A DNA stretch of 64,000 nt from positions 62,001-126,000 of the forward strand of contig JALMQS010000895.1 of the NCBI GenBank assembly GCA_024734495.1, in the 5' to 3' direction. Positions within the stretch are counted from its first letter, which is position 1. Each line of letters begins with the position of its first letter. A program made the translations under genes and the position numbers. Origin of the DNA: Forficula auricularia (Eukaryota; Arthropoda; Insecta; Dermaptera; Forficulidae). Shown piece after piece: positions 1 through 64,000 of this stretch. The notes beneath the pieces are model-generated. The model made no database searches, was not told the DNA's origin, and saw only the letters and a list, made by a program, of their open reading frames with translations.

Positions 1-2145
1 TTATTCAGCTATAAAATATCTACAAAAATGTATATCAACTAAAAAGCGCTCAGATTCAAACTTTGGATGATAAAGCATGTTTTTCTTTAAAATTTTACCA
101 ATTTTTTCCTGAAAAAATAAAAGGTAATTTTCAATTTTAATAAATAATTTAGTTATATAGGGACCCACCCCCTTTAATAAAGAGAAAATTTTCAGCGAAC
201 GATAAAGAGATCGACTTTTTTCTCAATTTTTCGATTCAAAATATTAATCCAAAGATTCCGACCAGAATTATTTTTTCCTTTGAAGATGTTTAAACGTCCA
301 CATACCTCTGTATCTATTGATCTGATGACTTTGAGTCTTATAAACGTTTATGTCTAGAAGTAAATTTTCTATAATTAAGTCATTATAAAAATTTTAATAT
401 CTCGAAGGTTTAGGCTGAAAAAACTACTAATATCTAATAATTAGTGAATATAAGGCTCTAAAAGCCAAACTATTGATATAATTAAAAAATAGTATTGAGA
501 TAATTTTTTCAGCTTAAACATATCTACAAAAATGTATTTCACCTAAAAAGTGCTCAGGTTCAAATTTTGGAAGATAGAGCATGTTTTTCGTTAAAATTTT
601 ACCAATTTTTTCCTGAAAAAATAAAAGGTATTTTTCAATTTTAATAGCAGATTTAGTAATATAAGGATCGCATTTAATAAACAGAAAATTTTCAACGAAA
701 TCGGAGACATCGATTTTTTCTCAATTTTTCGATTCAAAATATTAATCCAAAGATTTCGTCGAGTATTATTTTTTCATTTGAAGATGTTTAATCCTCCGTA
801 ACTCTTTATCTATTGATCTGACGACTTTGTGTCCAATAAACACTTATGTTTAGAAGTAAATTTTCTATAATTAAGTTCATTATAAAAATTTTAATATCTC
901 CAAGGTTTAGGCTGAAAAACCTACTAATATCTAATAATTCATGAATATAAGGCTCTAATAGCCAAACTATTGATAGAATTAAAAAATAGTATTGAGATAA
1001 TTTTTTCAGCTTAAACATATCTATAAAAATGTATTTCAACTAAAAAGTGCTCAGGTTCAAATTTTGGAAGATTTGAGACCATTTTTTTCGTTAAAATTTT
1101 ACCAATTTTTTCCAGAAAAAATAAAAGTTATTTTTCAATTTTAATAGAAGATTTAGTTATATATGGACCCCCTTTAATAAAAAGAAAATTTTTAGCGAAT
1201 TCGGAGAGATCGACTTTTTTCTCAATTTTTCGATTCAAAATATTATTCCAAGGATTTCGACCAGAATTATTTTTTCCCTTGAAGATGTTTAAACGTCCAT
1301 ACCTCTGTATCTATTGATCTGACGACTTTGAGTCTTATAAACGTTTATATTTACAAGTAAATTTTCTATAATATAGTCTATTATAACATTTTTAATTTCT
1401 CCAAGGTTTAGGCTGAAAAACCTACTAATATTTAATAATTCGTCAATATAAGCCTCTAATGTCCAAACTATTGATGGAATTAAAAAAGTGCATTTAGATA
1501 ATTTATTCAACTTTAAAATATCTACAAAAATGTACATGAACTAACAAGTGCTCAGATCTAAACTTTGGAAGATATAGCATGTTTTTCATTAAAATTTTAC
1601 CAATTTTTTCATGAAAAAATAAAATGTATTTTTCAATTTTAATAGCAGTTTTAGTTATATATGGACTCCCTTTTATAAAGAGAAAATTTTCAGCGAAATC
1701 GGAGACATCGACTTTTTTCTCAATTTTTCGATTCAAAATATTAATTATTTCAAAGATTTGGATGAGAATTATTTTTTCCCTTGAAGATGTTTAAACGTCC
1801 ATAACTCTTTATTTATTGATCTGATAAACTTTATGTTTAAAAGTATATTTATTAAAATAAAGTCCATTATAAAAATTTTAATATCTGCAAGGTTTAGGCT
1901 GAAAAACCTACTAATATCTAATAAATCATGAATATAGGCCTCTAATGGCCAAACTATTGATGGAATTAAGAAAGTGTATTTAGATAATTACTTCAGCTTT
2001 AAAATATCTACAAAAATGTATATTAATTAAAAAGCAGTCAGATCCAAACTTTGGAAGATAGAGCATGTTTTTCGTTAAAAATTTACCAATTTTTTCCTGA
2101 AAAAATAAAACCTATTTTTCAATTTTAATAGCAGTTTTAGTTATA
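1..2145. repeat. Tandem satellite, ~490-500 bp monomer, about 4.3 copies
   Basis: The same ~0.5 kb sequence recurs head to tail. The anchor GGTTTAGGCTGAAAAA is found near 407, 905, 1405 and 1890, so spacing is about 498, 499 and 486 bp. Monomers are very AT-rich and diverged at scattered positions. Short reading frames in them recur once per monomer and are by-products. The array runs off the left edge of the window and is cut at 2145 by an insertion. Confidence 0.93.
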
Positions 2146-2935
2146 GTACCTGGAGGCACGAAGCGATACTAGGTAACTTTTTCTTTCAGTTAAAAGCTTT
2201 ATTTTAGTATTATTTTTAATTTAAAATTCTGATAAAAAGGTCGATTTTTATTTAAGAGCCGTTTTAAAATTAAAAATACATAGTTCGTATTCGCCCACTG
2301 TACCCCCCCCCCCCACCTCCATCCCGCTCGACCTCACCACCGAAACGTCGTCTTACCCCCGGATCCTCCACCACCTCCTGCACCTGTTTTGATTCAACCA
2401 CATGATTCATTTTTATTCATCCAATTGTTAATAAATAAAACCAAAATCAAAATGTGTTATTTTTTCAGAAAATTAAGACCTGCTTATGCAAAAGATATTT
2501 TAAAATAAATTCTTGATTATTTTTTATTCTTTTAAATAAATAAGGTTCTTTATAAAAACAATTATAAAACGTTTATTAATAGTTCTAACGTTCAGGTAGA
2601 ACAAAATATGTTAAAAACCACAATCACAATAGTTATTCAAGACCTTTGAGAACAATGAATTAACCCAACTCATTGTCTGTTTGGGTATAAAAGTAAAAGA
2701 GTAACCTCTTTTAAAAGCCCAGGATTGCCATTTTATCTACCCTCGAATAATTAATTTGATTATGAAAAAACCCATCAAAAACAATTTTGTCGAAGATGAG
2801 ACCGTAGACAGATCGAATAGTCACCCCAAAAACTCCCTAACCTGTGAATTTCATCAAAATCGGTAGAGCCGTTTTCAAAATTGAACTAAGATACAAATAT
2901 ATAAACAAACAATTTTTGCTCGTTTAATAAGAGTA
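2146..2935 (-). mobile_element. Helitron-like element inserted in the satellite
   Basis: Satellite sequence stops at 2145 and resumes at about 2936, so the boundaries are those of an insertion. Read on the minus strand it begins near TCTTATTAAACGAGC and ends in ...CCAGGTAC just after a hairpin-like segment. A related copy lies at 9988-10621. A 5' TC and a hairpin near the 3' end suggest a Helitron or Helentron, but no CTRR end is seen. There is no coding capacity. A C-rich tract sits at 2304-2315. Confidence 0.5.
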
Positions 2936-2998
2936 GATAGATAGGGACCCCCTTTAATAAAAAGAACATTTTTAGCGAATTCGGAGAGATCGACTTTT
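2936..2998. repeat. Residual satellite monomer fragment
   Basis: About 60 bp (GGGACCCCCTTTAATAAA through GAGAGATCGACTTT) matches the part of the satellite monomer that should follow the break at 2145. This shows the array once continued here. Confidence 0.85.
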
Positions 2999-3425
2999 TA
3001 CGTGCCCTATTATAGGAATGTCATGTTATACACGGGTCAACTGTATTGCAAAAATCCTTTCTACTGTGTTTTTAGAAATTTTCTTTTCTGTTAAGTTTTA
3101 GTGTGTGGTGTTTTAGCCTGGGGGTGTGACCTATCTAACCAGCCAGGGGTTCTTGAGAGATTGCAGACACGCACACGGCCATTCATTTAACATTAGACCC
3201 ACCCAAACTGACAAGTTCTCACGCATCGGAGTCCACTTGGCACGGCTCACAGACAAACAGACAGACGGAGAGAACACATTCCACTTCACCCCTACTGTAC
3301 TCTAGCACTTACTATTCAGCAATCCCTGCTTACTCACGCCAATTGTAATCTGAACACTGCGAATTCAAGCTTACAATTAACTTAAGAATTTTCGTATTAA
3401 AACTTTTTCAAGAATACCACATCCT
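2999..3425. other. No gene seen; unique-looking sequence
   Basis: Less AT-rich than its neighbours around 3120-3300. I recognise no gene, tRNA or element ends. Confidence 0.6.
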
Positions 3426-3427
3426 TA

Positions 3428-4762
3428 GTCCAGGTAAAGATTTTATTGCTGGAATACTTTTATTGGTACTCCAATATTTCTACTCGAAGTTTTCCCCCAA
3501 ATCTGTCTTGTGGAAATATTTCTACTCGCCTCAAAATGAGAAAATTTCGAGTTCTTTCAGTTTTTATTGAATAACCTTAAAACGGCTTATCAAATCAAAA
3601 AGATATTAATTAGATAAATTAAATCTCTTTAAATTACGGGTAAAATGATAACAATTTCATCTATTTATGTTAAGTAGAACCGGTACTTGCGCCTGTCAAA
3701 AAACAGCCCCCGGCATCACTTTTGAATATCCCTAAAACTTGTACTTTTTTCGATTTTTCCCCATTTTGATCATGAAGGAGCACGTTTTCGACAAAGACAA
3801 TTCTATACATTTTTAAACTTGATTAAATTTGCTATAATTTAAACAAAGTTTCATCTTAATTGATAATGGTAACTCGTGCCGCATAGATTGAGTTTTGAAT
3901 TTTTTGCAAAAATCTCAGTTTTTCCTTTCATAAAATGAAAACCACTCATCCTAGAAACTTGATTCTTATCTCATTCTTTAGTAAATTTTGTTCCCTTGAA
4001 TCTTTAATTGACCACTTTTTTGATAGAACCCTTAGATTTATAGATATTCATCATTTTTCATGTCGCTTTTGAGGATTCGGTCATATCCTGTCCAGATAAT
4101 GTATGATATCTATAAATCTAAGAGTTTTATCAAAAAAGTGGTACAAGTAAACGTTCAAGTGAATAATATTTGCTAGAGAATGAGATAGGAATCAAGTTTA
4201 TATGATGAGTGGTTTTCATTTTATGAAGGAAAACTGCGATTTTTTGCAAAAAATTCAAAATTTCAACCTCATTGCGGCACGGGTAACCATTATTCAATTA
4301 AGATGAAACTTTGTTTAAATTGTAGAAAATTTAATCTAGTTTAAAAATATACAGAGTCGTCTTTGTCGAAAACGTGCTCCTTCATGGTCAAAATGGAGAA
4401 AAATCGAAAAAAGTACTAGTTTTAGGGATATTCAAAAGTGATTTCGGGGGCTGTTTTTTGACAAGCGGTAGTACCGGTTCTACTAAACCTAATTAGATAA
4501 ACTTGTTATCATTTTACGCGTAATTTAAAGAGCTTTAATTCATCTAATAGATATCTTTTTGATTTGATAAGCCATTTTAGAGTTATTCAATAAAAACTGA
4601 AAAACTCCGAAATTTTCTCATTTTGAGGCGCGTAGAAAAATTTCCACTACACAGATTTGGGGGAAAACTTAGGGTAGTAATATTGGCGTACCAATAAAAG
4701 TATTCCAGCAATAAAATCTTTACCGGAAATTATTTCCTGTTAAAATCGTAATTTCCTTGGAC
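3428..4762. mobile_element. 1.3 kb fold-back element, TA-flanked (family FB1, fullest copy)
   Basis: Two ~650-bp arms are inverted copies of each other around a centre near 4075. Examples are CATGAAGGAGCACGTTTTCG at 3772 answered by its complement near 4370, and AGAACCGGTACT near 3676 answered near 4475. The outer ends are GTCCAGG and CCTTGGAC with TA on each side (3426-3427, 4763-4764), as expected for a Tc1/mariner-like TA target. It has no coding frame of note. Related copies are at 11700-12516, 19365-19926, 38906-39895 and, in part, inside 22938-23838. Confidence 0.88.
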
Positions 4763-5399
4763 TAACCTTGTCTTGTCGCCTAGTATAACTTAAATGCATG
4801 TCTGCTTTTCTATATAATAAATATAAATATAAATAAACATTTTTTGCTCGGTTAATAAGATCAGATTATTTATTGGATTGACGAAAGAAACGTTGCTAAA
4901 TATAAATCAATTTGTCAGCGAAATATGAAATAAAAGTTTCTTCTCCTTGTCTGTTTGTTTGTCGTTTATGGTGCATGGTCCATTTAATAAACTCCACCCT
5001 CAATTGGATTATCGCTTTGGATTTATGAACTATTAATTTTACTCAATAGGGATTTGACAAATTGACCATGAATAGAGAGGGTTGAAAGAATTACAATAGG
5101 AATGACTCACACACACACTTACACATACATAGAGGTTATTTATTTATCTTTTTTCTGTTCCATACAAAAGTAAAACGGAACCCTATTAATATTGGTACAA
5201 AGGGTGCTCTCGCAACAGAGCCTCAATGAGAGATATGAATTAAATATATATTATGTATAGTAGTAATTTGTAATATAAATAACAATCTTCAAACGTTTAT
5301 TAAAATTCAAACGTTTCGAGATAATTTCTCCGTTTATGAATGGAATTTTAATTTATGATTTGTAAAAAATGGCAAAAAACTGTCATTATATCTTCACTA
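4763..5399. other. No gene seen; small repeat pieces
   Basis: Contains a terminal fragment of the Helitron-like family near 4840-4855 (TTTGCTCGGTTAATAAGATC) and a CA microsatellite near 5108-5126. Otherwise it is AT-rich with nothing recognised. Confidence 0.6.
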
Positions 5400-5622
5400 C
5401 AGTAGAGTCTCGCTAATCCAAGGTAATGGGGGGGGGGATCTCGAATTTTAGATAACTCGGACTATACGGAGCATCATAGAAAAAATCATACTGTATACGA
5501 AATGAAATTATTTTTTTAAGAAGTCTCTGACGGCAGGAGAGAGAATTAGGACACCGCAAATAAAGTGGCTCGGAATTAAGGGAGCCTCGAATCTCGAGAC
5601 TTGGATTACCGAGACTTTACTG
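5400..5622. mobile_element. pogo/Tigger-type MITE with TA target duplication
   Basis: Imperfect terminal inverted repeats CAGTAGAGTCTCGCTAATCC and its counterpart GGATTACCGAGACTTTACTG bound a 223-bp non-coding element. TA flanks both sides (5398-5399, 5623-5624). CAGT..AGTCTCG ends are typical of pogo/Tigger elements. Confidence 0.8.
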
Positions 5623-5629
5623 TATTTGT

Positions 5630-5920
5630 TAATTTAGCCTATATATTTCATCCCTTCATTTCAGGTCTTGAAGAAGGGAATATTTCGATTTTGCTATTTT
5701 ACCCTTTTGTAATATGTCAAGCTCTATCAGTATGCAAAATTTCAGCATTCTAGGATCATTGCATTTTCACTATTTGCTAAATTAAGCCTATAAATTTCAC
5801 CCCTTCATTTTAGATTCTGAAGAAGAGAAAGTTTCGCTTTTTCGATTTTTTTTCCTTTGTTTATACCCTAAACTCTACCATTTCGCCAAATTTCAGCATT
5901 CTAGCATCAGTGAAAGTACT
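5630..5920 (+). repeat. Imperfect tandem duplication, ~140 bp unit
   Basis: The block TTAAGCCTATA.ATTTCA.CCCTTCATTT...CTGAAGAAG...AAATTTCAGCATTCTAG occurs twice in tandem (about 5635-5760 and 5778-5910). No gene is present. Confidence 0.7.
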
Positions 5921-5926
5921 CTAGAG

Positions 5927-6795
5927 CAGTGGTTCTTAACCTTTTATTAATCGCGGACCCCTTAAAATCCGAAAGTATATTCGCTGCCCCCTTAAAATCA
6001 TAAAATATTTTCGGGTCCAGTACCCCCCCCCCACCAGGTAACATACTTGTAATTATTTGTAAAAAAAAAACTCTCAAATGTAACAATAATTCATAAATGT
6101 TGTTGAATAAACTCCACTAATTTGTCTATTCGCACTTCAATTGCGTTACTTTTAAAGCTATATGCATGCAAGAGTATTCGGAGGCGATTACGTTTTAATA
6201 TTGAACATTGTGGAAAATCCCTTCTCGCACAGATATGTGGAAGCAAAGGGCAATAAATGTTGTATGACGATGGTGAACAGGTCTGGATATTCCTTCCGAA
6301 TATGTATCCAAAATTGTACGAAATTTTTTTCTTGAAAAGTGAATTCAAACTTAAATCCTTTATCAATTCAATCAGAGTGTCATCGTGGGTTGGTGATAAA
6401 TTGGTATTATCCCAGTTATTATAGCGATCTCGAATCTACAATTTCTGCTATCAATTTTATTATTTGGAAAATATTTGTCAAATTTTTCAATTAATTTTTG
6501 GAAATGACATTGAATTAAATAATTTGTATGTTCTTTATCAAATTCACAATTATCTGTAATCATTTGAGAATAATTTGGAAACATTTCGAAAACATTCGAT
6601 TCTATTCTTCGAATCCATGTACGAAGTTTCATTTTCATCGCCTCTATTTTATCTCGCATGGAAAAAATGTGTTGATTTCCTTGCATATATAAATTTAGTT
6701 GGTTTATCAGAATGTCAGTAATAACATATTTCATGAAAAATAGGTAAATTTGCAAATGAAAGTATATTTGCTATAGTATAAAAATTATAAACCTA
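5927..6795 (-). mobile_element. hAT element remnant, one end preserved
   Basis: It starts with a hAT-type terminus, CAGTGGTTCTTAACC, followed by the same subterminal sequence as the complete element at 60039-61714 (C-rich run, GGTAACATACT, CTCAAATGTAAC). It also shares the block 6710-6795 with that copy. The opposite terminus is missing, so this copy is truncated near 6795. It carries the transposase pseudogene annotated within it. Confidence 0.8.
6091..6770 (-). pseudogene. hAT transposase C-terminal fragment, broken
   Basis: Two adjacent minus-strand frames (6372-6755 and 6091-6366) resemble successive parts of one hAT transposase of the ZBED5/SCAND3-like type. The first has a helix-rich segment with NQHIFSMRDKIEAMKMKLRT and EMFPNY. 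The second ends with EVRIDKLVEFIQQHL, like the end of the C-terminal dimerisation region. Stops and frame breaks separate them, and most of the RNase-H-like catalytic core is absent. The enzyme would excise and insert the element but cannot be functional here. It lies inside a hAT-ended element, which supports the call. Confidence 0.72.
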
Positions 6796-7160
6796 TCTCA
6801 TATTTGTGACAGGGGGGCCCGGAGATCTAAAAAATTGTGATATCACAATAGACAAAATTAAAAAAGTTTTCAGCTTAATATTATTCCAACCTGAAAATGT
6901 TGGTAAATACATATAGACAAACAATTGTAAGCAAGCAATTTTTAGCAAAAGTGATAGTGTGACGTCACAATCCAGAGTGGCCTTAATGAAAATATGACAG
7001 AAGGGAGGGGGGGTCTAAAAATCTTTAAATTCGTGTGACGTAGGCAATTTATGGACTGCCTTCTCCTAGATTTACGGCCTAAGTAGCTTACGACCACAAA
7101 AAATAAATAAATAAAAAAAGTTCTCTGAACATCTGTAACATTTACCCTCAATTTTTAATT
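6796..7160. repeat. G-rich/CRE-containing dispersed repeat, non-coding
   Basis: Contains TTGTGATATCACAA and GTGTGACGTCACAATCC and two AGGGGGGG-like runs. A similar mixture (GGGGGC.., AAAATTGTGATGTCACAA) is found at 13080-13150, so this is a dispersed element family. No gene. Confidence 0.5.
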
Positions 7161-7164
7161 CAAT

Positions 7165-7673
7165 TTATTATTGACGTGACAACGTCTTATAATTCGATGG
7201 AGCCGGCTGCACGCACGAAAAAACATGACTCATGCGGCGTTACCTCGCTCTGAGGCGTTCCATTTAAGGCTTGAAGTGCAAGCGAGAGCGCGGAACGAGC
7301 GACAAAGATTGAGGCCGGCTTTTTAAAAGCTACAGTTACAAAAATTTTAATGATGTTTCCAAATTTTAAATTTTAAATTTAAGATTTATGAACAATAATT
7401 TAATCACAGTTTATTCTTATAATAAATTATTCAAAATTATTACTTTTTTACAACAAATTACAATTAAATTTGCAAAAATAATTAAGTAACTAATTGAACA
7501 ACAACTTTTATTCAGTTTACTTGCTGAAAGAAATAATGTCAATACAAAATTTATTATTATAAAATAATAAAATCAAAAATTAAATTTTAACAGTCGAGTA
7601 GAAATTTAAACAATAAATTTTATTCAAGTATTTTGTAAATTTAAAATGATTTTCTGAACGAAGAATTTTATGA
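7165..7673. other. Repeat end and AT-rich spacer, no gene
   Basis: 7170-7330 is GC-richer and starts with GACGTGACAACGTC, the same motif as in the hairpin at 7674-7820, so the two are probably ends of one element. 7330-7673 is AT-rich and featureless. Confidence 0.5.
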
Positions 7674-7820
7674 AAAAAATCGGTTGTCTGTAAAGTCGGT
7701 TTACTGACGATAGTTGAACGTGACAACGTCATAAGAAAATACTGATGGAATGGTATTTTGTTATGACGTTGTCACGTTCAACTATCGTCAGTAAACCGAC
7801 TTTACAGACAACCGATTTTT
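7674..7820. repeat. Near-perfect inverted repeat, ~68-bp arms
   Basis: Arms 7674-7742 and 7753-7820 are reverse complements with about one mismatch (ATCGGTTGTCTGTAAAGTCG... against its complement) around a ~10-nt spacer. It is probably a young fold-back end or a transposon palindrome. The motif GTGACAACGTC also occurs at 7174. Confidence 0.9.
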
Positions 7821-8576
7821 TTGTAATGATAAGTGTTTCTAACACTTAGGCACACTTTTCTCGATTGAGATTTTAGTTTTTTGTGACATAGATAGAAGTC
7901 ATAGCAACACTTGTCAAGTTTAAGTGCAAGTTGACTCTTGTATTTTAGGGAATTGTAGGGTTGAAGAGATTCCTCAAGCACTCGCTTTCTCATTCATTCC
8001 CAATTGTATCAATGAGGATTCTCTCTTTCTATTTGGTAGGCTTGTTGCTCAGGTATTGAAGTAGTTCTAGTTTTTGTTGAAGAGATTTTTTTTCCCTCCA
8101 ATGCACATCTGCAGATGCACAAAAGATTCAAGAGACCTTGAGGGGTTGGTCGAAAATTCACGCAAGATTGCCTCTTTAGGAGTGTGGGTGGCATCTCTCC
8201 TCGCCCTTATCCACAAACCTATATAAATAATAATCTATTTATTCTTTGTAAATAAATAAATAAATAAATTTATTCCTCGACCTGCTTAGAGACATATTGT
8301 CATTTGTATGAAACAAATTCAGTTTTTTTAAGAAAACAATCTCAAAACTTTTACTAAATACATATATAAATGTTTCGGGAAAAATTATCCCTTTATCAAT
8401 GGGAATTTGGAAAATTAATAGCTTTTGGAAGGAACCATAAATTAACTATGATTAAAATAAATATTTTAAAAATAGATCCAATTATTTTTTCTAAATTTCG
8501 CTGTTTATTTTGGGATTGAGAAACTCAAAATTTTGTCCCAGGTTAGTACATTCGGAATTTTCTGTTTTAATCGAAT
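7821..8576. other. No gene seen
   Basis: AT-rich sequence with a TAAA-type microsatellite near 8250-8270. No convincing frame, RNA or element ends. Confidence 0.55.
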
Positions 8577-9240
8577 ATTTATGTTGGCCAACATTTCGGA
8601 TGATCTTCCCTCCTTCTTCAGGGTTCAAAGGATGGATGAAGGAAGCATGTAATATGTTGTCTTCCTCTATTCATTTTCACCAAGGAGCACTGAAAAACAA
8701 GACAGGAAGAATCAGTATTCATTAGAGTGGTTTTAGTGTAAATGAGGAATTTCAAATTATGGGGAAATCAACTGTACAACTCCGGATACTTGTTCATATA
8801 GATAAAAAACTAATAACTGTAAATTTTGAGCAATATCGAACATGGCGTAACCGAATCCTAGCCCTCTAAAGTTTGAAAAAGTAGGTTTTTTCATTTTGGT
8901 CCACCCTAATATTAAACGATAATCAATAAATAAATATGTTTTGGATCTATCAATATAATATATAATTTGGGACCTTTTAATATTATGGTGCACCAAAATG
9001 AAAAAAAAAGGAATAAACCAATTTTTCCCAACTTTAAAGGGCTAGTGCTCGGTTACGCGATGTTCGATATGGCTCAAAATCTACAGTTATTAGTTTTTCA
9101 TCTATACGAACAAGTTTCCGGGTTTTCCCGTTGATTTCCGCATACTTCTAAAATAAAAACCACTCTAGTATACATGCTTCCTTCATCCACTCTTTGCCCA
9201 TGAAGAAGGAGGGAAGATCTTTCGAAACGTAGGTTCAAAA
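8577..9240. repeat. Double-layered palindrome with hammerhead-like motif
   Basis: The outer arms (8577-8665 and about 9165-9240) share GATCTTCCCTCCTTCTTCA and GGATGAAGGAAGCATGT in inverted orientation. The inner arms (about 8720-8900 and 8990-9165) share AAAAAACTAATAACTGTA and its complement around a centre near 8945. The outer repeat carries a CTGAAGA...GAAA motif on the minus strand (8594-8621). Related sequence is at 29600-30720 and 63270-63500. Confidence 0.78.
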
Positions 9241-9507
9241 GTCGTAAAGAGAAAACATAAAAATAAATACTCTTTTAATTAAATTAATCTTTTAATTTAT
9301 TTCTGGACTGCCTTCCATTCAATCCTCAATTATAATAGGGGTTACTGCGGAACTCATTCGAAATGCTTATGGAACACCTGTTGGGAACCACTAATATAGA
9401 CGAATAAATATTTTTTTTTTCTCTCTATTATCTATCTTGTCTAATTTACCGTGGTGTGTGTTTTTTGTTTTCGGGTCGGTCAGCTTGTGCGGTGAGTGTG
9501 CCTCGTG
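9241..9507 (+). promoter_or_regulatory. Upstream region / putative 5' UTR of first exon A
   Basis: AT-rich sequence with a pyrimidine tract at 9412-9425, becoming GC-richer from 9470. An in-frame TGA at 9493-9495 lies 13 bp before the ATG at 9508. TCGGTCAGCTTG near 9475-9487 could be an initiator-like element or an acceptor for an upstream non-coding exon; the sequence does not decide between them. Confidence 0.35.
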
Positions 9508-9847
9508 ATGCCCGCTCCGGAGGCGGGCAGCCCCTCGCCTGCACCCCCGATCGTCGTCAACCCCTGTACAGCCACCCCGCAGTCCCTGGGCGTCTCTGTC
9601 GCGGCTGTTGCTGCTGCAATTGAGGCCAAACTCGAGGATGCTGCATCGGCTGTTTCCGGAGGTCCTCTGCCGCCGGCGTTGCCGCCACGACCACCTCCAC
9701 GGCCAAGAACATCGGCTTCGCAGGGGGCCGCTCCAACTGCAGCCGATTTGGCCGCCGTCGCTGCTGCAGCGGCTGCATCGGCCGCGGCAGTTGCAGCTGC
9801 AGCCTCATCGGTCAATCATCGCAACCTCACAACATCAACCCGTCTCG
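9508..9847 (+). CDS. Alternative first coding exon A (Ala/Pro-rich N terminus)
   Basis: ATG at 9508 (G at -3) is the first ATG after an in-frame TGA at 9493-9495. The exon encodes 113 residues plus one base and ends at CTCG|GTGAGT, a strong donor, in phase 1. That is the phase required by the acceptor at 34064. The product starts MPAPEAGSPSPAPP, has a PPRPPPRPR stretch and an alanine-rich run of about 30 residues written with mixed GCN codons. It has no signal peptide and no membrane segment, so it should lie in the cytosol before TM1. Alanine GCN codons also read as alanine-rich on the other strand, but only this strand offers a start, a good donor and matching phase. That it joins this gene is inferred from phase and strand, across a 24-kb intron. 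Confidence 0.62.
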
Positions 9848-9987
9848 GTGAGTCAAAACAGCCACGATTTACTCTTCTTTTATCTAATTTATGTATATAC
9901 TATGATTTTCAAATATTGGTATACATAATACTAACAATGTCAATAATTCTTATTTATTATTATAATAATACAAATTAATTTTAAATA

Positions 9988-10621
9988 GTACCTGGCCACC
10001 GAGCGATGCTCGGTAACTTTTTGCTTCAGTTAAAAGCTATAAATCAATCCCCGAAACCCCCGACCTCCCCGGTCTCCCCACCTCCTACACCCCCCACCGC
10101 CACCTACACCCCCACCCCCGAAACCCCGTACCTCGCCCCCTGGATCCCCCACTCCCTGCACTCCCACCGTTACCTCCACCCCCGCACCCAGTTTTTGCAT
10201 TTCTAGCCTTCTAGTGGCCCACCGATTATGTGTATATAGGAATATAAATAAATACCGAATAATTTTTTTTTTCAGTTCATCAATTAAATTGCCAAATTTT
10301 AATATACATATAATAATATTTGTAATGATCTTTTTGTGGAGTTTAAAATTGAAAAACCAATTAAATATTAAAAGGAAATTGAATAAAAATGTAATTATAC
10401 ATTTTTATCGAGACAACCACCTGTGAATAATTATTTCAATTAACAAAACCCATCAAGAACAACTTAGCCGAATCTGAGACCGTAGCAGATCGAAATGTCA
10501 AGCCCAAAACCCTATAACCTGTGAATTTCATCCAAATCGTTATAGCCGTTTTCGAGAAACCGATTCTATATATATATATATACATATGTGTACAAAAATT
10601 GCTCGTTTGGGTTGTAATAAG
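9988..10621 (-). mobile_element. Helitron-like element, second copy
   Basis: Same termini as 2146-2935: GTACCTGG at the left end, GCTCG..TAATAAGATC at the right. Just inside the left end is a perfect 7-bp hairpin, ACCGAGC-GAT-GCTCGGT (9998-10014). It shares the internal segment CCCATCAA.AACAA...GACCGTAG.CAGATCGAA with the first copy. A very C-rich block fills 10048-10190. Non-coding. Confidence 0.55.
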
Positions 10622-11699
10622 ATCTGCCAGATATTTTAATAGAATTCAATAGTCATTTTTAATTAATATTAACCTACATACGTCACAAATCAGCATTGTT
10701 CACACACCCTTAAATTAGAATTCTATTTTCCTTGAAACTTCCAGATCTCTTGAATTATTTTATAAACACAGACCGGATACAATTGCCTAAGTAGTTGACA
10801 TAATATTTTTCCGAAATAGTGCATTTATGGCAGACGCAATCAACCCCATTTTATTTTTGCTGTTAAGGCTTTTTGTAGTAACACATTAATATTATATATA
10901 TAATAAAATTCGCCCGCTTTATAAATAAAAAAGTGGGCCCAAAATACGGTTCTACCCACAAATCTAATCAGAGGAGAAAAACCAATCTAAATGTGAAGAC
11001 TTTTCAAGATTTTTTTTTGTTATTATTGACCTCGAGAACTAAAAGATTGCCCATTTAGCCAGTCCTCACAGTTAAGAGTTATGTAAATTAATGTGTGTGT
11101 GTGTGGTGGGGTGAATTGGTTTATTTTTCATACATAAGCTTGATATTCGCGGACGAATATGCAAAAAACCATAAGGAATAAAGAAAAATTTAATAGAAGC
11201 AATCTTGTAGGAAATTTTATAAATTTTTATTTTACTAAGAGTAACTTTTTCCCTACGACTCACCGTTTTTGAGATATAAGCAAAAAACCAAAAAGCGGGA
11301 CATTTCCACCCCCTTCTACCCCTAAGCCCGGTAGCTAGGACTGGAGACTTTTAGTATTTTTACCACCTAACTACCCCAAACACATTCCGTAAGAGAAAAA
11401 TTCTCTCCTCTTCAATGTTTTCTATAACCCATTCGTTGACTGGACTATATGCAATATTGAATCCGGGCTAGTTTGATTCATATAGACATCGACTACCCAC
11501 TCGATTAACCTGGCAAGAATTAGTAAATGTGCAGAATTTTCAAAGATTTTTTAAAAGAAAATATTAATATGAATTGAATATCAGATTTGAGATATTTATC
11601 TATCATTTAAAATAATTAATTCACCGAAAAGTGCAATCAGCGTTCCCAAGTCTTGAAAAAGTTTCACTTTTTTACTTTAATTTTCTTATATGAATAATA
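10622..11699. other. Intron sequence, no gene seen
   Basis: AT-rich. GT microsatellite near 11092-11104. Nothing else recognised. Confidence 0.6.
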
Positions 11700-12516
11700 G
11701 TCCAAGGAAATTACGATAACAGGAAATAATTCCAGGTAAGAGATCTTATTGCTGGAATAACTTTATTGAGTACTCAAAAGATTACTACCCCCTGTTTTAG
11801 TTTTCTCCCAAATCTGTGTTGTGGAAATTTTTCTACGCGCCTCAAAATGAGAAAATATCTATAAAGAGTTTTATCATAAAAGTACTTCAAGTAAACGTTC
11901 AAGTAAATAAAACTTCGTAGAGAATGAGATAGAAATCAAGTTTCTAGGATGGTGGTTTTCCATTTTATGGAGGAAAAACTGCGATTTTTTTTTGCAAAAA
12001 GCTGCAAAATTCAACTTCATTGCGGCACGGGTTACCATTATCCAATTAAGATGAAACTTTGTTTAAATTGTAGAATATTTAATCTAGTTCACAAATGTAT
12101 TGAATGGTCTTTGTCGAAAACGTGCTCCTTCATGGTCAAAATGGGGAAAAATCGAAAAAAGTACTACTTTTAGGGATATTCAAATGTGATCATGGGGGCT
12201 GTTGTTTGACAGGCTCTAGTACCGGTTCTACTGATCCTAAATATATGAAAGTGTTAACATTTTACGCGTAATTTAAAGAGCCTTAATTTATATAAAAAAT
12301 ATATTTTTGATTTGATAAGCCATTTTAGAGTTATTCAAGAAAAACTGAAAAAATCAATTTCTCATTTTGAGTCGCGTAGAAAAATTTCCACAATACAGAT
12401 TTTGGGTAAAAACTTAGGGTAGTAATATTGGAGTACCAATAAAGGTATTCCAGCAATAAAATCTTTACCGGGAATTATTTCCTGTTTATGCCATTTTTCA
12501 CGTAATTTTCGTGGAC
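11700..12516. mobile_element. Fold-back FB1 copy with most of the left arm deleted
   Basis: The ends GTCCAAGG and CGTGGAC are flanked by TA (11698-11699, 12517-12518). The left arm runs only to about 11850, then jumps to right-arm sequence (ATCTATAAAGAGTTTTATCA). The right arm is nearly complete. Confidence 0.85.
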
Positions 12517-13203
12517 TATAATATCTATTCTTTTTTAATAAATATGTGATCTAGTGACAGTATTTTGTAGTGTGAAAATTTGTTGCATCTTAAACACTGT
12601 TGAAAAGAGTTTATTAGAGATCTAAAGAATTCTCTTTTAAAATGTAATCCTATAGAATTTGAACAGACAGAGAGAGAGGAGATCCAGGTACAGCTAGCGA
12701 TAGGGGATGAAAAAAATCATCCCTGAGTTGGCAACATAAAAGAGAAAGACTCAACGGCTGGCAGATTCTATACATCACCCAACAATAATAGCAACAACAA
12801 CAACGGATCCACCGGAGAGAGATAAAAGTGAATTTCTTTTGCCACAGTAGCAATCATTGTGAGGCTGGAAACAGAGTTAAAGTGGGGGCGAAGGATCGTT
12901 CTATTCAAATCGAATCCACCCTTAAAAAAACAACTAAAATACCAATCCACCCTAGCAATGTTTTAATTAAAAACAACAGGTGACTATCCTCTCCAATCGA
13001 CCTTCTTTCAAATAAACATTTTATTGACTGATAATAGAGACACTTTAGTGACTAGGGGCCTTCAATAAATTACGTCACAGTAAGAAGGGGAGGGGGCATC
13101 AGAAATGTAGACATGGGAGCCCGGGGCTCTTAAAAATTGTGATGTCACAAATGCAAATTAAAAAATTAAAAAAAAAACTTTAAATACATACAGTATATTA
13201 AAT
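12517..13203. other. Intron sequence, no gene seen
   Basis: Includes an AG-rich run near 12668-12680 and, at 13080-13150, a piece of the CRE-containing repeat also seen at 6796-7160. No gene. Confidence 0.55.
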
Positions 13204-13580
13204 CAGGGCTGTCAAACCCGTGGCCCGCGGGCCGCATGCGGCCCAGCACTGCAATGAGTGTTGCCCAACATAAAATCATAAACTTCCTTAAGGGGGTTCG
13301 GGACTGTTTACCATTTTTGCAAGAAAATTCTCAAATTTTTACCATCGAATCATTGATGTATTAAATATTTATTCCAAAATTTCAAGTTGATCGTCTGTTC
13401 CCTTACAGAGAAATAAATTATTGAATATTGTCCTTTTAGCATGGAAGTAAATGAACCGAGCTTTTAAAAGGTCTATAACTTCTATACAAATTATAACATT
13501 TTCAACAAATGTATAAGCAGATCAATAATTCAACTTTTATGAATCGAATGATACATTTTTCAATAGATTTGACAGCCTAG
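13204..13580. mobile_element. hAT-like MITE or fragment
   Basis: Begins CAGGGCTGTCAAACCCGTGG, a hAT-style terminus, and ends near 13572 with TTTGACAGCCTA, its counterpart. Flanking 8-mers are similar but not identical, so the target duplication is unproven. A second left terminus is at 14273. Confidence 0.6.
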
Positions 13581-14272
13581 TTAATTAGTTATTCATAATT
13601 GTAAAAATAAAGAGTTATTTGCAGCAAACAGAATATAACAAAATCCCTAGTGTAGAATTTCAATGCTATTTCTTGAAATCTTTTTTATGTTAAATAAATG
13701 TTTTTATAATGAGAAAAAAATTTATCTGAATATTCTTTTATTAATATTATCAAAACAAAGATTTGTATTCGAAATTAACCTCATTATTTACAATTTTTTT
13801 ATTTGTGTAGAGATCTATTTATTCCCTTTTTCTCGAAATATGAATATACATTTTTACAATACGTGAAGCTTTTTTTCAAGAATAAAATTCACTAAAAGCA
13901 AAATGATAAGCTCAACTATATAAGATAAAAAAAAATAATGAAGTTTCGAATATTTAAAAATTCTTCTTCTCATATTTTCATTTTCTAAAATATTTATTAT
14001 TTCATTAATTTATATGCTACGACACTAACCAAGTCTAAAGTTATATCATTCTAGTATAAGGTGACAAGGAATTGGGTCTTTCTAGAACAATCACAATTAA
14101 TTGATAATTTCTCTCCTGGACTAAAACTTGTCAGGACTTTTCTTTTAGATCTTTGCACGTTCTTACCTGTCAATAGATAATGGATAGTCAGGGATTATTA
14201 TATCCGTGATCTTTTTAAAAAATAAATTATCATCCTCATTTTCTTCTTTAATACCATTCGATTTAAACCAGG
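13581..14272. other. AT-rich intron, no gene seen
   Basis: Strongly AT-rich. The open frame near 13663-13866 is low-complexity Phe/Ile/Asn/Lys and is not credible as a gene. Confidence 0.6.
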
Positions 14273-15240
14273 GCTGTCCAACCCGTGGCCAAATATAAAG
14301 TCATAAAATTCCTTAAAACATTGAGATTTATATGTACCATAGATACTGGAAAACACACAACAATTTGGCCTGATAGTTTTTTTCTCTAAAATAAGAAATC
14401 TGAAAATCTACTGTGAAGTTTTTCGAAAAATAAAAGTGGTAATTTTAAATTTTGAATCTGGAACTAGATTTCAAGATTTCCGAAAAAATAATCATCATTT
14501 TGGTCTATTTTCGATTCAATTTTCGTTAGAAATAAATTTTCTACTTACGAACTTTCTGATTGAATGTTCTAGAACAACAATTAGATACCGATATCATATC
14601 TTCACTCAAATATGAGAATTTTCAATTGTAAATATCAGCTTTCTTCAATTTTTGTTTGAAGACTTATTAATTTTAAATGATTTCTGAACACCCCCCACTG
14701 ACTCTCTTTTTTATTTTAAGACCCTTTTATAGTAAATTCCAATTTTTCTTGTTTTTTTTTTATAATTTGAAAATTTTATAATAATAATATTTTAAGAACC
14801 CCCACCCACCGTTAATTTTGGATTCGTTTTCAATCAAAATCTCGATCAGCTCTTAATCTCAATGCACCAAAAGTATGTGAAATTTCGTTTGGATATTCAT
14901 ACTATTTATTGAGCTAGAGCGTAATACAAAATTTGATAACGCCACGTTACGTACTATAACAGTGATTTTAACAAAATAAAAAATATCTCGAAAAATATAA
15001 TTTTTTCACTCTTTGTGACTTTCTTGTAGACTGAAAGCCTAGGATTTTGCTCTATTTCTTTTGATCAAAATAGTTTGAGCCGTTTTTGAGATATTTCGAA
15101 AAAACTAAGAAAAAAAACACTTTTCATGCACGGGGAAAATACTTGACCACGAGGGGTGAACCACAACCTAATATCGTGTACACCCACTTCCACTTTCATT
15201 TCCAAGTAGAAGACAATAGATGAAGGGGCATTAGGGTCAG
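14273..15240 (-). repeat. Composite of hAT-like end, family-B repeat (inverted) and half of a MITE
   Basis: 14273 begins CCAGGGCTGTCCAACCCGTGG, matching 13204. From about 14640 to 15140 the sequence is an inverted, diverged copy of the dispersed family seen at 24220, 28601, 49895 and 53265 (GAGCCGTTTTTGAGATATTTCGAAAAAAC). At 15143 a GAGGGGTGAACC end follows, with TACACCCACTTCCACTTTCA, the left half of the MITE found complete at 52580. Confidence 0.6.
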
Positions 15241-16005
15241 CCAGGAAAATTTATTTTTTAACAATTGCTATTAAAGTTTGAGGTTTTTACAAATAGGCTT
15301 TACGTATGATCATAATTCTTGAAACTTTAAACCGGACAAAGAATAAAATTCACAATAGAAACAAAAGCGACGCCGAGCAAGTAATTTTCCACTAATTAAA
15401 ACCTTTACACCTGCCGTTAGAAAAAACGGCTTTTAACAAATAAACATAACTCGTTTATTGCACATACATACATACATATATACATACATTAGCGGATTTC
15501 TACTATTCCTATTTTTATCTAATTGGATATTATATTGAAAGGGAAGGTATTTTTTTTATCCTCATTTACCCCCTCGGGGGCCGAGAGAACCTTCAATTTC
15601 AATCCTTGGGCGTGTCTCCCTTTAATTATTTATTCATATAATAAATAAAACGATATAAAATCTAATTACTCGCCCTCGATACATATTATAAAACGAGAGT
15701 GGAGAACAAACAAGACAATTAGAAAATGCAACAAAATTAGGAAATTAATTAATTAATTTATTTGTTAATATAATAAATCAATAGATATAATAGAGGGCTA
15801 AGACAAATAAGAATGTCTTATTATTATTCCCCACCAAAGAAAAAACATAAGATTTGCAGGAATTCATTCTTCTAGTTGATTTGATTATATTTAGGGTTGC
15901 GTTTAAAAGTAAATCGGGACCCTATTAATGTCACCGTCAGAACATTGTAGCTCGTAAACTAAAGAAGAGATAAACTTGAAATTCCAATTTGTAGTTGCTT
16001 TAGTG
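15241..16005. other. Intron sequence, no gene seen
   Basis: AT-rich, with an ATAC microsatellite near 15463-15490. Confidence 0.6.
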
Positions 16006-16217
16006 CAGTGATTCTCAACTACTTCGCCGAGGAACTTTAGTGTGCCGCGAGATTCTTGAAGTGTGCCGCCACAGCTAGGCAATGGTCCATCCCGAATTCA
16101 TAATTTTTTTTTACATTTCTTTATCAAGTGAAACTACATTTAATCCAAATATTTATTTGGTCATTTGAACTAAGGTAGTAACATTTTACAGGATGCAGAA
16201 TGTCCTATGATAATTTT

Positions 16218-16834
16218 GATTCCGCGACATTTCAGCCCCCGACAAAATATCCCCGACAAAATATCCGTCAGACAAAATATCTCATGACAAAATAACCCTT
16301 CCCTTCGTGAATCTTATGAATAATGCAAATCGACTCCGGTTCGGTTAATATATATTCAGTTCGGCTCGGTTGGGTTCGTATAGCTCCTTGTCGGGCTGAC
16401 GCCAACCGAACCGTCTAAAGCTCCAGCAAAAGGAGCTATACGAACCCAACCGAGCCGAACTGAATATATATTAACCGAACCTCCGAAAGTTTAGTCCGGG
16501 CGGGGTGTGTTTCGGACTGGAATTTTTTTTTTCTACTCAAACACACATTGAAAACCGAACCAGCCAATCGTCGGGCGGGGTGTGTTTGGGGCTCCCCATT
16601 TTTCCTAATCAAACACGACAGACAGCAGCACTTTCAAACGGCTAATTAGCCGCCAAAATATGAAAGTCTGTTTATATTATTCAAAACTATGATTATAAGC
16701 TTCTCGCTTAATCTCTTTGTATTCTCCCTTATACTGGGGAATATTTTGTCAGAAGATATTATATCGGGGGATATTTTGTCTGAAGGATATTTTGTCGAGG
16801 GATATTTTGACTGGGGCTAAAATGTCGCGGTACC
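16218..16834. mobile_element. Mutator-like non-autonomous element, 9-bp target duplication
   Basis: The ends GATTCCGCGACATT and AATGTCGCGGTACC are inverted repeats. GATAATTTT is duplicated at 16209-16217 and 16835-16843; nine bases is typical of Mutator-like elements. Subterminal GACAAAATATCC-type repeats occur several times near both ends, in inverted orientation. It sits inside the hAT element. Confidence 0.85.
16338..16481. repeat. Perfect 52-bp-arm hairpin inside the Mutator-like element
   Basis: Arms 16338-16389 and 16430-16481 are exact reverse complements (GGTTCGGTTAATATATATTC... against its complement) around a 40-nt loop. Confidence 0.93.
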
Positions 16835-16962
16835 GATAATTTTATAGGTACATCAATCAATAAGCCAAATAAAATCCTATTAATTTATTTTATTGTTAGT
16901 GTACGGTCAAATTTTTAAATTATTAAAAGTGTGCAGTGACGAAAAAAGGTTGAGAATCACTG

Positions 16963-17689
16963 CTTTAGTGATTTATCGAAAGAAACGATTCTGTTAAAAC
17001 CACCTACATTTTAATGACTATTTATTTGTGTCTTAGATCTTTAAAGAAATCGGGTGTACTACTCAATGTTACCTACAATTTTTTTTTTGCTTTTGGGCAT
17101 CATTTATGGGGGATGAGCCCCCGGAAGACCCGCCCTTGATCTATACTTATGGTAGGCTATTTTGCAACACTTTTTTTTTTAATTATATTGATGCTTGAAG
17201 GATTTACAAGAAGATGTAGATTTATCCATTTTTGTGAAATTCACGAAAAAATAAATTAGTACCTACCTACTAATGTTTCAATTAAAAACAAGTGAGTTTT
17301 TTGAACTTTGGAAAAATATTATATTTTTCAAGAATCTAAGGCCGACTCCGAACACACAATAACTGAAGAAGAAAGACCTGTAACTATGGTCCCAAAATAT
17401 TGTATTGAAATTGGTATCAAAATATTGTCTCTCCAATGTCGGGAATTTTAGATTTTAGTTTAGATTTTGCGGTTCGAAAATGGTAAAAATATAATTTTTC
17501 TATTTTTTTATTTGTTTTTTATTGAAATTTTTAAGTAGTTGTCTTGATAAAGGCATAAAGAAACACAAAGTTTTTAAATTTCAATTTTTTATAATAATAA
17601 ATATATTTCTTTTTAAAACCCACTAATAGTTTAATACAAAAAATGTTATCAAAAAATTAATTAAAAAATTGAATTTATTGGGGTGAGAA
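16963..17689. other. AT-rich intron, no gene seen
   Basis: Several long T runs and no convincing frame or element. Confidence 0.6.
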
Positions 17690-18215
17690 TAATGGAATTG
17701 AAATAATTATCGGAAAAGAGGTTTTTTTTATTTAATTAGTTTTTTCCTCTTATTAAAAACAAGGACTAAAAGATGATCAAGGACACTCGATGGTGGAGAA
17801 GTAATCTCCGGAATCGAAGCTCAAAAACAATGTATGCATAAATTCATGTAAAATAATTGGTTTAATAAAATTTATAAAAATTGAATTTATTCCGAAAGGA
17901 AGAGGATTGGAATTGGATTTGGATTAATTATCGCAAAAGAGTTTTTTTATTTAATTAGTTTTTTCCTCTTATTAGAAACAAGGACTAAAAAGATGATCAA
18001 GGACAGTCGATGATGGAGAAGTAATCTCCGAAGTCGAAGCTCAAATACAATGTATACATTAATTCATGTAAAATAATTGGTTTAATAAAAAATTTTTAAA
18101 AATTTTTAAATTAAATTGAATTTATTCCGAAAGGAAGAGGATTGGAATTGGATTTGGATTAATTATCGGAATGTATACATTAATTCATGTAAAATAATTG
18201 GAACAATAAAATTAA
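17690..18215 (+). repeat. Three tandem copies of SINE-like family G
   Basis: The unit (GGAATT...AATTATCGGAAAAGAGG, TTTTTTCCTCTTATTA, AAGATGATCAAGGACA, AGAAGTAATCTCCG, TTAATTCATGTAAAATAATT) appears at about 17690-17880 and 17895-18110, with a short third piece at 18120-18215. Single copies are at 21484-21680 and, interrupted, at 57029-58428. The A/T-rich tail and the 14-bp duplication at the last site suggest a retroposon; no tRNA box is evident. Confidence 0.8.
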
Positions 18216-18289
18216 AAAAAAAATTGGGTATTCCAAAATGTAATTAAAAATATTTTAAATTGAAAGTTTCTTTTTGCCGAAAGTAGCAG

Positions 18290-18540
18290 AATTTTTATAT
18301 ATTGAAGGAGACAATAAAAGAGTGTGTCTTTTCCTGGAACTATAAATTTTTAATTTATTTATAACCAGACTAGTTTCGAGAGATGACATACATTAATTCC
18401 TCTGAATCAATTGTAATAGACTGATGAAGAGGACAAAGCTCTATAGAAACTATAATCTCGTTATAAATAAATTAAAAATTTATAATTCCAGCAAAAGACA
18501 CACCTTTCTATTGTCTCCTTCAATATAATAATATTTTATT
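18290..18540. repeat. Palindromic element with hammerhead-like motif
   Basis: ATTGAAGGAGACAATA...AAATTTTTAATTTATTTATAA at the left is mirrored by TTATAAATAAATTAAAAATTT...TATTGTCTCCTTCAAT at the right. The loop region holds CTGATGA (18421-18427), AGAG...CTCT and GAAAC (18446-18450). Confidence 0.85.
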
Positions 18541-18849
18541 ATTTTTAAATTTATTACTAAGACAACTTTAGCTGGAGAAAGTATCGCGTTTTGAAAACGT
18601 TCTCTTTTCTTCTTCTTCTGTAACTGCAATTAATTCAAGAAAAAAAAACACCGCTAGCCAAATATAAGACGTTTCGAATTTAATTTTTATTTTTTTTCAT
18701 CAGGACTATATAGATTGATTTTTAATAACTGATCAGACTTTTTCCTCTAGAAAGTTTAGGAAAGGTGTTGGTTTATAGTGTGAAACATATTAAACAAAGG
18801 AATGATATTTAACGGTTATAGAGAAGACAAAATAAAATTAAAAAATTAA

Positions 18850-19130
18850 AATCTTTTAAATTATTTTGAGATTTTTATCTATTCTACACTTGGCTATGAA
18901 CCTTTCATCAGAGGTTAAACAGAACACTGAATATAAAAATTTTACATTGTATCGAATCAATTCTTTCAACTCCCATTGGCTCACCTCCTCCACTCGCCCT
19001 GTACTATAATAACATCGATACAATGTAAAATTTTTATATTCAGTGTTCTGTTTAACTCTCCTGATGAAGGGTTCATATTCCTCGAAATATGTATAGAGAT
19101 AAATAAAAATCTCCAAAATAATTTAAAAGA
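18850..19130. repeat. Palindrome with CTGATGA...CGAAA in its right arm
   Basis: Arms about 18855-18960 and 19015-19125 (TACATTGTATCGA...; AACACTGAATATAAAAATTT and their complements). CTGATGA is at 19061-19067 and CGAAA at 19083-19087, bracketing a GGG..TCC-like stem. Reading frames on both strands come from the symmetry. Confidence 0.85.
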
Positions 19131-19364
19131 TTTTTTAATTTTTTTAATTTTATTTCTCTTGTGAAACACCACTATAACCCGTTAAATAATCATTCCTTTT
19201 TTTCCTCTAGCTTAATTCTTTTGCATTGCTTTTCTAGAAACTTTTGAGGTTATCAAGTTAGAAAAATTTTTAAATATTTATTTTCTTATGGGTGAGGGGC
19301 GATGCTCAATGCTTTACTTAATAATCTCTTAGTGCTCTGATTTTTTTTCCAGATTCCATTGTTA

Positions 19365-19926
19365 GTCCAGGCAAATTACGATTTTAACAGGAAATAATTC
19401 CCCGGTAAAGATTGTATTGCTGTAATAAATTTATTGGTACTCCAATATTACTTCCTAAGTTTCCCCCCAAATCTGTGTTGTGGAAATTTTTCTATGCTTT
19501 CCAAATGAGAAAATTTTCGGAGTTTTTTCATTTTTTCTTGAATAACTCTAAAGCGGCTTATCAAATCAAAAAGATTTCTATAAGATAAATTAAAGCTCTG
19601 GGGGCTGTTTTTTGACAAACGCTAGTACCGGTTCTACTAAACCTAAATAGATGAAATTCTTATCATTTTACGCGTAATTTCAAGAGCTTTAAATTATCTA
19701 ACAGATATACTTTTGATATGATAAGCCGTTTTAGAGTTATTTAAGAAAAACTGAAAAAACTCCGAAATTTTCTCATTTTGAGGTGCGTAGAAAAATTTCC
19801 ATAACACAGATTTGGGGGAAAACTTAGGGTAGTAATATTGGACTACCAATAAAGGTATTACAGCAATAAAATCTTACCAGGAATTATTTCCTGTTTATGC
19901 CATTTTTTCACCTAATTTGCCTGGAC
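19365..19926. mobile_element. Fold-back FB1 copy, centre deleted
   Basis: The ends GTCCAGGCAAATTACG and its counterpart TTTGCCTGGAC are flanked by TA (19363-19364, 19927-19928). Both outer arm parts are present and the middle of the palindrome is missing. Confidence 0.88.
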
Positions 19927-20177
19927 TAAATATAAGACGTTTCGAATTTATTTTTTATATTTTTCATCAGGATGGATTGATTTTTAATAACTATCCCCAC
20001 TTTTTTCTATAGCTTAATTCTTTTGCATTGCTTTCTAGAAACTTCGGATATTATCAAGCCCAAATTTTTATTGTTAGAAATTTTTTTAATTATTCATTTT
20101 CAAATGGGTGAGGGGGATGTTCACTTTTTATTTAATAATCTCTTAGTGCTCTGAATTTTTTTTTCATAGTCCATTGT

Positions 20178-21483
20178 ATATTTTTTTTTTAGAAATTTTA
20201 AATTGTGAAATTTATAAATTATACCTATCGTGAGAAATGTCTGTTTCTTTTCAATTCAATTAAATACTTAGTAGGTAGATAATTTAATAGTATTAAGTTA
20301 TTTAAGAATTATGATTACTACATTATTATCTTGATTCTAAAAATACTATAATTATTATTTTTAATGTTCCCTTTTATTTATTTATTTTTTCAGTTTTTGA
20401 TTAAAAATAACAAATTGGATTTGCTTGGTCAGGGAAAATAATCCCATAGCCCGGGATTGTTTGTTTGTTTGTTTGTCTGTTTTGTTGTTGTTGTTGTTGG
20501 TAATTTAAATAAATAATAACATCTGTTCTACATAGACAAACTGAATATACGATATAATATTCATTTATCCTATAGAGAGAATTCTAGTTAATTCTCTGGT
20601 TAAATTATTTATTAACCAGGTGAAAATGCTAGAGCTGGCATTATCAAAACCACAATTCATGAACCTTTACGGATCAACAAATTCAAGTTTCCGTCAAGTT
20701 TAACAGACGCTTTAAAAAATGAATATTTTAAGTGACTTCCAAGGGATATATTCATCTATTTTCCAAAAATTTGTTCAAATCTACGATTTCGATATATTAT
20801 CAATCCATCAATGATTATTTAATTATTTCGTTATAGCTATAGATATAACGCTCGGCGAGAGAAGCTCTTCAGGCCATCTGGAGTTTTCCAAAATTTTCAA
20901 TTTGTTTTATGTTTATTCGCAAAATTGGGAAAATAATTAATATTTTGATTAGATTGTTAGCGAATAATAATTAAATCATAATTTCTTGTACGCCCTTCGG
21001 GCGTAGGCTTTAGGCTGAAAAAACAATTTATTTATAATAAATATATTTATAGAGTTGAACATTTTTAATGAGCTCTTATTTATTCCAAAGATATTTTATT
21101 AATAATCAAGATATATCGAAATCATTCCAAATATGACCAAATTTTTAGGTATTTAATCCAAATATATTATATACTTGAGTGATCTATTTTATTCTATTAG
21201 ATATCTCTTAATATCAAATGAATGTCTTGTTTACTTCTAGTGAAACCTCTTATTATATCTAAACGAATGTTTTTTTTATCATAAAACGACTTAGATTTTC
21301 TGCAAATAGTGATATCTTAATAATTAAGATATTTAAAAAAAATTAACAAAAATTTTGTTTACATTATTAATTGTTTTTTTTCTATTTTAAAATCCACTAC
21401 AAGATTATAAGAAATATTAATATATATATTAAAATTAGATTAGCAAACCTTATGGAAGGATGGGGAGGGGGGTAGAGTCGAAT
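20178..21483. other. AT-rich intron, no gene seen
   Basis: GTTT and GTT microsatellites at 20458-20500. A compact hairpin, TACGCCC-TTC-GGGCGTA, lies at 20989-21005. Nothing else recognised. Confidence 0.6.
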
Positions 21484-21680
21484 TGACGAAAATAATGGAA
21501 TTGGAATAATTATCGGAAAAGAGGTTTTTTCTTTAATTAGTTTTTTCCTCTTATTAAAATCAAGGACTGAAAAGATGATCAAGGACAGTCGATGATGGAG
21601 AAGTAATCTCCGGAGTCGAAGCTCAAATAAAATGTAAACATTAATTCATGTAAAAATATTTGGTTTAATAAAATTTATAA
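21484..21680 (+). repeat. SINE-like family G, single copy
   Basis: Matches the 17690 units from GGAATTGGAATAATTATCGG through TTAATTCATGTAAAA and a TTTAATAAAATTTATAAAAA tail. Confidence 0.82.
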
Positions 21681-22937
21681 AAAAACCAAACGTTATAAAT
21701 ATAGAAAATTAAATTAAGTTAATTTTTTTATTAATTCAACCAAATGAATAATTAAATTAAATATTTATATAATTCATTTGAATATAGATTCTACATCAAA
21801 TGAATATAAATGATATAAGCATGAATATGTTTTTATTATAAATAAACAATATTCAAATTTATATAATTTCTTGTCGTAATTACATATTATTTCATTTAAA
21901 TACCCAACTATTAAATTTAACTATTCCACTATTTTACTCAAATAACAATATTTTCATAATTTACTTATTGGTGCTTGGTTCGAATAGCGGCATCTTAACT
22001 ATTAATATATCTAGAGTTGCTCCAAAAATATGAGAATACTTAAAATAGGTATATCATTTATTCATATTGAAACAGAGATCGATTTCGCCATAATTAACTT
22101 CACCATCTATTAATATCAAATATAATTTCTTAACTATAAATATATCGTTTTTTCAGTGTAGTCATTAACAAATAAATTATATATATGTATATATATCGTA
22201 GATATTTTTATTCATAATATATATATGTATTGTATATGTTTATTTGCATCAAGCAGAGGACAACATCATTGATTTCTCATAATGTACCTATTAGTTTTTG
22301 GCTTAAAGGGAGATTAATAAATAAATAAATATTATTGTTCTTCTTTCTACCTGCTGTTTTTTATATTTTTTATATCTATCGATTGGTCAAGTATAATAAT
22401 TGGATTTTATTCCCGGGAATGTTGTGTGTGTATGTTGGTTGACCAAGCGTGAAAGCTTTCTAAATACTTGTGGGATGCCCTTAAGGGATTTTCTTTCCCC
22501 CTCTATTGATGTTGTTCATCTCTTTTTGCACGCATCACAATACAAAAGTTGCAACTTGGGAATATTTCATTATGGCTCAATCGGAATTGTGCATTTTTAT
22601 TGAGGGTGGTTGGGTCGGGGGTGGCTCTCGGTATACATATACATTGGGAACCAACTCAAATGCTCAAGTTTGGATTTTTTTTTTAAATTGAACAAAAGAA
22701 TGTTTTGTAAAGGTATAAGAAACGATAATTCACGTTCACTCTCGGTGACGTGGATATTTTGTCTGAATGAGAGAAAGGGAAAATAAGTTAAGATTTAGGG
22801 GAAGTCAATAGTTGTGATTCTGAGAAGAATATCACCATTATTAGAAAATTTTTAGTACTTTTCAAGTCATAGTTTTTAATAATTATGGTATAAGTTGGAG
22901 AAAAAATCTTTTCTGAAAAAGTTGTTTTATTTCTTTA
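21681..22937. other. AT-rich intron, no gene seen
   Basis: Very AT-rich to 22390, with TATA/TATG microsatellites near 22178-22240. 22390-22700 is more balanced. Short frames there lack start context, splice signals and recognisable domains. Confidence 0.55.
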
Positions 22938-23838
22938 ATAGGCCAGTAAATAGGGGACTTTCAGCTTACATTAATTGCGTGAAAATATTTTTTTCTACAA
23001 TCGATTGGTATGGTGTGGGTATGCCAAATCTATGTTTGCGACCTCGAGATTATGGGGGATAACTTTTGGTTGCCGAAAAACCTCAAAATTTTTGGACTTT
23101 TTCCAGTTTTTAGCTTATAACTCAAAAACAGTTCACATTTTGTAAATAACCCCTACTATAGTAAATTAAAGAGGACGAAATTTCGCGTAGATTAAAAAAA
23201 AGAAATGCAAAATTGATCCAGTAGTTCGATTTTTAATGGGAATCCAAAAAACAACCCCCGGGATCACTTTTAAATATCCTAAAAACTCGGTCTTTTTTCG
23301 ATTTTTTCCCATTTTGACCATGAAGGAACACGTTTTCGACAAAGAGCATTCTATACATTTTTACACTAGGTTAAATTTGGTATAAGTGAAACAAAGTTTA
23401 ATCTTAATTGGATAATGGTAATCCGTATCGGAATAAAGTTGAAGCTTTGAAAAATGCAATTTTTTGCAAAAAATCTTAGTTTTTTCTTCATAAAATGAAA
23501 AACATTCATCCTAGAAACTTGATTCCTATCTTATTGTCTAGAAATTTTTTTTAACTTGAACATTTACTTGGACCACTTTTTTGTTAAAACTCCTAAATTT
23601 ATAGATATACAGCATTATTTAGAGCGGTTATTTACAAAATATGGACCGTTTTCTAGTTATAAGCAAAAAACTGGATAAAGTCCGAAAATTTCGAAGTTGT
23701 TGTTCCCCACAACTTCGAAGTCGCAAACATAGATTTGGCATACCCACACCATACCAAAAGATCCTAGAAAAAAAAACTTTTCCCACAATTAATCTAAGTT
23801 GGACCACTTTTTGGATCCTCTATTTAATGGGCTATAAA
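22938..23838. mobile_element. ~0.9 kb fold-back element (family FB2)
   Basis: Arms carry TATGGTGTGGGTATGCCAAA (from 23010) and its complement TTTGGCATACCCACACCATA (near 23737), and AGTTTTTAGCTTATAACTC against GTTATAAGCAAAAAACT. The middle (23240-23600) resembles one arm of FB1 (CATGAAGGAACACGTTTTCG), so FB2 and FB1 are related or FB2 captured an FB1 piece. Confidence 0.8.
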
Positions 23839-24219
23839 TATACACTACTGTGAAAAAACTGGCCAAGTTCGAAAAAGTAGTGAAATTTACTGGACACCCA
23901 AGTTATATGTGTATAATTTCAGCGTTGTATCTCAAATGGGTTCCGTGCTGCAGAGGGGTCAAAATTGGCTCGAAATGGGTCGTGTAAATAGCGTACAGCG
24001 TGTACGGCCAAACCTTTACTCGAACTTTTCCTGGGCAGGCTGTGCGATTTAATATAATCTTGACATTGTATGTGCGTGTCTATAATGAGCTTTGTGGTGA
24101 TATTTAAATATCGTAGGTATAGAATTTCAATTGCGTGCCTTTGGACAAATTTTTATCAGGAAATTATCAATTTATTAAATAAATAAACAAAAATATCCGG
24201 AGCTTTAATTGGGATCAAA
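23839..24219. other. No gene seen
   Basis: Balanced composition near 23930-24060. No frame, RNA or element ends recognised. Confidence 0.55.
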
Positions 24220-25160
24220 ATGAAGTTCATTGAAACACTAAGATTGATTGATAAAAAGAAAAAATTGAGCGAAACCATGGCATTTCGCTCTACAAAAAAG
24301 CCCTAATAAGTGAACATCGAAAAAGTGATATTTTTCGAGATAATAACAAAGTTAAACCTGTTTGTTAGTTAGTCTGTGGGTTACTCACATTTTTCTGGAC
24401 GAGCCAGCTCAAAAACTAGTGGAAATATCAAAACCAAATTTCAAGTGTTTTGATGCAAAGACCTTATTAGATTTTGCGCGCATATCGAGCCAAAATTAAG
24501 GGGCGGAAGGGGAAGGGTGGGGGGTTAAAATTTTTCAATATCCATACGATACTGACCCCATGAAAAATAATATTTATAATTAAAAAAGCGTGATGATGAA
24601 GACCTATAGTCTCAAACAAATAAATAATGTATTCTTATACAGATATATAATTTAGATATATATGTGTGTATATGTTTATTTGCATCAAGCAGAGGACAAT
24701 CTCTTTGTTTCCCTTATGAATCAACAGCTCTGCTTCTCTCGGCAAAATAAAAAACTTTTCAAATAATATTTTCAAACTAAAAAAACAAGAAGAATTAAAA
24801 TATACTATAAAATGAACTCTATAATAAAGAAAAATAAGCTTTGGGGGGCCAAAATTAAGAAGGGGGGTCAAAAAATAAAATCTAGGCCATTTGATCAACT
24901 CAACCAAATTTTATATACATAATCAGTAGGCCCCTAGAAGTCTAAAAATGCAAATATTGACCGCCCAAAATGAGGGGGAGAGGGTGTTTGGTCAAAAATG
25001 AAAATCTATGCCCTTGTACCAAACTCAACCAAATTTTGTATACATAATCAATAGGCATTCCAGAAAAATGCAAAAACTAACCCTCCCCCAGACATGATTA
25101 TAAATAATTTTATTAAATATAAGTGAGGGTCCAGGGTGTATGGTAAAGTCAAGTGGATGG
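24220..25160 (+). repeat. Dispersed repeat family B
   Basis: Shares AAAATTGAGCGAAACCATGGC, GTGACATCGAAAAA-like blocks, TCAAAAACTAGTG.GAATATCAAAA and CAAAATGAGGGG-type G-rich segments with 28601-29320, 49895-50530 and 53265-53720. The segment around 24840-25080 is internally repeated (CAACTCAACCAAATTTTATATACATAATCA). Non-coding. Confidence 0.7.
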
Positions 25161-25339
25161 CCACATCAGAACGTGCCAATTTTTTAATTTGAAAATTTCT
25201 ATTGATAAAGGGAGAAATTCTCCCGAATCATTTGAGTTTGATTACAAGCTCGAAGATTGTTTTATAAACGATCTATATTTATTTTAATTATATAACATTC
25301 AATAATTTTTTTTCTATATGTATATATGTTTATTAGAAA

Positions 25340-25670
25340 ATCGTAAGATGGTGTCATTCTATTAAATCCGATGGACTGGAATATTTTTAATTATATGTCA
25401 GAGGGTTGTTTTTCACCCCTCGGGAATCGAACCCGAGTGCCAGTAACAGCAATCCGGGCTCACCTGCGGGATACGAACCTCTCCGACATATGTAAACGCG
25501 TAAAATATTTTACTCAAAGATTGTTATCTTAATTTGTAAAATTTCGCGATATAGTGATTCTAAATTTAAACATATAGCCATGCCATATAATTTAAATAAA
25601 GGTGGTTGAGTGTTTCGAATTTTGAAGAAATTCAAAATTCGAAGGGCAATGGAATGACTTTTCCTAATTT
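25340..25670 (-). repeat. tRNA-derived SINE (family S)
   Basis: On the minus strand a perfect TpsiC-arm, CTCGGG-TTCGATT-CCCGAG (25419-25437), forms a box B, preceded by GCCCGGATTGCTG and a second GGTTCGTATCC. The tail side contains TCTAAATTTAAACATATAGCCATG and AGGTGGTTGAGTG, shared with 31115-31385 and 48165-48430. An RTE-like insertion interrupts the region just after it. Confidence 0.72.
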
Positions 25671-25682
25671 AATATGAAAGAT

Positions 25683-26111
25683 GGAGCATAGCCATGTACG
25701 GGTGTGAAACCTGGACAATTGGAAAAGCGGAGAGAAAGAGATTGGAGGCTTTCGAAATGTGGTGCTACAGAAGAATGATGAATATCAAATGGATGGATAA
25801 AATTACAAATGAAGAAGTTCTTAGAAGAATCGGAGAAAAAGAACCTTGTGGAGGAGTCTGAGGAAGAGAAGAGGTCAGATGATGGGGCACACACTGAGAC
25901 ATGGGGACTGCTTAGGGATATCTTGGAGGGGGAGGTGGGAAAGAAAAGGGGAAGGGGAAGACCCAGATTAGAATATTTCAACCAAATAATTGGGGATATG
26001 GGATGCCAGACATTTAGAGAGGTCAAACAGCTGGCGGGGGACAGAGTCGAGTGGAGACGGATTGTTGCATCAAACCAGTCTTAGGACTGTATACTCGATG
26101 ACATGATGATG
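25683..26111 (+). pseudogene. 5'-truncated RTE-like LINE 3' end, 12-bp target duplication
   Basis: AATATGAAAGAT is duplicated at 25671-25682 and 26112-26123, defining the insertion. It encodes the last part of an RTE-like reverse-transcriptase polyprotein in two frames: first YGCETWTIGKAERKRLEAFE and MWCYRRMMNIKWMDK, then after a frameshift EGEVGKKRGRGRPRLEYF up to WRRIVASNQS. Only the thumb/C-terminal tail remains, without the endonuclease and the RT active site. It ends in an ATGATGATG tail, as RTE-type elements do. It is a dead copy. Confidence 0.85.
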
Positions 26112-26457
26112 AATATGAAAGATATTAATTTGCCGATGGTAATAGATTCAAATTTATAAGAAATCATAAGTTGGTGTCATCTATTAAATCCGATGGAATG
26201 GAATATTTTTAATTATATGTCAGAGGGGTTGTTTTACGCGTTTACATATGTCAGAGAGGTTCGTATCCCGCAGGTGAGCCAGATGGCCCGGATTGCTGTT
26301 ACTGGCACTCGGGTTCGATTCCCCGAGGGGGTGAAAACAACCCCTCTGACATATAATTAAAAATATTCCATTCCATCGGATTTAATAGATGACACCATCT
26401 TGCTGTTTTCTAGTAAATTTGAATCTATTACCATCGGCAAATTAATATCTTTCATAT
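26112..26457. repeat. Palindrome built on SINE family S
   Basis: AATATGAAAGATATTAATTT...CATCTATTAAATCCGATGG at the left is mirrored at the right (CCATCGGATTTAATAGATG...AAATTAATATCTTTCAT). The centre holds the SINE T-arm sequence CTCGGGTTCGATTCCCCGAG (26308-26327). Confidence 0.85.
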
Positions 26458-26805
26458 ATTGTTTATTATTAAGGGGGTTGTAACTTAATGTCAAATAAGT
26501 TAACCGTTTTACTTTTCCTAGAGAATTCAATATTCTCCTACCCCGAAAGTGTACTGAGTAATTTAAATAACTTGTATTTATTTGTATGGTCACTCAAGCA
26601 TGTTTAATCGCCCACCCCCTCTCTATTCGGACATGTACCAATTAACCGAAACGTAAATCAAACGATGCGCACATTCAAACAAAGAAAGATATAAAACGAG
26701 AGAAAAAAGAAGTTGTGTGTGTGTGTTTTCGAGGGTAGAGGGTGGAGAGAGCCAAGCAAGCAACCAACCACCCCTATCGACCAGGGGTAGTGCGCAGGCC
26801 CCGTG
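26458..26805. other. Upstream region of first exon B, no gene seen
   Basis: Composition shifts from AT-rich to balanced toward 26760-26930, as expected of a promoter-proximal region. GT microsatellite at 26715-26728. Confidence 0.5.
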
Positions 26806-26813
26806 TGACGTCA
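26806..26813. promoter_or_regulatory. Perfect CRE palindrome TGACGTCA
   Basis: The full 8-bp CREB/ATF site, within GTGTGACGTCACCGG, lies 16 bp upstream of an initiator-like element and about 120 bp before the exon B start codon. Confidence 0.6.
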
Positions 26814-26828
26814 CCGGCCTTTGCCCGT

Positions 26829-26859
26829 CAGTGTGCCTCTAGTGCTCTCGGTTGGATGT
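26829..26859 (+). promoter_or_regulatory. Putative initiator with DPE-like element (exon B promoter)
   Basis: TCAGTG at 26828-26833 resembles the arthropod initiator TCAGTY, with the last base off. GGATGT at 26854-26859 fits the DPE consensus RGWYVT, but sits about three bases nearer than the strict +28 spacing. Suggestive only. Confidence 0.35.
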
Positions 26860-26933
26860 CGTCACCGCGAGTGATGAGTGCCCTTGTACCCGCCTGATGA
26901 AGGAATCGCCGAAACAGACAGATTGAGAGCATC

Positions 26934-27024
26934 ATGCACGGGTATCCGGTGATGCAGGTGGTGGAGTATCGGCTGCCGCCGGACGCACACCACCCGCCAC
27001 CCTCGCTGCACCATCACCCCATCG
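26934..27024 (+). CDS. Alternative first coding exon B (short His/Pro-rich N terminus)
   Basis: ATG at 26934 (A at -3) follows an in-frame TGA at 26898-26900. The exon encodes 30 residues plus one base (MHGYPVMQVVEYRLPPDAHH, then a Pro/His-rich end) and stops at ATCG|GTAACC in phase 1, like exon A. Because of the upstream stop and the phase it cannot be an internal exon between A and the TM1 exon, so it must start a separate transcript. It has no signal peptide. The balanced upstream composition, a CRE and an initiator-like motif support a local promoter. Confidence 0.68.
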
Positions 27025-27179
27025 GTAACCCATCCAGTACACCCCCTAGACACCCCCTCTATTATTTGAATCCTCCAGGGGTGGGCTATAAGCTTTAAAA
27101 CTCTTTAACGTAGAGGTGGATCCAAACAAGGCCGAATCTGGGGATAGGCGATACGAGTGATAAAAAAAATACTTCTTTA

Positions 27180-27305
27180 CTCGAGGGGTGAACCGCGATT
27201 GGAATTAGGTGTACACCGTCTTTGGAATTGTCATCTATTGTCTTCTACTTGGAAATGGAAGAGGTAGTGGAAGTAGGTGTACACGATTTTAGGTCGCGAT
27301 TCACC
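27180..27305. mobile_element. Small MITE, family M
   Basis: The left end TCGAGGGGTGAACCGCGAT and right end GGTCGCGATTCACCC are inverted. Subterminal TAGGTGTACACC appears near both ends. Same family as 29325-29457, 52580-52745 and the expanded 51920-52545. Confidence 0.78.
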
Positions 27306-27616
27306 CTTCTACTTTACTATACCCAGGGTATTAGGGTGCTCCTTATTTTGGATATTTTCGGATATTTCCCATGTAGGAAGATGTTGAATTTCTTTACAGG
27401 GACGTTTTTTTCTTTACAAGGCATATAAGGAATCCTTCAACCTAGTTAGAGTATTTTTCATAAATAAAGGAAGATGTGGGTGTTAGAAGTGAAAGAGTTA
27501 GCATGGAATAGTCGAGGATATGAGTGGTTATGTCAAACCAGTCTTTAGGATTATAAACTTGATGATGATGATCTTTTTTTCAAATTTGAGCTCCTAAATT
27601 TCTTAAATTTGGATAT
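27306..27616. other. No gene; RTE-like tail fragment
   Basis: 27533-27570 (CAAACCAGTCTTTAGGATTATAAACTTGATGATGATGATC) repeats the 3' tail of the LINE at 25683-26111. It is probably a severely truncated insertion. Confidence 0.5.
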
Positions 27617-27874
27617 GTCTAATAGGATGGTTCTTATTTTGGGTATTTTTGAAAGTTTATATTTCCCGAGGGTCATATGGTTCGAAATAAATAAACAAAA
27701 AATATCCCCCAAATTTCAAATTTCTATCTCAATTTTAACCTAGTGTTTGCTACACAACGATTAAGTTTCTCATCTAAATCACATGGGGTTTTTGGCATGA
27801 AAATATCAATTTTTTAATTTTTTTTTTTTCACTTATGGAAAGTGGTGTAGGTTTTAGGTGAAACATGATGTTAA

Positions 27875-28124
27875 TTAATAGAGTAAAGGGTGTGTAGTTT
27901 CACAGTGAATGAAATAAAACTCAAAAGAGGTTTATACAAACTCAATATATTTCGGATTATTAGTCCATCATCAGGAGTTTACAAGTTAATACTAATAATA
28001 ATTGAACGAGTGGTCACCATTCTTGATCATGATGGACTAATAATCCGAAATATATTGAGTTTGTATAAACCTCTTTGAGTTTTATTTCATTCACTGTGAA
28101 ACTACACACCCTTTACTCTATTAA
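27875..28124. mobile_element. Inner fold-back 1, carries CTGATGA...GAAA motif
   Basis: The arms are near identical: GGGTGTGTAGTTTCACAGTG, and CAAACTCAATATATTTCGGA with its complement. On the minus strand, CTGATGA (27968-27974), a GGA...TCC stem and GAAA (27950-27953) are bracketed by AAACTC and GAGTTT, which could pair. Confidence 0.88.
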
Positions 28125-28430
28125 TCAATTTTTTATTCCGGCCAAAATAATGGTTAAAAAAATTTGAAACTATGTAGACTTTATCCTTATATAATCGCGC
28201 CCCTACAGTAATAATAGCTATCCTTCAGAATTTTTACAGACTTTTAGCTATTACAATTTTGGAGTTACTATCTAGATAAAATATGTTAGTATTAGTAAGT
28301 TATAGACTCCAAAATTATAATAGCTAAAAATCTGTAATAATTCTAATGGATAGCCTACTATTATAAGGATAAAGTCTAGAGAGTTTCAAATTTTTTGAAC
28401 CATCACTCTGGCCGGAATAAAAAATTGATC
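28124..28430. mobile_element. Inner fold-back 2
   Basis: ATCAATTTTTTATTCCGGCC at the left and GGCCGGAATAAAAAATTGAT at the right are inverted. The inner arms include GACTTTATCCTTATA and TTTTTAGCTATTA with their complements. Non-coding. Confidence 0.85.
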
Positions 28431-28600
28431 GTTCAATGCCAAAAACCCCATATTATTTAGATGGGAAACTTAATCGCTGTGTAGCACTAGGTTAAAATTG
28501 AGATAGAGACTTGAAACTTAGGGGATATTTCTTTTTATTTATTTAGAACCATATGAGCCCCTGTCAGCGTAAATATTAAAAAATAATGAGAACCCTACAG

Positions 28601-29320
28601 GGTATGGTCACGTATACAATCATGCATGAAAAAAGTGTTGTTGTTTTTTTGCTTCGTTTTTTCGAAATATCTCAAAAATGGCTCAAATTATTTTGATAAA
28701 AAAAAAATTGAGCGAAACCATAGCATTTCGGTCTATAAAAAACCCTTTAAAAGTCAACATCGAAAAAATTATATTTTATAAGATTGTAATTATTTTGTCA
28801 AAATATGTCTGTTAGTGTATGTTATCAAATTTTGTGTACGTTCTAGCTCAAAAACTAGAATGAATATTAAAAATAAAATATCATATGTAGTGTTTTTTTT
28901 GTATTGCGATTAAGAGCTGATTAGATTTTGGTTGGAATTGAACACAAAAATAACCGGGGAGGATATGTTAAAAAATTAAAAAATTGATTTCAAGCTGAAA
29001 ATAAAATAAACAAAATGGAATTTACTATAAAATAGTTCTATAATAAAAAAGAGATTCATTATTTGTTCGGTGGACCAAAATGAGAGGGGAGGGGGGGGGG
29101 GGTGTTCAAAAAAATATAAATTTTTATTTTAAAAAAGATAAGAGTAAATAGATATTTTATTTAATATGGATTTACTATGAGTTAAGGATACTGGGTCACT
29201 TATTTCACATTAAAATTTTTATTTTGATCGATTTGTACGAAATTTCGCCTATGCGCCCTATATGACTTTATGAGAATGACTAAAATATTAAATACATTTA
29301 AGAGGTGTATGGTAAAGTCG
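28601..29320 (+). repeat. Dispersed repeat family B copy
   Basis: Begins ACAGGGTATGGTCACGTA. Shares TTCGTTTTTTCGAAATATCTC, ATTGAGCGAAACCATAGC and CTCAAAAACTAGA with the other copies. G-run at 29086-29102. A lone arm of the palindrome at 41307-41468 is present at 29139-29215. Confidence 0.75.
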
Positions 29321-29324
29321 AGGG

Positions 29325-29457
29325 GTGAACCGCAATTCGAATTAGGTGTACACCGTCTTTGGAATTATTTGGAATTTATTAGATAATCTTCTACTTGGAA
29401 ATGAAAGTGAAAGTTGAAGTAGGTGTACACAATTTTAGATCGCAGTTCACCCCTCGG
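29325..29457. mobile_element. MITE family M copy
   Basis: The ends CGAGGGGTGAACCGCAATTC and AGATCGCAGTTCACCCCTCG are inverted. TAGGTGTACACC lies near each end. Confidence 0.82.
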
Positions 29458-29599
29458 GTAAAGTTATCTGGATGTTTATACTATAAATATCAGTTCATCC
29501 TCAATATTTTCTATTCTAATTCGTTTTTCGGCTAGATTTTGAGCAAAGCCCTTGGCACGCAAACGGTTAAATTACTTTTAATCACCGTATACTTTCGCA

Positions 29600-30720
29600 A
29601 GAACAATTCATTTATTTAAATCTATAATTAAGGATTACAAGGAAGGCAGTCCAAGGATAAATAAATAAATAATTCCTATAATAAAAAAAGAATTATTGGG
29701 AAAGTTTTTCTTATATACATTTAAACGAATGTTTCGGAGCATCTTCTTCTCTCTTTCTTCAGTATTTAAACAAATAAATAGGATCGGCCATCAATAATAT
29801 ATTTTATTTTTATTTTTTTATATACTTATATCTATTTACTCAAAGTGTCAATGAAGGAAGTTTGTAAGAATTATCCTTATTTTCTCCTTTTTATCTGTGC
29901 TCGTTAGTGTTGTATAGATATATAAATATACAGGGTGTTCCACAGATCTAGACGAGTGAAATTTAAAATATTTTTTATTTAAAAAACTATTCATTTTAGG
30001 TATAGGGAATATTTAATAAACTTCTATTGGATTTTTATGTAGAATTCAAAAATGCTAAAATTTATGCCATATTCCATTTGAAAAAATTGAGTATTAATAA
30101 CTTTTTGATTTTCAGAAATAAACGATTATTATTATGGTCATCCTGGATATAAAATTTGAATTTTTATGATTAAGTAAGATTCTTTACTGTCTACTCAAGA
30201 GTTCTGATTAATCAAATTAATTCTACAAAAAATAGTTTAATTATTATTAATTTTTAAAGATGAACGCTAAATTGGTAAATTTTACAAACTATCTAAAATA
30301 ACTCGAAATTATAAATTTGAGACATCGCGTGCATTATACAAAATCATCTTAGTTTTTAACACTTAATCTAATGATGCAAAAATATTTGGGGAGTTCTATT
30401 GAAAATAAGAAAGTTGATAGCGATTGCGGCAAAGCTGAAAGTGTGCAAAAGTTGTCAATAATTTATTTATAAAGAGCATATTCCAAAACATAAATATGTC
30501 AACGTTCAAATCATTCTCTCTCAACTCCTTCCATGAAAACTTTTAATGAACGAGTTCTGTATGGAACACCCTGTATATATATAAATATTATTCATGATCA
30601 ATCCTATTTAATTGTTATAGACCCTGAAGAAGGAGGAAAGATCCTCCGAAACGTCGATTCAAAAGTGTAAAAGGAAAAATTTCAAATACATTTTCTTTCA
30701 TTAGGAAGCATCATTTTAAT
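29600..30720. repeat. Dispersed repeat with hammerhead-like motifs, split by a MITE
   Basis: 29600-29930 and 30576-30720 share CTTCTTC..CAGT, TCAATGAAGGAAG and TCTCCTTTTT..GTGCTCGTT blocks with 8577-9240 and 63270-63500. Motifs: minus strand near 29735-29771, plus strand 30624-30652 (CTGAAGA-A-GGAGG...CCTCC-GAAAC). Confidence 0.65.
29931..30573. mobile_element. Tc1/mariner-type MITE (CAGGGTGTTCC ends)
   Basis: CAGGGTGTTCCACAGA and TCTGTATGGAACACCCTG are terminal inverted repeats, flanked by TA at 29929-29930 and 30574-30575. The 643-bp interior is AT-rich and non-coding. It is inserted in the repeat described at 29600-30720. Confidence 0.85.
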
Positions 30721-31114
30721 TAATTTTATTCTGTACTAGATGAAGGAGGAGGTATCAGCCAAAGATTGAATCACTGGGTTCAATAAAACACCTTTAATAA
30801 GACGTTTCGGCCTGAATTTTATTTGGCCATCTTCAGTCAGGAGTTATACACAAAATGCGGTACACATATGTGATCGAACCAAGCCTTGTCAAAAATATAA
30901 ATTTTTTTAGCTCCATGTGAATTTATAACGTGCCTGGACCCAAAAGTTTCAGAATGAAAGTCAATTTTATAATAATAATAATTTTATTCTTACATCACTG
31001 TCCGGCTCCGAGGAAGAAACTTGCCTACTTAACGTTTTATATTTTATATATAATACAGAAATATTGGATTTTTAAGACAATTTCATCTTAAATAGAATTG
31101 TGAACTCTTATATA
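30721..31114. other. No gene; hammerhead-like motif present
   Basis: On the minus strand 30804-30836 reads CTGAAGA-T-GGCC, a 12-nt loop, GGCC-GAAAC. The remainder is unremarkable intron. Confidence 0.5.
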
Positions 31115-31385
31115 TTCAAATTAGAAAAGTAATTCCATTGCAAAATACGAAACACTCAACCACCTTTATTTAAATTAAATAGCATGGCTATATATGTTTA
31201 AATTTAGATTTATTAAACCGCAAAATTGTACAAATGAAAATTTAAATCTTTAAGTGTAATATATGGCCCGGATTGCTAATTTTGCTACTCGGATTCGATT
31301 CCCGAAGGGGGCGAAAACAACCCTTCTGACATATGATTAAAAATAATTCATTTTATATAGTATCTAGTAGATGGCAGCCTCTCGT
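31115..31385 (+). repeat. SINE family S copy, inverted relative to 25340-25670
   Basis: Shares CACTCAACCACCTTTATTTAAA, TAGCATGGCTATAT and GGCCCGGATTGCT. A degraded T-arm, CTCGGATTCGATTCCCGAAG, lies near 31286. Confidence 0.75.
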
Positions 31386-31439
31386 GATTTCCTTTGAGAA
31401 TACCAGTCTATTTAAAAACACATTCCTATATATTGGACC

Positions 31440-33060
31440 AAAAATTGGGGAAGATTATAAATCTTAACCCGTTGTCTGATTAGGACCAAATTTTGCACAG
31501 GTAGCCTTAAAGGTATAATGAAACAAACTTGTTGGTTTAACATAAAAAGAGTGAGTGATTTATTTATTAGAATTAAGAAGAAATTAGAACATACAGTAGA
31601 TGGCGTTAGTGAGATATTTTGATAATTTCAACATCCCCACTCAAAATATCTCTTACACAAACATATTACTTCTCACACCTTAACAATACCTAATGCATTC
31701 ATGAACTTATAATGTTTAATCCGCTGGCATATCTGTTGTACATAAATAGTCAACTACAACAATCTTATTGTTTATAATTTCTCTACAATAATGATACCTA
31801 ACTTCAATATGTTTGGTTCTTTTATGAAAAACTGTATTCATTAATAATTTATGTGCACTTTGATTATCATTATATAAAACAACTTAGTATGTTTTTTTAG
31901 TAATTCCAAATTGTAAGTTTCTTAAATACACTGCTTCTTTGCATGCCTCTGAAATTGTTACATATTCTGCTTCTGCGCTGGAAAGAGCAATGCATCTTTG
32001 TTTACTACAACTCAAAGATATAATGGATCCTGACAATATAAAACAAAAACCTGCATAATAGTCAAGAGCTGGTGACACTTTTGGAGTACGGATTTGACCC
32101 AACTATAAATAATGCGTAATAGTACCGTCTATGATAGTTGTACAAGGAATGGCCAGTCTGGCTGGCCTAAGCAGGTGGACCAGGTACTGCGCATGGTGTG
32201 AGTGCGGTAAAAAATACATATGTGTTAAAAAAATATTTTTGACCCACAATGAAATTATAAAAATTATAATTTATAGTCAATTATAAACATAATATATTCA
32301 CCCCAGACCATTTGAGTGGTGGGACGTGGAACCAGACCACCCCAAAGTGTATTTTACAACATGCAAAAAAATAGCATCAAATATTTTTTTCATGTTGTAA
32401 AAACTACACTTGGGGTTGGTCTCAGTTTCACTCCCACCACTCACATGGTCTAGAGTGTAATATATTATGTTATAATTGACTATAAATTATAATTTTTTAT
32501 AATTTCATTTTGGGTCAAAATATTTTTAAACACATATGTACACACCGACTCACACCATGCGCATGTACCTGGTCCAGCTAGGCCGAGACTGGCCATTCCT
32601 TGTGCAACTATCAGAGACAGTCTGCTGTGCGCATTATTTATGGTTGGGTCAAATCCATACTCAAAATGTGTCATAGCTCTTGGACTATAAGATCTTCTAT
32701 CATTAAGATCGTTAGCATATACATAACCTTCCATATTAATATTTTGATTTTTACAATATTTCAAACCCAAATTACTAGTTTAAATACTTTAGTATTCTTT
32801 TTGCATAAATCCAGTGTACTTCATTATGGCAATTGTTAAATTGATTAAGATTTGACAATCAATATGCTATATCAGGTCTCGTGACTCTTTAGCATACACC
32901 AGACAGGCAATAAGTTGTTGATATGGATTTTGACTTGTAATAACATCTATCGTTTTAATATTTAATTTTGACTCCATTGGAGTATTAGCCGTCTTACATT
33001 CTAACATATTAAACCTGCTTAACAATTGATCAATATACTTCTCTTGACTCAGAGTATGGA
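31440..33060 (-). pseudogene. Ty1/copia retrotransposon remnant: end of RT, RNase H and start of the 3' LTR
   Basis: Minus-strand sequence reads through the end of a copia polyprotein. Near 33050-32880 it gives LLSRFNMLECKTANTPMESK and NPYQQLIACLVYAKESRD; near 32770-32690 GLKYCKNQNINMEGYVYAND and LNDRRSYS. After an insertion it resumes at 32056 with GFCFILSGSIISLSCSKQ and SSAEAEYVTISEACKEAVYL (RNase H). It finishes near 31730 with HYCREIINNKIVVVDYLCTT. A purine tract, GAGTGGGGA, and TGTTGAAATTATC (31622-31636) mark the 3' LTR start. Integrase, gag and most of RT are absent, and several stops are present. It would have copied an RNA genome and degraded the RNA strand of the hybrid; it is dead. 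Confidence 0.85.
32057..32689. mobile_element. Fold-back element inserted in the copia RNase H region
   Basis: Two ~300-bp arms are inverted around about 32373. Examples are CAAGGAATGGCCAGTCT at 32144 against its complement at 32583, and TTGACTATAAATTATAA inverted near 32260 and 32475. It splits the copia frame between DRRSYS and GFCFILSG, which are adjacent in an intact element. Confidence 0.88.
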
Positions 33061-34063
33061 GACTTTAGGGAACTATTAATGTAAAAATTGCTGATATAAA
33101 GAGAGGTATGTTAGAATACTCTCCCACCCCCGAAATGTTGAGGTAGAAATTGAAGTTTTTCAGGATATAAATAAACAAACGCTCAATAAAAATTTCATTA
33201 ACATAAGATAAAATAATTTTATTAGACCCATTAGCCCTCTTCGAATTTTACGATGATGTTTTTTTTTACATATTACAACAAATCATGATGATTATTACAA
33301 TTCTTAAGTTATAAAATAAAGAAAACTTAACTATACATAGTATTAGGTTGGTGCATAATTATCACCTGTTTATATTGGCACGTTTTTCATTAGTGATAAT
33401 TGTAGCTGATTATTTTTTTTTTAATAAAAGTATTCTTCTCTATTTCTTTAAGAAATTGAATCTCGAAAATCATATTCATATTAGTCATAGTATGCTGTAC
33501 CACTACGGTTTGCTAAGAATGAATATTTATAAAATGACAAATATGCAAAGTTAATTTGTTTGAGCCCTGAGGAAGTCAACAAAGTTGACGAAACATTGGC
33601 ATAAAAGAAAAAATAATTGCAAAAGCTATTGCCCTTATTTCCCTACAACAACTTATTAATTTAATCGATGGACATAATTAATAAAAATAAAAAAAAGATA
33701 TATATAAAATTAATGTTTTATCTGTGGTGGTGAGGGTGGGGGTTCGAGGGGGGGGTTCAAGGGGCGAGAACCCCCAGGGCCTTGAAACTAGTTTGCCTAC
33801 TAAAAGAATTATTTTGACATCTGAGAGAGCATATCTCCTACTCCTAAGAGTTTATCCATACTCCCCTAACCCCTCGGTGGCCAAACCTTGGCTGAAATTT
33901 TTACTGGTTTTAGGCAGGTGTATGATAAAGCCATATGACATTTTTTTTTATTATTCTTAATAATACTCTAAAATTAACAAATACATGTGCATTTATATTA
34001 ATAATAATAATAGATCGAGGTCGAGGTAATGAGTAATGGATGGATGTCCTGTGTGTGTTGCAG
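33061..34063. other. Intron; solo mariner-like end and a hammerhead-like motif
   Basis: 33343-33361 reads TTAGGTTGGTGCATAATTA, close to a mariner terminal repeat, but no partner end is nearby. 33567-33594 holds CTGAGGA-A-GTCAAC-AAA-GTTGAC-GAAAC. A G-rich run lies at 33724-33790. Not coding. Confidence 0.5.
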
Positions 34064-34233
34064 GTGTACGTCGTTCCTGTTGGCTCCGGAAGTATGTGTT
34101 CTTGTGCACTGCCTGCGGGGGGGTGGCCGCCCTCCTAGGGGCCCTCTTCCTCACTGTATATCTTATCTTGAGATCCTACACCTCCTCGCTGCATTACTTC
34201 GAGACGGTGCCCACCTATGTACCTGCAGCCATG
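34064..34233 (+). CDS. Exon with TM1 and start of TM2 (first shared exon)
   Basis: Acceptor TGTGTGTTGCAG|GTGTAC and donor GCCATG|GTAACA. One base carried from either first exon plus GT gives Gly114; residues 114-170 follow. RRSCWLRK is a positively charged cytosolic flank. YVFLCTACGGVAALLGALFL through LIL149 is TM1. SYTSSLHYFETVPT is a short non-cytosolic loop. YVPAAM170 starts TM2, which continues in the next exon. The exon is GC-rich against AT-rich surroundings, a sign of selection. It resembles the first hairpin of ENTREP/FAM189 and TMEM255-type tetraspans. The exon itself is near certain. Confidence 0.85.
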
Positions 34234-34798
34234 GTAACAACAACCACCCTGGATATACCTACATTACACCTAATTTATGAAATTGCCTATTTTTTGGAAA
34301 TAGGCTACTTTTTGAAGAATTCATGAGTTATGCTTGCCCATTTATTTTGGATTAAGAAATGTCATTTACCGAATCTCTCCAATGTTTTATGAATAATTTT
34401 TTTGGGTTTCGTACAAAAGCAATACGAGATTCTATTGATGTCGCCAAAATAATGTCTCTTTGTATGTCTGAATAGGGTAAAAACTTCGAAATTTAGAAGT
34501 TATAAGGTCAGGTGGGGTAACTGGGCCAGCTTCTTTTGTTTTCCCAAGGATAGTACTCCATATTTTTGGCTATAACTAGCTAAGCTTCCTCACAATTATT
34601 ACAATATTAATTGAAAGATGAAATTTTCTTCAAATATTCATGATACTTTCAACTTTTGATTATTCAAAATTTTGGAATTATCTTAAGTTGAATGTAAAGT
34701 TTTGCGGTTGGCCCAGTTAAACGCGTTGTGGGGTAATTGGACCAGCCCAGCTTATTTGCTGTTTTTTTAATTTTTAACATCTTTTGAGCAGTTGTATA

Positions 34799-35709
34799 GG
34801 GTGTTTTTTTTAGAGGTATAGAACTTCGAATTGAAATAAAACACAAGAAAATCGTTTTAATGTCCATCAATTTGGCTTTATTGGAAGCGATAATTTTATG
34901 CCATTAATGTTTAAATATGATTTCGGGCATGTGCCGCCGCGGCATTCGGCTCGAATAAATCCAATTCTACAGGTCCAATTTTCAACCACTTTTTCGAGCA
35001 TATGGGGCCGTATGTTGGCAATAACGCCACGAATGTTGGCTTCCAAGTCCCCTAACGTTTCTGGTTTGTTGGCGTAGACGAGCTGACTTCACATATCCCC
35101 AAAGAAAATAATCCAATGGTGTCAAATCACACGATCTTGGTGGCCAATTGACAGGTCCATTCCGCGAAATTATGCGCTCATCGAATGTGACGTGCGCTGT
35201 GTGGCATGTAGCGCCGTCTTGTTGCAACCACAACTCATCCACATTCATGCCATCCAATTCGGGAACAAAATAGTCGGTTATCATGGCTCTATACCGGTCT
35301 CCATTAACGGTAACTGACTCTCCAGCATTATTTCGGAAGAAGTATGGCCCAATGACTCCACCAGCCCATAGAGCACACCAAACAGTCAGTTTTTGTGGAT
35401 GTAATGGCGTCTCAAGGGTCTCATGTGGATTCTCTTCACTCCAAATGCGGCAATTTTGCTTGTTGACGTAGCCAACATTCGTGGCGTTATTGCCAACATA
35501 CGGCCCCATATGCTCGAAAAAGTGGTTGAAAATTGGACCTGTAGAATTGGATTTATTCGAGCCAGCCGCGGCGACCACATGCCCGAAATCATATTTAAAC
35601 ATTAATGGCATAAAATTATCCTTCCAATAAAGCCAAATTGATGGACATTAAAACGATTTTCTTGTGTTTTATTTCAATTCGAAGTTCTATACCTCTAAAA
35701 AAAACACCC
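34799..35709 (-). mobile_element. Rearranged Tc1/mariner element with ~240-bp inverted arms
   Basis: The termini GGGTGTTTTTTTTAGAGG and its complement CCTCTAAAAAAAACACCC extend into arms of about 240 bp (34799-35040, 35471-35709). These reach into coding sequence. TGTAT borders the left end and its complement follows one base after the right end, consistent with a TA target. Confidence 0.85.
35084..35473 (-). pseudogene. Tc1/mariner-superfamily transposase fragment
   Basis: The minus strand encodes GYVNKQNCRIWSEENPHETL, PQKLTVWCALWAGGVIGPYF, VDELWLQQDGATCHTAHVTF and WPPRSCDLTPLDYFLWGYVK. The second catalytic Asp (QQDG) and the third (SCDLTP) are kept, separated by only 29 residues, which looks like an internal deletion. 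The first catalytic Asp and the DNA-binding domain are gone. Where they should be, the frame runs into the inverted arm (35474-35611), giving an artefactual N terminus. It cannot be active. Confidence 0.85.
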
Positions 35710-36319
35710 GATACATGTTCCCCTATCCCTCAAGGCCCTGGCCGTAGGTAGAATTAGTCTCATTTGTATATGAATTAAAAATAATCAAAGACGTAAGCGA
35801 TTCGGGGTAATTGGGCCCTGACTAGGCTGGCCCAATTGCATCAAGACCTCTATTTTTTTATTCTATTGAATTTTTTAAGGTAGATAAGTTTAAACGCCAA
35901 GTATAATTTTTAAAATCGATTTTTATTATAGAAAATACAAAAAAAGTATCATAAATCAAACAACTAAACAAAATAATTTCATTTTACCCATTGAAATAAA
36001 GTTAAATAAGTTCCTTATGCTTAAGAAAGCCTTAATTAAGTACTTACTCAAGTCTCAATATTTTCAAGGAACTGGGTAAGGCAACTAGGTAAGAAGTAAG
36101 CACATAACTAGGCAAATAAGTAAATAAGTAATTAACTTAACTAAGTACTTAAGTATAAAATAAACTTAAAGAAATTTCTCTAATTTAGGAACACTGAAAA
36201 TTTCCCACCAATATGAAAAAGTGAATTGCGCTAAAAAAATGCGATAAAATTAAAAAGCTCTGGGGTTACAGGACCCCTGGCCCAGTCGCCCCCGGTCCCA
36301 GTTACCCCACCTGACCTTA

Positions 36320-38503
36320 TCTATTTATTTTCCCCTAAATCAAAAATTGTATTAATATTTAAATTGAATGATTATTTTGTTAAAGATTGAAAAAATTTAT
36401 ATAAACAAAAATATATTTTATATTAGGTTTAGATGCCGCGGTCTCTAACCTAGGGATAATTACCCCCTTGGGCGTATAATAGTGCTTTTTGAAGTGGCCA
36501 CTACCCGGGTAATCAGTCTAATTAAGGAGATTCTTTCGCGACAATCCAGACAAAAAGTTTTAGCCTCGTAACCACTCTATAAATATAAAAGGTGTTAAAA
36601 TTTCAGGTTATGTTTTTTACCGTGACTGTACTTTTTACGCTACTATATTCTATTTATGAATGGATCGTTTCCAAGCCATTGATCTTATATCTCCTCCACT
36701 AAAAATAATCGCCCAAATATGTTTTTTTTATTTTTAATCAAAACTACGTGGTAAATAATTTCGATTTTTTTTTAAGTTACTCCGAATATATTATTCTAAC
36801 AAATATTAGTTTTTCATCAAGATGGTGAAAGTCCTTCAATAGAAAAAAATAAAATAATAATCATTTTCCCACCCTTTCCCAATCTACCCTATGTAAAAAA
36901 ATGTCATTTTTAATTGCAATTATTTCATGTTTGGTGTAGTAAATCGTCTTCAAATTTTAACAGTGTGTTTATTATGCTTTTAATGTCTTATATTCCAAGT
37001 TTCGAAGACTTTTTGAATTTTTGCATTTGTGAAAGAACTACCATAATATCTATAGTAACGCAGAAAAATTTTATATTTTTCAAAGTATATTTGTTTTTAT
37101 TGTCAGCTAAATTTCACATTTAAATACTATAATTACACAATCAAAGTTCTACAAATTAAAAATTAAAGAATATTGAAAGTTTTTAGTAGAAAATCAAATG
37201 GTAGACAATCAATAATCCTAAGAACTTTTTACTTTTGTTTTTTTTTCATATATTTTTTACGAGTGGTAAAGAGACATTGTCATAGGGATGACAAAACTGA
37301 AAAGGTTAGGAAGCACTGTTATAGAGGGTTGTGAGTTATCCCTTGCAAATATCTCTTAAAGTCTCGGGGTTTCGAAAAAAAATCAAATTTTCAAAATCTC
37401 AAAATCCTCTAGTAAGTAGCTAACTAAAATTGTTCCAGGAAGTAAAAGAAAGGTATTTTGAAGGGTTTGAGAATTTATGGTGTTCTGAAATGTTAAGAAA
37501 AGGCTGAAAGTGTTGTTGTTGTTGTTGTTGTTTTGAAAAATCAAAATTTTAAAATACATGTCAGAAAAGCTTTATAAAATTTTTCAATAGAATTTGTTTC
37601 TTATTTTTACGATGATTTATGAAACCTACTCTAAAATTTTACGAGTGCCCCGAAAGTGTTGTTGTTGTTGTTTTTTAAATCAAGATTTCGAAATCTCAAC
37701 TTAGAATCCACTCAGAGTGTTTGTGAATTTATATTAATCCAAAAATTTCATAGATAATTCGAAAAAGATGGGAGGGTAGATTGAAAATTTTTTTAAATTT
37801 TTAAAATCAAAATTCAGGAGAACTAATAAAAGGTGATGTTTCAGCCTAAACCGCTTGACTTAGAAAGATAAAATTTGGAGTGTATATTCTTTCAACGATT
37901 TATGGGTGTGCTAAGAAGGGATATTTTGAAATTCGAATCCTAATGGGGGGAAAAGACCCCAAAATATGTTTTCAGAGTTTTTCAAGATCTCTTAAACCAG
38001 AAAATATATCGATATGGGTTTAATTTGAAAAGATGAAGCATTGAAATAGAAAAAAAACATATTTGAGTATTTTGCTCTATTTGTCCCCGAAAGGGAGAAT
38101 AGTCATTTTAGGGTATATTTTTGAAATTTTTAAGGTGGTCTATCTCCTCGAGTTTTTAAGTTTTAACATTCAAATTTGGTACACAGGTTTATTAATACTA
38201 AATCTCGGGATGTTTTTTTTTATATTTTTTGAAATTTGATCTCTGAACTGAAAAATGGGGGATTTTTGATTTCGTGGTCTAAAACACAAAGGGCTTCGTA
38301 TCTTTCTTGTCCTTGGACCAAACTCAACCAAATTTTGTTGTTTATTTGCATCTTGCAGTTGATAACCTTATTGATTTCTCTCTTTATATAAATTAATAAA
38401 TACTGATGAATTAACATTGAAATAATTTTCTCGTTTATTTAATTATTTATTTATATTTTTTGTTGATTTCATAGAAAAATAAATTGCATTTGTATTTTTG
38501 CAG
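36320..38503. other. Intron, no gene seen
   Basis: AT-rich. GTT microsatellites near 37512-37532 and 37660-37673. The stretch 37320-38350 reads as diffuse repeat sequence with G-rich patches. No splice-bounded frame recognised. Confidence 0.55.
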
Positions 38504-38566
38504 CTTCTGGTGACGGGTCTGATGGTGATGTGTCTCGCCGGCAGACGGAACCGCTACAGCTATCTG
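38504..38566 (+). CDS. Exon with end of TM2 and the TM2-TM3 loop
   Basis: Acceptor TGTATTTTTGCAG|CTTCTG and donor TATCTG|GTGAGT, 63 bp, phase 0 at both ends. Residues 171-191 are LLVTGLMVMCLAGRRNRYSY plus L. The first 12 complete TM2 begun in the previous exon, and GRRNR is a basic cytosolic turn before TM3. A 21-codon exon would be missed by simple frame searches, but both splice sites are strong and the frame fits both neighbours. Confidence 0.8.
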
Positions 38567-38905
38567 GTGAGTAACTTCTTCCACGTGGATCAGACCGGTT
38601 TATTAATAAAAAGAAAGACAAACAGACATACCGATTACCAAATAGAGGGATTAGAACGACTAATAGAAAGGAATTTTCACAAAAAAAATCACAACATCTC
38701 TGACATTGACATTGACACTCAAGAATTGAGAGAAAATCTTCATTAGTTAACTCCAAAACAGATAAAGAAACTTAACTGTAAGATTATTGGATTAGTGAGG
38801 GCGTATGAATTTTGAAATAGAAACAAACAATTAGATTTAATAACATATCGAGTTGCAAGACAAATAATACCCTGGAAAAACTTGGGGGAGGCCTACGCAC
38901 TTATA

Positions 38906-39895
38906 GTCTCGGCAAATTAGGTGAAAAAATGGCATAAACAGGAAATAATTCCCCGTAAAGATTGTATTGCTGGAATTCCTTTATTGGTACTCCAATATTA
39001 CTACCCTAAGTTTTCCCCCAAATCTGTTTTGTGGAAATTTTTCTACGCGCCTCAAAATGAGAAAATGTCAGAGTTTTTTCAGTTTTTCTTGAATAACTCT
39101 AAAACAGCTTATCAAATCAAAAAGATATCTATTGGATAAATTAAAGCTCTTTAAATTATGCGTAAAATCATAAAAATTTCATCTATTTAGGTTCAGTAGA
39201 ACCGGTACTAGCGTCTGTCAAAAAACAGCCCCGGGATCACTTTTGAATATCCCTAAAACTCGTACTTTTTTCGATTTTTCCCCATTTTGACCATGAAGGA
39301 GCACGTTTTCGACAAAGACGACTCTATACATTTTTAAACTAGATTAAATTTGCTATAATTTAAATAAAGTTTCATTCTAATTGGCTAATGGTAACATGAG
39401 GTTGAAGTTTTGACAAAATGCAATTTTTTTCAAAAAATCACAGTTTTTCCTTCATAAAATGAAAATCACTCGTCCTAGAAGCTTGATTCCTATCTCATTC
39501 TCTAGTAAATTATTGTTGAACGTACTTGGACCACTTTTTTGATAAAACTCTTAGATTTATAGATATCCAGCAATTTCCATGACGCTTTTGAGGATTCGTA
39601 TCATATCCTGTCTGGAATATGTAGGATATCTATAAATCTAAGAGTTTTATCAAACAAGTGGACCAAGTAAACGTTCAAATAAATAAAATTTACTAGACAA
39701 TGAGATAAGAATCAAGATTTTAGGATGAGTTGTTTTCATTTTATGAAGGAAAAACTGCGATTGTTTGAAACAATGGATCATTTCCTGTCATGGAAAATGC
39801 TGGATATCTATAAATTTATGAATTTTAACAAAAAACGTTTATTTGGGCCACTTTTTTGATAAAACTCTTAGATTTATAGATATCCAGCATTCAGC
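38906..39895. mobile_element. Fold-back FB1 copy, right end lost
   Basis: Starts GTCTCGGCAAATTAGGTG after TA (38904-38905). The left arm is complete, including AGAACCGGTACTAGC and CATGAAGGAGCACGTTTTCG, with its centre near 39590. The right arm is truncated and rearranged (39770-39895). Confidence 0.82.
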
Positions 39896-40782
39896 ATCCA
39901 GCTCCACCTTTTGTAAAACTTCACCGATCACCCCGCAACCTCCCCTGTACATTTTCTTATGAAGAGGGACGCATAATTGTCAATAACCCATGGGCGCCCC
40001 AAATAGCGGACGGTCTTGCCAAAAACCCCCTAATCCGTAATTTTCTATTAGTTTAAGATAAGATAATTTCCAATCACTTAGAAATAATTGAAAAATGCAA
40101 TAAAGAGAAGTTTCCCCTGCAATGTTTAAAAGCATAAAATTAATTGAAAATGGATATGGAAATGACCCTATATGTGATTCATTCATGTGGTGGGTTACCA
40201 ATAAATAGCCCAAAAGTTTCCTTTTCAAACAAACTTTGCTCGTTATCTAAAATCTATAAATGTGTTAAACCGCTTTTAATTTTAACATGAAATAGTCAAA
40301 AAGTATTTGAAATATCGAAATTTGGTTTTTATAAGTGTTAGGGGATAAATGTCTCACTTTGCGGTGAGAATTCTCCCAATGGACCTGATAATTTTTTTTA
40401 AAAGAGGGCAAAAAAGAGCGGCTGCCCCCAGGGGGTGGTTCTTTGGTTGTTCGGTAATCGTAACCGAGAGGGGGAGAATCGTGCTTTGGGGTCTGGGGCG
40501 GGCCACCTGAAAAGGAATTTCCTTCAGGTCAGCCTCTTTTGCCCTCCTGTTGTTGTTGTTGTTGCCCTCTTTATCCCACACCCATGTAACAACGACAGGC
40601 TACCATAAAAAGCAACTCTCGTACAATTCATGGGAGTAGGAGCATGCACGGTGGCTCTACAGGTAGGTAAAAGGGCTCGAGGATGCCGTCAATAGATCAA
40701 GGAAATTGCCAACAGTAGCGCCCATTCATTTCAACATTGACACCAAAATTTATCAATCTACTACAAAAGATTTAAATTTTAA
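39896..40782. other. Intron, no gene seen
   Basis: Balanced to AT-rich; GTT repeats at 40548-40563. Short frames here show no domain or splice context. Confidence 0.55.
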
Positions 40783-41692
40783 GGTAGTTGTTTCACCATT
40801 ATGGATTTTCTTAGGATTTTTCTGAAATTTAGACTCAGATTATTATTAAAATACTTCGGCATCGATTGGTGGCAAAACAAAATTTATGAACAAAACAATT
40901 CCGGAGATATTAAATTCCAAAGATAGAGTTTTTCAGACTCTTATACATTGCACTATACGGGATATCTGAAAGTTTACATACATATTTAATTATGATTAAG
41001 AAACTCTTCTTACCAGTATAATAAAAAACTAAACCTACATTAAACAATAACTAATACATTTTTTGAGAAAATTTTAATTCATAGTTACAACACAGTTTCT
41101 GAGATAATAATGAATAAATAATGAAAAATGTATAATGGAAAATTTACACTAAAAACAAACTGGCAACAACGCATTTATTTAACATAAAAAGTGGGTTAAC
41201 TTTAGTACTTTTTTGACGTTTTTACGCTTCAGCCATTGTCACAAAAGCTTATTAAGAACTAATTAGTAGAGATTGTGGTGTTGGTGCAAGGTGAAACATC
41301 TTTAATAAAGATAAGAGTAAATAAATATTATATTTAATATTGATTTACTATGAGTTAAGGATACTAGGTCACTTATTTCACATTAATTTTAATGTGAAAT
41401 GAGTGACCTAGTATCCTTAACTCATAGTAAATCAATATTAAATATAATATTTATTTACTCTTATCTTTATCATTAAGAACTTTTTGTTTTATAAATCTCC
41501 CTTTATAATGTACTTTATCGGACATTTTTATGATAAAATATTTACAAGCTCGGACAGTGTTGCCAGATTTGTCAAACGAGCACAGGATTGGCTAGTAGTG
41601 GTACATAAACAGCAAAAAGTTTTGGGCTTATGAATTATGTTCTATATACTCTAGCATTAACTTTTTGCTAGTATTGTCGCGATACAACTACC
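40783..41692. mobile_element. TTAA-flanked (piggyBac-type target) MITE, copy 1
   Basis: The ends GGTAGTTGTTTC and GATACAACTACC are inverted, with TTAA at 40779-40782 and 41693-41696. The same element, inverted and 221 bp shorter, lies at 55574-56262. The difference equals the insertion 41261-41471 plus its 10-bp duplication. No transposase. Confidence 0.9.
41261..41471. mobile_element. 211-bp insertion with near-perfect palindrome, 10-bp target duplication
   Basis: ATTAAGAACT is repeated at 41251-41260 and 41472-41481. The other copy of the host element has this site only once. Within it, arms 41307-41385 and 41390-41468 are inverted with a single mismatch. Confidence 0.9.
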
Positions 41693-41696
41693 TTAA

Positions 41697-42614
41697 TATT
41701 TATTTTTTATTTTATTTTTACTTAATCCTTTTGTCTGTATATAAAACAAGTTTTTATTAATCTATTAATTATTTACTTAATAAATTAAAGACTGGATTAT
41801 ATACATGCAGCGATAATGAGCCAAATATGCAGTATAATGAACATTAAACAAATTAATAATAATTTGAAACTGAAGATTGTATTGAAGTAAATCCAGGAAT
41901 AAAAATAAAAAGATGATTCATAAAGAATAATAAATAAGGGTGTCCTCTGCTTGATGTGAATAAACATGTCAGTGTTTCTTTCAGGCATCTATTCAGGGTC
42001 GGGGGGCAATGCCCCCCTGAGAAAAATAAAGCAAAATTAAAGCTAAATTAATAGATATTAATATCAAGCAGCCCCACCACCCCCTGACCCTACGAATTTT
42101 TAAAATGGCCCCCGTATCAAATTGTGTGAAAGAAACCCTGCCCCTGAATAGGTATACTATATATACAAGGTCTCTCAAAACAACAAAACAAAATCGGTTT
42201 ATGACAGCCTAGAAGCTAAAAAAAAATTTTAAATAAAAGTTTCATAATTTTTGAGTTATAGAAATTTTTTCGAAAATGATGAAAATCGCTACACTGCACT
42301 AAATAATGAGATGCTGTGTCTACAAATTTTCATCTTTTATGATTCTAATTTTTGTCACGCAATCCTGATTAATCCTACTATTGATAACAATTCATAATTA
42401 AACCAAGTGTACTATACTTTTGGAGAAAAAAAATATTTTTTCGTATTCATGAGTTAAAAAATTTTGTTCACCTAACTACTTTAAATCTACATAATGTAAA
42501 AAAACTCAATATCATAGTATGGCAAGTTATTAAAAAAAAAAAAAAAAAAAATGGCCCATTCACTCAACCCTATTGGCTCAACACTATAGTAGCACAAAGT
42601 TCAAATATAAGTAA
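41697..42614. other. Intron; small inverted-repeat element at 41990-42155
   Basis: CTATTCAGGGTCGGGGGGC at the left and GCCCCTGAATAG at the right form inverted ends of a ~165-bp MITE-like piece. A homopolymer A run is at 42532-42550. No gene. Confidence 0.5.
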
Positions 42615-43848
42615 TCTATATAATAAAAATGAATTTCTGTTTCTTTGTAAGCGCAGAAAATGCCTGGACCGATTTGGCTAATTTTTTTTTAAATGTTCGT
42701 AATAGTCGAATTCAGGTTAATACGTAAAAAAAATTGGAAAAGTTGCCCGGAAAATTGGAAAATTCAGGAAAAACTAAAAAAATTCAGGTTAGCCAACATA
42801 GCTTGCCAAACAATAAAAGAACTAAACTAGCAAACTAAACATGTGTTGGCGGCCCTGTTTGTCAAGATTTTTGAGTGTCATTCATTCTCAATAGTTCTAA
42901 CCACATTATCGTTGAAGAAGAATTTAATACTGCAACAAAGATTTAAAAAACTATCTATTTTTAATATGGTAGAAAAGCATAAAAAAGTTTCTGCCAAGCT
43001 TTTGATTATATAGGTATATAGATGAAAAATATTTAATTTAATATAAAGTATGTTATTTAAAAATCATTTTTCTTAAAAATACCCTTTGGGAATCTCACCT
43101 CATTCTTTTTCTATTGTATTTAAGACCCTTAGCCAATTCAAAAACTAAGCCTTTTGGCTTTTGTATTCGAGCTCATTCATTCATTTCAATATTATTTATT
43201 TATTTCAAAGTTAATTACAAAGGATTATTGAAACTATACTAACTAAACTAACTGAAAGGAATTAATTAGCATTTGGAATTTCTTTAAAAATATATTTTAA
43301 TGATTAAAACCAAAATTCAATTAGCCTGTAGAATTCTTTTAAAGGAAACAAAATTATTTGAAAACCCATTGTTATATTGTTTTGAAATCTAGGAAATTTC
43401 AGCCTATTGAAATTATTAAAAACCTATTTTGAGCCTAATTAAACCTAAATTTTCTATAATCTAATAATAAACTTTAAAAGTTTATTATTTTTAATTTTTT
43501 AATTCGATAATTCTCCCCAAATGACGAGTTTTACCTTATTTATTGAATTTTTACAAGACAAAAACTTTATTTTAATTTAAGTTGAAAGGTTCTTTTTGCC
43601 GAATAATTAAGTAGCAGAAGGGGACAATAAAATATTGTCTTCTGCTGGAAAATAAATTTTTTAAATTCATTCATAAAGAGATATACCTTGTCCTCTTCAT
43701 CAATTTATTACAATTAATTCACAAGAGTTGATATATGAAAGTGTTCTTTACACGTGTATAAAACATCAATAAAACAGCAATTTGGGGGTCCAGGGGGCGA
43801 AGGCCCCCGTAGCACAAAAGGCCCGCCGGAGGCGGGCCTGGAATCTAG
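42615..43848 (+). mobile_element. Non-autonomous Helitron
   Basis: The 5' end TCTATATAATAAAAATGAAT lies after an A. The 3' end is the hairpin GGCCCGCC-GGA-GGCGGGCC (43820-43838) followed after six bases by CTAG, with T next. TC start, hairpin, CTAG end and insertion between A and T are the Helitron hallmarks. There is no Rep/helicase frame. The 3' region GGGGGTCCAGGGGGCGAAGG is typical of such ends. Confidence 0.85.
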
Positions 43849-44624
43849 TTATTAATATAAATAGAAGAAATAAATTGATATATATTATTAACTTTTACTT
43901 TATCCATGCAAAGCATGGGTAAAGTATTGTAATCGCTCTCGGGGCAAGCGTGGTTTCAAAGGGTCCTCAGGTAAAGACTACGGAACCCATGGACTCAATT
44001 AAAGTCACAAATTGTAGTATTCAATTAGGTTGAATATTAGCACGTGGCGGTTTTGCCAAAAATTACATGGGGTCTCGTCGAGAGGCCAAAAAGTGCGATT
44101 TTTTCATTTAGTGCGTGCGTATGGATGGATGTATGTATGGATGGATGTATGTATGGATGGATGTTATCGTTTTTTTTTGGCCCACGATTTTTTCCACACC
44201 GTTGCACCGATTGAAATGAAATTGAAAACCTACCATTAGTTTAACAAAATGAAGCGCTGATTAGTTTTTGGTACATATCGGCCCACAAACATTAGTACTT
44301 TATTTCAGTACTTTTTTAGTTTTTTCTAAATATCTTGAAAATGACTTAACCAATTTTGATGAAATTTAATATCCTAATTAAGTACCTTGGGGACCACAAA
44401 AAAGGTTAAATAAAGTTTTTAGTAAAATTATATTTTAAAGTACTTTACTCTAGAGTAAGATGGTACTTTTTAAAATTTTTAAAATTCTTTAAAAATTTAT
44501 TCATTTGAAAGTTTTAATATAGCTCATTTAGCCTTGCTTAAGTAAGAATGGATAGGCTTCTCTCTGTGAAATGCTAAAAATTTGGGAGGAATTTTTATGA
44601 GTAACCATAGCAACTGCGTTGTTT
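43849..44624. repeat. Repeat with terminal-type hairpin and ATGG/ATGT microsatellite
   Basis: 43896-43926 contains CTTTATCCATGC-AAA-GCATGGGTAAAG, a near-perfect hairpin similar to the start of family B. ATGGATGTATGG-type repeats fill 44118-44165 and keep short frames open by chance. Confidence 0.6.
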
Positions 44625-46373
44625 TCTTATCCGTTACCTTTGCTGAAGACAGAGAAATCGATTTTAAACCAAAAATAGCGATTGATTCTCATCTAGTACT
44701 TGAGGAATAATCATTCTATATTGGATTTTTGACGTTTCGGTTTTTATTAGTAACAATTGCTGAAGACATGGAGGAATCGACTTAAAATAAAAAATAGCGA
44801 TTGATTCTCATCTAATACTTGAGAAATATCCATTCTATATTGGATTTTTGACGTTTCGGTTTTTATTAGTAACCATTGCTGAAGACATAGAGAAATCGAC
44901 TTTAAACCAAAAATAGCGATTGATTCTGATCTAGTACTTGAGGAATAATCATTCTCTATTGGATTTTTGACGTTTCGGTTTTTATTAGTAACCATTGCTG
45001 AAGACATGGAGGAATCGACTTAAAATAAAAAATAGCGATTGATTCTGATCTAGTACTTGAGGAATAATCATTCTCTATTGGATTTTTGACGTTTCGGTTT
45101 TTATTAGTAACCATTGCTGAAGACATGGAGGAATCGACTTAAAATAAAAAATAGCGATTGATTCTCATCTAATACTTGAGAAATAATCCATTCTATATTG
45201 GATTTTTGACGTTTCGGTTTTTATTAGTAACCATTGCTGAAGACATAGAGAAATCGACTTTAAACCAAAAATAGCGATTGATTCTGATCTAGTACTTGAG
45301 GAATAATCATTCTCTATTGGATTTTTGACGTTTCGGTTTTTATTAGTAACCATTGCTGAAGACATGGAGGAATCGACTTAAAATAAAAATAGCGATTGAT
45401 TCTCATCTAGTACTTGAGGAATAATCATTCTATATTGGATTTTTGACGTTTCGGTTTTTATTAGTAACCATTGCTGAAGACATGGAGGAATCGACTTAAA
45501 ATAAAAAATAGCGATTGATTCTCATCTAGTACTTGAGGAATAATCATTCTATATTGGATTTTTGACGTTTCGGTTTTTATTAGTAACCATTGCTGAAGAC
45601 ATAGAGAAATCGACTTTAAACCAAAAATAGCGATTGATTCTGATCTAGTACTTGAGGAATAATCATTCTCTATTGGATTTTTGACGTTTCGGTTTTTATT
45701 AGTAACCATTGCTGAAGACATGGAGGAATCGACTTAAAATAAAAAATAGCGATTGATTCTGATCTAGTACTTGAGGAATAATCATTCTCTATTGGATTTT
45801 TGACGTTTCGGTTTTTATTAGTAACCATTGCTGAAGACATGGAGGAATCGACTTAAAATAAAAAATAGCGATTGATTCTCATCTAATACTTGAGAAATAT
45901 CCATTCTATATTGGATTTTTGACGTTTCGGTTTTTATTAGTAACCATTCCTGAAGACATAGAGAAATCAACTTTAAACCAAAAATAGCGATTGATTCTCA
46001 TCTAGTACTTGAGGAATAATCATTCTATATTGGATTTTTGACGTTTCGGTTTTTATTGGTAACCATTGCTGAAGACATAGAGGAATCGACTTAAAAATCA
46101 AAAATAGCCATTGATTCTCATCTAATACTTGAGGAATAACAATTCTACATTAGGTTTTTGAAGTTTCGATTATTATTGGTAACCATTGCTGAAGACATGG
46201 AGGAAACGACTTAAAATCAAAAATAACGATCGATTCTTATCTAATACTAGAGGAATAACCTTATTGAATTCCATTTTTGATGTTTTGACTATTAATGGAA
46301 ACCTCTACTGAAAATGTAGAAGAATCGACTTAAAATCAAAAAGACTAAATTCTTTTATGGCAAACAACTCAAG
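44625..46373. repeat. 119-bp satellite with trimeric higher-order structure
   Basis: GCTGAAGAC recurs every ~119 bp from 44641 to about 46306. Two monomer types alternate: type A (CATGGAGGAATCGACTTAAA) and type B (CATAGAGAAATCGACTTTAAA). B monomers are at 44878, 45236, 45592 and 45949, spaced 356-358 bp, so the unit is B-A-A. Each unit opens the same short frame, which is a by-product. Confidence 0.93.
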
Positions 46374-46745
46374 CTTGAGTTGTTTGCCATAAAAAGAATT
46401 TAGTCTTTTTGATTTTAAGTCGATTCTTCTACATTTTCAGTAGAGGTTTCATTAATAGTCAAAACATCAAAAATGGAATTCAATAAGGTTATTCCTCTAG
46501 TATTAGATAAGAATCGATCGTTATTTTTGATTTTAAGTCGTTTCCTCCATGTCTTCAGCAATGGTTACCAATAATAATCGAAACGTCAAAAACCTAATGT
46601 AGAATTGTTATTCCTCAAGTATTAGATGAGAATCGATGGCTATTTTTGATTTTAAGTCGATTCCTCTATGTCTTCAGCAATGGTTACCAATAAAACCGAA
46701 ACGTCAAAAATCCAATGTAGAATGGTTATTCCTCGACTCTTAAAT
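46000..46745. repeat. Mirror palindrome closing the satellite
   Basis: AACAACTCAAGCTTGAGTTG is a perfect symmetry centre at 46373/46374. The sequence to about 46745 is the inverted copy of 46000-46373, including three inverted monomers. The tandem array extends only on the left arm. Confidence 0.93.
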
Positions 46746-47149
46746 GAGAATTATTTTTGAATTAATTTCAATATGAACTACAAATTGCAAGTGATATCTG
46801 ATTAATAATAAAGGAACAAACATATTAATATTTCAAATGAATTTGATAAAGTTTAGCAACGATCCGTTGCAGCTTATTTATAATCATTTCCGTTAAAGTA
46901 CAATGACTGAATCTGCTTCACCTTGCTGCACTAGCTTGGAAAACATTTGAATATTCATTTTGAATTAATTATAAACGAGAATATATGAATACACACCGGT
47001 TAAGTAGCATCAGGTTCCCTTCTAATTAAATCATCTTTTATTATCTATAATATTTTTAATGTGTGAAGGCGCTTATAAGAGAGTCCCCGAAAATAAAATA
47101 TATTTAGCCATAAAATAAAAGTTCCAATTAACATTAGTAGCAGAGTAGG
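46746..47149. other. Intron, no gene seen
   Basis: AT-rich; nothing recognised. Confidence 0.6.
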
Positions 47150-47640
47150 GAGCCTCCAAGCATTTTCTTGCTACACTGGATGCAATTCAGAAGCGAGCAA
47201 TTAAACTAATAGGAGACCCGGCTCTATCCAACTCACTCGACTCCCTGGCTCATCGAAGAACCGTTTCTGCCCTTTCCCTGTACTACAAATACTATCACGG
47301 TGTCTGTTCAGTCGAGCTGAAATCAATTATCCCCCCTAATGCCCTCTTTACGAGAAACACGCGGTTTTCAAACGCTCAGCACCCCTTCGCTGTCAAATTG
47401 GTTAAAAGTCGAACAAGCGCTTTCGCCAACTCTTTTGTCCCTATGACCTCCAGAGACTGGAACTCGCTCCCTGCCACCATCTTTCCCGCGACTTATAACC
47501 TTCAGCTATTTAGGACCCGTATCCACAGATACCTTCGACCCTCCGCCCAACCCATAAAATTCTTTCTTCTTTTCACGATGGAGGGGCCAACCCAGGCCTT
47601 TAGGGGTTGTACCTTTTTGGTGTAACTCCTTCTCTCATCA
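47150..47640 (+). pseudogene. CR1/jockey-like LINE 3' end fragment
   Basis: Encodes LATLDAIQKRAIKLIGDPAL, SLDSLAHRRTVSALSLYYKY and RDWNSLPATIFPATYNLQLF, then LFTMEGPTQAFRGCTFLV. This is the C-terminal tail of a non-LTR retrotransposon reverse transcriptase, homologous to 57200-58146. The catalytic part is absent. Related short fragments are at 48003-48160, 55120-55250 and 59570-59755. Confidence 0.85.
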
Positions 47641-47717
47641 TTATCATAAAAAAAGAGTTAAGATGTTGATAAAGCCAGAGATGGCTGTCCACAATTTATA
47701 AATTTTAAAAAGAGAGA

Positions 47718-47926
47718 AATTCAGCCATTAGGGAAGCCTCTGTCGAATAAAAAACTCCCAATTACAAAAAAACATTTCGGCTTTAATTAGATAAGGCCAT
47801 CTTCAGTTCTTATGAGAATATTTGCAAACTCAATACATTTGTGTTTAACAATGAGTGCAGACAGAGTTTAATTGAGAGTTTGTTTTTCGACAGAGGCTTC
47901 CCTATTGACTGAATTCAAAAAAAAAA
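47718..47926. repeat. Palindrome with hammerhead-like motif
   Basis: GGGAAGCCTCTGTCGAATAAAAAACTC at the left is mirrored by GAGTTTGTTTTTCGACAGAGGCTTCCC at the right. On the minus strand 47775-47806 reads CTGAAGA-T-GGCC...GCC-GAAA. Confidence 0.82.
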
Positions 47927-48002
47927 AAAAAAAAATACTAAAGCTTTTCATTTATTGAATCCTAGTTGTTATTTTTTTATTATAATGATATTGATACAAG
48001 AA

Positions 48003-48160
48003 GAAGTAGCACCAAGAAGGTACAACCTCTGTAGTCCGCGGTGGACCCTTGTATCGTGAAGATAAGAAGAGATTTAGGGATTGGGTAGGAGTCGAAGGTA
48101 TCTGTGGATGCTGGTCTTGAAAGATTGAATGTTATAATTTGCTGGAAAGACTGTTACAGA
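48003..48160 (-). pseudogene. LINE 3' fragment, inverted
   Basis: The minus strand matches the end of 47150-47640 (CCAGCAAATTATAACATTCAATC..., AGATACCTTCGACTCC, AGGTTGTACCTT). Only the last ~50 codons remain. Confidence 0.7.
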
Positions 48161-48164
48161 TGAT

Positions 48165-48430
48165 TTTTATTATATGTCAGGGGGGTTGATTTCACACCTC
48201 GGGAATTAAAACAACTTTGAACCCTTCTGAGATATGTGCCATATGGCGCTAAATATTTCATTCAAAAATTGAATCTTCATTTGTACATTGTCACGGTCTA
48301 GTGATTCTAAATTTAAATATATAGTAGCCAAGACATAATAGTTTAAAAAAAGGTGGTTCAGTGCTTCAAATTTGGTTTGCTTTAAAATTCGAAGGGCAAT
48401 ATAATGACTTTGCTCAATTTTAATGTAAGC
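48165..48430 (-). repeat. SINE family S copy, degraded
   Basis: Shares TATATGTCAG.GGGGTTG, TCTAAATTTAAATATATAG, AAAGGTGGTTCAGTG and AATTCGAAGGGCAAT with 25340-25670. The T-arm is largely destroyed. Confidence 0.7.
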
Positions 48431-49310
48431 AGAGCCGGATCTAGGTCTTTTGTCCGGGGGGAGGGGAGAGGCAAGCCCCCTTAAATGCTATATAAAACAT
48501 GTGAAGTATGAGAAAAAATAGTAAATCAGCTATAATAAACAACCATATTATGGTTTTATAGCGTCAAGAATAAATCATTTAAATTTTAACACCATTGTAT
48601 TTTAAAATTATTATACATTACAAAAAATTTCCCGATTCCCAAAATGTGCGGCTTCTTAAAATTTGCTTCCGGGGGCACGTGCCCCCCCCCCCCCACACCC
48701 ATAGATCCAGTCATGAATGTAAGAGTTCAAGAATAATGGTTTAGGTGAAACATCTTGAACGGGTTCTTACTAGTTAAAACGCGTTTACTGAAAACCTTTG
48801 TGGCCACTAGAATTTACTGATGTTGGCTGAGTTTGGTTCAAAGGTCTAGAATCTTCATTTGTGGCACGTGCCCCCCCACCCCCCATAGATCCAGTCCTGA
48901 ATGTAAGAGTTCAAGAATAATGGTTTAGGTGGAAACATTTTGAACGGGTTCTTACTAGTTAAAACGCTTTTACTGAAAATCTTTGTGGCAATCTAGAATT
49001 TACCGATGTTGGGCTGAGTTTGGTTCAAAGGTCTAGAATCTTCATTTGTGATCTTCCACCTCATTTTAGGTGTTTATTTTCAAAAAATTTTAAATTACAT
49101 TCTCTACAATTTAGCTTCTAATTGTTGATATTTTTGTTTTTAAATTTTTTGAAAAATAAACACCCAAAATGAGGCGGAAGGTCAAAAATGAAGATTCTAG
49201 ACTCTTTGAACCAAACTCAACCAACGTCAGTAAACTCTAGTTGCCACCAAAGTATACAGTGAAACGCGTTTGTACTAGTAAGAACCCGTTCTTACTAAAA
49301 ACGGAGTTTT
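48431..49310. repeat. MITE-like segment, 184-bp tandem duplication and palindrome
   Basis: GGCACGTGCCCCC...TAGATCCAGTC.TGAATGTAAG...TCATTTGTGG is repeated at about 48673-48862 and 48863-49046. The second copy runs into a palindrome (GAACCCGTTC-type outer ends, CCTCATTTT.GGTGTTTATTTTCAAAAAATTT at the centre) up to 49310. Its arms (AAACGCGTTT.ACTG, CAACATCAGTAAACTC) recur at 54530-54900. No gene. Confidence 0.72.
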
Positions 49311-49624
49311 ACTGCAACATATATACCAAATTAAGGTTTTGTCTGTATATTGCTTAAAATAGCCCCAAATTTTGTATGTGCACATTTCAAGCAAAGTTAT
49401 GAAAGAAAACACCCTCAAAAAAATTTCGGTTCCTTAGTTAGGAAGGATTTTGAAATTGGCAGCTTCTGGGTCGTGTTAGAAATAACACAGAAAACATCTA
49501 TAATTGTACTTGAGATTAGTGCTAGCGTTTAATGTTAAAATGACCAAAATCTTCCCACGGGATATTTTAAAGGGTTATAGTGGTGTTTCACAAATATTTG
49601 TATTTAATATGTATAACTATAAAC
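49311..49624. other. Intron, no gene seen
   Basis: No splice-bounded frame, RNA or repeat end recognised. Confidence 0.55.
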
Positions 49625-49894
49625 CAGGGGTGTCCACTAACCTTAACTTTGGGAGCCGCAAATTTATAAAACTGTTTCAAAGCGAGCCACATTGTTTGGA
49701 TATTAATTAATGGTTTATTAAAAAAAGGACACATTTTTTTATTTTATAAAATATAAATGAAGTAATATTTATTTTTTGCTCTACTTACTTATAACATTAG
49801 TGTTCAATTACAATCAAAAAAAGAAATAACATTTTACTTTTGAGAAGTACTCTTACGAGATTTAATTTTGGTATTATTATTTTTTACTTCACCA

Positions 49895-50530
49895 TACAGG
49901 GTATGGTCAAGTATTGTAATCCTGCATGAGCATCGAAAAAATTATATTTTTCGTGATAATAATTGTTTTGTCAAAATGTCTGTTAGTTAGTCTGTCTGTT
50001 AGTCTGTGCGTTACCAAATTTTTGTAGACGAGCTAGATCAAAAACTAGTGTGAATATCAAAACTAAATTTCACACGTAGTTTTGGTGCATTGAGATTAAG
50101 AGCTGATTAGATTTTGGTGCATATCGACTCAAAATTAAGGGGGTTGGGGAGGGGGAGGTTAAAAATTAAAAATCTAGGCCATTTGAGCAAATTCAACCAA
50201 ATTTTGAATACATAATCAGTGGGCCCCCATAAGTTTAAAAATGCAAAAACTAAGCCTACATGATGAATATTCTTCTTCTTCATCTTCTCTATAGGCATTC
50301 GCCTGTTCTTCCAATAAGAAAAAAAGAATAAAGACGTTAGTTTCTTGCTGCGACATCCTTCCATCTTTTTTTCGGCCGCCCTCTGCTCCGTGTGCCACGT
50401 GGGCGATTTTCCTTCACGATTTTTGCAAGGCGGTCATCCGTCATTCGTGATGAATATAAATAATTTTATTAAATATTAAATATATATAAGTGAGGGGCCA
50501 GGTTGTATGGTAAATTCAAGTGGTTACATC
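49895..50530 (+). repeat. Dispersed repeat family B copy
   Basis: CCATACAGGGTATGGTCAAG at the start, then AGCATCGAAAAAATTATATT, ATCAAAAACTAGTGTGAATA and AAAATTAAGGGGGTTGGGG. Same order as 24220 and 53265. Confidence 0.78.
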
Positions 50531-50597
50531 AGAACTTGTCAGTTTATTTAATTTAATTATTATACTTTTTAAAATCAGTATTATTCAAGACGAGCTT

Positions 50598-50665
50598 TCG
50601 TGCGTGCCTTCGGCACGCCCTCGAAGCTCGGCCCTCCGGGCTGAGTGCCCTGGCGGGCAGCGTCT
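50598..50665. repeat. Cluster of three GC-rich hairpins
   Basis: GCGTGCC-TTC-GGCACGC, CGAGCTTTCG.../...CGAAGCTCG and GCCC-TCC-GGGC lie in 65 bp of otherwise AT-rich DNA. They could be a Helitron-like 3' end or a structured transcript. Confidence 0.6.
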
Positions 50666-51256
50666 CAGTCCAAAAATTTTATTCCTCTTAAAAAACCACA
50701 CTCCAAATGTATACCCGTAAACTACCGAAAATACATCGTCTCTTAAAAGTTTCGCCTCTTTAATTTTTGAATGGCGGGGGGAAGGGGTGGAATAATTATG
50801 AATATATTTAAATTTTAAATTTCATTTTTCTCTTTCAAAACAAAAATAATGAAATGATTTATGAACTGCAAAAAATTCGCAGGCTGAATCATGGAAATTA
50901 TTCAAATTTACGCGGTTCAATTAATTTCATTAATTACAATAAATATATTTAATGTTTCTTAATTTAAAGTCTTTTAGAGTCTTTCATTTCAAAATTCGAG
51001 TGCAAATTAAAATTATATTTCAAATTTGCCTGGTTGATGAAAATCAATTGGGCTGTCAGTTTAAAATCCGAACTGACAATTATATTTCAAATTTGCCTCG
51101 TTAATTAATATATATTCAATGTTTTTTAATTTAAAATCAATTGGTGTTTTTTCATTTTCATTCGAGTTCAAATGAATACAATATTATCTCGACACAAAGT
51201 CTAAATCAAAAATTTATAGTTTTAGTAATAGAAATCATGTTATAAATATTAATCTT

Positions 51257-51325
51257 ACATTGGTCTACTGGTTAGAGCAGATGACCTTAGTTCAAGAGTT
51301 CGTAGGTTCGATTCTAGTCAAGAGG
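51257..51325 (+). pseudogene. tRNA-like relic inside the hAT element
   Basis: TGGTCTACTGGTTAGAGCA resembles box A and the D-arm, and GTAGGTTCGATTCTA contains a box B. No acceptor stem pairs and the anticodon arm is poor, so it is a tRNA pseudogene or the head of a SINE. Confidence 0.5.
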
Positions 51326-51572
51326 GAATTTTTTTAGAGAAATTTCTCTTAGCGTTGTTACAAATTAATCTAGATCAATATATATAGTATATGGTTCAAG
51401 AGCCACACGAGATTGACTGAAGAGCCGCATGCTGCTCGTGAGCTACGTTGTGGCCACCCCTGCTATAAACCACCACCGCTTTCCCTAAATGTTATCAAAA
51501 TCTTGCCCTTTGAAAGCTTCAGTTTTCGAAAAATTGCCTATCATTAATAGATTGTTGTTGTTGTTGTTTTAG

Positions 51573-51827
51573 ATCAAGCTGTGTGGCGGTTGTTGTTTGG
51601 GCTGTGCTGTCCTCTGCGTGATTGTGACCATCACGACAACGGTGGTGCACATGTCTCGTCTGCAGTCGATCAAGGAGTGCTCGTACACGCAGGCCACCCG
51701 CACCTGCACCTGCTACCCCCTGGTCCAGCCCTCACCTTCAGGCCCAGGCACACTGCTGCAGCCGCTGCATCCGGTCAGGCCGGACCAGGGCGTGGTCTAC
51801 GTCTTTAATGGCACACCCGACTGCGAG
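51573..51827 (+). CDS. Exon with TM3 and the large cysteine-bearing loop
   Basis: Acceptor TTGTTGTTTTAG|ATCAAG and donor TGCGAG|GTAACA, 255 bp, phase 0 at both ends. Residues 192-276 are IKLCGGCCLGCAVLCVIVTI and TTTVVHM (TM3, rich in Cys), then an 80-residue loop starting SRLQSIKECSYTQATRTCTC. Cys 227, 236, 238 and 275 could form disulphides. NGTP near the end is a glycosylation sequon weakened by the following Pro. The exon is GC-rich against AT-rich introns. The spacing TM3, CxC, long loop, Cys, TM4 is what suggests ENTREP/FAM189 (or TMEM255). Confidence 0.85.
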
Positions 51828-51919
51828 GTAACACACCTGAGAGAATACAAATAAATTATTTGCAATAAGAAATTTAATATAAAGCATAGGTGGGTGGGTG
51901 CTCAATGCTCATACTGAGA

Positions 51920-52545
51920 ACCGAGGGGTGAACCGCGACCTAATATGCTGTACACCTACTTCCACTTGTACTTCCAAATATTTCAAAGTACTTCCAAATA
52001 TTTCCAAGTGATTCCAAATATTTTCAAGTACTTCCAAATATTTCCAAGTACTTCCAAATATTTCCAAGTAATTCCAAATACTTCCAAGTACTTCCAAGTA
52101 TTTCCAAGTACTTCCAAATATTTCCAAGTAATTCCAAATATTTCCAAGTACTTCCAAATATTTCCAAGTACTTTCAAATATTTCCAAATACTTCCAAGTA
52201 TTTCCAAGTACTTCCAAATATTTCCAAGTAATTCCAAATACTTCCAAGTACTTCCAAGTATTTCCAAGTACTTCCAAATATTTCCAAGTAATTCCAAATA
52301 TTTCCAAGTGCTTCCAAATATTTCCAAGTACTTTCAAATATTTCCAAATACTTCCAAGTATTTCCAAGTACTTCCAAATATTTCCAAGTAATTCCAAATA
52401 TTTCCAAGTGCTTCCAAAATACTTCCAAGTATTTCCAAGTACTTTCAAATATTTCCAAGTAATTCCAAATATTTTCAAGTACTTCCAAAATACTTCCAAA
52501 GAAGTGTACCCCTACTTCCAATCGCGGATCACCCCTCGCTGAGAA
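51920..52545. mobile_element. MITE family M copy swollen by an internal minisatellite
   Basis: The ends CCGAGGGGTGAACCGCGACC and CAATCGCGGATCACCCCTCG, with subterminal TGTACACCTACTTCC and AAGTGTACCCCTACTTCC, match the ordinary ~130-170-bp copies. Here the interior is about 540 bp of tandem repeat. Confidence 0.88.
51965..52500. repeat. Minisatellite of CTTCCAAATATTTCCAAGTA type
   Basis: A basic ~10-bp unit (TTCCAA.TA/GTA) is arranged in 20-bp and longer nested periods, with a larger block repeating about every 120 bp (52050-52170, 52170-52290, 52290-52410). It is open in several frames on both strands because the unit lacks stops. Not a gene. Confidence 0.95.
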
Positions 52546-52579
52546 CGATCGCAGAATAAATAAGCCGGTCGAAACTTTG

Positions 52580-52745
52580 TAGTCGAGAAGTGAACCGCGA
52601 TCTAATATCGTGTGCACCTACTTCCACTTCCATTTCCAAGGAGAAAACAATAGATTAAGGGGCATTATCTAATGAATTCCAAAATAATCCCACATAATAA
52701 CAAAGACGTGTACACCTAATTCCAATCGCGGTTCACCCCTCGGTT
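52580..52745. mobile_element. MITE family M copy
   Basis: The ends TCGAGAAGTGAACCGCGATC and AATCGCGGTTCACCCCTCG are inverted. Subterminal GTGCACCTACTTCCACTTCC and GTGTACACCTAATTCC. It lies 35 bp from the expanded copy. Confidence 0.85.
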
Positions 52746-52912
52746 GTAGTTATATTGTCCACTCTAAGCCTTGGAATTCGCTTCTTCTTCACAATATTTT
52801 CTACCCTTTCCAACTTTTTAACCCAATGATTGAAAAACTTCTTGAAAGAAGTGAGTATTTTTGTAGAAAATTATTTTGCTGTCATTATTGTTATTCAGTT
52901 CCATCATTATCA

Positions 52913-53090
52913 AAATTAGATATGACAAATCAGAGGAAAAAAGGTACAATTATAAACACAGTGTTAAAACATGCGATCAATTGTCACGTTTCATATCCAT
53001 AATAAATTGGCGAAACGTCGCAATTGATCGCATGTTTTAACACTGTGTTTATAATTGTTCCTTTTTTCCTCTGATTTGTCACATCTAATT
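52913..53090. repeat. Near-perfect palindrome
   Basis: ATTAGATATGACAAATCAG...ACACTGTGTTTATAATTG-type arms mirror each other around about 53003. Two or three mismatches are visible. GGCGAAACGTCGC sits beside the centre. Confidence 0.88.
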
Positions 53091-53264
53091 ATTTTGCTGC
53101 TCTAAAATAACTAATTTGAACGATAGAGGGAGAACTACAGAATCCTCGATAGGGATTCACACAGTTTTCCCTGTTAAATTTAGCCATGAGAATTCAGGGT
53201 TTTTTCCCTATTTTTGATGTTAGTTCATCTTTTTATTGCCGTTTTATAAACATTTTTACTTTAC

Positions 53265-53720
53265 CATACAGGGTATGGTCAATTATTGTAATTGTGCATG
53301 AAAATAGTCTTTTTTTTGGTTCGTTTTTTCGAAATATTTCAAAAACGGCTGAAATTATTTTATTTAAATAAATTGAGTGAAACCATGGTTTTTTGGTCTA
53401 CAAAAAAGCCATAAGGAGTGACCATCGAAAAATTATATTTTACAAGATATATTATATTTTGCTAAAATCATTGTTAGTACGTAAGTTACCATACTTTTAG
53501 TACTTTACCAAATTAGCTCAAAAACTAGTGTGAATATCAAAACGAAATTTCACACGTAGTTCTTTTGCATTGCGATTAAGATCTGATTATATTTTGGTTG
53601 AAATCGAACAATAAATTAAGGGGGGGGTGGGGGGGTTAAAAATTAAAATTTTCAAACTAAAAAAAAAAAAAAATGAAATATACTACGATAAAATTCATGT
53701 GGATGGCCACATCAGCCATC
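53265..53720 (+). repeat. Dispersed repeat family B copy
   Basis: CCATACAGGGTATGGTCAAT, TTCGTTTTTTCGAAATATTTC, TTGAGTGAAACCATGG and AGCTCAAAAACTAGTGTGAA occur in the same order as the other copies. G-run at 53618-53635. It ends about 110 bp before the next coding exon. Confidence 0.78.
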
Positions 53721-53829
53721 AGCTTATTTTTTTTTGGATGACAATTGATATATCGCAACATCCATTCCTAGAGAGTCCTAGTTTTCACTTCACCCCCTTA
53801 AAAGAGTTCTTTCTCTTTTTCCACTGTAG

Positions 53830-53997
53830 GTGGTGCACGGCTCTTTGTACGCCTGTCTGCGTGCTGTCTTCGGCTTGAGCGTCGTCGGCATCCTCGTCTG
53901 CATCTTCTCCTGTATGCTGGTCTACCAGCTGCTCAGCCACGAGAGAAAGAAAATGTACTGGGAACAACTCGAACTACGATGCAGATATCTCTCCCGG
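53830..53997 (+). CDS. Exon with TM4 and the juxtamembrane helix
   Basis: Acceptor CTTTTTCCACTGTAG|GTGGTG and donor TCCCGG|GTAAAC, 168 bp, phase 0 at both ends. Residues 277-332 begin VVHGSLYACLRAVFGLSVVG; TM4 is about 288-311. A strongly basic stretch, HERKK, follows, then MYWEQLELRCRYLSR, which looks like an amphipathic cytosolic helix. The basic flank after TM4 puts the long tail in the cytosol. Length and hydrophobic pattern match the last span of the ENTREP/FAM189 group. Confidence 0.85.
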
Positions 53998-54390
53998 GTA
54001 AACAATTCGAAAATTAAACTACAATAAGATTGAAGTAATTTTTGGAGATGGACTGATAAGTGAAATATCCGATATCCACTCAATTAAACTACAATATCTA
54101 CTCTGACGTAGGGAAACACTAGTTATGGGGGAACGATTTCTATTCTCCTATAAATGCCAAAATACCTTTCTTTACTTCCCCACCAACTAGCGCATCAGAT
54201 TTTCGTCAAAATTACAAATGTTTAAAGTTCAGACTTGTTGTGAAAAAATTTATATTTCTTATTATTATAATTTTTTAATCAAATTTTTGACATACTTTCT
54301 ATCCCCCAGAGACACAGATGTGATTATAATGATTGAATAAATCTCAAAGAAGTCTATGTTCACAAATTTAAGAAATACTGTTATATTATA

Positions 54391-55029
54391 CATGGTGTTT
54401 TTAAATTGATGCGAAATAAATATTTTAAAGGGTGATTTTTCAGTAAAAATTAAGATGAGTCTTTCATTTAATTTGTTGTTCAAATTTCATTCTTCTACTA
54501 TAAATTCTTACATAGTGGATATGTTGCAGTAAAAACCCGTTTTTAGTAAGTACGGAGTTCTTACTAGTTAAAACGCGTTTTATTGAATATCTTTGTGGCA
54601 ACTAAAATTTACTGATGTTGTTTGAGTTTGATTTAAAGATCTTCAGACTCATTTTGGGGGAAAATGTCAAAAATTACATCCCCTACCACTTTGCTTCTAA
54701 TTTTTGACATTTTCGTTTAAAAAATTTTGAAAATAAACGCCCAAAATGAGGCGGGAGGTAAAAAATTAAGATTCTAGACCTTTGAACCAAACTCAACCAA
54801 CATCAGTAAACTCTAATTGCCACAAAGGTATTCAATGAAACGCGTGTTATAACTAGTAAGAACCCATTCTTATTAGAAACGGGCGTTTACTACAACAGAT
54901 ATATTAAATAAAAACAATTTTTCCTCTAACTTAGAGGGGCTGTAACTTGGAGGGGAAGGGGTTTTTAACAAAAAATTATATTGAAAAATCACCCTTTAAA
55001 ATATTTCGCATCAATTTAGAAACACCCTG
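54391..55029. mobile_element. TA-flanked MITE with long inverted ends
   Basis: CATGGTGTTTTTAAATTGAT and its counterpart ATCAATTTAGAAACACCCTG, then AATATTTTAAAGGGTGATTT mirrored at 54985. TA at 54389-54390 and 55030-55031. An inner palindrome (54530-54900) repeats the arms of the one at 48900-49310. Confidence 0.85.
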
Positions 55030-55119
55030 TATAGTAAATCTATTAATAGTAATAAGTGAAAACAAGGATTTTACATAATCGTGTTTTGGGTAGAAGGATC
55101 AAGGCCGTAATCAGCGGGG

Positions 55120-55250
55120 GAAGATTAGAGTGTAACCCTCCAGCGACTGGAATTCGCTTCCAACTACTGTCTTCCCCGCGACTTAAAACCTTCATCTGCT
55201 TAAGACCCGCATCCACAGATTCCTTCCACTCCTACTCAGCCTATAAATGA
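55120..55250 (+). pseudogene. Short LINE 3' fragment
   Basis: CCAGCGACTGGAATTCGCTT, TCTTCCCCGCGACTTA and GACCCGCATCCACAGATTCC match the tail-coding region of 47150-47640. Only about 40 codons remain. Confidence 0.75.
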
Positions 55251-55573
55251 TTTGACTCATACCAGAAATGTTTTTTTTTAATAATATCTAAATCTCGCAA
55301 ATATGTAATGATAAATTAGTTCGATCTAATTAATTAATTGAACAGCCGATAATTTAATTAATTCTATTTAAAATTTTTTATGGTTTTTTAGTTTATTACA
55401 CGCTTTATAATATGATATTAACTTCATCTGTATGAATCTATATATTTATCTATTATTGTGACTTTTGTTCTGTTAAATTCCGCAAACATTTCTCTATAAA
55501 AATAATTGTTTACCTACTCAATTTAAATTAAATTATATAAAAATTATAAAATAAATACAATTCATTCTGTTAA

Positions 55574-56262
55574 GGTGTTCGCGACAATACTAGCAAAAAG
55601 TTAATGCTAGAGTATATAGAACAGACAATAAGGATTCATAATTCATAAGCCCAAAACTTTTTGCTGTTTATGTACCACTACTAGCCAATCCCGTGCTCGT
55701 TTGACAAATCTGGCAACACTGTGCGAGCTTGTATATATTTTATCATAGAAATGTCAGATAAAGTACATTATAAAGGGAGATTTATAAAACAAAAAGTCCT
55801 TAATAAGCGATTGAAAGCTGTTGCGACAATGGCTGAAGCGAAAAAATGTAAAAAAAGTACTAAAGTTAACCCACTTTTTAGGTTAAATAAATGCTTTGTT
55901 GCCAGCTTGTTTTTAGTGTAAATTTTTAATTATTTATTCATTATTATCTCAGAAACTGTGTTGTAACTATGAATTAAAATTTTCTTAAAAAATGTATTAG
56001 TTATTGTTTAATGTTGGTTTAGTTTTTTATAACAATGGTAAGAAGAGTTTCTTAATTATAATTAAATATGTACGTAAACTTTCCGATATCCCGTATAGTG
56101 CAATGTATGAGTCTGAAAAACTCTATCTTTGGAATTTAATATCTCCGGAACTATATTGTTCATAAATTTCGTTTTGCCACCAATCGATGCAGAAGTATTT
56201 GAATAGTAATCTGTCTAAATTTCAAAAAATCCTAAGAAAACGCATATGGTGATACAACTACC
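55574..56262. mobile_element. TTAA-flanked MITE, copy 2 (inverted relative to 40783-41692)
   Basis: TTAA at 55570-55573 and 56263-56266. The terminal GATACAACTACC is intact at the right, and the left end is GGTGTTCGCGACAATACTAG. Collinear, as reverse complement, with copy 1 except for the 221 bp explained by the insertion there. It shows the empty site. Confidence 0.9.
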
Positions 56263-56354
56263 TTAACAATTGTTATGGTTTTTAGTTTATTTTCTAACTA
56301 CGAATGATAAAATTACAATGTAGATTTACAATATTGGTATGTGTTTCTTTCTAG

Positions 56355-56626
56355 CCTCGTCCAGCTGGTCACCGTTGCAACTGCTGTGATGAGTGTCGTT
56401 ATCAGACACCACCTCCTGAGCTCTTCCCTTGGCCGTTGATGAACGAGCGATATTGGACGCCTGGCCGGGTAGGCAATCTCTACTCCCCGAATCCAGGCGA
56501 AGCTGACGTCGCAGCTGCTGCAGCGGCCGCCGCTGCAGCTGCAGCAGCCGCTCAGAATGCAGCACAACGCAACTCGGCAGCCTCTGGGCCATCAGGAGCT
56601 CACGCTGCCCGAGGGTGGTCTTGGAG
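56355..56626 (+). CDS. Exon with cysteine cluster and polyalanine
   Basis: Acceptor GTTTCTTTCTAG|CCTCGT and donor TTGGAG|GTAAGA, 272 bp, entering in phase 0 and leaving in phase 2. Residues 333-422 begin PRPAGHRCNCCDECRYQTPP. CNCCDEC just inside the membrane could be palmitoylated or bind metal. ELFPWPLMNERYWTPGRVGN follows, then 14 consecutive Ala with mixed GCN codons, then QNAAQRNSAASGPSG. Mixed codons argue against recent slippage. Upstream of the acceptor lies the TTAA element, 92 bp away. Confidence 0.82.
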
Positions 56627-57199
56627 GTAAGAAGAAAAACCTTGTGCGGGGATCCAAAGAAAAATCGAGCGTTTTTTAACTGAATTAAAAATAATATTAC
56701 ATATATCGGTGTTAACAAAAGCAAAAAATCGGTCCTCCAGGTACTAAAGTTCATTAAATGTGATGGTGTCAGGGAAAAGGGCCCTTATCTTCACTTACTA
56801 GTTTTTTCAGGAATGGAAAAATGAGAGTTAAATGTGGGTATAATGTTTGATTACATACACGCAAGATCAAAAAAATCGCACTCCCCCCACATTTTCACTT
56901 CAAACTTGAATATTTTTTAAATTAATTTTTTTCCAAGTACTATTTTGATTAAATTAAAGTACACACACTGTTAGCTCTAAAAACACAAAATGTTTACCTT
57001 TGAACTGCAAAATTATTAGATTACTAACGAAAAAGTGAGAGATAGACATAATGGAATTGGAATAATTATCGGAAAAGAGGTTTTTTTAATTTAATTAGTT
57101 TTTTCCTCTTATAAAAACAAGGACTAAAAAGATGATCAAGGACTGTCGACGGTGGAGAAGTTATCTCCGAAGTCGAAGCTCAAATACAATGTATACATT

Positions 57200-58372
57200 C
57201 ATCATCTTTTTTTTTTTTTTTTTAATGCAATCGAATGCAAGAAGGGGTGCACCAGTAAAGATGTAGCCCCTATGGATCTCGAAAAGACCCTTGCATTACC
57301 GAAGAGAAGGGAAAGTTGATTAAGTGAGAGGGTGTAGACGTAGGTGTCTATGCACCCTGGTTTTGAAGGTTTGAAGATCATAGGTGCTGGGAAAGATAGA
57401 GGCTGGGAGAGAGTTCCAGTTCCTTGAAGTCATGGGGATATATGAATTCGCGAATGAAGTGGTCCGGCACTTTTCTAATTTGACCGCGAAAGAGTGTTGG
57501 GAGTCGGCAAAACGTGTGCTGCGTGCAAAGCATGCTTTGGGGGGAATTATTGATTTTATCTCATCAGAGCACCTGCCGTGATAGTATCTATAGAAAAGGA
57601 AAGGGCGGAGACATCTCTTCGATGAGCCAGCGAGTCGAGGGAGTCGGTGAGGGTAGAATCGTCAATTAGCCTGACGGCTCGTTTCTGAATTGCATCAAGG
57701 GTAGCAAGAGAATATTTTGAGGCTCCTCTCCACAGATGAGAGCCGTATTCGAGATAGGGGCGGATTTGGGCCTTGTAGATGGTGAGAAGTTGTGGGGGTT
57801 TGTAAAATCGCTTGGACCTGAATAAGAAGCCAATCTTCCTTGCTGCAGATTTCGCCACAGAGGAGATGTGTTCATTCCAAGACAGGTCAGATGCGACAGA
57901 GACGCCCAACATGGATAGGCTGTCACACATTTTCAGGGTATTCGAATCGAAGTGAATATCAGGGAAATCTCTATTTTCGCGCCTAGAAATTAGACAACAT
58001 TGAGTCTTGTTTGAATTGAAGTTAACTAAATTTTGAGAGCCCCATTTATTCAGTTTGTCTAGGTCGAGAGTAATTGAGGAGGCAATATTGATTCGATTAT
58101 TCGGGAGAGAGGGTTTGCCGTGTAGAGTGCTATCGTCGGCGTAGCTGCAACATCATCATCAGCCTGTCGATATCGACAATCCACTGCTGAATATAGGCCT
58201 CTTCCATCAAATGGAAGGGGGTTGGCATTAAGTCACCACGCTTGCCAGACGGATTGGCGACTAGGGAATCAGATTCTAGCCGGTCAAATATCAACGCAGG
58301 GACTCGGACTCGAACCGGGACTCTCCCGCTTAGAAGGCTAGTGTCTTTAAGCTCTCGGCTGATCCGATTCCT
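57200..58372 (-). pseudogene. 5'-truncated CR1/jockey-like LINE with poly(A) and 12-bp target duplication
   Basis: AATGTATACATT flanks both sides (57188-57199, 58373-58384). A T run at 57209-57224 is the poly(A) tail on the other strand. The minus strand opens with the RT active-site motif YADDSTLHGK, then LDLDKLNKWGSQNLVNFNSN, LGVSVASDLSWNEHI, YKAQIRPYLEYGSHLWRGAS and LATLDAIQKRAVRLIDD, which is the palm end, thumb and C-terminal tail of a non-LTR reverse transcriptase. Frameshifts near 57590 break the tail. The endonuclease and most of RT are missing. The 5' part (58147-58370) is a SINE. Confidence 0.88.
58147..58370 (-). repeat. tRNA-derived SINE with RTE-type tail, abutting the LINE
   Basis: On the minus strand: GGATCAGCCGAGAGCTTAAA (box A region), AGTCCCGGTTCGAGTCCGAG (box B), then a tail GGAAGAGGCCTATATTCAGC...GATATCGACAGGCTGATGAT ending in GATGATGATG. 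This is a tRNA head joined to an RTE-like 3' end. It lies between the LINE's truncated end and the shared target duplication. Confidence 0.8.
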
Positions 58373-58595
58373 AATGTATACATTAATTCATGTAAAATAA
58401 TTGGTTCAATAAATTTAGAAGAAAAGAAATTAGATTACTAACAAAAGTACAAAAGATTCCGAAATTGCTCGTTTGACATAACGATGTTTGTAGGATTTTG
58501 AGGTCTCAAAAGTTAAAAGTTCGTTGAAACGACATCATACCAACTTGCAGCCTGAATGGTCTTTTATCGAACAAGATATCATTCAGTACTAGAAA

Positions 58596-58790
58596 ATGGA
58601 TACCTCACCAGAAGCAGCGGCTCAAGTGGTTGCTCTAATTAAAGCAGGGCAAAACCAAAATCAAGTGGCACAACAACTAAATTTAAGCAGTTTTGCTGTT
58701 CGACGAGTACCTATACCAGAGGTATCAACAGACTGGTGGCTATACCAGGCGACAAGGTTCTGACCGAAAACGTGCTACAGGTCAAAGGTA
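58596..58790 (+). pseudogene. Tc1-like transposase N-terminal domain fragment
   Basis: From ATG 58596 the frame reads MDTSPEAAAQVVALIKAGQN QNQVAQQLNLSSFAVRRV, a paired-like helix-turn-helix of Tc1-type transposases. A frameshift follows; YQQTGGYTRRQGSDRKRAT-like sequence continues in another frame. The DDE catalytic domain is absent, because the element jumps straight to its right terminal repeat. Confidence 0.78.
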
Positions 58791-59215
58791 AACATTTTGG
58801 GTTTTTAGAGCTAACAGAGTGTACTTTAATTTAATCAAAATAGTACTTGCAAAAAAAAAAAATTTTTTTTTAATATTCAAGTTTGAAGTGAAAATGTGGG
58901 GGAAGTGCGATTTTTTTGCTCTCGAGTGTATTTGAATTTATAAGCAAATTTTTATTCAGAATAAAATAATATCGAGGGTAAAAATGGAAGAAATGCCATA
59001 TTTTTGTCTGCTTAAAAATTGTCAAAATTTAAAGGGGCCTAAGGTAACTCAACAACTACGTTTTTTACCTATAAATATTAAAAAACTCATAACTCAGCAA
59101 ATTTTTGAAATTTTTGGGCAGGACAAAAAGGACTTTGTTCAGCTGTTTCTCTAGGAAATGCCATTAGCTCGATTTTGACCAGGTGAAGATAAGGATCCTT
59201 TTCCTGACACCATCA

Positions 59216-60038
59216 GAAATACAAAATATGAATAATAATGAGTGAATTCAACAAAAATGTGACCTTCAATCACAAAAATATAATTTTTAACAGCTACTTA
59301 ACTAACAGATTTTCTATCTTTCAGCTCCTAAAATATAACAATAAACGCATTGACACTAGAATACTAAAATTTGGTATTGTGGTAGAGTTTGGGTCACCTA
59401 TAAAGGAAAAAATTAAGAATTTTCGTCTTTTAACCACTAAAATGATGGAGTGAAATTCGTATAGTCAATTCATATCTAGTAAAATGATAAAATTTGGCAT
59501 GGGGATAGAGTTAGAGACACTTCTAAAGCGAAATATTGAAAAACCCCAAAAGCTTTAAAGTGGAGCAAAATGTTCCAATTCCCTATGGCCTATAATAAAC
59601 GCAGAAACTGGAACTTATTTCTGTGTTTCCGGTTATATATAACGTTCAATCTTTCAAGATCTACAGATACCTTCAACTTTAACCCAATCCTTGAAATTTC
59701 TTCTTCTTTTTTCGGATTATCGAGAATGGGGTTAAAAAAGAATAAGTTCCTGTGAAAATACAGAACTGTACTTGTATGTATTGTTTGCTTGAGAATATAA
59801 CAGAGAATAAACTGCCCAAATACCCTTAAACAAAGGAAAAGTACTTACTTTATGAAGTCATAGAGCCTTTACTACATGAAAATGGGGGTTTCCAGTGTGT
59901 GGCCGAGTTATCCTGACTCCCAGGACATATTTCTTGAAAAATAGGTATATTTGCTATAGTATAAGAGTGCCGACTTTTTGGGACTCTACTGTATACTGAA
60001 TATTCTAATATAAATTCAATTTGTCAGGTATATTAGTT
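59216..60038. other. Intron; decayed LINE 3' fragment
   Basis: 59570-59735 resembles the LINE tail (AAACGCAGAAACTGGAACTT, AGATCTACAGATACCTTC) with many substitutions. The rest is unremarkable. Confidence 0.5.
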
Positions 60039-61714
60039 CAGTGGTTCTTAACCTTTTATATAGGCGCGGCCCCTTAAAATCGAAAGTATTTTCGCGCCAG
60101 TACCCCCCCCCCCCCCCAAAAAAAAAAAAAAAAATTAGGTAACATACTCTTAATTACTCGTACAAAAAACTCTCAAATGTAACGATAATTCATAAATAAA
60201 TCAAAAAGCAGAACTTAACATTTATATATGTATATTTTTTAACGTTTTTTAATTAACAAAAAATGCTTTATCAGATTGTCAGTAATAACATATTTCTTGA
60301 AAAATAGGTATATTTGCAAATGAAAGTATATTTGCTATAGTATAAAAATTGTAAACCTAGACTTATAAAAAATATTTACACGGTTTTATTCAACTTGTAA
60401 TTTTTGTCTGTTCTGTCTGTTTTTCGGATCCAAATTTTACCTATGCGCTCAACAAGGGCGGATCCGGGAATTTTTTATGGGGGGGGGGGGGGGAGAGAAT
60501 GTATATAAGGTGCCTGATGTATATAAGATCTACTTTTTATCTCTGAAAGTGTGTCGCGATCGAATTGTCCAAGCGGGGGGGGGTCAGAGACGCCGCCCCC
60601 CCCCACACACACACACATAGAACATTATTTTCAATTTTTAAAATTTTTTAAAAAAATAAATGTTTTTTTTTACAAATTATTTTTACAAATTTCATATCTC
60701 ATATTTTAAGTTCATTAAAAATAAAAAAATAAAAATAAAAAAAAATTGTTATAAATTCCCTGTCGATTTGGCCGCCGTTTTTGGCCTCTGCGTGCGACGC
60801 ACGTGTTGCACTCCCAGCAGGCACGGGCCTGTAGGGGGGGGGGTCGGCCCCTCCGCCACCCTACCCCCCCTGGATCCGCCCTTGGCGCTCAGCGTTTTCA
60901 TTTAGTTTAACCATGTTTATGAATATTGAGATGTCATTCAATTCACCTGTCATTTACGTATTCACTTATGTATAAAAAACTAGTAACATATATTTATATA
61001 TATATTTTTTTTATTTGTAAAGCATATAAAAACTTTAAAAAAATCCTAATATTATCGCGTGCCACACTGTTAAGAATCGCTGGTCTATCCTATATATGTC
61101 CCTTCACGATCTAGGGACTCAATTTTTTGTAAACTAAGTTATTTTGATTTAATAGAGAATATTTACATGTTTTAATTTTAAAAATAGTATGAGAGTGAAT
61201 AGGCTGGTTTAAAAGTGACATGCATGACTATTTTGAACTAATAATATTTTCTTAATATATACTACATATAACCTTTTGGCGGATGGATAAGAAATGTATT
61301 ATGCATTTTCTTTATAATTATGATTATTATTAATTTTTATCAAAGTCTTCTTATTGAAGTTTCAACAAATGTTTCGTTATAACAGTTTCTAATAGTGTTG
61401 ATGTTAGTATTATGAAACTTTTCATTTGATAACTTTAAAATATTAGGATGGTTAGGATGTTTTCATATGCACCCTGCATGGTCATATTAATAACATTGAA
61501 GTAAATACAAATGTCTGTTAAATACCCAAATTTCTCTACAACAGAAATCATTCTTAAGATCTTACGCTAAGGCTCTATTTTATTTTCAAAATTCATCTGT
61601 CACTTACATTATGCATCACTTATAAAAACTAGTAATATATTTTTTCGTGATTGCAAAGATATAAAAAACCAAAAAAATTCTAATATTTTCGAGGCCCTCT
61701 GTTAAGAATCGCTG
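60039..61714. mobile_element. hAT element with exact 8-bp target duplication
   Basis: CAGTGGTTCTTAACC at the left and CTGTTAAGAATCGCTG at the right. TATTAGTT is duplicated at 60031-60038 and 61715-61722. It shares terminal and internal blocks with 5927-6795 but has lost the transposase region. Near 61060-61085 a second copy of the right-end sequence (CACTGTTAAGAATCGCTGG) suggests an internal duplication. A 432-bp element is inserted at 60453. Confidence 0.92.
60453..60884. mobile_element. hAT-type MITE nested in the hAT element
   Basis: CAAGGGCGGATCC and GGATCCGCCCTTG are perfect inverted ends. GCGCTCAA (60445-60452) and GCGCTCAG (60885-60892) form an 8-bp target duplication with one change. 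Long G and C runs lie near both ends. Confidence 0.88.
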
Positions 61715-61789
61715 TATTAGTTGATAGAGTGTGCAATAGAATTAAAGAATCGTCTAATAGTGTGTTTTCGTTTGTTGATGTGTGTGCAG

Positions 61790-62783
61790 GCGTCTTCCGT
61801 GGTCTCGCGGCGCCCAAGAAGAAGCCCAATACCGAAGGGCGACGTCCAGTCCTGACAGCCAGTACGGGTTCTCTTCCCGAGAGCAGGAGGTAGCTTCACA
61901 GCAGCCGAACCCGGCTCAACAGGCGTACGTGCTGCCGCCCCCTCAGGCTGCATTCGTGGGCACTGACCCCACCGGGCAACAATACTACCTGTGGGGTCCT
62001 CCGCCTCCGTACACGACGCCCCCACAGCACTCGCCGGCGCACCTGGTGCCCCTGCACCACCACCACTGTGCGATGCGCCCTCGTCGCAGCGACGACAACA
62101 AACCCGGCGACGATTATGTGAACGCGGCCGAGGCGGAACGGGTGGCCGTCGAGCCCATGTCCGTGCAGACGCCGGTCGCCCTCGTCGCGGCGCCCAAGAA
62201 AGTGAAAAAACGTGGCGCTGAGATCGGCGCCTCGTCGACGAGAAGCGCCGCAGAGCAGCAGCGGGCGAGCGAGGCCCCTGAGAGCGAGGTCTACTTCGCG
62301 GACGTGTCGTCGTGCTGCAACGAGGGCCAGGACCTCTACGACGAGGCCGAGCTGACCAGCAAGTGCTTCAGCTATCAGCGAGGTCCCTCGGGCCAGGAAC
62401 AGCTCCCGAAGGAGCAGTCGGCGCACAGCCTGGCGCTGTCCTCGCCGGGAACCGAGCTGACGGACCTGAGCGCGATGCAGACGCCGGTCGCCGACCAGCT
62501 GCCCTTCCACAGGGCACTCGCCCCCGACGCCCAGTACGAGACCATCCCGCAGCCCCGGTTTCCAGGCTCCTCGGCCCCGCACCAGCACTACGAGCCAGAG
62601 TGCGAGAGCGAGTCGGCGCAGCCGCCGTCCAACTGCTACTCCGACGCGACCATGGACTCGGGCTGCCACAGCGGGTCCGAATTTGCGCCCCGAAGACGCC
62701 CTGGCAGCCTGCGAGTCGCCGCCCCCGCGCTTACCAAAGAGCCCGCAGAGCCTGTACCCGCCATCCGATCCGTCAACGTCTAA
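61790..62783 (+). CDS. Terminal coding exon: proline-rich cytosolic tail with PPPPY
   Basis: Acceptor GATGTGTGTGCAG|GCGTCT completes the split Arg423 codon (AG|G). The frame runs 331 residues to TAA at 62781-62783. LWGPPPPYTTPP (PPPPY at 493-497) is a canonical PPxY ligand for WW domains, as expected if the protein recruits a NEDD4/ITCH-type ligase. Other features: a histidine run (PLHHHHC), a basic cluster APKKVKKRG (558-564 core), SEVYFADVSSCCN, many Ser/Glu/Gln-rich stretches and TMDSGCHSGSEF. The tail is otherwise disordered-looking. The exon is strongly GC-rich, so all six frames are open for long stretches; phase and splice site select this one. Confidence 0.85.
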
Positions 62784-62900
62784 ACGTCCTAAACGGCACG
62801 CCCACGCACACAATCACTCGTTCTTCCTTATCGTCTCTCACCCCCAGGACACAGATTATCAAATCCCTTATTAATAGAGATCCATAGACCAAATAAACGA
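62784..62900 (+). terminator. 3' UTR with AATAAA polyadenylation signal
   Basis: AATAAA at 62892-62897, 109 bp after the stop codon, within an abrupt return to AT-rich sequence. Further AATAAA hexamers near 63217 and 63295 could serve longer transcripts. Confidence 0.6.
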
Positions 62901-63269
62901 TTCTCAGTGGCCTATTCAAAATACATCTCAATTTCAAATGATTTAAACTTTTTTCTGGTCTATATATAAATAGTATACCACTCGAAAGTAATATTACAAA
63001 GTAATCAAAGTTATAAAAACTACCAAGAAAAACTCTCCTCCTTCAATTAAACCCCCCCACGACAATTCACTTAGAGAAAAATCCTAAAAATGGTGGTAAC
63101 CTCCCCCCATAGATAGCAACCCAACAAACAACCCCATTTTAGTTGTTCTAGGTATCGCATTTTTAGTTCACAAGTGGGGAAGCTGGTAAACAACCTTCCA
63201 AACTCAACTTTATAATAAAACAATCAGGAACATAATATTACTATATAACAAGTTTATTTAAAAAATATT
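62901..63269. other. Downstream flank, no gene seen
   Basis: AT-rich with C runs near 63051-63058. Nothing recognised. Confidence 0.6.
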
Positions 63270-63500
63270 GCTTCCATTAATTGAGCATTCAGGAATAAAT
63301 AAATAGATTATTTTCCATTAAAATATGTAGTATTTATTGGACGATTTTCTCTTTTTGAACCGATATTTCGGGCGATCATCCCTTCTTCTTCAGGGTTCAA
63401 AGGGTCAATGAAGGCATCATCTAATATTTTTCCTTCTTTTCTCCTTTTTCAGTGCTCGTTGATATTGAGAAAATATTTTGAGTTTTTCCATTATTAATAG
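63270..63500 (-). repeat. Dispersed repeat with hammerhead-like motif
   Basis: Shares CTTCTTCTTCAGGGTTCAAAGG, TCAATGAAGGCATCAT and CAGTGCTCGTTGATATTG with 8577-8760 and 29840-29910. On the minus strand 63366-63393 reads CTGAAGA, a GGG...CCC stem, GAAA. Confidence 0.72.
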
Positions 63501-63507
63501 AATAGAG

Positions 63508-63770
63508 CAGTGGTCTTCAAACTATGTTGGGTTCCTCGGTTATAAGTGTGACCTGGAGCACGAGTTAATGCTATTAATGATTTTATGTTCAAATTTAATA
63601 ATAATTAGAATACTTTTCTATAATTGTCTTTATATAAAGTACCTATAACATATTTATTTACTTTAAATATTATTTTAAGATATATATTTTTCCAAGGGTG
63701 GGATGGGGTTCGTCGAAAAAATCTCATAGTTCTAAGGGTTCCGTGAGTCGACAAAGTTTAAAGACCACTG
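63508..63770. mobile_element. hAT MITE, 263 bp
   Basis: CAGTGGTCTTCAAACTATGT and its counterpart AAGTTTAAAGACCACTG are inverted ends. GAATAGAG and TAATAGAG form an 8-bp target duplication with one change (63500-63507, 63771-63778). Confidence 0.88.
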
Positions 63771-64000
63771 TAATAGAGTATGTTGCTTTCATTTTTTTAA
63801 ATAAAATTTTTAAAAATCAAATTTAAAAGCATAGAAATGTAATGCTTTTAACTCTTCCTTTAATAAAAATTATCAACGATTCTTTAGTAGGCCTCCCCAG
63901 CCCAACCAACATCTCAGCTTGGTGAAATTTCGGTTCTCTATTGGGGATGTGTTTGGGAGTTCAAATTGTTACAGACCTTTTTCTGGCCATACATTATATT
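63771..64000. other. Right edge, no gene seen
   Basis: AT-rich sequence running off the window. Confidence 0.6.

Follow-up and report, generated by a model that had tools for sequence, protein, structure and literature searches.

The 64,000-nucleotide stretch of Forficula auricularia DNA analyzed here (the window) carries a recurrent hammerhead ribozyme core. A known kind of ribozyme is represented by more than 12 old copies, located in remnants of mobile elements that keep clear traces of their insertion. Most probably, these are minimal type I hammerheads of Penelope-like retroelements (PLEs), found in remnants without open reading frames (ORFs), either solo or in inverted, pseudo-LTR-like repeats, that were made by the PLE machinery.

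Recurrence of the hammerhead core

The CTGANGA motif has 46 matches in the window, compared to a mean of 17.6 and a maximum of 32 in shuffled sequences. Sixteen of these belong to a single 119-bp satellite (44643-46677) and fall outside the finding, which leaves 30. When the motif is followed, after 8 to 30 nucleotides, by GAAAC, there are 8 matches (mean in shuffles, 0.44; maximum, 3). A descriptor that combines the core, a stem II no shorter than 3 bp, GAAA, and UH found 7 sites (mean for 200 Markov sequences, 0.315; maximum, 3). When stem I also had to form 5 or more of its 8 pairs, 5 sites remained (Markov mean, 0.09; maximum, 2). Relaxed scoring yielded 7 sites with scores of at least 9, compared to 0.1 in 60 Markov sequences, and no sites with scores of at least 5 in the reversed window. 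A core-blind search for a hairpin followed by GAAAYRTH returned 35 sites against the expected 13.1, with 13 of the 35 coming from the 119-bp satellite. Thus, the recurrence of the core claimed in the initial annotation is real, its frequency being above that in both shuffled and Markov sequences, and all 11 core coordinates given there could be re-read from the sequence. That list omitted the sites at 9200(+), with the core ATGAAGA, and 29762(-), as well as family G (see below).

The core is a short word that could recur by chance in A/T-rich, palindrome-rich DNA, and the presence of family copies inflates the counts. Nevertheless, such an origin is extremely unlikely, given the excess of sites in the descriptor and relaxed-score searches, their absence from the reversed window, the covariation described below, and the fact that only 2 of 152 core-pattern stretches from viral contigs pass the stem I test.

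Ribozyme fold and covariation

The strand that precedes CTGANGA is complementary to the one right after GAAA-YR-UH, and the two form stem I, a pairing across the core that had been overlooked in the initial annotation. The order of elements is stem I (with an open end), CTGANGA, one unpaired A or T, the stem II hairpin, GAAA, and Y-R-U-H, with the predicted cleavage position after the H of UH. Stem III consists only of A-Y/R-U, is one pair longer in families D and F, and is often self-complementary; helix III is reduced to the conserved bases, so that the gap between GAAA and U is two bases long, or four in D and F. This layout supports the assignment of these sites to open-stem-I (type I) hammerheads of the minimal, dimer-type variety reported from PLEs. 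The unpaired A or T directly after the core, previously noted as an extra base before stem II, is present in families A to G. Similar sequences occur in other animals; viral contigs compared for the extra base provided no usable relatives.

Stems I and II covary: in a 10-row MAFFT alignment, the covariation score was 0.415, compared to 0.184 in shuffles and at most 0.157 in slid registers, 72% of the stem I/II cells were paired (versus 58%), and there were 17 both-side changes (versus 7.4). A 13-row version agrees. The compensatory changes that had been proposed as a check on stem II are therefore seen, among the window copies, in both stems. The exact-core sites have CUGANGA...GAAA together with UH (7 versus 0.3), from which 9200(+) and family G deviate, the latter having U3-A8 instead of C3-G8 in all three copies. 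Three sites have a weak stem I: 8621(-) and 30836(-) form 4 of the 8 pairs, and 30624(+) forms 5. Stem II is A/T-only and uncertain at 18703(-) and 19970(-), is separated from GAAA by three bases at 18421(+), and has 3 of its 4 pairs scored as nonstandard by cmsearch at 63393(-). Judging from the sequence, the copies are mostly decayed, and their hammerhead activity is putative.

Covariance models were built from the window copies (R1, with training rows including families A and C and the F copy at 19061+) and from family A alone (R2). Outside its training rows, R1 matched 8399(-) with an E value of 0.0015, 19970(-) with 0.003, and 18703(-) with 0.013. R2 found the B and E copies with E values of 2.9e-5 and 0.0036, respectively, whereas its values for C, D, and a single X copy were no better than 0.7 to 1.1; the F copy at 19061(+) was absent from its list at E values up to 2. 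A search of the window against Rfam 15 produced no match at gathering score, and the 29 matches at E values up to 10 included no hammerhead family, probably because stem III is missing. The top Rfam matches were microRNA families fitted to palindromes and were regarded as chance. One refuting condition named in the initial annotation, the lack of a model match above background, thus applies in part, with respect to Rfam; the model matches beyond the training rows and the covarying stems I and II support the hammerhead identity of the cores.

Ribozyme families

Stem II can be read in seven of the families into which the copies fall (A to G); two others (H and X) are weaker. All family A hammerheads served as R1 training rows. 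They include the copy with its core at 8621 (8581..8633, minus strand; 51.2 bits), where similarity to relatives ends at the predicted cut; its partner, with the core ATGAAGA that has lost C3 (9188..9240, plus strand; 49.2 bits); a tailed arm (29719..29774, minus strand; 51.4 bits) and a tail-less arm with an intact stem II (30612..30664, plus strand; 53.5 bits); and a copy that combines a perfect 8-bp stem I with a broken stem II (63353..63405, minus strand; 49.4 bits). The B hammerhead (33555..33606, plus strand; R2 E value, 2.9e-5), with the stem II GTCAAC/GTTGAC, is possibly a distant relative of family A. The C hammerhead (30792..30848, minus strand) has the stem II GGCC/GGCC and a weak stem I; it is an R1 training row found by R2 only at 0.87.

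The D hammerheads comprise a left arm with intact core and stem I (27934..27986, minus strand), recovered by the descriptor and R1 and by R2 only at 1.1, and a right arm truncated at the core (28018..28060, plus strand; R1 E value, 0.72). The E hammerhead (47762..47818, minus strand; R2 E value, 0.0036) lies in a palindrome whose outer arms are ends of non-LTR elements. Family F has a right arm (19049..19100, plus strand; an R1 training row) and a left arm in which the cut region carries a deletion (18854..18923, minus strand; R1 E value, 0.43).

The hammerhead-like sequences of family G have the core TTGATAA at 8360..8411 (minus strand; R1 E value, 0.0015, nontraining) and, with GAAT replacing GAAA, at 25190..25244 (plus strand; R3 E value, 0.038), and TTCATAA at 5301..5352 (minus strand; R3 E value, 0.12). 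Family X consists of two hammerhead-like, nontraining copies with an A/T-only stem II, at 18659..18715 (R1 E value, 0.013) and 19924..19982 (0.003), both on the minus strand. The H copy (18409..18456, plus strand), with an irregular stem II, lies in the palindrome 18280-18545 and was matched by R1 only at 3.1.

Several other candidates were left out. In the 119-bp satellite (44636-46342 and 46487-46734), one strand carries a hairpin with GAAACGTC directly after it; the core is absent, R1 matches only the stem II-to-GAAA part (E value, 2.7), and the satellite was rejected as a ribozyme. A 220-bp tandem repeat (17693-18168) contains TCGATGA-T-GGAG/CTCC-GAAG and is absent from the model matches at E values up to 5. 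The site at 17351-17410 (plus strand), with E values of 0.025 (R1), 0.022 (R2), and 0.45 (R3), has CAAA in the GAAA position.

Anatomy of the insertions

Inverted-repeat structures make up 23.8% of the window and contain 9 of the 17 sites tested (sites that share a structure are not independent), so the earlier remark that many copies lie in palindromes is a fair one; palindromes without ribozymes are also common. One palindrome was searched against plasmid records, with no match. Four head-to-head inverted pairs have their ribozymes facing outward: 8621(-)/9200(+), 29762(-)/30624(+), 18911(-)/19061(+), and 27974(-)/28029(+). Perfect 12-bp target duplications were found at 2 of the 7 placements tested, a score equaled by 5 of 150 random placements: the D palindromic insertion (27817..28123) is flanked by two copies of ATCAATTTTTTA (27805-27816 and 28124-28135), and the F insertion (18751..19198) by two copies of TTTTTCCTCTAG (18739-18750 and 19199-19210). 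The F insertion splits a family X copy, and an uninterrupted relative carries the target site once. At H, the duplication is weak, with 10 of 150 random placements being as good, and no target duplication was seen at 4 of the 7 placements, namely, both family A pairs, E, and one further placement.

In all three pairs with both ends readable, the arms are unequal, one being longer by 32 to 60 nt. Past the predicted cut, the arms extend for 105 versus 71 nt in family A and 127 versus 67 nt in D; in F, the left arm is 48 nt longer. Apart from 103/105 and 71/71, the family A end estimates mostly shift with alignment costs, and the family G end distance varies with them as well. A single 72/104-nt end rule for all families was dropped, as the ends are at 71 and 103 to 105 nt in A, 67 and 127 nt in D, and 105 nt and longer in F. 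By eye, GTGAAAC/GTTTCAC and AAACC-ACACC are common to the D and F tails; the F stem was not recovered in the computed fold.

Insertions of this kind resemble hairpin DNA elements of the foldback or MITE-like type, which a transposase mobilizes; the hammerheads would then be passengers acquired in the inverted arms. In favor of this explanation, most inverted repeats in the window lack the ribozyme motif, and the scan of 20 of the 83 frames detected no PLE protein. We nonetheless consider it improbable: the arms of single insertions have unequal outer ends and different inner truncation points, and the ribozyme layout is common to repeats that are otherwise unrelated at an E value of 1e-4. In addition, duplications of 12 bp are long for most cut-and-paste families.

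Probable relationship to Penelope-like elements

It is the anatomy of the insertions (inverted pairs, duplications, and tails), not a protein, that supports the link to PLEs. The scan for PLE reverse transcriptase (RT) or GIY-YIG protein found neither in 20 of the 83 reading frames and was insensitive, because a known RT fragment among the scanned frames also gave no RT match; nonautonomous copies would in any case have no RT and GIY-YIG frame. The initial annotation had named both PLEs and retrozymes, and only the former affinity is supported. Nonautonomous retrozymes of metazoans, which are small circular RNAs that contain type I hammerheads and are returned to DNA by PLE enzymes, would leave copies that share with the window sequences the type I form, the low G+C content and high self-pairing seen in D and F (0.73 to 0.79 of bases), and, in family X, two direct copies approximately 1.3 kb apart. 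This origin is very improbable, since the pairs in the window are inverted and the arrays detected there by TRF carry no full core. Retrozymes are described as 150- to 400-bp tandem repeats whose ribozymes are mostly more complete (PMC7229834, PMC7761336).

Under the favored PLE origin, ribozyme-bearing RNA would be reverse transcribed from internal starts that lie approximately 70 to 130 nt beyond the cleavage point, with both nicked target strands priming the reaction, and the outcome would be a head-to-head inverted pair with outward ribozymes, one tailed arm, and a target duplication of approximately 12 bp. As stem III is very short and often self-complementary, efficient cleavage probably needs either the pairing of two ribozymes as a dimer or the assistance of the element's protein. 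Of this scheme, the window displays the motif and its covariation, the inverted pairs, the three pairs with unequal arms, and the two 12-bp duplications, whereas we infer cleavage, dimerization, the involvement of a PLE enzyme, and priming on both strands. A more specific version, put forward tentatively and rather unlikely at present, is that ORF-less hammerhead hairpins form a distinct nonautonomous class that uses PLE enzymes in trans and both-strand priming from two starts at measured distances past the ribozyme, with the fold acting, independently of cleavage, as a ruler for RT or as an element that RT recognizes.

The minimal PLE hammerheads of Cervera and De la Pena (2014) and Luense, Weinberg, and Breaker (2017) are reported to be likewise of type I, with CUGANGA and GAAA, to be of the dimer type with a helix III limited to the conserved bases, and to be dispersed in noncoding animal DNA; the window copies differ in forming inverted pairs without an ORF and perhaps, in families A to G, in having the unpaired A/T after the core. 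Penelope of Adineta vaga is described as having head-to-head inverted pLTRs, 8- to 10-bp target duplications, palindromic junctions, solo pLTRs, and an optional 31-bp tail on one inverted pLTR (PMC3846280). The window copies share with that description the inverted pairs, palindromic junctions, solo copies, and one-sided tail and, at D and F, a short duplication, whereas they have no ORF, tails of 32 (A), 48 (F), or 57 to 60 nt (D), and duplications of 12 bp. In PAc, a Poseidon element of Anolis carolinensis, both target strands are cut and extended, and the ribozyme is located upstream of two internal reverse transcription starts, with an AC-rich stem-loop at the start site (PMC11167929); the arrangement proposed for the window copies corresponds to this. 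The PAc start is approximately 85 to 92 nt past the cut (calculated from the numbers in PMC11167929), compared to approximately 70, 105, or 127 nt in the window copies, for which, unlike PAc, no protein was seen in the frames scanned.

The in vivo role of the minimal PLE hammerheads has been termed a mystery in a review (PMC7761336). If the preferred one or two distances and the tailed/tail-less pairs hold genome-wide, both-strand PLE priming would be visible in the genome, and the role of the ribozyme could be tested by counting sequence ends. As for family G, its U3-A8 is an already published natural variant (PMC3088659). Compared to the variants as described there, family G is found in dispersed animal repeats and has no stem III, with 2 of its 3 copies matched only at E values of 0.04 to 0.12; all 3 copies have U at position 3 and A at position 8.

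Hammerhead fold and core variants

The hammerhead-like feature of this window is genuine; it belongs to a known kind and has mostly decayed. All 11 coordinates of the initial annotation read as written, and its layout of core, stem II, and GAAA stands; absent from it was stem I, in which the bases 5' of CTGANGA pair with those 3' of GAAA-YR-UH, as in 63393- (TTTGAACC/GGTTCAAA), 27974- (GTAAACTC/GAGTTTGT), and 47806- (CATAAGAA/TTTTTGTA; sites are named by core position and strand). GAAA and U are separated by two bases, or by four in families D (27974-/28029+) and F (18911-/19061+), and in several copies these bases form a self-complementary A-Y-R-U, which leaves stem III unable to close within one molecule. 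Judged by their sequence, the motifs appear to be type I hammerheads with an open stem I. They match the minimal type I hammerheads lacking helix III that, according to a review (PMC7761336), occur by the thousands, mostly dispersed and with an unknown role, in many metazoan genomes.

Stem II varies by family (GGAGG/CCTCC, GTCAAC/GTTGAC, GGCC/GGCC, GGA/TCC) with pairing retained, in line with the pairing originally noted at several sites, and a comparison across copies in the window reveals compensatory change. In a ten-row MAFFT alignment, in which stem I of D and F is out of register, paired cells amount to 72.0% (58.1% in shuffles), both-side changes to 17 (versus 7.4), and the covariation score to 0.415 (versus 0.184; slid registers, at most 0.157). 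With thirteen rows, in an alignment fitted to the model, the score is 0.435 versus 0.195 (slid, at most 0.214).

The extra base that had been noticed before stem II, an unpaired A or T following A9, is present throughout families A to G; all 7 sites matched by a stricter descriptor that permitted both forms have it. A viroid hammerhead core with an extra nucleotide is reportedly a known case, from De la Pena and Flores in 2001. Family G (8399-, 25202+, 5340-) has the core TTGATAA in two copies and TTCATAA in the third; U3-A8 thus replaces C3-G8, a natural covariation on record in PMC3088659, which also describes in vitro activity of cores of this type.

Motif excess and covariance models

The core word CTGANGA, whose frequency was to be compared with that in shuffled sequence, is in excess (46 versus 17.6), with 16 of the 46 coming from one satellite; core plus GAAAC occurs 8 times (0.44 expected). 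With both stem II and UH required, the stricter descriptor matches 7 sites versus 0.315 in 200 Markov sequences, and a relaxed score of at least 9 also finds 7, versus 0.1 in 60 such sequences. A core-blind search (hairpin, then GAAAYRTH) yields 35 sites versus 13.1, 13 of them from one satellite.

In the suggested search with hammerhead models, Rfam detects no hammerhead in the window. Covariance models built from window sites match sites beyond their training rows. Besides recovering the 10 rows it was built from, R1 also hits 8399- (E = 0.0015), 19970- (0.003), 18703- (0.013), and a doubtful 17351+ (0.025). R2, built on family A alone (8621-, 9200+, 29762-, 30624+, 63393-), matches family B (33567+; 2.9e-5), family E (47806-; 0.0036), and 17351+ (0.022); families C (30836-) and D and one copy of the weaker family X (18703-, 19970-) reach just 0.7 to 1.1, and 19061+ is absent at E values up to 2. 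R3 (13 rows) adds 25202+ (0.038) and, weakly, 5340- (0.12). The stretch at 17351-17410 (+) combines a core-like CTGAAGAA, a GACC/GGTC hairpin, and CAAA where GAAA is due (E = 0.02 to 0.45 across the three models).

Inverted pairs and probable Penelope-like origin

Outward-pointing ribozymes form head-to-head inverted pairs at 8621-/9200+, 29762-/30624+, 18911-/19061+, and 27974-/28029+, and palindromes also hold 18421+ and 47806-. The early remark that copies lie in palindromes is borne out for 9 of 17 sites, which fall within inverted-repeat structures making up 23.8% of the window. Many such structures carry no ribozyme-like motif (e.g., 3433-4724, 19386-19895, 32058-32688, and 34793-35715).

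Copies of TTTTTCCTCTAG flank F on both sides; F interrupts a family X copy, an uninterrupted relative of which has the site once, in slightly different form. D is flanked by two copies of ATCAATTTTTTA and lies within another palindrome. In a duplication search that allowed 30 bases of slack around boundaries chosen by eye, the score of D and F was reached by 5 of 150 random placements and that of the weaker family H (18421+), 10, was equaled by 10 of 150; no duplication was found at either family A pair, at E, or at one further placement.

Family A arms end 105 nt (29762-) and 103 nt (9200+) past the predicted cut (after UH) versus 71 nt (30624+), stable under two cost settings; the 63393- arm ends at 72 or 86 nt, and estimates for the remaining family A pairs move with the settings. 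The D arms end ~127 versus 67 nt past the cut, and the left arm of F is ~48 nt longer than the right; a tail is claimed for three pairs, those whose two ends can both be read.

In Penelope-like elements (PLEs) of Adineta, PMC3846280 describes head-to-head inverted pseudo-LTR-like terminal repeats (pLTRs), an optional 31-bp tail on one inverted pLTR, 8- to 10-bp duplications, palindromic junctions, and solo pLTRs, with self-priming favored by its authors for the inverted structures. By this analogy, PLE-type insertion appears to have left a clear record in the window. Because a scan of 20 of the 83 frames revealed no PLE protein, the assignment is based on anatomy.

Possibly, the ribozyme determines how far away reverse transcription begins. 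At 8621-, homology to relatives stops at the predicted cut, a single case that would fit a cleaved template. Purified PLE protein PAc cuts and extends both strands from internal start sites; its ribozyme needs the protein in order to cleave, and insertion in vitro can proceed without that ribozyme (PMC11167929). The latter result argues against insertion requiring cleavage.

Other features of the window

A 119-bp satellite fills 44636-46342 (+; ~14 copies) and, inverted, 46487-46734 (~2 copies); one strand reads GGTT..AACC and then GAAACGTC, without a hammerhead core. A retrozyme-sized 220-bp repeat, found twice in tandem (17693-18168) and twice alone (21496-21684, 57053-57241), has a hairpin, TCGATGA-T-GGAG/CTCC-GAAG, resembling a broken hammerhead. 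Non-LTR reverse-transcriptase 3' ends lie inverted on either side of ribozyme E (47149-47673, 47969-48150), and another copy sits near 57 kb (57198-57726). The non-LTR reverse transcriptase encoded at 57556-58152 (-) matches 165 sequences; the one organism named among the 120 matches listed is a beetle, Callosobruchus maculatus, with 38% identity. A 20-bp tandem repeat (27 copies, 51968-52499) leaves repetitive protein frames open on both strands. The 334-residue open frame at 61779-62780 (+), possibly a host exon, has one relative, 97% identical over its full length, on a short contig. G+C content per 4-kb step ranges from 28 to 41%.
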